The translations under genes were made by a program, and so were the position numbers. A stretch of 36,417 nucleotides of DNA from a virus: the IMG/VR virus record IMGVR_UViG_3300044729_001348, positions 1 to 36,417 of that record. One strand, 5' to 3'. The notes below the pieces were generated by a model that was given only the letters and a program-made list of their open reading frames with translations, made no database searches and was not told where the DNA came from. This document shows, in pieces, positions 1-36,417 of this stretch. How positions within the stretch are numbered: position 1 is the stretch's first letter; each line of letters starts with the position of its first letter.

Positions 1-177
1 GCGGCCAAGGAAATGGGGCTTCGCCCTTCAACGCTCAGGAAATACTGCCAAGATAACATCTTTACGAACGCTCAGCAGTTCGGCAAAGAGTGGGTAATAT
101 CCCACGAAGACATTCGCTGGTGGGTAGAGAACCGAAAAGGCATGGTAGGCCGACCATCAAAACAAGACGCCGCATAG
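1..177 (+). CDS. Excisionase-type HTH DNA-binding protein, 5' partial
   Basis: The frame is open from the first base and stops at TAG 175-177, leaving 58 C-terminal residues. The visible part reads AAKEMGLRPSTLRKYCQ, then a WVISHEDIRWWVENRK segment and a basic GRPSK tail. This is the layout of the MerR-like HTH_17/excisionase family: helix-turn-helix, then a wing that ends in a recognition strand. Such proteins bind DNA as small regulators or recombination directionality factors. The next gene is a diverged relative with a matching GKPGRKS tail, so the pair looks like a tandem duplication. The family is fairly secure; the specific role is unknown and the start lies outside the window. Confidence 0.7.
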   Translation, partial: AAKEMGLRPSTLRKYCQDNIFTNAQQFGKEWVISHEDIRWWVENRKGMVGRPSKQDAA

Positions 178-185
178 ATTATGTC

Positions 186-214
186 TTGAACTCTGTTGCT
201 TCCTGTCACATACT
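186..214 (+). promoter_or_regulatory. Candidate sigma-70-like promoter
   Basis: TTGAAC (186-191) and CATACT (209-214) are separated by 17 bases, each matching the consensus at 4 of 6 positions. The predicted start of transcription is close to ATG 221, so translation may begin at ATG 233 or be almost leaderless. The match is weak. Confidence 0.25.
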
Positions 215-220
215 GCCAGC

Positions 221-439
221 ATGATTGCCACCATGCCCGATATCAATTTTGACGAGCTATACACGGTCCAAGAAGCGGCTAAGGAATTACGCCTTGCCGC
301 GTCAACCGTTGCGTCTATGGTTTCGCGGGGAACGCTTGAGACTGTAGAGACTCGTTTCGGCAAGCTGATAACGATTGCCAGCCTGCAAAACTACGCCGCA
401 GAACGCCGTGGAAAACCCGGCAGAAAATCAGCATCCTGA
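221..439 (+). CDS. Excisionase-type HTH_17 DNA-binding protein
   Basis: A 72-residue protein (68 if ATG 233 is used). YTVQEAAKELRLAASTVASMVSRGTLETV is the standard HTH_17 pattern, in which 'T-x-x-E-A-A-x-x-L' precedes the recognition helix. The basic tail GKPGRKSAS resembles that of the preceding gene. It is expected to be a small DNA-binding regulator or Xis-like factor. No clear Shine-Dalgarno precedes either start. No integrase is visible, so a regulatory role is as likely as excision. Confidence 0.7.
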   Translation: MIATMPDINFDELYTVQEAAKELRLAASTVASMVSRGTLETVETRFGKLITIASLQNYAAERRGKPGRKSAS

Positions 440-453
440 ATTCTGCAAAGATT

Positions 454-475
454 TTTGCGAAATGGAGTTTGCAAA
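454..475 (+). promoter_or_regulatory. CsrA-type hairpin in the csrA leader
   Basis: TTTGCGAA (454-461) pairs with TTTGCAAA (468-475): eight base pairs with one G-U, closing a hexaloop ATGGAG that fits the A-N-G-G-A-N CsrA consensus. It lies 76 bases upstream of the csrA start. An alternative hairpin, GCAAA 445-449 with TTTGC 454-458, uses the same bases and would exclude it, so the two could act as a switch. Further GGA triplets at 501-503, 525-527 and 541-542 make a multi-site leader typical of CsrA targets. Confidence 0.55.
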
Positions 476-535
476 CTGCCCGCCTGCCGATACTGTTCAC
501 GGAGGCCGATCGTTGTGAGAGGCCGGATGAACAAC

Positions 536-549
536 GCAAGGAGGTTTGC
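536..549 (+). promoter_or_regulatory. Hairpin presenting the csrA ribosome-binding site
   Basis: GCAA (536-539) pairs with TTGC (546-549), leaving loop GGAGGT, which is the Shine-Dalgarno of csrA (start 551). With the second GGA hairpin at 454-475 this suggests autoregulation of csrA translation. Confidence 0.5.
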
Positions 550-550
550 A

Positions 551-754
551 ATGTTGGTGTTATCACGGAAGCAGGGCGAGTCGATCAGGATCAACGACAA
601 CATCACGATTAAGATCGTGAACGTCGGTCAGGGTCGCGTGAAAATCGCGATAGCCGCTCCGATCAATGTCACCATTCTACGACAGGAGTTGTGCGATGGT
701 CAGTCTGGTGGTGTTCTATCTGCTGTGCCGACTTGCGGCATGGCTTCTGTTTGA
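551..754 (+). CDS. csrA: CsrA/RsmA-family RNA-binding translational regulator
   Basis: A 67-residue protein starting [14 protein letters not shown], the hallmark CsrA N-terminus. A strong AAGGAGG lies at 538-544. The family order is intact: strand 1 [13 protein letters not shown], the [19 protein letters not shown] strands, then VTILRQEL, where the Arg before Q-E-L corresponds to the RNA-binding Arg of the family's V-x-x-x-R-E-E-I segment. The domain ends near residue 51; the last 16 residues are non-conserved and overlap the small ORF at 696. CsrA dimers bind GGA in hairpin loops and block or stabilise mRNAs. Matching hairpins sit at many translation starts in this window, so this is probably the regulator of the phage's own genes, though host mRNAs are equally possible targets. 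Confidence 0.93.
680..691 (+). promoter_or_regulatory. AGGA-loop hairpin at a micro-ORF start
   Basis: CGAC (680-683) pairs with GTTG (688-691) with one G-U, around an AGGA tetraloop (684-687). The AGGAG is well placed for ATG 696. Confidence 0.35.
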
Positions 755-764
755 TCCAAGTTAA
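696..764 (+). CDS. 22-residue hydrophobic membrane micropeptide
   Basis: ATG 696 to TAA 762-764 encodes a very hydrophobic peptide ([19 protein letters not shown]...), long enough for one membrane helix. CAGGAG lies 8 bases upstream inside an AGGA-loop hairpin. The ORF overlaps the non-conserved tail of csrA in another frame, which suggests translational coupling. Phage peptides of this kind can be holin-like, toxic or regulatory; nothing here chooses between them. A chance ORF cannot be excluded. Confidence 0.4.
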
Positions 765-770
765 ACTGCC

Positions 771-785
771 CAGTTATGGAGACTG
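771..785 (+). promoter_or_regulatory. GGA-loop hairpin upstream of ATG 788
   Basis: CAGT (771-774) pairs with ACTG (782-785) around loop TATGGAG, which contains the A-N-G-G-A-N element and the Shine-Dalgarno for ATG 788. It overlaps a CTGCCCAGTT box that follows the preceding stop codon. Confidence 0.35.
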
Positions 786-787
786 TT

Positions 788-1009
788 ATGCGATGGATCG
801 CGTTGCTGATTTGTGTTGCCGGTTGTCGGTGTTCTGATTCTGCTGAAAGGGTTTGCCGTGAGTACGATCCGATTCACTACACGACCGGAGGAAGCGACCT
901 GCGGAGCGTACCGGGAAGAGGATGGACGGCTGAGCGGTTCACAGTGGATTCAGGAAGCAACCGGCGGAATCCGGGATTGTCCATTGCCGATGGAACCTGT
1001 TGCCGATAG
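788..1009 (+). CDS. Short membrane/lipoprotein-like ORF, probably frameshifted into the next frame
   Basis: ATG 788 has GGAG 7 bases upstream, so initiation is credible. The product starts MRWIALLICVAGC, a short hydrophobic stretch with a possible lipobox (V-A-G-C). It then turns polar and unrecognisable until TAG 1007-1009. From about 817 the hydrophobic character continues in the neighbouring frame (PVVGVLILLKGFAV), joining directly to the ORF called at 858. Removing one G from the CCGG around 819-822 would give one protein: a 20-residue membrane helix followed by the polar domain. I read this as the N-terminus of a frameshifted or programmed-frameshift gene, not as an independent lipoprotein. 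Confidence 0.35.
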   Translation: MRWIALLICVAGCRCSDSAERVCREYDPIHYTTGGSDLRSVPGRGWTAERFTVDSGSNRRNPGLSIADGTCCR

Positions 1010-1139
1010 AAAACTGCCCACTATGCGGGAGATTTACAGCAAGGAGTTTCTGAGGAAGGCACTGAACCGGCCTGAACTGGACCTGACCGGCTACGTTGAT
1101 GATGAAAAGATCATTCGATTAGTACCTGTTGAGGTGTAA
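858..1139 (+). CDS. Small hypothetical protein (C-terminal domain of a possibly split membrane protein)
   Basis: From GTG 858 (AAAGGG 8 bases upstream) this frame encodes 93 residues ending TGYVDDEKIIRLVPVEV before TAA 1137-1139. The same frame is open from GTG 813, adding a hydrophobic PVVGVLILLKGFAV, and a TGA at 807-809 separates it from the well-placed ATG 788 in the other frame. The polar region (REEDGRLSGSQWIQEATGG, then MREIYSKEFLRKAL) is unlike random sequence, but I do not recognise it. It sits between csrA and the replication genes. If the one-base shift near 820 is real, the full product is about 116 residues with one membrane helix. Confidence 0.5.
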   Translation: MSTIRFTTRPEEATCGAYREEDGRLSGSQWIQEATGGIRDCPLPMEPVADRKLPTMREIYSKEFLRKALNRPELDLTGYVDDEKIIRLVPVEV

Positions 1140-1183
1140 CGTGGAAGACGATTTACTTTTACTGATGACGATGGAGGCTGAAT

Positions 1184-2128
1184 ATGAGTGGGTTCACAAT
1201 CAAGAAAGCAGAGAAGAAGAAACGCAAGCTGAGACTAGCTTTGGTTGGTGCCAGCAAGTCGGGGAAGACTCTCACAATGCTCAAGTTTGCACGAGCTTTG
1301 GTGGGCCAGACTGGCAAGATCGGAGTGATTACAACTGAGGGCGACAACTGCCAGATTTACGCCGGAGCAGAAGGCGTCGGTGACTTCGACATGATCGTTC
1401 TGGAAGAGTTCAATCCGGGAACATACATCGACGCCATGAACGCATTCGTCAAAGCTGGCTACGATGTTATCGGGATCGACAGTCTATCCCATGCGTGGAT
1501 CGGAAAGGGCGGCTGCCTTGAGATCGTTGATTCATCAGGCGGCAACAAGTTCCAGTCTGGATGGAGTAAGGCAACGCCGCTTCATAATGAACTAATCGGA
1601 GCCATCAACCACTGTTCTGTGCATCTGATCGCAACAATGCGGCAGAAGGTTGAATACGTTCTGGAAGACGGAGCCAATGGGAAGAAGACTCCGAAGAAGG
1701 TCGGCATGGCAGCCGTTCAGCGTGAAGGGATGGAATACGAATTCGACATCACCGGCACGATGGACAGTGCAGAGTTGACCATTGACGGCATCCGAGGAAC
1801 GGAGCTTGAATCGCTTGTTGGTAAGACATTCAAGAAGCCGGGGGCTGAGTTCATCGCCAAGATTGTCGCGTTCCTTGATGACACCAAAGCACCGGAACCA
1901 AAGAAGCCGGACATCAAGCCCGCCGCTAAGGATGACACCTACAGCAAGGCTCATTCTGCCATCATGACGGCAAAGACTGCCGATGGACTTCAGAAGATTG
2001 CAGACGCCCTGATGGTTCGCGTTCAGGAAGGCAAGCTGACTCAGGACGACGGTTCAACTCTGCTGGCACTGTGCGAGAGTCAGCAGGTTGCACTTGGACT
2101 GCCACAGACGCAGGAAGCACCGATATAA
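1184..2128 (+). CDS. RecA-like AAA_24 phage ATPase (Sak4-like)
   Basis: A 314-residue P-loop protein. Walker A GASKSGKT is at residues 22-29 and the Walker B-like VIGIDSLSHAW at 94-104; further on come QSGWSKATPLHNELI and LIATMRQKVEY, as in the phage AAA_24 family. These proteins are RecA/RAD51-type ATPases (Sak4 group) that work with SSB in annealing or recombination-dependent replication; ssb lies downstream. The ATPase core ends near residue 210, followed by a Lys/Pro linker (about 215-240) and a helical C-terminal tail. GGAGG at 1172-1176 supports ATG 1184. The insertions typical of ParA are absent, so it is not a ParA partner for the next gene's ParB. Confidence 0.85.
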   Translation: MSGFTIKKAEKKKRKLRLALVGASKSGKTLTMLKFARALVGQTGKIGVITTEGDNCQIYAGAEGVGDFDMIVLEEFNPGTYIDAMNAFVKAGYDVIGIDSLSHAWIGKGGCLEIVDSSGGNKFQSGWSKATPLHNELIGAINHCSVHLIATMRQKVEYVLEDGANGKKTPKKVGMAAVQREGMEYEFDITGTMDSAELTIDGIRGTELESLVGKTFKKPGAEFIAKIVAFLDDTKAPEPKKPDIKPAAKDDTYSKAHSAIMTAKTADGLQKIADALMVRVQEGKLTQDDGSTLLALCESQQVALGLPQTQEAPI

Positions 2129-2300
2129 CCGCCCAGATAACTGGGTGGACGGGAACCGGCTTCTTTTAGGCGAAGTGCTGAGCCGTTGAAATCACTAACT
2201 ATCGCCTGATACTCGCTACAGCGAGGGAGACAGTGAAAGCCTGTCAGCCGGGAGAAAGGCAGGCGTCATAGACGAGCAGATTCGACTTCTGCACTCCCAC
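2129..2300 (+). other. Structured non-coding stretch between the ATPase and parB genes
   Basis: No ORF is credible in the 217 bases between these genes, but the first 172 hold at least five consecutive hairpins. They are: CCGCCCAG/CTGGGTGG with loop ATAA (2129-2148); CGGCT/AGCCG around an inner CTTC/GAAG stem (2157-2186); CTCGC/GCGAG with loop TACA (2212-2225); GCCTGTC/GGCAGGC (from 2239); and GCAGA/TCTGC with loop TTCGACT (2276-2292). The last fits the tRNA T-arm pattern (5-bp stem, T-T-C-R-A-N-Y loop). It is followed by CTCCC (2294-2298), which can pair with GGGAG at 2225-2229 or 2250-2254. No D-arm or anticodon arm can be fitted, so it is not an ordinary tRNA. A structured leader for parB, a small RNA or a tRNA-mimic are all possible. 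Confidence 0.45.
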
Positions 2301-2329
2301 TGGTGTTTACGGAGAATTTAGACTCTTGC

Positions 2330-2341
2330 GGAAAGGACTCC
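2330..2341 (+). promoter_or_regulatory. Short A-N-G-G-A-N loop hairpin before parB-like gene
   Basis: GGA (2330-2332) pairs with TCC (2339-2341) around hexaloop AAGGAC, which is the Shine-Dalgarno for ATG 2346. The stem is only three pairs, so this is one of the weaker members of the GGA-hairpin set. Confidence 0.25.
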
Positions 2342-2345
2342 CATC

Positions 2346-3221
2346 ATGGGCGTTCGTAGCTACTTCGAACAGGTTGACCCCTCAACACTTCGACCCTGCC
2401 CAAAGAACAAACACGTCTTTGGTCCAACTGACTCGGAACTCAATTCGGAGTTCCTCGCGTCGATCAAAGAAGATGGCGTCCTGGCACCAATCATCGTGAA
2501 CTCTAAACGCATGATTTGCGATGGACACCGCCGGACAGCAGCAGCCGTTAAGATGGGGCTAAAGTCGGTCCCGTGTTACGTCAGCGATCACGAAGACATC
2601 GACAAGACTTTGCACGCCTGGGATACCCTGCAAAAGCAGGTTCGAGTCAGGACCAAAGAACAGACCGCTCGACTGTTCGGCCAGTACAAAGCAGAAGAGG
2701 CTGAAGCGGCTGAAGCGGCTGAATCATGCCGAAAAGCTGAAAACCCTAATGAATCTGGCTTGTCTCACGGTGAGACAGGAGAAAACGACCGTCCAGACAA
2801 GCCGATCAAGCAACGAACAGACGACATAGCGGCTCAGCGTGTGGGTATGTCACGACCGACAGCCGCACGAGCTTTGGCAGTCGTCAAAGAGATCGACAAG
2901 GCCGAGGCAGAGGGCAACGTCGACCGGGCTGAAGAACTCCGCGACAAGCTGGAGAATCAGCCGATCAACACGGCCTACCGGGCAGCAGTCGCCCCAACCG
3001 TCACGCCATCAGAAGACGATGAGCCGGAAGAGGATAACCGGGAATGGACGAAGCCGGACGCCTCAGCATTCCGCAAGGCATTCCAGACGATCATCAGAAC
3101 GATCGACAGAGGGGCTGAACTGGAACAGTTGACAGTAGCCCAGCACGCAGAGTTCCTGCGAGTGTTCAAGAAGCTCGGTAACGATTGGCAGAAGTTGTTT
3201 CCACAGCAGGAGTGGTTGTAA
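2346..3221 (+). CDS. ParB-like DNA-binding protein
   Basis: A 291-residue protein. The N-terminal ParB/sulfiredoxin-like domain (about residues 8-80) has FLASIKEDGVLAPIIV, then ICDGHRRTAAAVKMG with G-H-R-R at 60-63 and VPCYV, matching the ParB pattern ending in 'P-x-x-V'. A central Ala/Glu-rich linker (115-150) leads to a HTH, IAAQRVGMSRPTAARALAVV (161-180), and a charged helical C-terminus. ParB proteins bind parS palindromes; phage ones serve in segregation, transcription control or DNA organisation. No ParA is present. The gene carries one copy of a parS-like 17-bp palindrome within its own linker, and two more copies lie further along. AAAGGAC precedes ATG 2346. Confidence 0.85.
   Translation: MGVRSYFEQVDPSTLRPCPKNKHVFGPTDSELNSEFLASIKEDGVLAPIIVNSKRMICDGHRRTAAAVKMGLKSVPCYVSDHEDIDKTLHAWDTLQKQVRVRTKEQTARLFGQYKAEEAEAAEAAESCRKAENPNESGLSHGETGENDRPDKPIKQRTDDIAAQRVGMSRPTAARALAVVKEIDKAEAEGNVDRAEELRDKLENQPINTAYRAAVAPTVTPSEDDEPEEDNREWTKPDASAFRKAFQTIIRTIDRGAELEQLTVAQHAEFLRVFKKLGNDWQKLFPQQEWL
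2761..2777. repeat. parS-like 17-bp palindrome, copy 1 (inside the parB-like gene)
   Basis: TGTCTCAC-G-GTGAGACA is a perfect inverted repeat of 8-bp arms around one central base. The arm differs from the canonical parS half TGTTTCAC at one position. Exact copies lie at 15236-15252 and, in reverse complement, 29638-29654. Here it encodes L-S-H-G-E-T within the low-complexity linker of the ParB-like protein, where coding constraint is low. Confidence 0.7.
3201..3215 (+). promoter_or_regulatory. GGA-loop hairpin before the helicase start
   Basis: CCAC (3201-3204) pairs with GTGG (3212-3215) around loop AGCAGGA, whose AGGAG is the only Shine-Dalgarno candidate for ATG 3225. Confidence 0.35.
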
Positions 3222-3224
3222 GCT

Positions 3225-4850
3225 ATGAACAACTTCTGGCCTCATCAGATCTACGGTGTATCCGAAGTGCGGCGGCTCATGGCGGCAGGGCGAAAGCGTA
3301 TCTGCCTCTGTAGTCCGACCGGCGGCGGAAAGTCGAAGATGATGATTCAGATTGCAGAAGATGCACTAAACGAAGGAAAGCGAGTTCTCCAGCTTGCTTC
3401 CCGTCGTTGGCTTCTGGATCAGCTTTACACAGGGCTGACGTGCGATGGTTTTGACGTACGTCAAATGCGTTCCGGCGTGAAGGATGTCGGGCAGCGTGGT
3501 TACACATTGGCCAGCATCCCGACACTGACGGCCCGTAACCTGATGCCAGCGGCGGACATTATCCTCGTTGACGAAGCCCACATGAACAAGGCCGACAAAG
3601 CGGCTGAACTGCTGAACGAGTATGTTGACCAAGGGGCGACCATAATAGGCGTGACAGCTACGCCGCTTGAGCTGTCGCACCTGTACGAGGATTTGATTCT
3701 GGCCGGTTCACGGTCTGATCTGCGAAAGTGCGGAGCACTGGTCCCGGCTCTTGTCTACTCCTGCGGGGAGATGGACACGACCGACATCAAACGAACTGCA
3801 ACCGGGGAGTATGCTGTCGGGGATATCCGCAAGAAGATCTGGACTCAGGCCATCTACGCCCGAGTCATCGAAGAACACATTAAACTCAATCCCGAACTGC
3901 GACCGGCAATTCTCTTTGCCCCCGGAGTGGAAGAATCGGTCTGGTTCGTGGATGAGTACGCCAAACGAGGCATCAGGGCGGCACACATCGACGGCGACGA
4001 CGTTTATTGTGACGGCATCCGATCAACAAGCAGTCAGGAGCGACGAGACGAGATCCTAGCCCAACTGAAGACGGGAGAAATCAGCGTAGTCTGTAACCGC
4101 TTCGTGATGCGTGAAGGGCTGGACATCCCGCAGTTATTCCATCTGATTCTGGCGACTCCAATCGGTTCGATTCTGTCACATACTCAGATTGTCGGGCGAG
4201 TACTCCGCAACCATCCGTCATTGCCGACAAGAGACTTCGGAAACGGAAAGAAACAACCGTATTGCATTGTGCAGGATCATGGCGGCTCATGGTGGCGACA
4301 TCCTTCACCGAACGCTGACATGGAAGACATCTGGCGTCAGTACTATCGTGCGGGATCTGCCAAAGAGGTGACAGACGAGCGAATGGACGCACTGAGGAAC
4401 GCTCAGGAAGACAACGGCGATCCATTGACCAAGGAAGTCGGCTACGAGTGCCCCAACTGTCACGCCGTCCAGGACTTCCCGCGTCACGGAAACTGTTATT
4501 CGTGCGGCCACGACATGAAGGGCAAACGACGCAGGACCGTAATTCAACGATCCGGCGAACTGAAGGAAGTAACCGGGCTACCAGTCAAACGAGCCAAGCA
4601 AGCCAATCTGCCTGACGTGGCAGCAGCATTCGAGCGAGCGTATTGGGCAGCAAAAAGAAAGAAAGCCTCTTTCAGACAGGCGGCTGCATGGATACAGACA
4701 GGACACCTGAAGGGATTTGAACATCTCAAGGGTTGTCAGATACCGAAGAATCTTCCGTTCATGCCAGCCAACAGGGCAGACATGAGCCGAATGGTTAATA
4801 GCGTCCCAATGGCTGATTTGATCCGCAAGAATGAAGGAGTTGCCAAATGA
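3225..4850 (+). CDS. Superfamily II DEAH-box DNA helicase with zinc finger
   Basis: A 541-residue protein with ordered SF2 motifs: motif I CSPTGGGKS (29-37), motif II VDEAH (115-119), motif III GVTATP (142-147), a DxxRFVMREGLDIP-type motif V region (about 290-302) and motif VI QIVGRVLR (321-328). A four-Cys zinc knuckle (C409, C412, C424, C427) follows, then a basic tail. It resembles phage replicative or restriction-type helicases that unwind DNA at forks or during recombination. It starts 4 bases after the parB stop and overlaps the next gene by ATGA, so the three are one operon. Confidence 0.87.
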   Translation: MNNFWPHQIYGVSEVRRLMAAGRKRICLCSPTGGGKSKMMIQIAEDALNEGKRVLQLASRRWLLDQLYTGLTCDGFDVRQMRSGVKDVGQRGYTLASIPTLTARNLMPAADIILVDEAHMNKADKAAELLNEYVDQGATIIGVTATPLELSHLYEDLILAGSRSDLRKCGALVPALVYSCGEMDTTDIKRTATGEYAVGDIRKKIWTQAIYARVIEEHIKLNPELRPAILFAPGVEESVWFVDEYAKRGIRAAHIDGDDVYCDGIRSTSSQERRDEILAQLKTGEISVVCNRFVMREGLDIPQLFHLILATPIGSILSHTQIVGRVLRNHPSLPTRDFGNGKKQPYCIVQDHGGSWWRHPSPNADMEDIWRQYYRAGSAKEVTDERMDALRNAQEDNGDPLTKEVGYECPNCHAVQDFPRHGNCYSCGHDMKGKRRRTVIQRSGELKEVTGLPVKRAKQANLPDVAAAFERAYWAAKRKKASFRQAAAWIQTGHLKGFEHLKGCQIPKNLPFMPANRADMSRMVNSVPMADLIRKNEGVAK

Positions 4851-5113
4851 TAGAAGCCAAAAATATACAGGAGCCAGCATTTCCGCGTTTTGTCCCTGAA
4901 GGACACTACAACGGAAGCGTAGATTTTGAGGGTATGTCTCTGCGTGACTGGTTTGCCGGGCAGGCACTGGCGGGAGTTTGGGCCGGACGTGAATCTGACT
5001 TCGTGAAGATATCGGCACCGACCACCACAGACGTTGCGGTGGCATGTTACGCAATCGCAGACGCAATGATTCAAGCAAGGAGCGGGCATGGACGGCCTTC
5101 AGGAGAGGCTTGA
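4847..5113 (+). CDS. Conserved small phage protein of unknown function
   Basis: An 88-residue protein that starts in the ATGA shared with the helicase stop and overlaps the primase start by 26 bases. GMSLRDWFAGQAL and the C-terminal CYAIADAMIQAR resemble a short family common in phages ('G-M-T-x-R-D-Y-F-A' ... 'A-Y-x-x-A-D-A-M'). No function is known to me. The Shine-Dalgarno AAGGAG sits between GCAA and TTGC arms that could form a loose 11-base loop. Confidence 0.75.
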   Translation: MIEAKNIQEPAFPRFVPEGHYNGSVDFEGMSLRDWFAGQALAGVWAGRESDFVKISAPTTTDVAVACYAIADAMIQARSGHGRPSGEA

Positions 5114-5885
5114 TATCGTTGCCAAGTATTACCTATCCCTCGGGCTGTCCGTTATCCCCATCGGCACCGACAAGAAGCCATTCATCAAGTGGCTGGAGCA
5201 TATCGACAAACCACTGACAAACTGGCGTTTTCCGGGTTGCAATATTGCCCTGCTAACGGGACAGTTTAACAATCTGGTGGTGGCCGACTGTGACAGCGAA
5301 GACGCTTACATCGGATGGCTGAAGACGAAGCCGCAAACACCGCTACGGGTGAAGACAAAACGAGGGATGCAGTTTTACTACCGGCATCCGGGAGTCTACA
5401 TCAAGTCAGACGCCCATATCAAAGACCCGTCAGGATTCGAGTACGACGTAAAAGGAGATCGAAGCTATGTCGTTGCACCCCCTTCAGTACGATCCGGTCA
5501 TCAGTATTCCATCTGTGTCTGTAGCAGCAACATTCGCGGAAAACTTATCCCGTTCAGCGAGTTGCCTGTCTTCAATCCTGAATGGAGACCTGAGCGACCG
5601 GCATCCTCCGAAGTTGGTTTGGGAGCATACGCCAACAGTCAAACATCCTCCATTCGAGATGGACTTGCTTACATTGATCGAATCAGACCTGTAACGGTCA
5701 AGCAAGGCGGGCAAGGGCGTGACAAGGATGTTTACCGGGCAGCGTGCAAACTGGTCGAATGCGGGATGAGCCAGGCGGAAGTCGGAATGCACATGGAACG
5801 ATGGAACTCAACACACGTCACGCCGCCGCTTCCACGAACTGAATTACTACACAAGATCAACCGGGCCTTCATGCAGGCCAAATGA
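5088..5885 (+). CDS. Bifunctional primase-polymerase (PrimPol, archaeo-eukaryotic type)
   Basis: A 265-residue protein with the prim-pol N-terminal domain: YYLSLGLSVIPIGTDKKPFIKW (14-35), the metal-binding VVADCD with D67 and D69, TKRGMQFYY (about 90-98), and EYDVKGDRSYVVAPPS (118-133) with a further acidic residue at 120. The C-terminal 65 residues are helical and resemble the primase C-terminal domain, without a helicase domain. It makes primers and may extend them. Fusion proteins in other phages carry the helicase in the same chain; here the separate SF2 helicase upstream could serve. AAGGAGCGGGC precedes ATG 5088. Confidence 0.85.
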   Translation: MDGLQERLDIVAKYYLSLGLSVIPIGTDKKPFIKWLEHIDKPLTNWRFPGCNIALLTGQFNNLVVADCDSEDAYIGWLKTKPQTPLRVKTKRGMQFYYRHPGVYIKSDAHIKDPSGFEYDVKGDRSYVVAPPSVRSGHQYSICVCSSNIRGKLIPFSELPVFNPEWRPERPASSEVGLGAYANSQTSSIRDGLAYIDRIRPVTVKQGGQGRDKDVYRAACKLVECGMSQAEVGMHMERWNSTHVTPPLPRTELLHKINRAFMQAK

Positions 5886-5892
5886 GACAAGC

Positions 5893-6411
5893 ATGATAAC
5901 CAGCCAGATTGATCAGGCCATCGGGCAGCTATTGCTTGACATCGTGTTGCCGATCGAGCTTTCAAACCGAAACGACGGTCAGGGCCATTCATTTTGGCGA
6001 ACTGTTGCCGAAAAAAAAGTATTCAGTAAGCAACTTTCTTTTTACAAACGCCAGCCATTTAAGATACCTACATTCGTCGCTGTAACACGCATCCTTGGGA
6101 AGCGGCAGCAGTTGTGGGACTACAGTTCAGGACTCAGAGGATCATGGAAACAATTAGAAGACACACTGGTCGATGCAGGCTGGTGGTACGATGACGGACC
6201 TGAATACATCACCGGAATTATCTTCAGACAAGATTCCGGAAACCGACATAGCGGGCCAGCCGTTCGAATCCAAATCTGGCAGTCAGGAGATCAGCCAGTT
6301 AGACCAAAAGCTGACACCATCGCAGTTGCAGGGCGTCAGAAGAGTGCTAAGGTTCCTCGAAAGAGATCGACTCGAAGCAGTAGAAGCAAATCGAAACGTA
6401 AACTTCGATAG
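5893..6411 (+). CDS. RusA-like Holliday-junction resolvase candidate
   Basis: A 172-residue protein beginning 8 bases after the primase stop. LPIELSNRNDGQGHSFWRTVAEKK, then VTRILGKRQQLWD and WKQLEDTLVDAGWWYDDGPEYI, resemble the RusA-family arrangement, in which an acidic DD near 'L-x-x-x-G-x-x-x-D-D' completes the metal site. The recognisable domain ends near VRIQIW (about residue 128). The remaining basic tail (PRKRSTRSSRSKSKRKLR) is read from DNA that also encodes the next gene in another frame, so part of it may be a by-product of overprinting. No good Shine-Dalgarno is seen. The family call is tentative. Confidence 0.55.
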   Translation: MITSQIDQAIGQLLLDIVLPIELSNRNDGQGHSFWRTVAEKKVFSKQLSFYKRQPFKIPTFVAVTRILGKRQQLWDYSSGLRGSWKQLEDTLVDAGWWYDDGPEYITGIIFRQDSGNRHSGPAVRIQIWQSGDQPVRPKADTIAVAGRQKSAKVPRKRSTRSSRSKSKRKLR

Positions 6412-6511
6412 GCAAAAGGGCATTACCTCCGGAATGGTGATCGCCTACCAAATAGCGTACTCAGCAATCGTTGCTGAGCATCCCCAAGTTCTTAGTGGAG
6501 ATCCGTTCTAA
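6191..6511 (+). CDS. Small hypothetical protein overlapping the RusA-like gene
   Basis: From ATG 6191 (or 6173) this frame encodes about 106 residues and stops at TAA 6509-6511, sharing bases with the ssb start (TAATG). It overlaps the upstream gene by about 220 bases in a different frame. The C-terminal half (FLERDRLEAVEANRNVNFDRQKGITSGMVIAYQIAYSAIVAEH) looks like a genuine helical protein. The N-terminal half is Ser/Gln-rich and entirely overprinted. I recognise no family. Coupling to ssb suggests it belongs to the recombination module. Confidence 0.55.
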   Translation: MTDLNTSPELSSDKIPETDIAGQPFESKSGSQEISQLDQKLTPSQLQGVRRVLRFLERDRLEAVEANRNVNFDRQKGITSGMVIAYQIAYSAIVAEHPQVLSGDPF

Positions 6512-6972
6512 TGGCATCGTTCAATAAAGTGATTCTGATCGGCAACCTGACACGCGACGTTGAGTTGCGTTATCTTGGCAATGGTACAGCAGTCTCTGAT
6601 GTGTCGCTGGCGGTCAATGAATCGTACAAGAACAAGGAAGGCCAGAAGGTCGAGAATACAGTATTCGTCGAATGCACCCTGTGGGGCAAAACTGCCGAGT
6701 TAGCAGGTCAGTATCTCTCCAAGGGTAAACCTGTGATGTTCGAGGGTAAGTTGAAACTCGATCAATGGGATGACAAGGAAACCGGAAAGAAGCGTTCCAA
6801 GCTGGGCGTGACAGTTGAAACGATGCAGTTCCTTGGAAGCCCGTCAGGTGGAAAAGATGCACCGCAGGAAGAAGAACGCCCACGGCAGCAGCAGTCGCGA
6901 CAATCTGCACCGGCAAAGCAGACAACGTTCTATGATAACCAGCTATCTGGTGGCGATGACGTTCCGTTCTGA
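6511..6972 (+). CDS. ssb: Single-stranded DNA-binding protein
   Basis: A 153-residue protein. The OB-fold occupies about 1-112: FNKVILIGNLTRDVELRYLGNGTAV, then the FVECTLWGKTAELAGQYLSKG segment and KRSKLGVTVETMQFLG. A Gln/Arg/Pro-rich linker follows, and the acidic tip DDVPF matches the bacterial SSB C-terminal peptide (D-D-I-P-F) that recruits replication and repair partners. It coats single-stranded DNA at phage forks and probably works with the Sak4-like ATPase and the helicase. ATG 6511 overlaps the preceding stop. Confidence 0.95.
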   Translation: MASFNKVILIGNLTRDVELRYLGNGTAVSDVSLAVNESYKNKEGQKVENTVFVECTLWGKTAELAGQYLSKGKPVMFEGKLKLDQWDDKETGKKRSKLGVTVETMQFLGSPSGGKDAPQEEERPRQQQSRQSAPAKQTTFYDNQLSGGDDVPF

Positions 6973-7007
6973 GATGAGCATCGGTAATTGCATCCGCTAG
7001 GCGCAAA

Positions 7008-7022
7008 AACATTGGAGTTGTT
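7008..7022 (+). promoter_or_regulatory. GGA-loop hairpin before the methyltransferase start
   Basis: AACA (7008-7011) pairs with TGTT (7019-7022) around loop TTGGAGT, carrying the GGAG that precedes GTG 7023. The stem is short and A/T-rich, so it may be chance. Confidence 0.25.
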
Positions 7023-7871
7023 GTGAATTCGAAACCCATCACATTCGGAAGTCTGTTCGCCGGAATCGGTGGGTTTGACCTTGGTTTTGAGCGGGCTGGA
7101 ATGGTCTGCAAGTGGCAGGTGGAGATTGACGACTATGCAAACCGAGTGCTTGCCAAACATTGGCCAGAGGTTCACAGGGAGCGAGATATCAGAGAAACCG
7201 GGCCCCACAATCTTGAGCGAGTCGATGTCATCTGCGGCGGGTTCCCCTGCCAAGATATTTCCTACGCCGGACTCGGGGCAGGACTTGACGGAGAACGCTC
7301 CGGATTGTTTTTCGAGGCCATTCGCCTGGTTCGCGAACTCAGACCGCGAATCGTTGTGCTGGAGAACGTGGCAGCGCTGCTTACTCGGGGGCTGGACAGA
7401 GTTCTCGGGACGCTGGCCGAGATCGGGTTCGATGCGGAATGGCATTGCATACCGGCTGCCAGCGTTGGTGCCCCGCATATCAGGGACAGAGTCTTCGTTC
7501 TTGCCTACTCCCGACACTGGGGAATCGATCAGCGGGCATGGGGCCCGCGGAGTGAGCAAAAACCAAAAACATCAGTCGGCAAACAGCTTGGTGGCAATGG
7601 CGAAAACGGGGATGTGGCCGACTCCAACAAGTCGGGAATGGAAGGGTGGGCGGAAGCCAGAAACATTGGAGGCGGCAGGAAGAACACCGAACAACTCGCT
7701 ATGCGATTCGGTGAACAATGCAGAGGGGATCACTGGGCAACTGAACCCGACGTGGGTCGAGTGGCTAATGGGGTTCCCAAGCGAGTGGACCGTCTGCGAG
7801 GACTCGGAAACGCCGTCGTCCCGCAAGTCGCGGAATGGATCGGCCGGCGAATAGTTGAACGTGTAGGGTGA
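7023..7871 (+). CDS. C5-cytosine DNA methyltransferase
   Basis: A 282-residue enzyme with the C5-MTase motif series: I FGSLFAGIGGFDLGFE (8-23, AdoMet site), IV GGFPCQDIS with catalytic C76, VI ENV (115-117), VIII RDRVF (about 154-158) and X LGNAVVPQVAEWIG near the C-terminus. It transfers a methyl group to C5 of cytosine; the target-recognition region (about 170-250) is short. In phages this commonly protects DNA from host restriction; no cognate nuclease is visible. It starts at GTG 7023 behind GGAG. A long second frame (7069-7854) is open through almost the whole gene and carries its own family-like motifs. Confidence 0.9.
   Translation: MNSKPITFGSLFAGIGGFDLGFERAGMVCKWQVEIDDYANRVLAKHWPEVHRERDIRETGPHNLERVDVICGGFPCQDISYAGLGAGLDGERSGLFFEAIRLVRELRPRIVVLENVAALLTRGLDRVLGTLAEIGFDAEWHCIPAASVGAPHIRDRVFVLAYSRHWGIDQRAWGPRSEQKPKTSVGKQLGGNGENGDVADSNKSGMEGWAEARNIGGGRKNTEQLAMRFGEQCRGDHWATEPDVGRVANGVPKRVDRLRGLGNAVVPQVAEWIGRRIVERVG
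7069..7854 (+). CDS. Overprinted alternative-frame ORF within the methyltransferase gene
   Basis: This frame is open for 261 codons inside the methyltransferase gene. Its product is not random-looking. KIFPTPDSGQDL, a WRTWQRCLLGGWTEFSGRWP-type segment, RSGSMRNGIAYRLP, FLPTPDTGES, MWPTPTSREWKGGRK and LNPTWVEWLMGFPSEWT match a set of phage proteins of unknown function that I recall, rich in 'L-P-T-P' repeats and ending in 'L-N-P-T-W-V-E-W-L-M-G-F-P'. Those same bases encode WATEPDVGRVANGVP in the methyltransferase frame. Either both proteins are made, or the family in databases comes from gene callers choosing the wrong frame. The start (GTG 7069, or ATG 7135) is uncertain. Confidence 0.4.
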   Translation: MGLTLVLSGLEWSASGRWRLTTMQTECLPNIGQRFTGSEISEKPGPTILSESMSSAAGSPAKIFPTPDSGQDLTENAPDCFSRPFAWFANSDRESLCWRTWQRCLLGGWTEFSGRWPRSGSMRNGIAYRLPALVPRISGTESSFLPTPDTGESISGHGARGVSKNQKHQSANSLVAMAKTGMWPTPTSREWKGGRKPETLEAAGRTPNNSLCDSVNNAEGITGQLNPTWVEWLMGFPSEWTVCEDSETPSSRKSRNGSAGE

Positions 7872-7906
7872 GCAGCGGAATTCCGTTCCGATAACAGGGG
7901 TAAACA

Positions 7907-8101
7907 ATGAAACCAAAAGAATCTGCAAGTGAATCCGGGATGACCGACGCGGCGAGCGAGTGGGCGAAAGCGTGGGGAATCATAGCCGCGTCACTGAAGG
8001 ATTTGGGCGTTCAGTACGTAGATGCAAACGCCAGGGCAATAATTGCGAGACTGGCGGCTCAGAACATGCTGATCGTCAGCATTGATAACGTGAAGGATTG
8101 A
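7907..8101 (+). CDS. Small hypothetical protein
   Basis: A 64-residue protein behind AGGGG (spacing 6). It is mostly helical: SEWAKAWGIIAASLKDLG, then DANARAIIARLAAQNMLIVS. I do not recognise a family. It is the first of three small genes whose leaders share a GTTCC...(T)AGTCGCG-like element, so they are probably co-regulated accessory genes ahead of the terminase. Confidence 0.6.
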   Translation: MKPKESASESGMTDAASEWAKAWGIIAASLKDLGVQYVDANARAIIARLAAQNMLIVSIDNVKD

Positions 8102-8115
8102 GGATCGGTTGAGCG

Positions 8116-8132
8116 TTCCGATAGTCGCGGAA
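8116..8132 (+). promoter_or_regulatory. Repeated leader hairpin, copy B
   Basis: TTCCG (8116-8120) pairs with CGGAA (8128-8132) around loop ATAGTCG, directly before the start at 8142. The leader at 8689-8703 has a different stem but nearly the same loop. Confidence 0.35.
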
Positions 8133-8141
8133 GGGAATGAA

Positions 8142-8399
8142 ATGTCATCGTGTAATTGTGAGACATGCGGAGCAATGCTGACAGATACGGAATTCGGTTA
8201 CGTGACTGGCTGCGAACATCATCCAGCAGATTCAGGGGCCGCACATCGTTATTTGCTGAAGCAACTCTGCCTGCTGGATAATTCGCTGCCGTTCTTGTCG
8301 CGGGTGGCCGCTGAGCATGGTCATTTTACCGCTGAACCACTCAAGCGGTGGTCGGGTGATTTAAAGACGACGATCGGGCTGATGTTGGGTGGAAAGTAA
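8142..8399 (+). CDS. Small Cys-containing hypothetical protein
   Basis: I choose ATG 8142 (85 residues), preceded by GAAGGGA, over an upstream TTG at 8109 that lacks a ribosome-binding site. The N-terminus has C-N-C-E-T-C then C-E-H-H-P, enough ligands for one zinc site, followed by a helical region (LLKQLCLLDNSLPFLSRVAAEHG). No family is recognised. It shares its type of leader with its neighbours. Confidence 0.55.
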   Translation: MSSCNCETCGAMLTDTEFGYVTGCEHHPADSGAAHRYLLKQLCLLDNSLPFLSRVAAEHGHFTAEPLKRWSGDLKTTIGLMLGGK

Positions 8400-8438
8400 A
8401 CGCGGTATCGTGTTCCTCTGTTGAAGGTTTGGTGAGTT

Positions 8439-8672
8439 ATGGAATGGCGAATTGAAACCGAGATTATCGAAGCAGACACGCCAGTTGTGATGGTTCGCGT
8501 CGTCGTCAACGGCCAGATCATTGGGCCGTCAGTGAGTTGTCATACTGGAGCGTATGATGTGTTCAGTTGTCGGCTGTGTGATCTGGTTCGCAATGTCAGC
8601 GAGCGAGCGTACACAAAAGGCCAGCACGATGCGAAAACCGCAATGCGTGCGGCCATCGGTGCGTTGGGTTGA
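8439..8672 (+). CDS. Small hypothetical protein
   Basis: A 77-residue protein starting at ATG 8439 after GGTGAG. An N-terminal beta-rich half (EWRIETEIIEADTPVVMVRVVVNG) leads to FSCRLCDLVRNVSERAYTKGQHDAKTAMRAAIG, a helix. No function is recognised. Its leader (8411-8427) is a weaker copy of the GTTCC element seen before the genes at 8142 and 8710. Confidence 0.55.
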   Translation: MEWRIETEIIEADTPVVMVRVVVNGQIIGPSVSCHTGAYDVFSCRLCDLVRNVSERAYTKGQHDAKTAMRAAIGALG

Positions 8673-8688
8673 CTATCGGATCGTGGTT

Positions 8689-8703
8689 CCTCTAGTCGCG
8701 AGG
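8689..8703 (+). promoter_or_regulatory. Repeated leader hairpin, copy D
   Basis: CCTC (8689-8692) pairs with GAGG (8700-8703) around loop TAGTCGC, before the short ORF at 8710. Compared with copy B (8116-8132) both arms have changed together while the loop is retained, as expected for a conserved RNA structure. Confidence 0.35.
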
Positions 8704-8709
8704 TGAGTC

Positions 8710-8793
8710 GTGAAAAATCCAGTATTGATTATTCGGAAGCCGGGCTGCATTCCATTTGTCAGGCGGTCAGCACGTCCGATAGGCATAACATAA
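8710..8793 (+). CDS. 27-residue basic peptide ORF ahead of the terminase
   Basis: GTG 8710 to TAA 8791-8793 encodes MKNPVLIIRKPGCIPFVRRS and seven more residues, a basic peptide. It starts just after the repeated leader hairpin with GAGGTGAG upstream, and ends 15 bases before the terminase start. It may be a true small gene or a leader peptide coupling translation into the terminase. Evidence is limited to position, ribosome-binding site and the shared leader. Confidence 0.35.
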   Translation: MKNPVLIIRKPGCIPFVRRSARPIGIT

Positions 8794-8800
8794 CCAAAGG

Positions 8801-8814
8801 AACCAAGGATGGTT
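8801..8814 (+). promoter_or_regulatory. AGGA-loop hairpin over the terminase start codon
   Basis: AACCA (8801-8805) pairs perfectly with TGGTT (8810-8814) around an AGGA tetraloop. The start codon ATG 8809-8811 is half in the loop and half in the stem. Read as a hexaloop it is CC-AAGGAT-GG, close to the CsrA SELEX core ACARGGAUGU. Binding here would directly cover the initiation codon. Confidence 0.55.
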
Positions 8815-10437
8815 GCTATATCACAGACAGGGAGCGTCAGGGACTTCCCGGCGTATCTGCACTTCACGCCACGACCAGATCAGCCAGAGCGATTCGACGA
8901 ACAGACGGCGTTCTATGAGAGTAAAGGAGATGGATGTCTCTTTTTAACCGGGGGCAACGGCGCTGGGACGACTTCTTGCCTAATTGCCAAGATTTGCCGC
9001 TTCGTTCTGGAGACACCACCGCCACGCAGAGACACACCGTTTTGGGTAATTGCCGAAACGTACGAGCAGATCGGCTCAATGTGGGACGAGAAATTCAACC
9101 AGCAAGGCCATCTGCCGCCTGATGTCGTCGACTGGCCACGTATCCACTGGAACAACCGCAACAACAACCAGCCGTTCCGCGTGCCTCTCAAAAGCCCTCC
9201 CGGACATCCCGGAAAGAATTGGAGCCTTGAGTTTAAGTCATGGCGTCAGGGGCGTGGGAAGATGCAGGCACGGTCCCTTGGTGGCTTCGGATTCATTGAG
9301 CAGTTTCCTTGGGGCATTCTGGAAGAAGTTTTACGCGGCTGCCGTGAATACAACTTCCCCGGATCAAAACTGGTTGAGTTCACTCCCGTTGATGCCGACC
9401 TGAGTCAGACGCTGGAGGAAATGATTGAGAACGGCTACGAGCCAGAGAAGCCTATTGCCGGGCTGAAGTACTTGCCAAAGAACTGGCAAATCTTCCACGC
9501 CAACACGATGTGTGCAATGGAGGCTGGACACGTAGACAAGCGGTGGTTTGAAGAGTTCTTCGGCATGGTCCCTGCCGACATGCTGGAAACCCGTATGAAA
9601 GGCATGTTCTCAACATACGAGGGCGTCATCTACAAAGACTTCAACGTCGCCACGCACTGCATGGGTGACGAGATGTGGGGCCGCATTAAAGGCTGTCGGC
9701 ATCGTCGAGGGATTGACTGGGGTGCAGGACCAGAAAACGACTTCTCGTGCGTATGGGCTGCCAAGAATGGACTTGGGCAATGGTTCGTTTATGACGAGTA
9801 TGTCAGCAATGACCAAAGCAAAACGACCGTAGATCACCTGACAGAAGTGTACCACCGTTGGGAGTGGCCAGCAGATAATAGTCTGTATGGCCCGACATAT
9901 TGCGACCCGTCGTCGCCGGACAATCTGCGGATCGGGATGAAACTGAATCAGTACAATCCTGCCGTAGAAAACCTGTCCATGATGCGTGGCAAGAATAGCG
10001 TTCTGGAAGGCATTGAGCACGTTCAGTATCTACTCAAGCCACAGATCCCGGTTCCAGTTCACGATGCAAGAGGAATGCCGGTTATCGACCCAGCAACAGG
10101 CAAGGTGAAGATTCGCCTAGAACCAAAACTGTTCATTCATCGGACCAACTGCCCCAAGTTTGTCCAGCAGATGAAAACCTACCGCTGGTTACGTGGTGCA
10201 GATCCATCAGCAAAGTCGGGGCGTAATCCTCGTGACCCACTCAGGGCACCATTAAAAAAGAGCGATCACACTGTGGACAGCGGACGTTATGTACTTTTTT
10301 CTGACGATTTCATGACAGGTTCAACGATTTCCTCAGCAAAAGCCCATTCAGCTATTACTGCCCAGCTAGGCGGTGAGTATCTTCCAGACTCAGGCCGACT
10401 GAAAGGCTTTACGACACGACACCGAGAAAGAGGCTAG
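8809..10437 (+). CDS. terL: Terminase large subunit
   Basis: A 542-residue DNA-packaging motor. The ATPase half has the P-loop-like LTGGNGAGTTS (46-56); the usual Lys is Thr at 54, an unusual Walker A. The Walker B region is GFGFIEQFPWGILEEVL (161-177), with E164 but no clear Asp before it. The RNase H-like nuclease half has RGIDWGAG with D303, VYDEY with D329, and YCDPSSPD with D366, the expected acidic set. It pumps DNA into proheads and cuts it. Start ATG 8809 follows AAGGAACCAAGG and lies within an AGGA-loop hairpin. No small terminase subunit is evident next to it. Confidence 0.85.
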   Translation: MVAISQTGSVRDFPAYLHFTPRPDQPERFDEQTAFYESKGDGCLFLTGGNGAGTTSCLIAKICRFVLETPPPRRDTPFWVIAETYEQIGSMWDEKFNQQGHLPPDVVDWPRIHWNNRNNNQPFRVPLKSPPGHPGKNWSLEFKSWRQGRGKMQARSLGGFGFIEQFPWGILEEVLRGCREYNFPGSKLVEFTPVDADLSQTLEEMIENGYEPEKPIAGLKYLPKNWQIFHANTMCAMEAGHVDKRWFEEFFGMVPADMLETRMKGMFSTYEGVIYKDFNVATHCMGDEMWGRIKGCRHRRGIDWGAGPENDFSCVWAAKNGLGQWFVYDEYVSNDQSKTTVDHLTEVYHRWEWPADNSLYGPTYCDPSSPDNLRIGMKLNQYNPAVENLSMMRGKNSVLEGIEHVQYLLKPQIPVPVHDARGMPVIDPATGKVKIRLEPKLFIHRTNCPKFVQQMKTYRWLRGADPSAKSGRNPRDPLRAPLKKSDHTVDSGRYVLFSDDFMTGSTISSAKAHSAITAQLGGEYLPDSGRLKGFTTRHRERG

Positions 10438-10440
10438 TTT

Positions 10441-10989
10441 ATGGTTCCTTTGAACTGGATTGCATCGCCAATCCTTGCCCAGCGTAACATTGAGATCCAC
10501 AGCATTGACACGGCTTTTGACGAGGTCAAAGTTGCGACCGTCTACACAGTCAGAGACGCAACTGGTAAAATTGGGACATTCAGTATCCCGACCATGACAC
10601 TTGCCAAAGCTGTTGCAGACGGTGACGCCGCTCACAAAGCACTGCTTGAACGGCACTTCGCAGAGATGGAGTTCTCCGATGGCCAACCCGCTATTCCCGA
10701 AGTTCAACCAGAGTCAGCAGGACCAGAAGCAGATTCAGGACAGCCTGAAGAAGATCAAAACCCTGTCAACGAAGACGGAGCCACAGAACCGGGTAGCGTT
10801 GATGCAGGAGATTCACCGAGTACGCCAGAGGCTTCGGGGGAAGAATCAGACACTGGACCGGCAATTGAGCCAGCTAGCGAACGACGCCCAAAAGAACGTC
10901 GTAAGCGTACACAGCGGAGCAAGGGAAGCAGTCCGGGGGATTCTGGACCTGCTCCAGACAGCGAACAGCCCGTCGACGTCCAAAGCTAG
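10441..10989 (+). CDS. Hypothetical protein with acidic disordered tail, overlapping the next gene
   Basis: A 182-residue ORF that starts 3 bases after the terminase stop. Residues 1-85 look folded (NIEIHSIDTAFDEVKVATVYTV, then GTFSIPTMTLAKAVADGDAAHKALLERHF). The rest is a Pro/Ser/Glu/Asp-rich disordered tail with a basic end. From 10679 to 10989 the same DNA encodes the coiled-coil start of the next protein in another frame. I believe the N-terminal half; the length of the tail is less certain. Function unknown; position suggests packaging or head assembly. Confidence 0.6.
   Translation: MVPLNWIASPILAQRNIEIHSIDTAFDEVKVATVYTVRDATGKIGTFSIPTMTLAKAVADGDAAHKALLERHFAEMEFSDGQPAIPEVQPESAGPEADSGQPEEDQNPVNEDGATEPGSVDAGDSPSTPEASGEESDTGPAIEPASERRPKERRKRTQRSKGSSPGDSGPAPDSEQPVDVQS
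10663..10676 (+). promoter_or_regulatory. GGA-loop hairpin before the KTSC-like gene
   Basis: GAGA (10663-10666) pairs with TCTC (10673-10676) around hexaloop TGGAGT, containing the Shine-Dalgarno for ATG 10679. It lies inside the coding region of the preceding gene. Confidence 0.45.
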
Positions 10990-11746
10990 GTCTGCACTAG
11001 CAAGCACGCTCAAGGCTGGATTGCGTGACATCAGTGGTGATGTTGGCAGGACGGTTGATCTGATCGAACAATTGACGCCTGAGATGTTCGGTGGCAGCAA
11101 AACGCCGGAGCAGGCTGGAGGACGGCGGGTAGAGTCAGAACCGACCACCCGCCGGATCGTTCCGTCTGAGCCTCAGACGTGGAACGGAATGCGGCTTGTA
11201 GGGAACAATACCGTAGAGATCCGGACGGCTAATTTCCGAGGACGCTACGACATTGACGACCCTGCAGTTACTGGCGTAATGGTCCCCGTGACATCCAGTA
11301 ACGTCCACAGCATCGGGTTTCAGTTCAACCTGAAGGCCCCAGCCAAGTCGACACTGCTGGTTCGGTATCTTCAGGGCGACAAGCGATCGAAGACGATGGG
11401 GCCGCTATACGGCTACGCTGATGTCCATCCGAAACTGTTTGAACAGTTCCTTAGAGCCATAAGCAAGGGCAAATTCATTTGGGATGAAATTCGTGTTAGG
11501 GGAACGATTGCCGGGCATCAGTATCGCTACACGCTGCTTCAGGCTGTCGGCGGGAACGTGCCACGCCGAGCAATCCTCGTGAACGGCATCCAGATCCTAA
11601 AAAGGCGAGTACGTCAAGCAAAAGATGGCCGCGTCGGGGTTTCTAAGTTGCAAACGGAGGTCAGAGGACCGTACAAACCTAGTAGCAATAGGCCGAATCG
11701 TGGAAATCCAGACCGGGGATCTCAGAGACCAAACCGAGGCAGGTAA
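10679..11746 (+). CDS. KTSC-like domain protein with coiled-coil N-terminus
   Basis: I choose ATG 10679 (355 residues, GGAG 8 bases upstream) over an unsupported ATG 10601. Residues 8-105 are Gln/Lys-rich and coiled-coil-like (QQDQKQIQDSLKKIKTLS, HRVRQRLRGKNQTLDRQL). After a linker, about 225-300 reads SIGFQFNLKAPAKSTLLVRYL, then YGYADVHPKLFEQFLRAISKGKFIWDEIR. This resembles the KTSC fold ('L-x-V-x-F' ... 'Y-x-Y-x-x-V-P-x-x-x-F-x-x-x-x-A-x-S-x-G-x-x-x-N'), often linked to nucleic-acid-binding phage proteins. The end is basic and Asn/Arg-rich. Its first 104 codons overprint the tail of the gene at 10441. Confidence 0.6.
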   Translation: MANPLFPKFNQSQQDQKQIQDSLKKIKTLSTKTEPQNRVALMQEIHRVRQRLRGKNQTLDRQLSQLANDAQKNVVSVHSGAREAVRGILDLLQTANSPSTSKARSALASTLKAGLRDISGDVGRTVDLIEQLTPEMFGGSKTPEQAGGRRVESEPTTRRIVPSEPQTWNGMRLVGNNTVEIRTANFRGRYDIDDPAVTGVMVPVTSSNVHSIGFQFNLKAPAKSTLLVRYLQGDKRSKTMGPLYGYADVHPKLFEQFLRAISKGKFIWDEIRVRGTIAGHQYRYTLLQAVGGNVPRRAILVNGIQILKRRVRQAKDGRVGVSKLQTEVRGPYKPSSNRPNRGNPDRGSQRPNRGR

Positions 11747-12015
11747 TGGCAACAGGACCGAAAGGCGAAAAGCATTTGTGCGGAGCATGTGGGCAATGGC
11801 ACGCCCCGCATCGTCCAGACAACTGCGTTCAGGTCGCCATATGCCAATCCTGCTGGAAGATTCTGCCAATCAATACCCGCGTATGGGCGTTATCGCTCGC
11901 CACAATGACCAGTCGAGTTTCTGCACTCGATAACTCGATCCATGAACTGCTTGACGGAGTTGTTGAGGCTATTGCAGCCAGCAAGAAGTCTGGAGGCGAC
12001 TACGAAGAAAACTAG
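11746..12015 (+). CDS. Small zinc-ribbon-like protein
   Basis: An 89-residue protein that starts on the stop codon of the gene before it (TAATG). HLCGACGQWHAPHRPDNC and ICQSCWKILP provide C-x2-C and C-x2-C pairs, a likely zinc ribbon in the first 40 residues. A helix follows (SALDNSIHELLDGVVEAIAA). Function unknown; overlap with the KTSC-like gene implies co-translation. Confidence 0.65.
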   Translation: MATGPKGEKHLCGACGQWHAPHRPDNCVQVAICQSCWKILPINTRVWALSLATMTSRVSALDNSIHELLDGVVEAIAASKKSGGDYEEN

Positions 12016-12192
12016 CCCACTAGCCTCATGCAATAAAATTTGCAGAATTACAAACTCCCCATATAGACAGGCAGTTGAATTTATATACTCTTCTCAAACC
12101 GTGGTCCGTCCGGTCATCGCCGGTCAACTTTCAGTTCGGCCAGTTACGGTAAGTTTTCGCAAGGTTCATTTTGAGAAGAGAGGCACCTAGTT
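12016..12192 (+). promoter_or_regulatory. A/T-rich leader of the two-gene cassette
   Basis: This is the first distinctly A/T-rich stretch after the terminase operon. TTGCAG (12040-12045) and TATAGA (12062-12067) are 16 bases apart and could be a promoter; a second A/T run around 12080-12090 (TTATATACT) is also possible. From 12143, GTTACGGTAAGTT then TTCATTTT resembles the leader of the next cassette gene at 12934. Confidence 0.3.
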
Positions 12193-12750
12193 ATGCGTAC
12201 TGCATTTGCACACCTGAAGTCAGTCAGTCCTTACAGCCAGTCGAAGTATATTCAAGAAAAGAAAAGCCGAGACCAGACGCACGCGGAGTTCGAGGAGAAC
12301 AACTGGCGTCAGCGTCTTCATGTGAACGCTGACGGCAACGTGTTTATCCCGCCGATGTGTTTCAAAAACTGCCTATCTGAAGCGGCAAAATACAAATCAA
12401 TTCAGATCCCCGGAAAAGGCAAGAGCACCTACACGAAGCACTTTGAAGCAGGAGTTCTTTGCTTTAATCCCGTTGAGCTTCCAGTTAAGGCTGTCGATGT
12501 TCAGGGCGAATGGCTTCACGTTCCGTCTGATGGTCGACGCGGAGGCACAACGCGAGTCGAGAAGTGTTTTCCTGTTATCCCTTCATGGGAAGGCGTCGTC
12601 GAGTTCCTGATTGTTGACGACATCATTGATAACGAGGTATTCAAAACACACCTTGAGGATGCCGGGCGGTTCATTGGCGTAGGCCGATTCCGCCCGCGAA
12701 ACAACGGATACTTTGGAAGGTTTTCAGTTGAGAAGATCGACTGGAAGTAA
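12193..12750 (+). CDS. Conserved phage protein with RAMP/Cas7-like features (tentative)
   Basis: A 185-residue protein. VFIPPMCFKNCLSEAAKY, then IPGKGKSTYTKHFEAGVL, FPVIPSWEGVVEFLIVDDIID and the Gly-rich GRFIGVGRFRPRNNGYFGRF, form a pattern I associate with a phage protein of unknown function. The 'I-P-x-x-x-x-K-x-x-L-x-x-A' segment and the C-terminal G-x-G-x-F-R-P ... G-x-F loop recall the RAMP (Cas7/Csm3-like) fold, but this is inference from pattern, not a search. With the gene at 12977 it forms a cassette bounded by its own leader and a terminator, as accessory phage genes often are. GAGAAGAGAGG lies 10-20 bases upstream. Confidence 0.6.
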   Translation: MRTAFAHLKSVSPYSQSKYIQEKKSRDQTHAEFEENNWRQRLHVNADGNVFIPPMCFKNCLSEAAKYKSIQIPGKGKSTYTKHFEAGVLCFNPVELPVKAVDVQGEWLHVPSDGRRGGTTRVEKCFPVIPSWEGVVEFLIVDDIIDNEVFKTHLEDAGRFIGVGRFRPRNNGYFGRFSVEKIDWK

Positions 12751-12976
12751 TGTGTCGCGACATGGTCGAGTTGGTCGCGTCGTGGTGAGCTACGGAGAGG
12801 CCTTGCTCGTTTTGTTAGGTCTCGTTGTTGCAAGGTAGTTCAAGTGTTGCTTGGTTGGCGTACAGCGGATCGTTCCCGCTGCAAGCAAATGCGGTAATAA
12901 GGCGGGTTCTGGCAAGGTGTTTTATGGCCGGGCTGGTTACGGCAAGTTAAGGTTTTGTTCATTTACGGAGGCTTTT
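12751..12976 (+). promoter_or_regulatory. Long repetitive leader of the second cassette gene
   Basis: 226 bases with no convincing ORF. They are rich in GGT/GTT words: TGTCGCGACA palindrome at 12753-12762, and AAGGT repeats. Near the end comes TGGTTACGGCAAGTTAAGG (from about 12933), recurring as a 16-of-19 match TGGTTATGTCATGTTAAGG at about 13485 and partly at 12142. The frame of the following gene is open back to 12851, but that extension is low-complexity and has no ribosome-binding site, so I treat it as leader. Confidence 0.35.
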
Positions 12977-13465
12977 ATGTCTAATGGAATTCAGGTTAAG
13001 TCACACGACACAACCATCATCGAAAAGCGTCTTCGTGACGCAAAAGCCGGGGATATCGTCACGTACGACGAACTCTCAAAGCTACTCGGAAGAGACGTCA
13101 GGCTGCACTGCCTCGGAAACGTCAAGACCGCCAGAGAATCACTGGAGAAGGAAGAAAAGATCGTATTCGACACGGTAGTCAACACTGGCTACCGCTGCAT
13201 GACTGAGGCGGACAAGAGCACGTCAATTGACCGCATTAGGAAGCAGATCAAACGTCGAGCAAAGAAGGGTCTGACACGGGCGTCTGTTACGGACTTCTCT
13301 GCACTAGATGACGATCAGAAGCAGAAACACCTTACATCAATCACTCAGCTTGGAGTTATTCAGGAGTTTGTTTCCGCAAAGGGAACCAAGAAGATTGAGT
13401 CGAAAGTCAAACAGGCTTCAACTGCGATCTCCATCGGAGATACGGTAAAGTTGTTTGGTGGCTAG
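12977..13465 (+). CDS. Conserved phage protein, winged-helix-like
   Basis: A 162-residue protein from ATG 12977 (ACGGAGG at 12965-12971). GDIVTYDELSKLLGRDVRLHC, then LGNVKTARESLEKEEKIVFDTVVNTGYRCM, look like a winged-helix DNA-binding module: three helices followed by a beta hairpin ending in a G-Y-R-x-M segment. A Lys/Arg-rich segment (RKQIKRRAKKGLTRASV) and a second helical part follow. I recall similar proteins paired with relatives of the preceding gene in other phages, with no known function. A strong terminator follows. Confidence 0.6.
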   Translation: MSNGIQVKSHDTTIIEKRLRDAKAGDIVTYDELSKLLGRDVRLHCLGNVKTARESLEKEEKIVFDTVVNTGYRCMTEADKSTSIDRIRKQIKRRAKKGLTRASVTDFSALDDDQKQKHLTSITQLGVIQEFVSAKGTKKIESKVKQASTAISIGDTVKLFGG

Positions 13466-13534
13466 TGGCCTGTCGGGTCTAGTTTGGTTATGTCATGTTA
13501 AGGTAGCGAATGGCCTGTCATCTCAAGGTATCGG

Positions 13535-13570
13535 AAAGGCATTCAGTGAAAGCTGGATGCCTTTTTCTTT
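13535..13570 (+). terminator. Rho-independent terminator after the two-gene cassette
   Basis: A 12-bp stem (AAAGGCATTCAG with CTGGATGCCTTT, one G-T pair) closes a 6-base loop (13547-13552), followed by T5 and more T's. It separates the cassette from the head-gene promoter just downstream. Confidence 0.85.
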
Positions 13571-13600
13571 GCCCGCAGTCGATTATTGCCGCGTGAGTCA

Positions 13601-13629
13601 TTGACAGGATTTGCCGCATACTTGACAAT
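13601..13629 (+). promoter_or_regulatory. Sigma-70-type promoter for the head genes
   Basis: A perfect TTGACA (13601-13606) and GACAAT (13624-13629, 4 of 6) are separated by 17 bases, immediately after a strong terminator and before the protease, decoration and capsid genes. A second TTGACA-like match at 13622 is probably fortuitous. Confidence 0.55.
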
Positions 13630-13637
13630 TCCAATAA

Positions 13638-13657
13638 CTGCCCAATGGATTGGGTGG
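13638..13657 (+). promoter_or_regulatory. A-N-G-G-A-N hexaloop hairpin in the head-operon leader
   Basis: CTGCCCA (13638-13644) pairs with TGGGTGG (13651-13657), including two wobble pairs, around hexaloop ATGGAT, an exact A-N-G-G-A-N CsrA loop. It lies 24 bases upstream of ATG 13682, so it would act at a distance from the Shine-Dalgarno. It is also one of the dispersed CTGCCCA boxes. Confidence 0.5.
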
Positions 13658-13681
13658 TTTTGATATTCAAGGCAGGACGCT

Positions 13682-15232
13682 ATGAATAACCTAGTACCCA
13701 AGGACGGGGAAAGCCAGCCGGATTTTGCGATCCGGTTTCATCAGTCGCTAATGACTGAGATCCCGAACACTGCTGAAAGGAATCGGCAGTGTTTCGAGGC
13801 ATGGCGTTCTCATGTTGGCGATGAGCCGGAAGTAGCCGAGGCGAGACGATATCACAAGTCGTCTGAGTTTCTGGAACGGCGTGACATCCCTGTCTTTGAA
13901 GAACATGAGATTCCCGCCCGTAAAGCTCGCGATGGCCGCACGATTCCCGCAGTGAAGTATGACCGCAAGGCGTTGGCTTCAATCTGCCGGAACATGAACG
14001 AGCAGATTGCAGACGTCGGCAAGTTCTGCCCAATTACAAACGGACACACATCAGACAACCGGACTGATCCGGAACCTGAAGTGCTTGGATACACCGGAGC
14101 TTATCGCCTCGGGATGATCGGCAACACGAAGCCACGTTATGCAATCTTTGCTGATGAGTACCACCGCAGGGACCGTGACGAACTGCTGAAGGGACGACGC
14201 GGACGATCGGTTGAGGTTCTTCCTCTCCCGGATGTCCACAAGCGATCGTTCTACCCGATTGCCGCACTTGGGGCCGATGAGCCAAGACTGAATCTTCCTC
14301 CTGCCAGATACTTCAACCGTCCATCCGAATACGGGGAAGACGTTGAGGTCGAGAGATACATGATGGTTGCACCGGGTGGAAACGGGACGTTTGTGCCGGG
14401 CGACGACCGCGACAAGTACAGCGACGAGGAAGAACTGCCAAAGGATCTGATTAAGTCGATCATGGAGGCGTTCCTGAACTCTGCAATGGGACAGTATCTC
14501 GTTCAGAAGATGGAAGAAGACGGGCAGGCAGGATCTCCAAACCCGCTTGTCCATCAGGCACCACAAATGGCCGACATGCCCGCAGAAGATGGCAATCAGC
14601 CTAGCCAACCGGGAATGCCGGGACAAGACCCAACAGGACAACCCCAGCCGGGCGGACTACCGCAAGACGCTGGTTCTAATATGGGTGCAGGTGCACCAGA
14701 TTCAATGATGCCGCCCAAGCCGGATGCTGGCGGTCCACCGAACAAACCGCCATTTGATAAAGGATCAAACCCAATGGCCGACGAGAAAGAACAGTATTCC
14801 AAGTCAGCAGGGCTGCAGGCTCTGGAAGCACGACTCAACGCACTTGAAGCAGAGAATGCGAGCATGAAGGCTCAGCTTCTCGGATCTCAGCGATACGGCA
14901 AGCTGTCGAAGCTGAAGTCTGAAGGCTTCGAATTCAACATGGAACGCTACATGAAGAAGGCTGAAGTTCAGACCGAAGACGAGTTCTCCGCTGATCTTCA
15001 GGACATCGAGAAGTACGCTCGCAAAAGCCCATCCGCTGTCGCTGACTTCTCAGCGATCGCAGGTGTCGGCAAGCAGGGCGAACTGCCTGAAACCGGCAAC
15101 GGCGTTGACGAACTGACCGCCGCTGACGTTGACGGCGTTATGAAATACGCACGCAAGCATGACGTTGACTACGTCACTGCCCGTGAACGGTACTGTGCAG
15201 ACAAGAAAAGCGGCAAGAACACCGCTGGCTAG
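13682..15232 (+). CDS. Capsid maturation protease fused to scaffold (Mu gpI-like)
   Basis: A 516-residue protein. Residues 60-215 match Mu gpI-type prohead proteases: IPARKARDGRTIPAVKYD, then CPITNGHTSDN with likely catalytic H122, EVLGYTGAYRLG, and RGRSVEVLP with likely catalytic S176. A long Pro/Gly/Gln-rich linker (270-375) leads to a coiled coil (LQALEARLNALEAENASMKAQLL, about 382-404) and a charged C-terminal domain, the scaffold part. The protease part trims scaffold and capsid during head assembly. GGCAGGA precedes ATG 13682. A parS-like palindrome lies right after the stop codon. Confidence 0.85.
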   Translation: MNNLVPKDGESQPDFAIRFHQSLMTEIPNTAERNRQCFEAWRSHVGDEPEVAEARRYHKSSEFLERRDIPVFEEHEIPARKARDGRTIPAVKYDRKALASICRNMNEQIADVGKFCPITNGHTSDNRTDPEPEVLGYTGAYRLGMIGNTKPRYAIFADEYHRRDRDELLKGRRGRSVEVLPLPDVHKRSFYPIAALGADEPRLNLPPARYFNRPSEYGEDVEVERYMMVAPGGNGTFVPGDDRDKYSDEEELPKDLIKSIMEAFLNSAMGQYLVQKMEEDGQAGSPNPLVHQAPQMADMPAEDGNQPSQPGMPGQDPTGQPQPGGLPQDAGSNMGAGAPDSMMPPKPDAGGPPNKPPFDKGSNPMADEKEQYSKSAGLQALEARLNALEAENASMKAQLLGSQRYGKLSKLKSEGFEFNMERYMKKAEVQTEDEFSADLQDIEKYARKSPSAVADFSAIAGVGKQGELPETGNGVDELTAADVDGVMKYARKHDVDYVTARERYCADKKSGKNTAG

Positions 15233-15235
15233 TTC

Positions 15236-15252
15236 TGTCTCACGGTGAGACA
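15236..15252. repeat. parS-like 17-bp palindrome, copy 2 (intergenic)
   Basis: TGTCTCAC-G-GTGAGACA starts 4 bases after the protease-scaffold stop codon, in the gap before the decoration gene. It is identical to copy 1. The perfect inverted repeat could also form a hairpin, but no T-run follows, so a terminator is unlikely. Confidence 0.7.
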
Positions 15253-15282
15253 AAGAGCGTCTGTACACCAATTGAATACACC

Positions 15283-15298
15283 AGTGAAAGGATTCACT
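15283..15298 (+). promoter_or_regulatory. AGGA-loop hairpin at the decoration-protein start
   Basis: AGTGAA (15283-15288) pairs perfectly with TTCACT (15293-15298) around AGGA, the Shine-Dalgarno for ATG 15300. Read as a hexaloop it is AAGGAT, an exact A-R-G-G-A-U CsrA site. Confidence 0.6.
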
Positions 15299-15299
15299 C

Positions 15300-15695
15300 A
15301 TGTTCAAGGCATCTGCCAACATCGGCCCATCTCGCTTTGTTAAGCGGTCTGGCACCAACACTGTCGCAACCTGTGGAGCAGGCGAGCGAATGATTGGGAT
15401 CTCTGGCGAGGCAAGCGGTTACGCCCCTCTGCCATCGCAAACTGAATACGCCGCAGCGTCCGGCGATCCTGTGACCATCTACATGGTTGGTGACGGGCAG
15501 CAGGAAGACCGCCCGATTCTTCTGATCATCGGATCTGGTGGCTGTACTCAGGGCGACCTGCTCAAGTCTGACGCATCTGGTGGTGGCGTGACTGCCAGCA
15601 CAGACAAGGACTGCTACGGAGCACTTGCATTGGAATCAGGTTCCGCTGGCGAAGCAGTTCGCGTGCGTCTCCTGTTCGGATACCTCGGAGCCTAA
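15300..15695 (+). CDS. Probable head decoration/stabilisation protein
   Basis: A 131-residue, Gly/Ser/Ala-rich beta protein. The pattern GERMIGISGEASGYAPLPSQ, then GDPVTIYMVGDGQQEDRPILLIIGSGGCTQGDLLKSDASGGGV and CYGALALESGSAGEAVRVRLL, is that of DUF2190-like capsid decoration proteins, which cap capsid vertices or threefold sites. The position between protease/scaffold and major capsid fits. Its ribosome-binding site is in a perfect hairpin almost identical to that of the capsid gene, so the two are probably controlled together. Confidence 0.75.
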   Translation: MFKASANIGPSRFVKRSGTNTVATCGAGERMIGISGEASGYAPLPSQTEYAAASGDPVTIYMVGDGQQEDRPILLIIGSGGCTQGDLLKSDASGGGVTASTDKDCYGALALESGSAGEAVRVRLLFGYLGA

Positions 15696-15727
15696 TCTGC
15701 CCAGTTGAATGGGTTTTTCTGAAACAA

Positions 15728-15745
15728 TTGTGAAAGGATTCACAA
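15728..15745 (+). promoter_or_regulatory. AGGA-loop hairpin at the major capsid start
   Basis: TTGTGAA (15728-15734) pairs perfectly with TTCACAA (15739-15745) around AGGA, the Shine-Dalgarno of the capsid gene (ATG 15747). This is the longest perfect stem of the set, seven base pairs. A CTGCCCAGTT box follows the previous stop codon at 15699. Confidence 0.65.
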
Positions 15746-15746
15746 C

Positions 15747-16793
15747 ATGACCGCTGTTCTACCGGGTGGAAATAACACCTTCGTCCCATCGCATGAAGCG
15801 AGCGGGAAACTTGTCATCGACTACAGCCGCAACGTCAAGAAATTTGACGTCAACAAGTACACTCAGATCGTCAAAGCTCCCAAGAGCATTGGCTACTACC
15901 TGAAGTGCACGATTGATGAAGGCGGTCGAATCCTCGACGACACCGCCCTTGATGCGCTGTGGAACGATGGCGACAACGCACCGGGTGGCCGAGATGGCAC
16001 CTCGGAGCACGAGTACAAGGCATTCCAGACGGCTCGCCGTCAGTGGGCCTTCACGATCGGTGACAAGGCTGTCGATCAGGCAACTTGGGACGTCGTTGCC
16101 CAGAACGCTCAGCGTAAAGCTCAGCAGGCAATGACCGCCCGCACGATGCTTGCCCTGAACGCCATGTTGACGACTGGAAACCACATTTCCAGCCACGTCG
16201 TGGACATCTCCGCAGTGTCCGGCAACACCGGCACTTGGGCAGCTTCCACCAGCAACCGTCAGGATATCAAGCGAAGCCTGAACACGGCTCGCGAACTGAT
16301 TCTGGACGACACTCTGGCGGCTGTCGACATCGACGACCTGTACTTGGTGATCAACTCCACTTTGGCCCGACAGTTGGCTGAGTGTCAGGAGATCGTCGAG
16401 TACATCAAGGGTTCTCCTGATGCACTGGCACAGGTCCGTGGTGATCTGCGAACGAGCAACCAGAACTCGTTCTACGGTCTGCCTTCTCAGTTGTACGGTT
16501 TGAACCTGATCGTTGAGAAGACACGCCGCGTGACATCACGCAAGCGAGCCACTTCAACGAAGTCTCAGGTTCTGCCAACCGCAACGCCGTTCATCTGTGC
16601 CCGTCCGGGTTCACTTGAAGGCACTTACGGTGCACCATCCTTCTCGTCTCTGACCTGCTTCATGTATGAAGAAATGACAGCAGAAACGAAGAAGGACAAG
16701 GACAACCGCCGAACATCTGGCCGCGTTGTTGAGGATTATGTTTACATCCTCACCGCTCCAGAAACTGCGGTTATGTTCCAGAACGCAGTGTAA
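15747..16793 (+). CDS. Major capsid protein (HK97-type)
   Basis: A 348-residue protein located after protease and decoration genes. It has an N-arm (VDYSRNVKKFDVNKYTQIV), an E-loop-like region (EHEYKAFQTARRQWAFTIGDKAVDQATWDVV), a spine-helix-like segment (AQNAQRKAQQAMTARTMLALNAMLTT), and a P/A-domain part with DDTLAAVDIDDLYLVINSTLA and GLNLIVEKT. Size and order fit an HK97-fold shell protein. A strong terminator follows immediately, consistent with the high expression a capsid needs. Its start lies behind the strongest hairpin of the GGA set. Confidence 0.82.
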   Translation: MTAVLPGGNNTFVPSHEASGKLVIDYSRNVKKFDVNKYTQIVKAPKSIGYYLKCTIDEGGRILDDTALDALWNDGDNAPGGRDGTSEHEYKAFQTARRQWAFTIGDKAVDQATWDVVAQNAQRKAQQAMTARTMLALNAMLTTGNHISSHVVDISAVSGNTGTWAASTSNRQDIKRSLNTARELILDDTLAAVDIDDLYLVINSTLARQLAECQEIVEYIKGSPDALAQVRGDLRTSNQNSFYGLPSQLYGLNLIVEKTRRVTSRKRATSTKSQVLPTATPFICARPGSLEGTYGAPSFSSLTCFMYEEMTAETKKDKDNRRTSGRVVEDYVYILTAPETAVMFQNAV

Positions 16794-16817
16794 TCATCAG
16801 TCTTCGGACTGTTGCAC

Positions 16818-16855
16818 GGTGGTCAGTCGGACGCCTCCCCGGCTGACCACCTTTT
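16818..16855 (+). terminator. Strong rho-independent terminator after the capsid gene
   Basis: A 13-bp stem (GGTGGTCAGTCGG with CCGGCTGACCACC, one wobble) with an 8-base loop, followed by TTTT. A smaller hairpin, CAGTC/GACTG with loop TTCG, lies just upstream at 16798-16811. Downstream tail genes therefore need read-through or their own promoter; none is obvious. Confidence 0.88.
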
Positions 16856-16942
16856 CATAAAGACACCGAGTTCTTTTGAAATCTGGAAGGGTGGTGATCC
16901 TTGTCTAATGTTGCTCTGAGCCACAAACCACAACGAACACCT

Positions 16943-16956
16943 CAGGACGAATCCTG
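16943..16956 (+). promoter_or_regulatory. Hairpin sequestering the connector gene's ribosome-binding site
   Basis: CAGGA (16943-16947) pairs perfectly with TCCTG (16952-16956) around loop CGAA, directly against ATG 16957. Unlike the other starts, the AGGA here is in the stem, so the structure would hide the Shine-Dalgarno rather than present it. Confidence 0.4.
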
Positions 16957-17460
16957 ATGCCGACCCCAACATACGTTACAGCAACTGATCTGATTGACAC
17001 GTTCGATGAGCGTGACATCCAACAGCTTGTCGTCGATGACAACAGCGATGGATCAGCGGTCGACGTGTCAGATAATCAGCGTGTTGATAAAGCCTTGTGT
17101 GCTGCTGAAGGTGAAGTTATCGCAGCACTCAGGAAAGGCGGACGCTACGAGGCGGCACAACTTGCAGCCTTAGATGGATCTGACCTTGAGTACTTCAAGC
17201 GAATCATCTGCGAGATCGCAATGGTTCACTTGTTTCGACGTCGGGCAACAACAAACCCGGACGTCCTGAAATTCTACGAAGACATTCGCAAGGGCCATAT
17301 CAAGGACTTGCAGGACGGGAACTCCGTCATCACGGCTGATGAGCCTGCGGCAACAGTAGCCGGGGAAGTCAGCAGCGAAGGGCCGACAATCGCAGAGTGG
17401 GACAACTTGAACCTCTGGCGTGATCGTGCTCATTACTTTCCAAGCCGAAGATATCCATAA
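16957..17460 (+). CDS. Head-tail connector, Mu gp36-like (DUF1320)
   Basis: A 167-residue helical protein: YVTATDLIDTFDERDIQQLV, DNQRVDKALCAAEGEVIAALRKGGRY, FKRIICEIAMVHLFRRRA, then FYEDIRKGHIKDLQDG. This is the 'Y-x-T-x-x-D-L' ... 'A-x-A-E-I-x-x-x-L-x-x-R-Y' ... 'I-A-x-x-x-L' ... 'L-x-x-I-x-x-G' layout of the Mu gp36/DUF1320 adaptor family, which joins portal to tail. Position right after the capsid gene fits. The C-terminus is extended by about 40 residues. Confidence 0.8.
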   Translation: MPTPTYVTATDLIDTFDERDIQQLVVDDNSDGSAVDVSDNQRVDKALCAAEGEVIAALRKGGRYEAAQLAALDGSDLEYFKRIICEIAMVHLFRRRATTNPDVLKFYEDIRKGHIKDLQDGNSVITADEPAATVAGEVSSEGPTIAEWDNLNLWRDRAHYFPSRRYP

Positions 17461-17472
17461 GGAACTACCCAC

Positions 17473-18105
17473 ATGACTGGTCTGTTTTGCCCATACGTGT
17501 CCGGCCCTGTGCTGGTGAAAATCAATCTTCGAGACGGTAACGGTTTCGTCAATCTTGGATACACCACAGAAGGGGTTCAGGTTGAAGAAGAGTTCTACAC
17601 CAATCCGATTCACTCCGATCAGTTTGGCGGGACTGCCGGGCCTCCTGTTGAGCGACAGTTTATGGGCAAGAAAGCCAAGATCGGGCTTTCGCTGGTTGAA
17701 TACAGCATTGCTGTCGTTAAGAAGATGAGAGAAGGTCAGGCATCCACAAACTGGTCAACCGGAGCAGCCGGAACGCTAGTCAACATTGGCGGTCTACTGT
17801 CGTGCGGCAAGCGTACATTTCAGATTCAGCTACTTGGTGCAGCAGACGTTGCCGCGACCGCTGCTGACGCTGGAGCCGTCACGATCGCAACAACACTGAA
17901 CTATCCAAACTGCTGGTATTCCGGGCCTGTCCGATTCCCAATTGGATCGAAAAACACAGTGTGGGACTTCGATATCGAAGCCATGCCATTCACGACTGAC
18001 ACGAGCCAGTCTGGTGACGGCAAGACCTATCTGTTTCTTGAGAACAGTCACCTCGTTACTAACCTTGCGACCTACGCCGGTTCAACCCAAGCTGCGGAAT
18101 CATGA
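17473..18105 (+). CDS. Probable tail tube/virion structural protein
   Basis: A 210-residue beta-rich protein: GPVLVKINLRDGNGFVNLGYTTEGVQVEEEFYTNPIHSDQFGGTAGPPVERQFMGKKAKIGLSLVEYSI, then WYSGPVRFPIGSKNTVWDFDIEAM. The '(N/E)-L-G-Y-T-x-(D/E)-G-V' start and 'D-x-F-G' ... 'P-V' segment resemble tail-tube-like structural proteins of phages. It lies between the connector and the tail chaperones, where the major tail protein is expected. AAGGA precedes ATG 17473. The specific role is inferred from position. Confidence 0.65.
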   Translation: MTGLFCPYVSGPVLVKINLRDGNGFVNLGYTTEGVQVEEEFYTNPIHSDQFGGTAGPPVERQFMGKKAKIGLSLVEYSIAVVKKMREGQASTNWSTGAAGTLVNIGGLLSCGKRTFQIQLLGAADVAATAADAGAVTIATTLNYPNCWYSGPVRFPIGSKNTVWDFDIEAMPFTTDTSQSGDGKTYLFLENSHLVTNLATYAGSTQAAES

Positions 18106-18512
18106 TCAATCTGATACTTCGATGGTTGTTTAACCGCAACCGCTACGTGTTCAAATTCTGGAACGGCCATCGGACTGTTTACGCAGATCCGATGGTCCTC
18201 TGGAGATCACTGCAACAGCACGAAGACTTCCGCGAAGATGACTTCAAGCTGATGAAAGTTGATGCACTTCGCGAGAAGATCATCGGCAAAGTCGCAGGCG
18301 TGACACGTGGTGTGTTCGGAGTTGGTACTGTCGAAGAGCGTGGGCTAACTGAACTGGAGTGTCTTGACCTGCTCAAGTCATTCATAGCGTACTCTGGATT
18401 TCAAAAAAAAAGTGGCGAGGAGAATCTGTTCTCGCAGCCATCTACGGAGCCGACAGTCTTGGGCGACTCGACCTCAGAACAGAGCACGAACGAAGATTCG
18501 GGATCTACCTGA
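18102..18512 (+). CDS. Tail assembly chaperone, zero-frame product (G-like)
   Basis: A 136-residue protein whose start overlaps the previous stop (ATGA). The N-terminal 100 residues are helical (RNRYVFKFWNGHRTVYADPMVLWRSLQQ, EDDFKLMKVDALREKIIGKVAGV, LTELECLDLLKSFIAYSGF). After an A9 run at 18403-18411 the zero frame becomes a Ser/Thr/Glu-rich tail. The -1 frame after the run is open to 18667 with convincing protein. This is the lambda G/GT arrangement: both products bind the tape measure during tail assembly. Confidence 0.75.
   Translation: MINLILRWLFNRNRYVFKFWNGHRTVYADPMVLWRSLQQHEDFREDDFKLMKVDALREKIIGKVAGVTRGVFGVGTVEERGLTELECLDLLKSFIAYSGFQKKSGEENLFSQPSTEPTVLGDSTSEQSTNEDSGST
18404..18435 (+). 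other. Programmed -1 frameshift site with stem-loop
   Basis: The in-frame heptamer A-AAA-AAA (18404-18410) is a classic slippery sequence. Starting 4 bases after it, GCGAGGA (18415-18421) pairs with TTCTCGC (18429-18435), seven pairs with one wobble and a 7-base loop, a typical stimulatory stem-loop at the right distance. AGGAGA just after the slip may also act like an internal Shine-Dalgarno stimulator. Confidence 0.75.
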
Positions 18513-18667
18513 ACGCAGAGCAGGTTCAAGCCTGGCAGTCGATGGCAGTAGCACAGGGAATCGGGATCGTGTTCGGTGCACCCGGCAAAGATTTCTTCGA
18601 ACAACTTTATGAGAACGAGGCGACGGTAGCCAAAGCCGTTTCCGCAGCAAAGCGAAAGGGCAAGTGA
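18410..18667 (+). CDS. Frameshift extension of the tail chaperone (T part of a GT-like fusion)
   Basis: After a -1 slip on the A-run, reading continues as KWRGESVLAAIYGADSLGRL, then ERRFGIYLNAEQVQAWQSMAVAQGIGIVFGAP and YENEATVAKAVSAAKRKGK, 85 residues to TGA 18665-18667. The frame has no good start of its own, and its stop lies one base before the tape measure ATG. The fusion is about 188 residues. The zero-frame product would be made in excess, as in other long-tailed phages. Confidence 0.7.
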   Translation, partial: KWRGESVLAAIYGADSLGRLDLRTEHERRFGIYLNAEQVQAWQSMAVAQGIGIVFGAPGKDFFEQLYENEATVAKAVSAAKRKGK

Positions 18668-18668
18668 A

Positions 18669-20348
18669 ATGGCTAGACCACTCCGCGACCCAATCGCACA
18701 ATCCATTGAGGGACTGAGTCAAGCCATTACAGGCGACCGCCCACAATGGCAACAAACTATCACGCAATCGACAGAACGACTTGCTGCCAGCGTGGTCAGT
18801 GCGACCACAGAACGAGTTACTGCACCGCTAACCAATGCAATCCGCCGGACTGTCTCAACATCACGCACGCGGCCTATTGAATCGCCAGCAGTCACACGAT
18901 CAGGCAACGTGACACCCGGAGCAACATTCCAGCCATTTCAGCCAAACGGCGAAGTGCCGGACCTCAATAATCCTCCATCGTGGTTCAATAGGCCACCTGC
19001 ACGACAACCACTTCCGCCGTGGTGGGAAACTGCCAACCTACCAACGGTCGAGGAGAGACAGCAGTCAACCGCCGACCGTGCAGCAGAGCGGGCAGAAGAA
19101 GCACGCCGGATCGTCGAAGACATTGCCGGATCTGGTGGGGCTGGAGGAATTCCACCGGGAGGCGGACAGCCACCGGAACCGCCGGACGAGCCGGAAGATG
19201 ATGACAGCATACTTAACAGACTTCTGGAGTTCTTCCAGCGGATGTTCGGCGTGCGTCCTGACATTGCGAACCGGAGCTTCCTCGACACACTGGCAAACAA
19301 TCTTACGTCAATTCTTGGTGGAGTGATTCCACAGCCGGGAGCAGACGGACAGCGACCATCGGCAGTAGCCACGCTGATGGACACGTTTGCAGATTACTTC
19401 AACGTCCCACGAGAGACGGAAGACGCAACCCGTGAGGCTCAGGATAACCTGCGGAGATCCATCGACCGACTGACCGAGGCAACCAATGGGGCAGCCAACG
19501 GCGGCACAGCATCACAACCGCAGACACGATGGCAGCGGTTCAGGGGATTCTTTCGCAGAGGCAGCCGGACACGTAGAGGCGGAATTGCTACAGCAACACG
19601 CTTGGCAAACTTCATGCGGCCAGTCCTGCGAGGAATTGCTAACGTAGTTCCGTCACGATGGAGACAGGCAGCCGGACAAGTTGGCGTCAATATGGCCACT
19701 CAGGTGGGCGGACGGTTCGGAATACCGGCAGCAACGGCGGCACGGTTCGGGGCTGCACTTGGTCCAGCAGCGATCGGGATCGGCGTTCTGGCCTACGGAT
19801 TGCCGCTCATTGGGGCAGCCATCAAAGCCACAATCTCTGGCCTGAATCGTTTGGCTGACACTGCATTGCAGACCACATTTGCACTGGCAAACTACAGCGG
19901 ACTTCTGGCCCATGCTAACGCACAACTCGAAGTGAATCGAGAAATGCGGAAGTTTGACATGGCCAACAGAATGGGAGGCTTCGGGGCTGATCGTCTCGGG
20001 CAACTCAATCGGCTGGAAAATGCGATGCAGCCGTGGAAAGCCGCCGCCGGAAACGCTGGCAATCTTTGGGGCACAATGGTTGACTCTGCCCTGTCGACTC
20101 TGTTGGAACATATCAACAGCCTTATTGCTGTTGGGATGGATATCCACGCTGCAATCCTTGAATGGGTTCCGGGCGATCAGGGAGAAGCCAACATGAGGAA
20201 AGCTGCCGCAAAGCTACGCAATCCAGCAGCCGATATGCCGGATCTGCGTGCTGATATTGACGCTGTCTTCGGCCAAAATGCAGCAGGGATGATTGACGCG
20301 GCACGACGACTGAACGGGCCGCGTAGACCAGTGAATGGGGGCAACTGA
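18669..20348 (+). CDS. Tail tape measure protein (short)
   Basis: A 559-residue protein directly after the frameshifted chaperone, the standard place for the tape measure. The N-terminus is helical and amphipathic (IAQSIEGLSQAITGD, then STERLAASVVSATTERV). A Pro/Gly-rich hinge follows (about 150-178), then Arg-rich stretches and a hydrophobic segment LGPAAIGIGVLAYGLPLIGAAIKATISGL at about 362-390. The latter is typical of tape measures, which span the membrane during DNA entry. The length would correspond to a rather short tail. It ends in TGATG, coupled to the next gene. Confidence 0.7.
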   Translation: MARPLRDPIAQSIEGLSQAITGDRPQWQQTITQSTERLAASVVSATTERVTAPLTNAIRRTVSTSRTRPIESPAVTRSGNVTPGATFQPFQPNGEVPDLNNPPSWFNRPPARQPLPPWWETANLPTVEERQQSTADRAAERAEEARRIVEDIAGSGGAGGIPPGGGQPPEPPDEPEDDDSILNRLLEFFQRMFGVRPDIANRSFLDTLANNLTSILGGVIPQPGADGQRPSAVATLMDTFADYFNVPRETEDATREAQDNLRRSIDRLTEATNGAANGGTASQPQTRWQRFRGFFRRGSRTRRGGIATATRLANFMRPVLRGIANVVPSRWRQAAGQVGVNMATQVGGRFGIPAATAARFGAALGPAAIGIGVLAYGLPLIGAAIKATISGLNRLADTALQTTFALANYSGLLAHANAQLEVNREMRKFDMANRMGGFGADRLGQLNRLENAMQPWKAAAGNAGNLWGTMVDSALSTLLEHINSLIAVGMDIHAAILEWVPGDQGEANMRKAAAKLRNPAADMPDLRADIDAVFGQNAAGMIDAARRLNGPRRPVNGGN

Positions 20349-22471
20349 TGACAACTCAGACCATTCTGCAATACAACGGGATTCGGCTGCAGAACGTCCA
20401 GACATTGGGCTTTGTTGAAACTCCAGTCAATGACGACGCCGGGAACTACCAGTACACGAAAACATCACTGAAAGTGCTTGGCTACTTCACGATGACCGAT
20501 CACAAAACGATCGGTGTATTCCCTCAGCTTTCAACGTATCCGGGCAATGGAATTGATCAGGGAGCCAGCCAGCAATTCGGAGCACTTCGGAAGTTTTTGC
20601 TGCAGCCTCGTCGTCGATTGGTTTACTCGACACTTGCGACTGGATCAGTCGACGAGCAAGCCGACAACGGATCAGGCGTTCAACTTGACCCAGCTATTGG
20701 CGATCCGATCTTTGTCATTGAACCGCCACGATCGACCTACACGGACGCCAGCGACAATCTGAGAACGATCAACCTGCGGCACGATGTGCACGGTGGACCA
20801 TTCCCCAAAGAAGCCAACGTCACACACGTAGCAAACAATCACGTCTGGCGTGTTGAGTTTACAGTCGAGTTTGCGACAACTGCACAGTGTCACGTCGATC
20901 CAACATTCATGGCGGCTGAAAGAATCTACGGAGAAAGCCTAAACCCTGAAGATCCGGCAGAGGATCAGGTTGCGTACGCACTGGAAAACGTCGAGTTTGA
21001 AAGCACGCAAAAGAAGCTCGGCATTCTCGGCCATCGGTGGTCCTGCATGGACCGGATCAGCGATAGCGGATTCACAACACGAACATACACGGGAAGCCTG
21101 ACACTATCGAACCCAAACTGGAGTCCTCACGACTTCAGGGCGATCACTGTCCCGCCTGTCGTTCCGGGAATGCAGCGTAAGGCGTTCGACTACGTTTCGA
21201 GCGAAGACGGGCTAACGATCCGGTACACCGTAACTGACGAAGAGGTTGGCATTACAGCCCCTGCCCCTGCCAGAACAATAAAAATCAGCCATAATGAGGC
21301 ACGGCTTGAGCATGGTGCAAAGGTCGAATTCAGTGTTCGCGTTGCGTTGACTGGAGACCGCTTTGCCTCAATGTCGGATCTGATGTTGCTGGCGGCTGCA
21401 ATCATTGACCAGCGGCTGTTTCTCGGGGAAGTTATTGACGCCAACAACAAGGCGGCAGTTCTTATTCGTCGATACGACTACACGACCGAACAGGGTTCCG
21501 ATCAAACCCGCATGGTTTCTCTGGTTGTCTCCGGATCTCGATTCCCAATCGAGGGTGGAGCAAATGCCATTGAGAAACGATTTATGACAATGTCTCGAAG
21601 TTTGGCGTGGAGGCCAGTTCAGGACAACGTCAATCCACTTCTATCGAATTACAACAACGTGCTGAGTCAAGGAAACAGACCTGGGGAGCAGCCTGACACC
21701 GAGGGTGGCATTCCGGCAATCAGTATCCTTCACAACCTGCTTACAACGCCATGTACTCAGGAATTCGGTACACCTTCGTCTGTTCCAGACAGCACGACCG
21801 TTACCGAGCGAATTCGGCGTATTGACGACATCGAGACGTCAGAACCGAACTACGACACAGAAGGAATGTACGAAGCCTACCCGCAGGCAATCACGGTCGA
21901 GATTAACGACAACATCGCCAATGCTGACGTGACAGCAACGTATAGCAGCCAGCACAAGACGTTCATGTACAGCCACTACAACATTACCAGCAGTTATGGA
22001 AACAAGGCATTGAAAGTGCCACTGCCGGTTGCCAAGACCCACGGCTACACGCTTCAGTCAAACGTCGTTGTCGGAATTGGTCCATCTCAGCCAACACGAA
22101 TCATCCGGATTGAAGCTGAGCGAGCCGGGGCACCACCTCGACTACCTGACCCCGTAGCATCGTTTACCGAAACTGGAGCCTATATCGCTGGTTCTGGTTC
22201 TCCAACGGTCACAAACACGCTTATTGGCGTGACAACCAAGCATTTGAACCCAGCACCTGTGGCGGATGGACAAACGCTGATTTATACTTCCTACATGGAT
22301 CTTGAGTATTCTCAGGACGCCATGCCAGAAAAACATCGCTTTTGCATTCCGGATTACATCCAGCCGACAACGTCTGGAAGCCCTGATTCACTCACAGACA
22401 CAACAAAATACTCATTTTCGCTTTCAAGTATCTTCGTATCCGGTGCACTGGAAACGACTTGGAACTCATAG
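20348..22471 (+). CDS. Large tail structural protein, function unrecognised
   Basis: A 707-residue protein, translationally coupled to the tape measure. It is rich in predicted beta strands throughout with few Lys and no signal peptide; sample segments are TILQYNGIRLQNVQTLGFVETPV, VWRVEFTVEFATTAQCHV, YTGSLTLSNPNWSPHDFRAITVPP and SHYNITSSYGNKALKVPLPV. Position after the tape measure suggests a distal tail or baseplate component. I cannot assign a family. The next gene starts 15 bases after the stop behind a perfect AGGA-loop hairpin. Confidence 0.65.
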   Translation: MTTQTILQYNGIRLQNVQTLGFVETPVNDDAGNYQYTKTSLKVLGYFTMTDHKTIGVFPQLSTYPGNGIDQGASQQFGALRKFLLQPRRRLVYSTLATGSVDEQADNGSGVQLDPAIGDPIFVIEPPRSTYTDASDNLRTINLRHDVHGGPFPKEANVTHVANNHVWRVEFTVEFATTAQCHVDPTFMAAERIYGESLNPEDPAEDQVAYALENVEFESTQKKLGILGHRWSCMDRISDSGFTTRTYTGSLTLSNPNWSPHDFRAITVPPVVPGMQRKAFDYVSSEDGLTIRYTVTDEEVGITAPAPARTIKISHNEARLEHGAKVEFSVRVALTGDRFASMSDLMLLAAAIIDQRLFLGEVIDANNKAAVLIRRYDYTTEQGSDQTRMVSLVVSGSRFPIEGGANAIEKRFMTMSRSLAWRPVQDNVNPLLSNYNNVLSQGNRPGEQPDTEGGIPAISILHNLLTTPCTQEFGTPSSVPDSTTVTERIRRIDDIETSEPNYDTEGMYEAYPQAITVEINDNIANADVTATYSSQHKTFMYSHYNITSSYGNKALKVPLPVAKTHGYTLQSNVVVGIGPSQPTRIIRIEAERAGAPPRLPDPVASFTETGAYIAGSGSPTVTNTLIGVTTKHLNPAPVADGQTLIYTSYMDLEYSQDAMPEKHRFCIPDYIQPTTSGSPDSLTDTTKYSFSLSSIFVSGALETTWNS

Positions 22472-22483
22472 GAAAGGATTCCT
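22470..22483 (+). promoter_or_regulatory. AGGA-loop hairpin before gene 22487
   Basis: AGGAA (22470-22474) pairs perfectly with TTCCT (22479-22483) around AGGA, the Shine-Dalgarno for ATG 22487. The AAGGAT hexaloop is identical to those at 15283 and 15728, but the stem sequence is different. Confidence 0.6.
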
Positions 22484-22486
22484 TCA

Positions 22487-23032
22487 ATGGCTGACATGAC
22501 CCCAACGACCGCCTTTGCACATGCTCCAGCAACGGCTGCCAAGACAACCCTACGAACTGCCGTCGATACACTGATGACAGCGATTGACACTTTCAAGACG
22601 ACTGCCGACAGCGGGACGACTCAGGTCTGGACAGCGGCAGTGTCTGGAACGCCGACAGGAGGCACATACACACTGACGTTCACTGGCACTGTGGACATCG
22701 CCGCACAGACCCTGACGCTGGCCTACAACGCATCGGCTGCCACTCTGCAAACCGCCATTCGGGCACTGACCGGAACTGGATTCAGCCAAGCCACTGTTTC
22801 TGCGTCAGGATCAGGGGCAAACCTGACACACACGATCACGCTCAAGGGGATGAGGGAAGACGTTCAGTTGTCACGCTCTATTGCTGGCCTGACGGGCGGT
22901 ACTCCTGCACTGGCGTTGACGGAAACAACAGCCTACGCCGCTATCCCGTACTTTTCGACTCAGTCTCAAATCATGGTCAAGAATGCTCTTGTTGACTGGT
23001 GCGAACTATTCGCAAGTGAACTGCGAGCCTAA
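22487..23032 (+). CDS. Structural protein with Ig-like beta domain
   Basis: A 181-residue protein. Residues 1-40 are helical (AATAAKTTLRTAVDTLMTAID). About 48-150 form a recurrent module: GTPTGGTYTLTFTGTVDIA, then TLTLAYNASAATLQTAIRAL and HTITLKGMREDVQLSRSIAGLTGGTPALALTETT. I recall this 'G-G-x-(F/Y)-T-L-T-x-x-G ... Y-N-A-S-A-A-x-(L/V)-Q' domain from structural and surface proteins of phages and planctomycetes. It probably decorates the tail. Function is inferred from context only. Confidence 0.6.
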   Translation: MADMTPTTAFAHAPATAAKTTLRTAVDTLMTAIDTFKTTADSGTTQVWTAAVSGTPTGGTYTLTFTGTVDIAAQTLTLAYNASAATLQTAIRALTGTGFSQATVSASGSGANLTHTITLKGMREDVQLSRSIAGLTGGTPALALTETTAYAAIPYFSTQSQIMVKNALVDWCELFASELRA

Positions 23033-23046
23033 TTGTGGGAGCAATT
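23031..23046 (+). promoter_or_regulatory. Hairpin over the GTG start of gene 23035
   Basis: AATTG (23031-23035) pairs perfectly with CAATT (23042-23046) around TGGGAG. The GTG start codon (23035-23037) lies at the stem-loop junction and the GGA just inside the gene, so binding would cover the start itself. Confidence 0.4.
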
Positions 23047-23574
23047 CGGCACACCACCAAAAAGGAAGTCCTCCAGCGGGCTAAAACTCTGCTGGAGGCT
23101 TCCAATACCAAATACAACCATCGCGTCTTCGTGATGGCTGGAGCAGATCAACTGCCAGCCAACGTGAAGGACCATGATGTGCTGACGGTATCCATTCCGG
23201 GCGGCACGTTCGATTACGCCGCCCAGTCTGGTGGTGGTCAATACGTGGTACCATATCAGGGCACTCTGGCCGTAACGCTATGGCATGTTTGCCGGACCGA
23301 TAGGCAAGGCACAGACTCTAACGCCCTGCTTGCTGACGATATCGGGCTGTTCACATTGGAACGCGATATTATGATTTCCCTGCTTGGCTCTTTACTTCCG
23401 GGGCCGGGAACATACGATCCGATCCTGACTCAATGCTGCTACGCCATAAGTGACACGGAGGCATCACGATCCGCTGACGGCGTATTCGGCAAGACTCCTG
23501 CCGGTGACATGGCTCAGGCCATGCTGACGGTTAATTTCGGAGTAGACTTTCACTGGGATCTAACAGCGGAGTAG
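23035..23574 (+). CDS. Tail completion/terminator-like protein (tentative)
   Basis: A 179-residue protein; GTG 23035 lies just after the preceding stop (TAA-TT-GTG). KKEVLQRAKTLLEAS starts it, then HDVLTVSIPGGTFDYAAQSGGGQYVVPYQGTLAVTLWHVCRTDRQGTDSNALLADDIGLFTLERDIMISLLG. The long helix followed by beta strands with a 'N-A-L-L-x-D-x-x-G-L' segment is suggestive of tail terminator-type proteins. That assignment rests on fold impression and position, so low certainty. No Shine-Dalgarno stands upstream; coupling to the previous gene is likely. Confidence 0.55.
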   Translation: MGAIRHTTKKEVLQRAKTLLEASNTKYNHRVFVMAGADQLPANVKDHDVLTVSIPGGTFDYAAQSGGGQYVVPYQGTLAVTLWHVCRTDRQGTDSNALLADDIGLFTLERDIMISLLGSLLPGPGTYDPILTQCCYAISDTEASRSADGVFGKTPAGDMAQAMLTVNFGVDFHWDLTAE

Positions 23575-23578
23575 GCTG
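23564..23578 (+). promoter_or_regulatory. GGA-loop hairpin before gene 23579
   Basis: CAGC (23564-23567) pairs with GCTG (23575-23578) around GGAGTAG, which holds both the Shine-Dalgarno for ATG 23579 and the stop codon of the previous gene. Confidence 0.45.
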
Positions 23579-25051
23579 ATGACAATCGCACTGGCAACTT
23601 TACCTCGGGCAACAACTGAGGCAGGACCGATACACACCCTGCTTCAAGACCCTGACGGAAAGATTGACGAGATTGTCGAAAAGCACCATTCTCAAGCACT
23701 GTCACGCCTGCTCTGCCAAAACGCTGCCGTCGTAATCAATCGTGGCAATGGCTGCATCATTCACAATTACGAGCCGACTCCACCGCCAAAGATCAACCAG
23801 CTTGTGATTCCGACAGGGGCGACACGCTGGAGTTACTGCCTGCTTCTGGCCGACGACGCAATCAAACAGGCCATCTACACGGCGTGCGACAACGGTTCAA
23901 CGTCAATGAATCTGACGTTTGGCACTCCTGTTGCTGACCGTGAGGAAAAGAACCACGCAATCACGCTGACAGTCAAGATCCTGCCGCCTCGCAGACTGAC
24001 CCCACACTCTGACGACGAAACGCTCAATAGCCTGTGGATCATTCCAGTTGTTGACGACCGCTATACATGGCAGTTTGCCCACACGGGAGACCTGTCTGGA
24101 ACTGTATCTGACTCCGAAATTACAGCACCAGACGATGCGGTTGAACTTCTGCTCGATCAGTTGGGCGTCGACTATATCAACGTCGGCGTCAACACGGTTC
24201 ACACGATTACGCCAACTTGCCTGAAGACAAACGATTACGAAAATCTGCCCATTGTTCTGGACAGTATCGCCGCTCATTATGGCCAACGTCTTGTGCCGGA
24301 CATCGGTAGTTATGACACCGTGGCTGGTCGATACAATGAAGTGATCTTCGAGACGCCTCCCGGAGGCAAAACCCGATGGGCATTGATTGACGGTCTAAAC
24401 TCCAAGTACGTCTACGATAATAATCTTCTCGGTAAGCTCGGGCTGCGAGAATGCACTTGGGGTGGAGGGGGCGATTCGCTCAGCACATCTGCATCTGCTG
24501 CCGACTACATTATTGGAAAGCCATTCGTTGTTGCTGGCGGCATGATCAGTTCCTACAGCACAACAGCAATACCGCCTCACACAACATATGCCTCAACACC
24601 ATCGTCTGTTGATATCCAGACGACCGCCGGAACCTACGTCAACAAGACGCCCGGTAGCGAATACAAGACACTTGCGATCACAGCAATCTGGCGTACCGAG
24701 TTCGATGAAGACCCATCGACAGCTATGAAGAACCAACTTGGCAGAGATTACTTCTACCAGTTCTATCGGCAATATGATTGGACGTTTGCAGGTGTCCAGC
24801 CCTGGCAGCAGGGATACTTTGATGATTACATGGTCCTGCGTCAGACATGGAATCCAAAGACTGGAACCTACGACGCTTACACGAGAGTCTGCAGCCGACA
24901 ACCAAACCTGACTGGCGAATGGGTAAAGCCCGGCATTGAGCTTTACCATGCTGTCGTTCTGGAACAGTGTAGCGAGCCTTGCAGCACATACCGCGTGCAA
25001 CTTGTTCACCGATATCTGACGTCTGAGTGCGAGACTTGCGAGGAACCATAA
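23579..25051 (+). CDS. Large tail/baseplate structural protein, function unrecognised
   Basis: A 490-residue protein starting 4 bases after the preceding stop. Segments include NQLVIPTGATRWSYCLLLADDAI, HAITLTVKILPPRRLTPHSDDETLNSLWIIPVVDDRYTWQF, YENLPIVLDSIAAHYGQRLVPDIGSYDTV and FDDYMVLRQTWNPKTGTYDAYTRVCSRQP. The C-terminus has a Cys cluster (EQCSEPC, SECETCEEP) and leads directly to the Cys-rich gene at 25052. The composition suits a tail hub or distal-tail protein. I recognise no family with confidence. Confidence 0.62.
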   Translation: MTIALATLPRATTEAGPIHTLLQDPDGKIDEIVEKHHSQALSRLLCQNAAVVINRGNGCIIHNYEPTPPPKINQLVIPTGATRWSYCLLLADDAIKQAIYTACDNGSTSMNLTFGTPVADREEKNHAITLTVKILPPRRLTPHSDDETLNSLWIIPVVDDRYTWQFAHTGDLSGTVSDSEITAPDDAVELLLDQLGVDYINVGVNTVHTITPTCLKTNDYENLPIVLDSIAAHYGQRLVPDIGSYDTVAGRYNEVIFETPPGGKTRWALIDGLNSKYVYDNNLLGKLGLRECTWGGGGDSLSTSASAADYIIGKPFVVAGGMISSYSTTAIPPHTTYASTPSSVDIQTTAGTYVNKTPGSEYKTLAITAIWRTEFDEDPSTAMKNQLGRDYFYQFYRQYDWTFAGVQPWQQGYFDDYMVLRQTWNPKTGTYDAYTRVCSRQPNLTGEWVKPGIELYHAVVLEQCSEPCSTYRVQLVHRYLTSECETCEEP

Positions 25052-25057
25052 ATGGTT
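25044..25057 (+). promoter_or_regulatory. Hairpin enclosing the start codon of the Cys-rich gene
   Basis: AACCA (25044-25048) pairs perfectly with TGGTT (25053-25057) around TAAA, placing ATG 25052 in the loop-stem junction. The stem is the same as at the terminase start (8801-8814), but here AGGA lies just outside on the 5' side. Confidence 0.4.
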
Positions 25058-26530
25058 GCTGAAGCTGGATGCGGAACCACGTCCAACGTGGGTTCTCCCG
25101 TTATCACTGGAATCGAAGGAGCATTTACAGGCAAAGCGTTTGATCCGGAAACAGATCCAACCGGCCTCGGGATGCTGCTGGCTAAATTCGACGGCGGGTA
25201 CTGGCCTATTCAAGTCTGCGGAGATTCCGGAGTAGGGGCACCATACCTATCGGAAGACGCAAAGAACGGCAACGTCTTAACCACCTATCAGAATCTTGGG
25301 GCACCTGTCACCGCTCATGGATGCCTGATGAAATGCGATTACAAGATCACAGTTTCACTAGCGGCTGAGGTGATCGTTGCCAAAATTGACGGACGCTACA
25401 ACATTATTCGAGTGCGTCACACATCGTCCACAATCCCCGTCTTCGGCTCAAGTAGCAACTGTCGCTGCTGCGGCGTCGTTGCACAGCGGACGATTTTCAA
25501 ATACCGGATTCTGAGTGTAGACCCTCCGAACTGCGGAGACTACAGGGCTTGCGATACGTTCACAGCAGACCCCGGAGAGAACTGTCTTCCAACAACAGGA
25601 AACCCGCTGAGTGTTGTTGTCGGATGTCTAGCCGATACTGAATCAGTTTTTGAGGACATTACCGACTGGAGTATTTCAGCGTGCGGAGCTGTCACGATCT
25701 TATCGGTTGAATGCACGGCTGATGTTCCAAACTGCGTGCCATCTCCATCCATCACAGAGGAATCGGAAATCTGCGAATGCACGACACCGAGCGGCACAGT
25801 TGCCGATGTGACACGAATTGAAATTTACGCAACCGTAACGTGCAACGACTGCGACTATCAGCTTTTAATCTACACTGAGACGGACGGGCCGGAACCGTGT
25901 GCACTGACGGACGTTCCGATCGGCGAGGTAGATGTAGAAGCGTGCGGACTTCCTGACTTGGAGGTTGGTGACAGATTGATTGTCGCAAAGGTTCCAGTTC
26001 CACCGCATTCACCACCGTACACATGCCCGCAGGTCAAGTACTACGTTATCAGGGCTTGCAACGTAAAAGACTGCGATGATCCCTGCGACCCTCCACCGCC
26101 ACCGCCAGTAAAATGCTGTGGACTGCTGTGTACAGAACTGCCAGCGTTAACAGCAACAATTGAGGTGGCCGATTGCTGGTGTGCTTGCACAACATCTACA
26201 CTCACGCTAACGAAACAAACCTGCATCCCCGGAACAGAAAAAGGGGAATGGAGATGGGAGTCAACACCAGCAGCAGAGTTATGTGAAACTGCACTAGGAC
26301 GGTTCAAGATGGACAAGGTGATCGTCCGCTGTGATGACCCAACAGAAGGCAACAACGGATGGTCAATTGAGGTTACAGGAGCCACTGGCACCCTGATCGA
26401 AACCAGTTGTGTCGAAGGAGCTTTCTACTTCGTGTTTAGCTTTACCAATCTCCCGCTATGCCTGAGCAAGATGCCAGGCGGACCCGGAGAAGACCTCTCC
26501 TGCACTGCCACAATCACGATTACGGAGTGA
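25052..26530 (+). CDS. Extremely cysteine-rich virion protein
   Basis: A 492-residue protein with about 36 Cys (over 7%), spread from residue 7 to the C-terminus. Examples are SSNCRCCG, ECTADVPNC, EICECTTPSG, TVTCNDCDY, CNVKDCDDPCDPPPPPPVKCCGLLC and ADCWCACTT. No regular C-x2-C spacing runs throughout, so disulfides or mixed metal sites are both possible. A Pro-rich hinge near 350 divides it into two beta-rich parts. There is no signal peptide. Position at the end of the tail genes suggests a tail-tip or adhesion protein stabilised outside the cell. I recognise no family. Confidence 0.65.
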   Translation: MVAEAGCGTTSNVGSPVITGIEGAFTGKAFDPETDPTGLGMLLAKFDGGYWPIQVCGDSGVGAPYLSEDAKNGNVLTTYQNLGAPVTAHGCLMKCDYKITVSLAAEVIVAKIDGRYNIIRVRHTSSTIPVFGSSSNCRCCGVVAQRTIFKYRILSVDPPNCGDYRACDTFTADPGENCLPTTGNPLSVVVGCLADTESVFEDITDWSISACGAVTILSVECTADVPNCVPSPSITEESEICECTTPSGTVADVTRIEIYATVTCNDCDYQLLIYTETDGPEPCALTDVPIGEVDVEACGLPDLEVGDRLIVAKVPVPPHSPPYTCPQVKYYVIRACNVKDCDDPCDPPPPPPVKCCGLLCTELPALTATIEVADCWCACTTSTLTLTKQTCIPGTEKGEWRWESTPAAELCETALGRFKMDKVIVRCDDPTEGNNGWSIEVTGATGTLIETSCVEGAFYFVFSFTNLPLCLSKMPGGPGEDLSCTATITITE

Positions 26531-26532
26531 TT
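26512..26532 (+). promoter_or_regulatory. GGA-loop hairpin before gene 26535
   Basis: AATCAC (26512-26517) pairs perfectly with GTGATT (26527-26532) around a 9-base loop ending in CGGA, the Shine-Dalgarno region for ATG 26535. Confidence 0.4.
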
Positions 26533-26534
26533 CA

Positions 26535-27017
26535 ATGATCGACTGTACCTCACTCCCTGAACGACTTCGTGAGATATGCGACGGCACAGCGATTAAGGCT
26601 GACGGAAGCACATTCACGCTGCACCAGCGGCGGGTGATTATTGCTAAGCGGTTTGGGATTCCAATTGCAGCGGTAGAGTTCACTGATTCTGGTCAGGTTG
26701 TAGGGCATCGCCCGGAAAAGTCGCAGATTGGAACCAGACTCAAGCAGATTATCACGGACTATCAGGGGGCTGAAATTTCCTGCTCAGACTGCAAGAACGA
26801 GATCATGAGACTAAACCTCATGACGGCAGACGAAGTGAGAACTGATGCAGAAAGCATAGCATCCGGAATTGTGTCGCGAGGTTCACGCCTTGCGTCGAAG
26901 TGGTATCAGAGATTTGCGGCGAAACATGCACCATCACTCGTTTCGGCATACGTGATGGAATGGATTGAAAAGGCATGTAGCGATGAAGCTAACGGCGTTC
27001 CGGTTGAGAGTAGATGA
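26535..27017 (+). CDS. Hypothetical protein with Cys pair
   Basis: A 160-residue protein. RLREICDGTAIKADGSTFTLHQRRVIIAKRFGI leads to GTRLKQIITDYQGAEISCSDCKNEIMRLNLMTADEV, then a helical C-terminus. The 'G-T-x-L-K-x-x-I' ... 'C-x-x-C-x-x-x-x-x-x-M-(N)' segment resembles a short motif in phage and planctomycete proteins of unknown function; I can give no activity. Its last 29 bases overlap, tail to tail, the only minus-strand gene. Confidence 0.6.
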   Translation: MIDCTSLPERLREICDGTAIKADGSTFTLHQRRVIIAKRFGIPIAAVEFTDSGQVVGHRPEKSQIGTRLKQIITDYQGAEISCSDCKNEIMRLNLMTADEVRTDAESIASGIVSRGSRLASKWYQRFAAKHAPSLVSAYVMEWIEKACSDEANGVPVESR

Positions 27018-27285
27018 AATTCTCATACTGAGATCGAGCCATCAAAATTTCATCTCCCGGCTCACCAAGCATTCCCGGTCTTTTAATCTGAATCATCTTT
27101 TCGTAAACCAGCACTGTAAACGGAGCCATCCTCCCATCACGAGAAACAGCGTCACTGTCTGACGGGTGAATGATTCTCAGGATCTTGAATGGTAGCGGCT
27201 GATTCGCAATCTGATCATCTCGGAATATGTATCCAAAAAAGAACGACGCAAAGCACGCAACAACAAACGCAATGACAATTTTCAT
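26989..27285 (-). CDS. Small single-pass membrane protein on the opposite strand
   Basis: Read on the minus strand from ATG 27283-27285, this is 98 residues with a classic ribosome-binding site (GGAGAGG, 5 bases before ATG). MKIVIAFVVACFASFFFGYIF is one membrane helix; the rest is a soluble tail (ILRIIHPSDSDAVSRDGRMAPFTVLVYEKM). An upstream in-frame ATG (27333) is less likely. It is the only convincing minus-strand gene in the window and sits between two virion clusters, so it is an accessory gene. Superinfection exclusion or lysis modulation are possible but unsupported. Its leader has ACTACCCAGTTGGAG, a variant of the CTGCCCAGTT box. Confidence 0.65.
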   Translation of the reverse strand: MKIVIAFVVACFASFFFGYIFRDDQIANQPLPFKILRIIHPSDSDAVSRDGRMAPFTVLVYEKMIQIKRPGMLGEPGDEILMARSQYENFIYSQPERR

Positions 27286-27309
27286 TTCAACCTCTCCAAC
27301 TGGGTAGTT

Positions 27310-27552
27310 ATGACTCCAGCCCCATGTATCCACCGTGGATCACAGAGACGAATCGGCTGTTGCGGAGGCAAGGCTATCAGTCGTTACGTATGCCGTAAGC
27401 TAATGCAGCCGGACGGATGCACGCCAAAAGACTGCATCCCAACCGAACGAGTCAACATTGCCATTAAAGACGCCAGCCCTTCTGCGTTGCACGATAAATG
27501 GGACGAAATGATCCAAGTTTGCGAAAAATGCCCACTGTACGAGGCAAAATAA
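27310..27552 (+). CDS. Small Cys-rich protein of planctomycete type
   Basis: An 80-residue protein starting PAPCIHRGSQRRIGCCGGKAISRYVC, then GCTPKDC and CEKCPLYEAK. The 'C-x-H-R-G-x3-R-x2-C' opening followed by further Cys pairs is a pattern I associate with small proteins of planctomycetes and their phages, probably metal-binding. Function unknown. No strong Shine-Dalgarno precedes ATG 27310. It begins head-to-head with the minus-strand gene, so the 24-base gap must hold both starts. Confidence 0.55.
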   Translation: MTPAPCIHRGSQRRIGCCGGKAISRYVCRKLMQPDGCTPKDCIPTERVNIAIKDASPSALHDKWDEMIQVCEKCPLYEAK

Positions 27553-27617
27553 CCTGCCTGCCTCTGGTAACGTGCTGACAAATTCCCGACAATATCGCGG
27601 CTACGGATAGCCCCTGA

Positions 27618-27631
27618 ACTCATGGAAGAGT
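27618..27631 (+). promoter_or_regulatory. A-N-G-G-A-N hexaloop hairpin before the portal gene
   Basis: ACTC (27618-27621) pairs with GAGT (27628-27631) around hexaloop ATGGAA, an exact A-N-G-G-A-N loop, 8 bases before ATG 27639. The GGAAGAG is the Shine-Dalgarno candidate. Confidence 0.5.
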
Positions 27632-27638
27632 CACGCAG

Positions 27639-30600
27639 ATGGTCCACGCCAACCCGAACGACTTTGCTGTCATGCTCAACCCGCAGTCCAAGAACGCGGA
27701 GAACGTGGGCAAATGGATCTCCGAGCACATGGACGCTCGAACCGATCCAGCCAGCAAAACACCGGGTGCACCACCGCTCTACGGACAAGACGCTGTTCCG
27801 CACTTGCTGACGTACCAGTCGATCGTAGGCAGCTTCTCCCGTGCGTATGTCAATCCCGATGAAGCAATGCGGGATTCGATCGAGAACGCCCACCTGATGG
27901 AGAAGGACGTCGGCCTGCTGGAATCGGTCGAATGCCGCCAACGATTAACTGCCCTGTTAGATTGGGAGATTAAGCCGGAAGACGAGAAGTGCCAGTACCA
28001 AGTCAGCCTGGCTCAGGAACTCCAGCGAATCATCAGCCGCATCCGGAACTTCACCAAGTATCGCATGTGGTTGATGAAGGCGATCTGGTCCGGCAGGTCC
28101 GGCATTCAGCACAAGTACGGCTACACTCGCGTCAATGGCGCAATGCGAATGATGCCGACGCCGCTTCATCGGGACCATAACGGCTGGATGCCAATCAACG
28201 GCGACAAGCTGGTTTTCCGCTACGAAGACGGCTGGATGGACTCGGAAGAGGGAGCGTACCCGCACCAGATGGGTATCCGCGTCGGGACTAACCCCGGCAA
28301 GGGAAAGATGAGGATTCACCGGGATTACAAGCTGGAGCCAGTCTCTGACGGCCTTGCGTTGTTCCTGAAGCCCTACGAGCGTGACACTTTTTGCGTTCAC
28401 AAGCATTTCATTGAAGACGCCGACTTCCATCACAGTTACTTCGCAGGTTCTGTGCACGGGATCGGCATTCGGTCCAAAATCTATTGGGAATGGTTTCTGA
28501 AGCAGGAAGCCTTTGCATTCCTGATGCAGTACCTCGAACGCTCAGCAGGCGGCATCGAGGTCTGGACCTACCCGATGGGAGATCCAAAGGCACTGGAAGC
28601 CACTCAAGCAGCCGCCAAGGAAAAGATGGCAAACGGGCGGAATATCGTATTCTTCCCGAAGCCAATGGGTGACGACTCCGAATCGTACAAGTTCGAGGTA
28701 ATCGAGCCGGGTGCTATGGGGCTGGACATCATGCAGAACATCATCGAAAACTATTTCGGTGGTCGCCTGAAACGCTACATCCTCGGGCAAGAGCTTTCCA
28801 CTGAGGCGAAAGCTACTGGCATGGGTTCCGGCGTTGCTGAGGCCCACATGGACACACTCAGCCAGATCGTTCAGTTCGACGCCAGCAACCTCGAAGAGAC
28901 GCTGACGCACGAGCTTGTCAGGTACATCCAGCAGTTGAACTTCCCTGAAACAATGGGATGGCACATGCGGATGAGCCTGAAGACAAAGGACGACAAGACG
29001 CAGGAACGTCTGGAAGCACTCAGCGCGGCCTACCAGATGGGAGCCAGTATTGCTGAATCTGAGGTGTTCAAAACCCTCGGACTATCTGCCCCGACAAGTG
29101 GGGAGAAAGTGCTTTCCATGCAGTCTCAGCAGCCCGCTATGGGTATGCCAGGAATGCCCGGAATGCCGCCAATGGGTGGTAATCCCGATGGGGACAATTC
29201 GGGGCTGGATATGCCTCAAGGTGGGGGTGATTTTCCCGATGGGGAAAACGAGGATGACGGCGAGCAAGATCCTGTCGATTTGATCCGGTCGCTGATGGAG
29301 CAGTATGCCCAGCAGATCGAGCGTGAACGCTACGGAACACAGGGCATGTTCAAGTGGGATGAGACTCTGCACCCACGCGAGTCATCAACGGACATGGTTC
29401 ACAAGGCCGGGCAGTTCACATCGAAGAAGACTGCACCGCAGCAAAAGAGCCTTTTCGAAGGCGTGACACCAGTGGCTAAGCAATCTAGCCGATTCTCCGG
29501 GAAGCCACGTTCTGGCCGTAAGGCACTGAACGACCGAATCCGCAGCCTGTTTGCCGAACACGCCGAGAGCCGTCAGAAGCAATTGAGCTTTGACGATCCG
29601 GTTGAAACTCCGGCCCCAGTTCCAGAGCCAAAACCCGTGTCTCACCGTGAGACAGAGACACCACAGGCCGAAAACACTGAGAAAACGCCGGTTCCGGCAC
29701 CTGAGCCACCTCCATTGAATGAAATGGCCCGCATCGCCGCTGGATATCAGTTGCACGGGATGCGAGCAGAACCAGAGGACGACCGACTTGCGAGACAGCA
29801 CCAGAAACACATGACAAAATCAGCCTTAGATAACTGGCTGATGAACAAGTTCAATATTGACTCATTTACAGCACGGGGCGTCAGCAACGCCGCTGGTGAA
29901 ATGAATCCATACACAGTTGAAGGCTCTGGGACAGTTGGGGGAACAAAAGTCAGATGGACTCATAAAACCAAAGAGCCGTCGCTAGAAGAAATTGGCGAGA
30001 CACCTTGGAGTCAGAAGCCAGAACCAGTGTCGCCACCTAAAGCTGTTGAACAGACTGCACCGCAATCCCGACAGGATACCCGACAACCTGACGGGAACCC
30101 ACCGAAACGTCGGATGATGGGAGCCAATCCCGACAGCATGAAGGCAGTTGCACAGCCAGCCGCCCCACCTGTCCAGCCTAAGCCACAGCCTGCCCCGCAA
30201 AAACAAGCTGATCAGCCAAGCGTGGAAACAGTACCGCAGCCGAATAACCAACCGGCTGTAGCCGCACAACCTGTCGGCACTTCTGAACAAGTGCCGACAA
30301 GCAGTAACGCTGAACCTGCCTCTGGCGACGTATCAAAGCGTAATCAGTTGGTGACGGACAATTTCCATCTCGTGGCTCAGACTGTTCGCATGATGCAGAA
30401 ACAGGGATGGGCTACCCGTGACTCCGACGCTGCCGAATCAGCCGCTATGGACGGACTGATGAAGGCTGCCGAGAAATGGGACGGATCAACCGACTTCGCA
30501 ACATACGCCAAGAATGGCATGGCTCAGGCAATTAAGAACCTGAACCGCCGCAAGATGGACAAGATCACCAGCAATCAATCCGGCGATGACGAGACTGATC

Positions 30601-31439
30601 CGCTTGCCAACGTAGCCGGTCGCAGTTATGAGCCGGACTACGGAGACGACGAACGGGCTAAACTCGACAAGGCAATTAGTAGCCTTGGCAATGAGCAGGA
30701 TCAGTGGCTAGTCAAAGCGTGGTTCTCTGGTGAAGACGAAGGCGGAAACACCATCAATCAGTCACAAGCGGCTGAGTCCTACAACAGTAAGTTTGGGCAG
30801 AACCTTACACGTCAGGCAATTGGCTACCGTGCAACTCAACTGCTGAAGAAACTCCAGTCTCAACTTGCCAGTGATCCAGACCAGTACGCAGCAGTCCGAA
30901 ACATGATCATCCGCTACTACCGCCGTGAGATCATTGGGCTTCAGAAAGAACGCTACGAGCGACGTCAGGACCGCACGATCCGGGAAGCGGCTGAGTACAC
31001 GGAAACTGATCCAACCGATGCACAGATCAAAGCTGGCAACTACAAGAAAGGACGGTTCTCGTGGAACGGTATGCAGATTGTCATCGAGAACCCAAGAGGA
31101 TCAGTCCGCCGAGGCGTTGCCTCAAATGGAGAAATCTGGAAACGAGATATGACTGCCCACTATGGGTATATCTCCGGGACAAAAGGCACGGATGGCGATC
31201 AGGTTGACGTCTTCATGGGACGCAACCCGGAAAGCGAAGTTGTGTTCGTCATCTGCCAGACCAACAAAGATGGATCATTCGACGAGCATAAGGCAATCCT
31301 CGGAACGACGAACAAACGCAAGGCTTGTGACCTGTACCTGTCGCACTACCCGAAAGGCTGGAAGTGTGGCGAGGTTGTGGCAATGACCGTCTCACAATTC
31401 AAGGAGTGGTTGAACAGTGGAGAATGCTGCCATGAATAA
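27639..31439 (+). CDS. Portal protein fused to a sigma-factor-like region and a pyrophosphatase-like domain
   Basis: A 1266-residue multidomain protein. Residues about 1-490 match Mu gp29-type (DUF935) portals: YQSIVGSFSRAYVNPDEAMRDS, RDTFCVHKHFIEDADFHHSYFAGSVHGIGIRSKIYWEWFLKQEAF. After a Met/Gly-rich linker a WDETLHPRE ... GQFTSKK motif (about 575-595) and QQKSLF occur. A long Pro/Gln linker ends near 895. Residues about 900-975 resemble sigma-70 region 2 (NFHLVAQTVRMM, DGLMKAAEKWDGSTDFATYAKNGMAQAIK), and 1035-1075 a region-4-like HTH. From about 1124 (DPTDAQIKAGNYKKGRF, VRRGVASNGEIWKRDMTAHYGYISGTKGTDGDQVDVFMG) it matches the phage inorganic-pyrophosphatase-like domain. It may be cleaved into parts. 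Confidence 0.8.
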   Translation: MVHANPNDFAVMLNPQSKNAENVGKWISEHMDARTDPASKTPGAPPLYGQDAVPHLLTYQSIVGSFSRAYVNPDEAMRDSIENAHLMEKDVGLLESVECRQRLTALLDWEIKPEDEKCQYQVSLAQELQRIISRIRNFTKYRMWLMKAIWSGRSGIQHKYGYTRVNGAMRMMPTPLHRDHNGWMPINGDKLVFRYEDGWMDSEEGAYPHQMGIRVGTNPGKGKMRIHRDYKLEPVSDGLALFLKPYERDTFCVHKHFIEDADFHHSYFAGSVHGIGIRSKIYWEWFLKQEAFAFLMQYLERSAGGIEVWTYPMGDPKALEATQAAAKEKMANGRNIVFFPKPMGDDSESYKFEVIEPGAMGLDIMQNIIENYFGGRLKRYILGQELSTEAKATGMGSGVAEAHMDTLSQIVQFDASNLEETLTHELVRYIQQLNFPETMGWHMRMSLKTKDDKTQERLEALSAAYQMGASIAESEVFKTLGLSAPTSGEKVLSMQSQQPAMGMPGMPGMPPMGGNPDGDNSGLDMPQGGGDFPDGENEDDGEQDPVDLIRSLMEQYAQQIERERYGTQGMFKWDETLHPRESSTDMVHKAGQFTSKKTAPQQKSLFEGVTPVAKQSSRFSGKPRSGRKALNDRIRSLFAEHAESRQKQLSFDDPVETPAPVPEPKPVSHRETETPQAENTEKTPVPAPEPPPLNEMARIAAGYQLHGMRAEPEDDRLARQHQKHMTKSALDNWLMNKFNIDSFTARGVSNAAGEMNPYTVEGSGTVGGTKVRWTHKTKEPSLEEIGETPWSQKPEPVSPPKAVEQTAPQSRQDTRQPDGNPPKRRMMGANPDSMKAVAQPAAPPVQPKPQPAPQKQADQPSVETVPQPNNQPAVAAQPVGTSEQVPTSSNAEPASGDVSKRNQLVTDNFHLVAQTVRMMQKQGWATRDSDAAESAAMDGLMKAAEKWDGSTDFATYAKNGMAQAIKNLNRRKMDKITSNQSGDDETDPLANVAGRSYEPDYGDDERAKLDKAISSLGNEQDQWLVKAWFSGEDEGGNTINQSQAAESYNSKFGQNLTRQAIGYRATQLLKKLQSQLASDPDQYAAVRNMIIRYYRREIIGLQKERYERRQDRTIREAAEYTETDPTDAQIKAGNYKKGRFSWNGMQIVIENPRGSVRRGVASNGEIWKRDMTAHYGYISGTKGTDGDQVDVFMGRNPESEVVFVICQTNKDGSFDEHKAILGTTNKRKACDLYLSHYPKGWKCGEVVAMTVSQFKEWLNSGECCHE
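29638..29654. repeat. parS-like 17-bp palindrome, copy 3 (inside the portal fusion gene)
   Basis: TGTCTCAC-C-GTGAGACA is the exact reverse complement of copies 1 and 2, differing from them on the plus strand only in the central base. It encodes V-S-H-R-E-T in a disordered Pro-rich linker. The three copies sit at roughly 2.8, 15.2 and 29.6 kb. Confidence 0.7.
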
Positions 31440-34400
31440 CGACGTTGATCAGTACGCTCAGCAGAAATCGTTATTTGGCGATGAGCCAGCAACACCACAT
31501 CCCAAGGGATTCCGCGAGGAACTGCACGCACGGGAAAAGGATAACATCCCGAACCCTAACCGGCATCCGGGACAGTTTGCACCGAAGGGCGGTAGTAACC
31601 CGCTTCTGAAGGTGGTCGAGCATGATCACGGCTGGACAGCGAGTGCGATGCTGAAGGACGGCAAGGAGTTCCGTGTTGAAGGTAAGGACCGCCGCGAAGC
31701 TATTGGTAACGCTATTCGTGCTGGCGAGCGAATGGGCGTCATCTTTGATCCACCAGCAGCAGAGCCAAAGATTGGCGGGCTGTTTGGAGGATCGTTCGAC
31801 GAAAAGGCACACCCACGAGAAACAAAGAACCACGACGGCAAACAGGCCGGTCAGTTTGCTCCAAAGCATCAGGCCGAAGAAGCCCCGTTCGTTTTGCAGA
31901 GACCAAAAAAGAATCTGTCAGTTCCATCGTTCGGCAGTAACACCAACACGAAGCAGTCTGCACTGTTCGATGTTGGCAAGAAGAATGAACTGCCGGGGCA
32001 GGAACTGCTGTTCAATTCGGACGCTGGAGACCTGCACAACCCGAAAACGATGGAGAACAAGGCTAAACCTGTCAGCCGTGATTCATTCATGGCACAGCAG
32101 GGAGCCGCAAGTATGGGGCACTCTGAACCTGCATTACATCGACTTCCGGGAGTCAAGGACAACAGGAAGCAGGAACTGATTGCCAGGCAGGCTGAGAAGG
32201 CCACTGAATGGCAGAGCAAACGTGATACTGCGTCTACACAATACGACGAGGCAGTTCAGCGTGGCGAAGTGCGGGAGCCAACTCGAATCGAACGATTAGC
32301 CACTGCTGCCGGTGGCCACCCTGATAATGAATCGACACAAGCAGCCATTCGGCTATTGTCCAAAACGATTGCCGAAGAACAGGTGAAGAATAATGAAAAC
32401 ATTGGCATCACAATGGAGCGGCATGGCGTCACAATCAAAGGGCACCCGAACTATCGCCTGATCCGCAAGCAGGTCATGGACAACACCGACGCACTCAGGG
32501 AGCAGGCGAAGCCTCAGCCATCTCCGGCACGCCAAAGGGCGATGGACGCTCAAATGACGAAGTCGTTGTCAGATGAGGAATCCATACACCGAATGGCACC
32601 CGGTGCAAACAAGCGGCAGGCATTCGAGAAGGAATCCGGGGAACGTCAGCGAGAGTCTCTTGCTGAATCCAATCGGTTTAATGAAAACCTGATAACAATT
32701 GCAGCCGATGACATCAGCAAACTTCGCAAGCAAGATGTTGACAGGGTTCTGAGATCAGCACCAGACGAACGACGAGGAGCACTGGAAAGCTGGATCATTA
32801 AACGGCGGCCAGAATTGGCACAGGAAGTCAATGAGGTATCTGAAGAGATCCTTCAAGAGCGAGCAGCCCGACTTGACGCTGAAGAAGCAAAGCAAGCAGA
32901 ACAAAAGCCGCATCCGTTCGAGAAGTCCCCACGAGTCAAAGAGGATTTCGATAACGCAGTGAAGTCTCTTGCCAAAGATCCCGGCTATGTAAACTTCACA
33001 ATGTACGAACAGCACGCACATCCAGACTTCCTGCCTGAATTGCTAAAGCACGTTCGGGATAATCATCTTGAGTTGTTCGAAAAGATCGTGCGAATGAGTT
33101 CCGGAAAAGGATCATCCGGAGCACGAAAGTTTGCATTGAAAAAGATCGAGGCACCATCAGAGCCAGCAGTCAAATACTCCAGAGCCTACGAGCAATTCGA
33201 AGAAGAAGCTGAACGCTACTTCCGAGACTACACGCTTTACGACGTGGACCGTTACGGCATGGGTGGCGGGATCATGAAACTGATTCTGTCGATGATGGCC
33301 ATGCACGCTATGTCGAGCATGATCAACAACCAATCGCAGGCTAGACAGCAAAGACAGAAGCCTTCAGCGGCTGCACCGACCACGCCAAGCAATCAGGACT
33401 TCGAGAAGCTACACCCTCGGGCACAGACGGAATCAGGCAACAGTAAGCCTGGACAGTTTGCGAAGAAGCCAGAAAGCCAGCGTCAGCCGTCACCACCACC
33501 GCAGCCACGCCCGGTTAGACCTCTGACGGAACGACCGGACAAGCAGGCTCAGTTATCGCAGTCGCCGCCTACGCAGCAGCAACAGCAACCTGCACCTGTC
33601 ACGCCTAAACCGTGGCTTGCAGAACCCGGCAGCCCAAAACCTGACGTTACAGCCTACGATCTGGACCCACGACGTGGAACGCCGGAGCAGAAGGCGGCAG
33701 CAATGCAACGCCGCATGGATCGCGACAGCGGAGCACCGCAGCAGCCTATGCAGACTCCAACCGATCCAAACACGGCACGAATTGCTGAAATCTGGCACGG
33801 AAAAGACTCAGGGCAGGCTGAAGACTTCGGAGCAGGCGTTGACGTCACGCCTCAGCCACTGAAAACGGAACCGGCTGCACCGAATCCACGGAAGAAGACT
33901 CTGCCGGACGGTGTAACACCGAATCCAGCCTACAATCCTCAGCAGATCACTGCTAAGCCGATCCCACCGAAACCACCTCGACAACGGGCCGAAAAAGCTC
34001 CAGCACCGGAAAAGCCGTCACTACTCGACCGCGAAGTTTCTGATACTGGCAGCAATGCCGATATCTTCGAGAACCCGGCAGCCAAGGCCCGCAGGGAAAA
34101 GGCAGAACTCGACCGGATCACGAAGTTCGACGTGAACGACTTCGCGGAACCGGAAGGAGAAGAAGAATTTGCTGGCGGTGAAGAGTTTAATGTACCAGCC
34201 CCGACAGAAGATCAGTTTGACACGCCTGAACAACTCCAGAAAATGCAGGATTACCGAGCGAGACGACCTACGTCCGAAGATCCTCAGGAGCTTGCTGAAT
34301 GGCGTAAGACAAAGCCAGAGACATTTGAATCAGCAACGAAGAAATGGAATGCCAAGCGGTATCGCCTTAACTCTAAAAACAAGAAGGCAGTTCAGGATGA

Positions 34401-34965
34401 TCCTGAAGAAAACATCTATCAGGTTGCTGAGCAAAATGAGTTCTTGCCAGAGCAGTTCAAAGACCATATCGACGAGATGCAGCGTCATGAACAAGGCGAA
34501 TGGGAACGCCGCGAGAAAGTGAAATCAAACATCCTGAGGGCATGGAACACTGATAGGTCCACTCTTAAAAGAATGGAAAACCGCAATCAGGACCATTCGA
34601 ATCTGCTTGGAGCAGACCAGCTTAAAGGTAGTGTAGCCGATTCCGATCTTTATGAGTTCCTCGGATCTGATGAAGGTGAATGGGCACAGAACGCATGGGC
34701 TATGGTACGTGAAGACACACCACCACGACCGGGAGCACACGATAAGGATTGGCTCAATAGTCACGCCGAGAACTTCAAGAGAATGCAGGCGATGCCGGAA
34801 CCTGACACTGAGTGGTATCCAGAGCCAGAGGACGGAATGCCGTTCAGCCGAAAATCACTGACAAAAGAAATCGACAGGTATTTTCGCCAGCATTTATCAC
34901 GAATCAGGGCCACGAAAGCTAATTCTGATTCACAGTCGTGGACAGCCTTGGATTCTTGGCTGTAG
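31432..34965 (+). CDS. Giant repeat-motif virion protein following the portal
   Basis: I prefer ATG 31432 (1177 residues; GTGGAG upstream) to an in-frame GTG 31417. It starts inside the end of the portal gene. The protein is low in order: Gln/Pro/Glu-rich linkers, a coiled-coil-rich region (about 240-500), one hydrophobic patch (GGIMKLILSMMAMHAMSSM, about 613-631). Three copies of a motif also in the portal fusion occur, H-(P/A)-R-x ... G-Q-F-A-x-K at about 29-52, 125-145 and 660-678. Short Q-x-(S/A/L)-L-F boxes recur (residues 10-15, 174-179, 188-193). I cannot assign a catalytic function. Position after the portal is where Mu gpF-like proteins lie; it may be an internal or ejected protein. 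Confidence 0.65.
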   Translation: MNNDVDQYAQQKSLFGDEPATPHPKGFREELHAREKDNIPNPNRHPGQFAPKGGSNPLLKVVEHDHGWTASAMLKDGKEFRVEGKDRREAIGNAIRAGERMGVIFDPPAAEPKIGGLFGGSFDEKAHPRETKNHDGKQAGQFAPKHQAEEAPFVLQRPKKNLSVPSFGSNTNTKQSALFDVGKKNELPGQELLFNSDAGDLHNPKTMENKAKPVSRDSFMAQQGAASMGHSEPALHRLPGVKDNRKQELIARQAEKATEWQSKRDTASTQYDEAVQRGEVREPTRIERLATAAGGHPDNESTQAAIRLLSKTIAEEQVKNNENIGITMERHGVTIKGHPNYRLIRKQVMDNTDALREQAKPQPSPARQRAMDAQMTKSLSDEESIHRMAPGANKRQAFEKESGERQRESLAESNRFNENLITIAADDISKLRKQDVDRVLRSAPDERRGALESWIIKRRPELAQEVNEVSEEILQERAARLDAEEAKQAEQKPHPFEKSPRVKEDFDNAVKSLAKDPGYVNFTMYEQHAHPDFLPELLKHVRDNHLELFEKIVRMSSGKGSSGARKFALKKIEAPSEPAVKYSRAYEQFEEEAERYFRDYTLYDVDRYGMGGGIMKLILSMMAMHAMSSMINNQSQARQQRQKPSAAAPTTPSNQDFEKLHPRAQTESGNSKPGQFAKKPESQRQPSPPPQPRPVRPLTERPDKQAQLSQSPPTQQQQQPAPVTPKPWLAEPGSPKPDVTAYDLDPRRGTPEQKAAAMQRRMDRDSGAPQQPMQTPTDPNTARIAEIWHGKDSGQAEDFGAGVDVTPQPLKTEPAAPNPRKKTLPDGVTPNPAYNPQQITAKPIPPKPPRQRAEKAPAPEKPSLLDREVSDTGSNADIFENPAAKARREKAELDRITKFDVNDFAEPEGEEEFAGGEEFNVPAPTEDQFDTPEQLQKMQDYRARRPTSEDPQELAEWRKTKPETFESATKKWNAKRYRLNSKNKKAVQDDPEENIYQVAEQNEFLPEQFKDHIDEMQRHEQGEWERREKVKSNILRAWNTDRSTLKRMENRNQDHSNLLGADQLKGSVADSDLYEFLGSDEGEWAQNAWAMVREDTPPRPGAHDKDWLNSHAENFKRMQAMPEPDTEWYPEPEDGMPFSRKSLTKEIDRYFRQHLSRIRATKANSDSQSWTALDSWL

Positions 34966-34990
34966 AATACTGCCCACATAACCAGACATT

Positions 34991-35004
34991 TGCAAAGGAT
35001 TGCA
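34991..35004 (+). promoter_or_regulatory. AGGA-loop hairpin before gene 35008
   Basis: TGCAA (34991-34995) pairs perfectly with TTGCA (35000-35004) around AGGA, the Shine-Dalgarno for ATG 35008. It follows a CTGCCCA box (34969-34975) after the previous stop codon. Confidence 0.6.
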
Positions 35005-35007
35005 TGA

Positions 35008-35361
35008 ATGGCACAGAATCACCCGGAAGAACTGTCGGTCGCAAGATCCACGGCATTCAACGCGACAGGAACAACAACTGCGACCTCTCAAGCATTTGTC
35101 GCAGGCTGGCAGGTGACTAACACCAATGCCTCCGCACGATACTTGAAACTGTACAACAAGGCGACAGCCGCCACACAAGCCGATACGCCGGTGGTCACGA
35201 TTCACCTGCCCGCGTCGTCCACAGTCAATTACAGCATCCCCGGAAGCATTCGTTTTTCGGCTGGACTGTCTATTCGGTGCGTCACGGGAGTAGCTGACAA
35301 CGACACAACTGGGGCTGGAGCCGGTGAAGTTTACGCCCATGTCTTTTACAAGGTTCGCTAG
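35008..35361 (+). CDS. Small beta-rich virion protein
   Basis: A 117-residue protein: ARSTAFNATGTTTATSQAFVAGWQVTNTNASARYLKLYNKAT, then TPVVTIHLPASSTVNYSIPGSIRFSAGLSIRCVTGVADNDTTGAGAGEV. The pattern 'S-A-R-Y-L-K-L-Y-N-K-A' ... 'P-G-x-I-R-F-x-x-G-L-x-I' is one I recall from small phage structural proteins near capsid or fibre genes, with no proven role. The leader is a perfect AGGA-loop hairpin. Confidence 0.6.
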   Translation: MAQNHPEELSVARSTAFNATGTTTATSQAFVAGWQVTNTNASARYLKLYNKATAATQADTPVVTIHLPASSTVNYSIPGSIRFSAGLSIRCVTGVADNDTTGAGAGEVYAHVFYKVR

Positions 35362-35363
35362 TC

Positions 35364-35774
35364 ATGGCTGATCTGACAATCACAGCAGCGAATGTTGCCA
35401 AAGGCACTAACGCTGCTGTCACAAGTACATACCTTGCCGGGGCTTCAATTACTGCTGGTCAGGCTGTCTATCTCGACACGACGACCAGCACTATGAAGCT
35501 GGCTGACGCCGACGCACTGGCATCATCTGCCGCGTTTGGCGTTGCCTTGAACTCTGCAGCAACCGGACAGCCGATTGCTGTCCAGCGTTCAGGCAGCATC
35601 ACGATCGGAGCCACAGTAGCAACTGGAGTGGCTTACTACGTTTCGACGACAGCGGGGGGCATCTGCTTGGAATCGGATTTGTCGGCTGGCGACTTTCCGC
35701 ACTTCCTTGGTTTTGCAACCTCAACCACTGTCATCGCTCTCGACCCGAAAGCGTGTGGCGTAGCAAAGGCGTAA
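35364..35774 (+). CDS. Small beta-rich capsid/fibre-associated protein (DUF2190-like)
   Basis: A 136-residue protein, 2 bases after the previous stop. ITAGQAVYLDTTTSTMKLADADALASSAAFGVALNSAATGQPIAVQRSGSITIGATVATGVAYYVSTTAGGICLESDLSAGDF gives the layout of DUF2190-like decoration proteins ('A-G-Q-x-V-Y' ... 'G-V-A-L-N' ... 'V-Q-x-x-G-x-I-x-x-G'). It is a second relative of the decoration fold besides the gene at 15300. A capsid- or fibre-associated role is inferred. Confidence 0.65.
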   Translation: MADLTITAANVAKGTNAAVTSTYLAGASITAGQAVYLDTTTSTMKLADADALASSAAFGVALNSAATGQPIAVQRSGSITIGATVATGVAYYVSTTAGGICLESDLSAGDFPHFLGFATSTTVIALDPKACGVAKA

Positions 35775-35777
35775 CCA

Positions 35778-36047
35778 ATGACCATCGACGCAACCACAAT
35801 GGCAATTATATCTGCTGTAGGAACAACAGGCGTGACAGTTGGAGGGGTTATGTGGAAGTCAATTCGTGCTTTGCATAATGCCACTGTCAAAGAGTTGAAA
35901 GCTCAGAACGCCAAACTGGAAACACGCACCACGGAATGCGAAGAGGACCGCAAGAATCTACACGGCAGACTGAACGATCAGAGCGAACGAATAACAAACA
36001 TCAGCCAGCAGTTAGGCCGACTTGAAGGCAGGATGACAAGAGATTGA
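35778..36047 (+). CDS. Single-pass membrane protein with coiled coil
   Basis: An 89-residue protein. TMAIISAVGTTGVTVGGVMWKSI is a membrane helix, followed by a long charged coiled coil (ATVKELKAQNAKLETRTTECEEDRKNLHGRLNDQSERITNISQQLGRLEGRMTRD). The architecture suits a holin-accessory, spanin-like or phage membrane protein, but no enzyme of a lysis cassette lies in the window. Function unknown; it ends 46 bases before the fibre gene. Confidence 0.6.
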   Translation: MTIDATTMAIISAVGTTGVTVGGVMWKSIRALHNATVKELKAQNAKLETRTTECEEDRKNLHGRLNDQSERITNISQQLGRLEGRMTRD

Positions 36048-36051
36048 AGAT

Positions 36052-36067
36052 CGGATCTGTTGATCCG
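36052..36067 (+). other. Perfect hairpin before the fibre gene
   Basis: CGGATC (36052-36057) pairs perfectly with GATCCG (36062-36067) around TGTT. No T-run follows, so it is not a standard terminator; it lies 26 bases before ATG 36094. Confidence 0.4.
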
Positions 36068-36093
36068 CTGTTGGTAGGAAATTAAGGGTAATC

Positions 36094-36417
36094 ATGCCAC
36101 TAGCACCACCAATCAATGAGATCCAGCAGCCGGACGTAGGTATCTACGGCTTGCCTATAGGTGCGTCTGCTGGTCCGATGGTACTACTGACAGCGGCACA
36201 GATACGTGCTATCTCAGGGGCTGGTACATCATCGTTCGACGGTGCATACAGTTCCTTATCTGGTATTCCTTCTACATTTACACCGTCTTCTCATAACCAT
36301 GCAGCAGGCGATATCAATAGCGGCACAATGGATGTTGCTAGATTAGGTTCAGGATCAGCAGGACTTGGTGCCAGGTATCTTGCCGACGACAGTACGTGGA
36401 AGGCGATTGATCTCAGT
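36094..36417 (+). CDS. Tail fibre/collar protein, 3' partial
   Basis: Open from ATG 36094 to the window end (108 residues). An AAGGG lies 6 bases upstream. FDGAYSSLSGIPSTFTPSSHNHAAGDINSG, then MDVARLGSGSA, is a well-known phage fibre/collar repeat in which 'Y-x-x-L-x-x-I-P-x-T-F-x-P-x-x-H-x-H' turns tie beta segments of a trimeric fibre. It should recognise the host surface. The C-terminal binding part lies outside the window. Confidence 0.82.
   Translation, partial: MPLAPPINEIQQPDVGIYGLPIGASAGPMVLLTAAQIRAISGAGTSSFDGAYSSLSGIPSTFTPSSHNHAAGDINSGTMDVARLGSGSAGLGARYLADDSTWKAIDLS

Follow-up and report, generated by a model that had tools for sequence, protein, structure and literature searches.

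The hairpins found at or near the starts of the packaging, head, tail and portal genes of this virus are quite probably CsrA-binding sites, and the lineage would then keep these genes under post-transcriptional control by CsrA. The window, by which we mean the whole stretch analysed, is the 36,417 nucleotides of IMG/VR record IMGVR_UViG_3300044729_001348, and all features given below lie on its plus strand. The regulon predicted from the sequence is probably lineage-specific and phage-wide and probably acts by translational repression; its proposed targets are terL, the genes at 13682, 15300, 15747, 22487, 27639 and 35008 and, weakly, the gene at 10679. A preliminary description of the same DNA is thereby partly confirmed, its core finding being real, though smaller and sharper than first claimed.

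Geometry and enrichment of the hairpins

CsrA geometry was defined as an NNGGAN hexaloop closed by at least 4 Watson-Crick pairs. In this register a stem was present at 9 of 51 leader GGAs but at only 3 of the strand's other 734 (p=1.9e-9), and at none of the 443 GGAs of the opposite strand. The signal was confined to this one geometry, other loop registers showing no enrichment, and GGA was the sole enriched trinucleotide among the 64 (next best, p=0.055). Among loops that begin with A (ANGGAN), stems were found at 8 of 20 leader sites versus 0 of 175 others; over the whole plus strand 11 of the 15 stems fell on ANGGA, though ANGGA makes up only 213 of the 785 GGAs (p=2e-4). Circular shifting of the start set reached the observed value in 0 of 20000 cases. 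A permissive count accepted GGA anywhere in a loop of 4-7 bases on a stem of 4 or more Watson-Crick pairs; 14 of 43 leaders scored, against 1.7 expected from dinucleotide shuffles and 2.8 from GGA-fixed shuffles, and 14 was reached in 0 of 1000; when G-U pairs were allowed the leader excess shrank greatly (17 versus 11 expected). The comparison with shuffled leaders that had been proposed as a check thus gave strong enrichment, as did the comparison with non-leader GGAs.

The window holds eight leader sites with ANGGAN on a stem and one in-gene site (13779). Relative to the start codon most sites lie at -9 to -15, the others at -2, -34, -35 and +97. The GGA is predicted to be unpaired with a probability of 0.6-1.0 at 9 of 10 conserved sites, the exception being 27624.

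The sequences quoted for the 16 hairpins of the preliminary description are all present, and as CsrA sites the hairpins fall into several classes. Seven (8801, 13638, 15283, 15728, 22470, 27618 and 34991) have the exact geometry and are conserved, two (454 and 10663) fit only with G-U pairs, one (23031) fits the register with a TGGGAG loop and breaks in relatives, and six (536, 680, 771, 3201, 23564 and 26512) depart from the register, 3201 also having one pair gone in a close relative. Two sites absent from that list were added, at 27599-27612 and, inside a gene, at 13765-13794. The share of starts concerned, given as about half, drops to about 8-10 of 43, about a fifth. What had been read as perfect stems around AGGA are really AAGGAT hexaloops in which pairing between the two end bases is possible too; in the relative G014 a loop of this type changes to AAGGAA, with the outer stem retained.

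Proposed target genes and conservation of their sites

The window sites were partly selected from the window itself, and the independent test lies in the distant relatives. Leader-site enrichment was observed in 16 of 16 related contigs (p from 2e-3 to 1e-7). Among 33 distinct site versions there were 14 different paired stems, with 120 of 132 cells paired versus 59.5 (maximum 79) when the arms were reshuffled, and the loop remained ANGGAN, with A at position 1 in 31 of the 33. Several stems showed compensatory changes among relatives, so that pairing was retained despite sequence change, as the claim that structure rather than sequence is kept had required. Losses in individual relatives occurred at several sites (8801 and 13647 in G014; 13647, one pair, in G006; 10669 in G011 and G012). 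G016, a more distant relative with csrA, had such sites at 0 of 82. A search of bacterial genomes with the capsid for a prophage host gave no match.

The terminase large subunit gene (terL, 8809-10437; phrog_2, E=6e-13) has its start codon within the loop and stem of the hairpin AACC/GGTT (8801-8814, loop AAGGAT; stem probability about 0.7 in a 100-base context), which is retained in 10 relatives amid diverged upstream sequence. The Shine-Dalgarno of gene 10679, for a KTSC-domain protein, lies in an ATGGAG hexaloop at 10662-10675 (previously given as 10663-10676). Its stem has 4 bp with one G-U in the window and reads AGAA/TTCT in G002 and G006, and a new 8 bp stem, TTGTGAAA/TTTCACAA, holds the ATGGAG loop at the same gene in G014.

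Gene 13682 (13682-15232) encodes a 516-aa protein that had no match in family searches and that, from its position upstream of the cement and capsid-like genes, is probably a head morphogenesis protein. A 9 bp stem with an ATGGAT hexaloop (13636-13659, previously 13638-13657) lies 35 bases upstream and does not cover the Shine-Dalgarno. The stem carries a compensatory A-U to G-C change in G001, and the loop in relatives is A[TC]GGA[TAC]; taken alone, the covariation at this site (13647) is statistically weak. A second hairpin, 97 bases into the gene (13765-13794, site 13779), has a 12 bp stem and an AAGGAA loop. Here the stem differs in sequence in both G003 (12 bp) and G014 (11 bp), two-sided changes are seen at four pairs, and the loop is A[AC]GGAA throughout.

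The next two hairpins, both with AAGGAT loops, cover Shine-Dalgarno sequences. AGTGA/TCACT (15283-15298) precedes gene 15300 (15300-15695), whose product is a cement/decoration-like head protein (phrog_673, E=3e-14; weak Phage_cement match); in distant relatives it reads TGTGA/TCACA, with an AAGGAA loop in G014. TTGTGA/TCACAA (15728-15745) precedes gene 15747 (15747-16793) and retains at least 5 bp in 16 of 16 relatives. The 348-aa capsid-like product of this gene found no match in family searches and shows 66-100% identity in relatives; its position, size and conservation make it the probable major capsid protein.

Further downstream, the hairpin AGGA/TCCT (22470-22483, loop AAGGAT, AAGGAA in G014) covers the Shine-Dalgarno of the tail protein gene 22487 (22487-23032; phrog_10909 major tail protein, E=1.7e-5). 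The portal gene (27639-31439; PF06074, E=3e-34), which carries a fused C-terminal InPase-like domain (PF18823, E=6e-51), has two hairpins. GGCT/AGCC (27599-27612, loop ACGGAT), 34 bases upstream, is found in close relatives only, and the portal leader of G035 has a separate upstream hairpin, TCCCGGA/TTCGGGA around ACGGAA, at -62. ACTC/GAGT (27618-27631, loop ATGGAA, ATGGAT in G011 and G035), 15 bases upstream, folds poorly in long context (0.16). The hairpin TGCA/TGCA (34991-35004, loop AAGGAT) covers the Shine-Dalgarno of gene 35008 and is replaced in G035 by the 8 bp stem CATTTTCA/TGAAAATG around AAGGAC.

From these arrangements we infer binding, repression rather than activation, the timing and the identity of the acting CsrA. 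The phage CsrA encoded at 551, and possibly the host CsrA too, would grip the ANGGAN loop; since the loop is the Shine-Dalgarno at most sites, bound CsrA would exclude the 30S subunit, and virion proteins would be held back as long as CsrA was not titrated, diluted or displaced. One CsrA dimer could bridge the paired sites of a single mRNA, as at gene 13682 (-35 and +97) and the portal gene (-34 and -15). Since the sites are kept through evolution, the virus probably times its own particle making by CsrA.

The phage CsrA and alternative readings of the hairpins

The gene at 551-754 encodes a 67-aa RNA-binding protein of the CsrA/RsmA family, in agreement with its first annotation (PF02599, E=1.7e-20, 72.6-73.2 bits versus a cut-off of 27), with L4, R6, K7 and R44 conserved. 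Its best PDB match is RsmE (2jpp and 2mf0 series), aligned over residues 1-54 free of gaps, and alignment to both RsmE 2jpp and E. coli CsrA 1y00, again free of gaps, shows L4, R6 and R44 kept; at the level of sequence, the RNA-binding face is intact. Excisionase-like regulators adjoin the gene. It was detected in both family members that span the region, the window and G007, and is known only from these because the other family fragments stop short of that end; scans for the region with CsrA, AAA and helicase proteins again returned, among the family, G007 only. The proposal that csrA itself bears two CsrA hairpins and is autoregulated fared less well. The hairpin at 536 is out of register, and that at 454-475, 87 bases upstream with an ATGGAG hexaloop and an 8 bp stem with one G-U, is weak, its loop being TTGGAG in G007; the case for autoregulation, weak as it is, fails.

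The sites could also be real CsrA sites read by the host CsrA, the phage sensing the carbon or growth state of its host and using its own csrA for another purpose, such as acting on host mRNAs. The nearest bacterial kin found for the phage CsrA are mostly Planctomycetota, whose members have their own csrA; a phage RsmA has been proposed to target host CRISPR-Cas (PMC8450108); and L237/L242, an unrelated phage fragment with no visible csrA, has five ANGGAN leader hairpins. L237, however, is a fragment, with csrA present in a huge-phage relative, and in this family csrA stands beside regulatory genes in both members whose sequence spans that end, which makes control by the host protein alone unlikely.

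That the hairpins work free of protein, as RNA thermometers or intrinsic translation brakes, would fit their short, meltable stems and their overlap with the Shine-Dalgarno at most sites. This is improbable: a thermometer buries the Shine-Dalgarno in the stem, whereas here it is exposed in the loop, the sites 13647, 13779 and 27605 lie off the Shine-Dalgarno and still have the ANGGAN loop, enrichment is limited to one loop register and to GGA, and Rfam gave no match. With structural genes as their targets, the hairpins bring phage translational operators to mind, and they might be read by a different RNA-binding protein, a phage-type repressor such as RegA or a coat protein. We consider it more improbable still, as the loop matches the CsrA motif exactly, with N2, N6 and the stem free to vary, and the same genome encodes csrA. 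Chance and Shine-Dalgarno composition, which pass many leaders once G-U pairs and free loop size are allowed, probably account for 536, 771, 3201, 23031, 23564 and 26512, and in their strong form are barely credible, being refuted for the 7-9 core sites by every control, from register, trinucleotide and shuffles to shifts and relative genomes.

Proposed CsrA control by the phage in relation to known systems

Control of phage late genes is mostly transcriptional, so a CsrA layer would be unusual; if the proposed regulon is real, CsrA would be a post-transcriptional master regulator of the late programme and could tie virion production to the metabolic state of the host. A general rule for csrA phages is rejected, since most others lack the leader enrichment: it was absent from four GenBank examples (F116, phi297, Vibrio D65 and PSTCR8) and from 10 of 11 IMG/VR csrA contigs outside the family. 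The exception, G032, is marginal (4 of 49 versus 4 of 472, p=0.004, uncorrected), and the one relative of it compared, L232 (45% terminase identity), had no such sites. We suggest only tentatively that several phage lineages, unrelated to one another, have independently brought their own virion genes under a genome-wide CsrA regulon. A captured csrA, or that of the host, would then be the translational master switch that separates early or lysogenic from late expression, which would supply a role so far missing for many phage csrA genes.

Phage csrA genes are already known (30 of 2517 phage genomes; PMC7366521) and have no established job, the published proposal being control of host defences (PMC8450108); conserved sites on the phage's own genes offer a directly testable answer in at least one lineage. 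No paper on a phage self-regulon by CsrA was found among the open-access papers searched, a set that takes in only a minority of subscription journals and no preprints.

The published CsrA/RsmA recognition motif is ANGGAN, and the RsmZ-2 loop is AAGGAU (PMC3791407). The RsmZ/RsmY sponge RNAs have this same hexaloop on a short stem (PMC3791407), in clusters on small RNAs, whereas the phage hairpins stand one or two per mRNA leader. As to a sponge RNA, the window, from an incomplete record, gave no Rfam match and its whole-window list no cluster of hexaloop hairpins. The csrA/rsmA genes of other phages and plasmids (Pseudomonas F116, phi297, Vibrio D65; PMC7366521, PMC8450108) encode similar proteins; unlike this lineage, they have at most a proposed control of the host, and the tested examples show no leader enrichment. 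The bacterial CsrA/RsmA regulons (RsmE and RsmA targets, E. coli glgC and csrA leaders; PMC7652899) share with the phage the ANGGAN loops at or near the Shine-Dalgarno, the paired sites and a CsrA-family protein with L4, R6 and R44. They differ in that no sponge RNA was recognised here and that the predicted targets are the virion and packaging genes of one phage.

Hairpins in the leaders of the window

The window, a linear fragment of 36,417 bases in IMG/VR, carries csrA at 551-754 (PF02599, 72.6 bits), confirming the gene assignment of the preliminary description. Its product retains L4, R6 and R44 in a gap-free alignment to RsmE. Directly after csrA, two overlapping ORFs occupy different frames at 788-1139, one with a lipoprotein-like start (MRWIALLICVAGC). 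A recurrent intergenic motif, (A)ACTGCCCA or TAATCTGCCCA, was observed at 476, 766, 1014, 13638, 15697 and 34970, a short distance upstream of genes, and may be a promoter or a start-site element of the phage.

The leaders of 43 hand-listed rightward starts were tested for GGA-loop hairpins; a simple gene caller reproduced 31 of these starts, those missed being mostly small ORFs. Such hairpins were commoner than in shuffled leaders: under the original loose definition (four or more Watson-Crick pairs in the stem, loop of 4-7), 14 leaders qualified versus 1.7 after dinucleotide shuffling and 2.8 with GGA fixed, and 0/1000 shuffles reached 14. When G-U pairs were allowed, 17 leaders qualified versus 11.1 under the GGA-fixed null (22/1000), and because the excess nearly vanishes, G-U hairpins should not be counted alone.

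The signal is confined to a single geometry, a hexaloop with GGA at positions 3-5. Closed by four or more pairs, such a loop was found at 9/51 leader GGAs versus 3/734 elsewhere on the strand (p=1.9e-9), and at 0/443 GGAs of the other strand. No remaining loop register was enriched except the nested AGGA tetraloop, which represents the identical hairpins with the hexaloop end bases paired. Among all 64 trinucleotides tried at this place in the loop, GGA alone was enriched (1.9e-9; next 0.055), and the observed count was never reached in 20,000 trials in which the start set was slid around the genome. When only loops with A at position 1 (ANGGAN) were considered, the count was 8/20 in leaders versus 0/175 in genes.

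Core sites and their conservation

Sixteen hairpins had been listed in the preliminary description. Seven belong to the core (8801-8814, 13636-13659, 15283-15298, 15728-15745, 22470-22483, 27618-27631 and 34991-35004), and 454-475 and 10662-10675 (listed from 10663) are weaker members. The hairpins at 536, 680, 771, 3201, 23564 and 26512 are in the wrong register and unsupported, as is 23031, where the register is right but the loop is TGGGAG and the hairpin is broken in the relatives G001, G003 and G011. Two core hairpins had been overlooked, at 27599-27612 and, inside a gene, at 13765-13794. In a 100-base context, GGA was exposed with a hexaloop stem probability of 0.5-1.0 at 8807, 10669, 13647, 13779, 15290, 15736, 22476, 27605 and 34997; at 27624 it was just ~0.16.

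Terminase and capsid-gene searches yielded 16 related contigs; where a contig spans the capsid-like gene, the protein is 66-100% identical. Enrichment was present separately in all 16 (p from 2e-3 to 1e-7), and the hairpins persist through sequence change. In relatives, the gene 15300 stem changes from AGTGA/TCACT to TGTGA/TCACA and the gene 13682 hairpin from CCCA[ATGGAT]TGGG to CCCG[ATGGAC]CGGG; contig G014 has TTGTGAAA[ATGGAG]TTTCACAA at gene 10679, and contig G035 has CATTTTCA[AAGGAC]TGAAAATG at gene 35008. At three genes of G014 the last loop base is altered (AAGGAA) and the outer stem retained. Stem pairing is kept in relatives: 33 distinct site versions comprise 14 different paired stems, with 120/132 cells paired versus 59.5 (maximum 79) when right arms were reshuffled. 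The loop begins with A in 31 of the 33, and its positions 2 and 6 vary, matching ANGGAN exactly. The in-gene site 13779 shows four pairs with two-sided changes and 90% of cells paired (shuffle mean 85.9, 7/500 as high), and the site upstream of that gene, 13682, taken alone, gave weak covariation statistics. Relative to the window stems, 26/53 changed pairs still pair versus 30-38% in slid registers; of the pairs that broke, more than half belong to the rejected site 23035 and to 13647 in G014, a contig that has lost this site.

Record L025 (contig G007) extends past the left end of the window and there, at 3794, has a further hairpin, AGCA[AAGGAT]TGCT. It is placed at -9 relative to an opposite-strand gene of 377 aa and lies near an integrase-like ORF without Pfam match.

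Comparison with other phages

The more distant relatives G015, G016, G017, G022, G036, G037 and G038 (terminase or capsid-like protein near 40-51%) had zero such hairpins in their leaders, both without detected csrA and with it (G016). Outside the family, 14/15 csrA-bearing phage records lacked enrichment, including F116, phi297, Vibrio D65 and Providencia PSTCR8lys; the single exception, G032, was marginally enriched. In this unrelated phage (L116, L117), AAGGAN hairpins precede three genes, those at 15529, 24065 and 24588, at -8 to -12, and L232, its sole relative compared, had no such hairpins. In F116 (L141), a second 'CsrA-like regulator' is annotated at 33363-33569 within head genes; PF02599 matches gene 16448-16600 only.

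A pattern scan for a GTGAAAGGAWTCACA hairpin retrieved an unrelated phage fragment of 10-11 kb (L237, same as L242), possibly from a second CsrA-regulon phage. Its hexaloop hairpins are all ANGGAN (5/5; four independent, one being the search pattern) and all in leaders, the rest of the strand being free of them; a single gene carries a pair, at -38 and -11. Its protein relatives are phages of 485-595 kb, one of which, LR756511.1, has csrA; neither of two 50 kb stretches tested there was enriched.

Proposed role of CsrA

ANGGAN loops are binding targets of CsrA-family proteins; in RsmZ-2, a site whose structure has been solved, the loop is AAGGAU (PMC3791407). The same loop is the commonest among the window's hairpins. 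The putative targets are the genes for the terminase, for a probable head protein of 516 aa, for cement-like, probable capsid and tail proteins, and for a Mu-type portal that carries a fused InPase domain, together with gene 35008. At most sites the Shine-Dalgarno is presented in the loop, so that bound CsrA would block translation initiation, and we infer that CsrA represses virion proteins early or in lysogeny. Activation, which CsrA exerts on some mRNAs (PMC7652899), may apply instead but is the less favoured reading.

The portal protein with its C-terminal InPase-like domain (27639-31439) lies far downstream of the terminase. A tail-assembly-chaperone-like arrangement precedes gene 18669 at 18102-18667: ORF 18102-18512 has a nine-A run near 18403, a candidate programmed -1 frameshift site, and the -1 frame is open as far as the stop at 18667.

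The closest bacterial CsrA relatives found, in a search biased to the peptide MLVLSRKQ, were mostly from Planctomycetota, which hints at the host without establishing it. Such hosts possess their own CsrA, so the acting CsrA may be the phage's or the host's.

csrA genes in phages are already known, their role being unknown (PMC7366521), and phage csrA has been proposed to act against host CRISPR-Cas (PMC8450108). No account of phage virion genes that carry CsrA sites was found among the open-access papers searched. The predicted recognition is of the standard CsrA type; compared with known CsrA systems, the new element would be a phage-wide regulon, of putative sites, on the phage's own particle genes.
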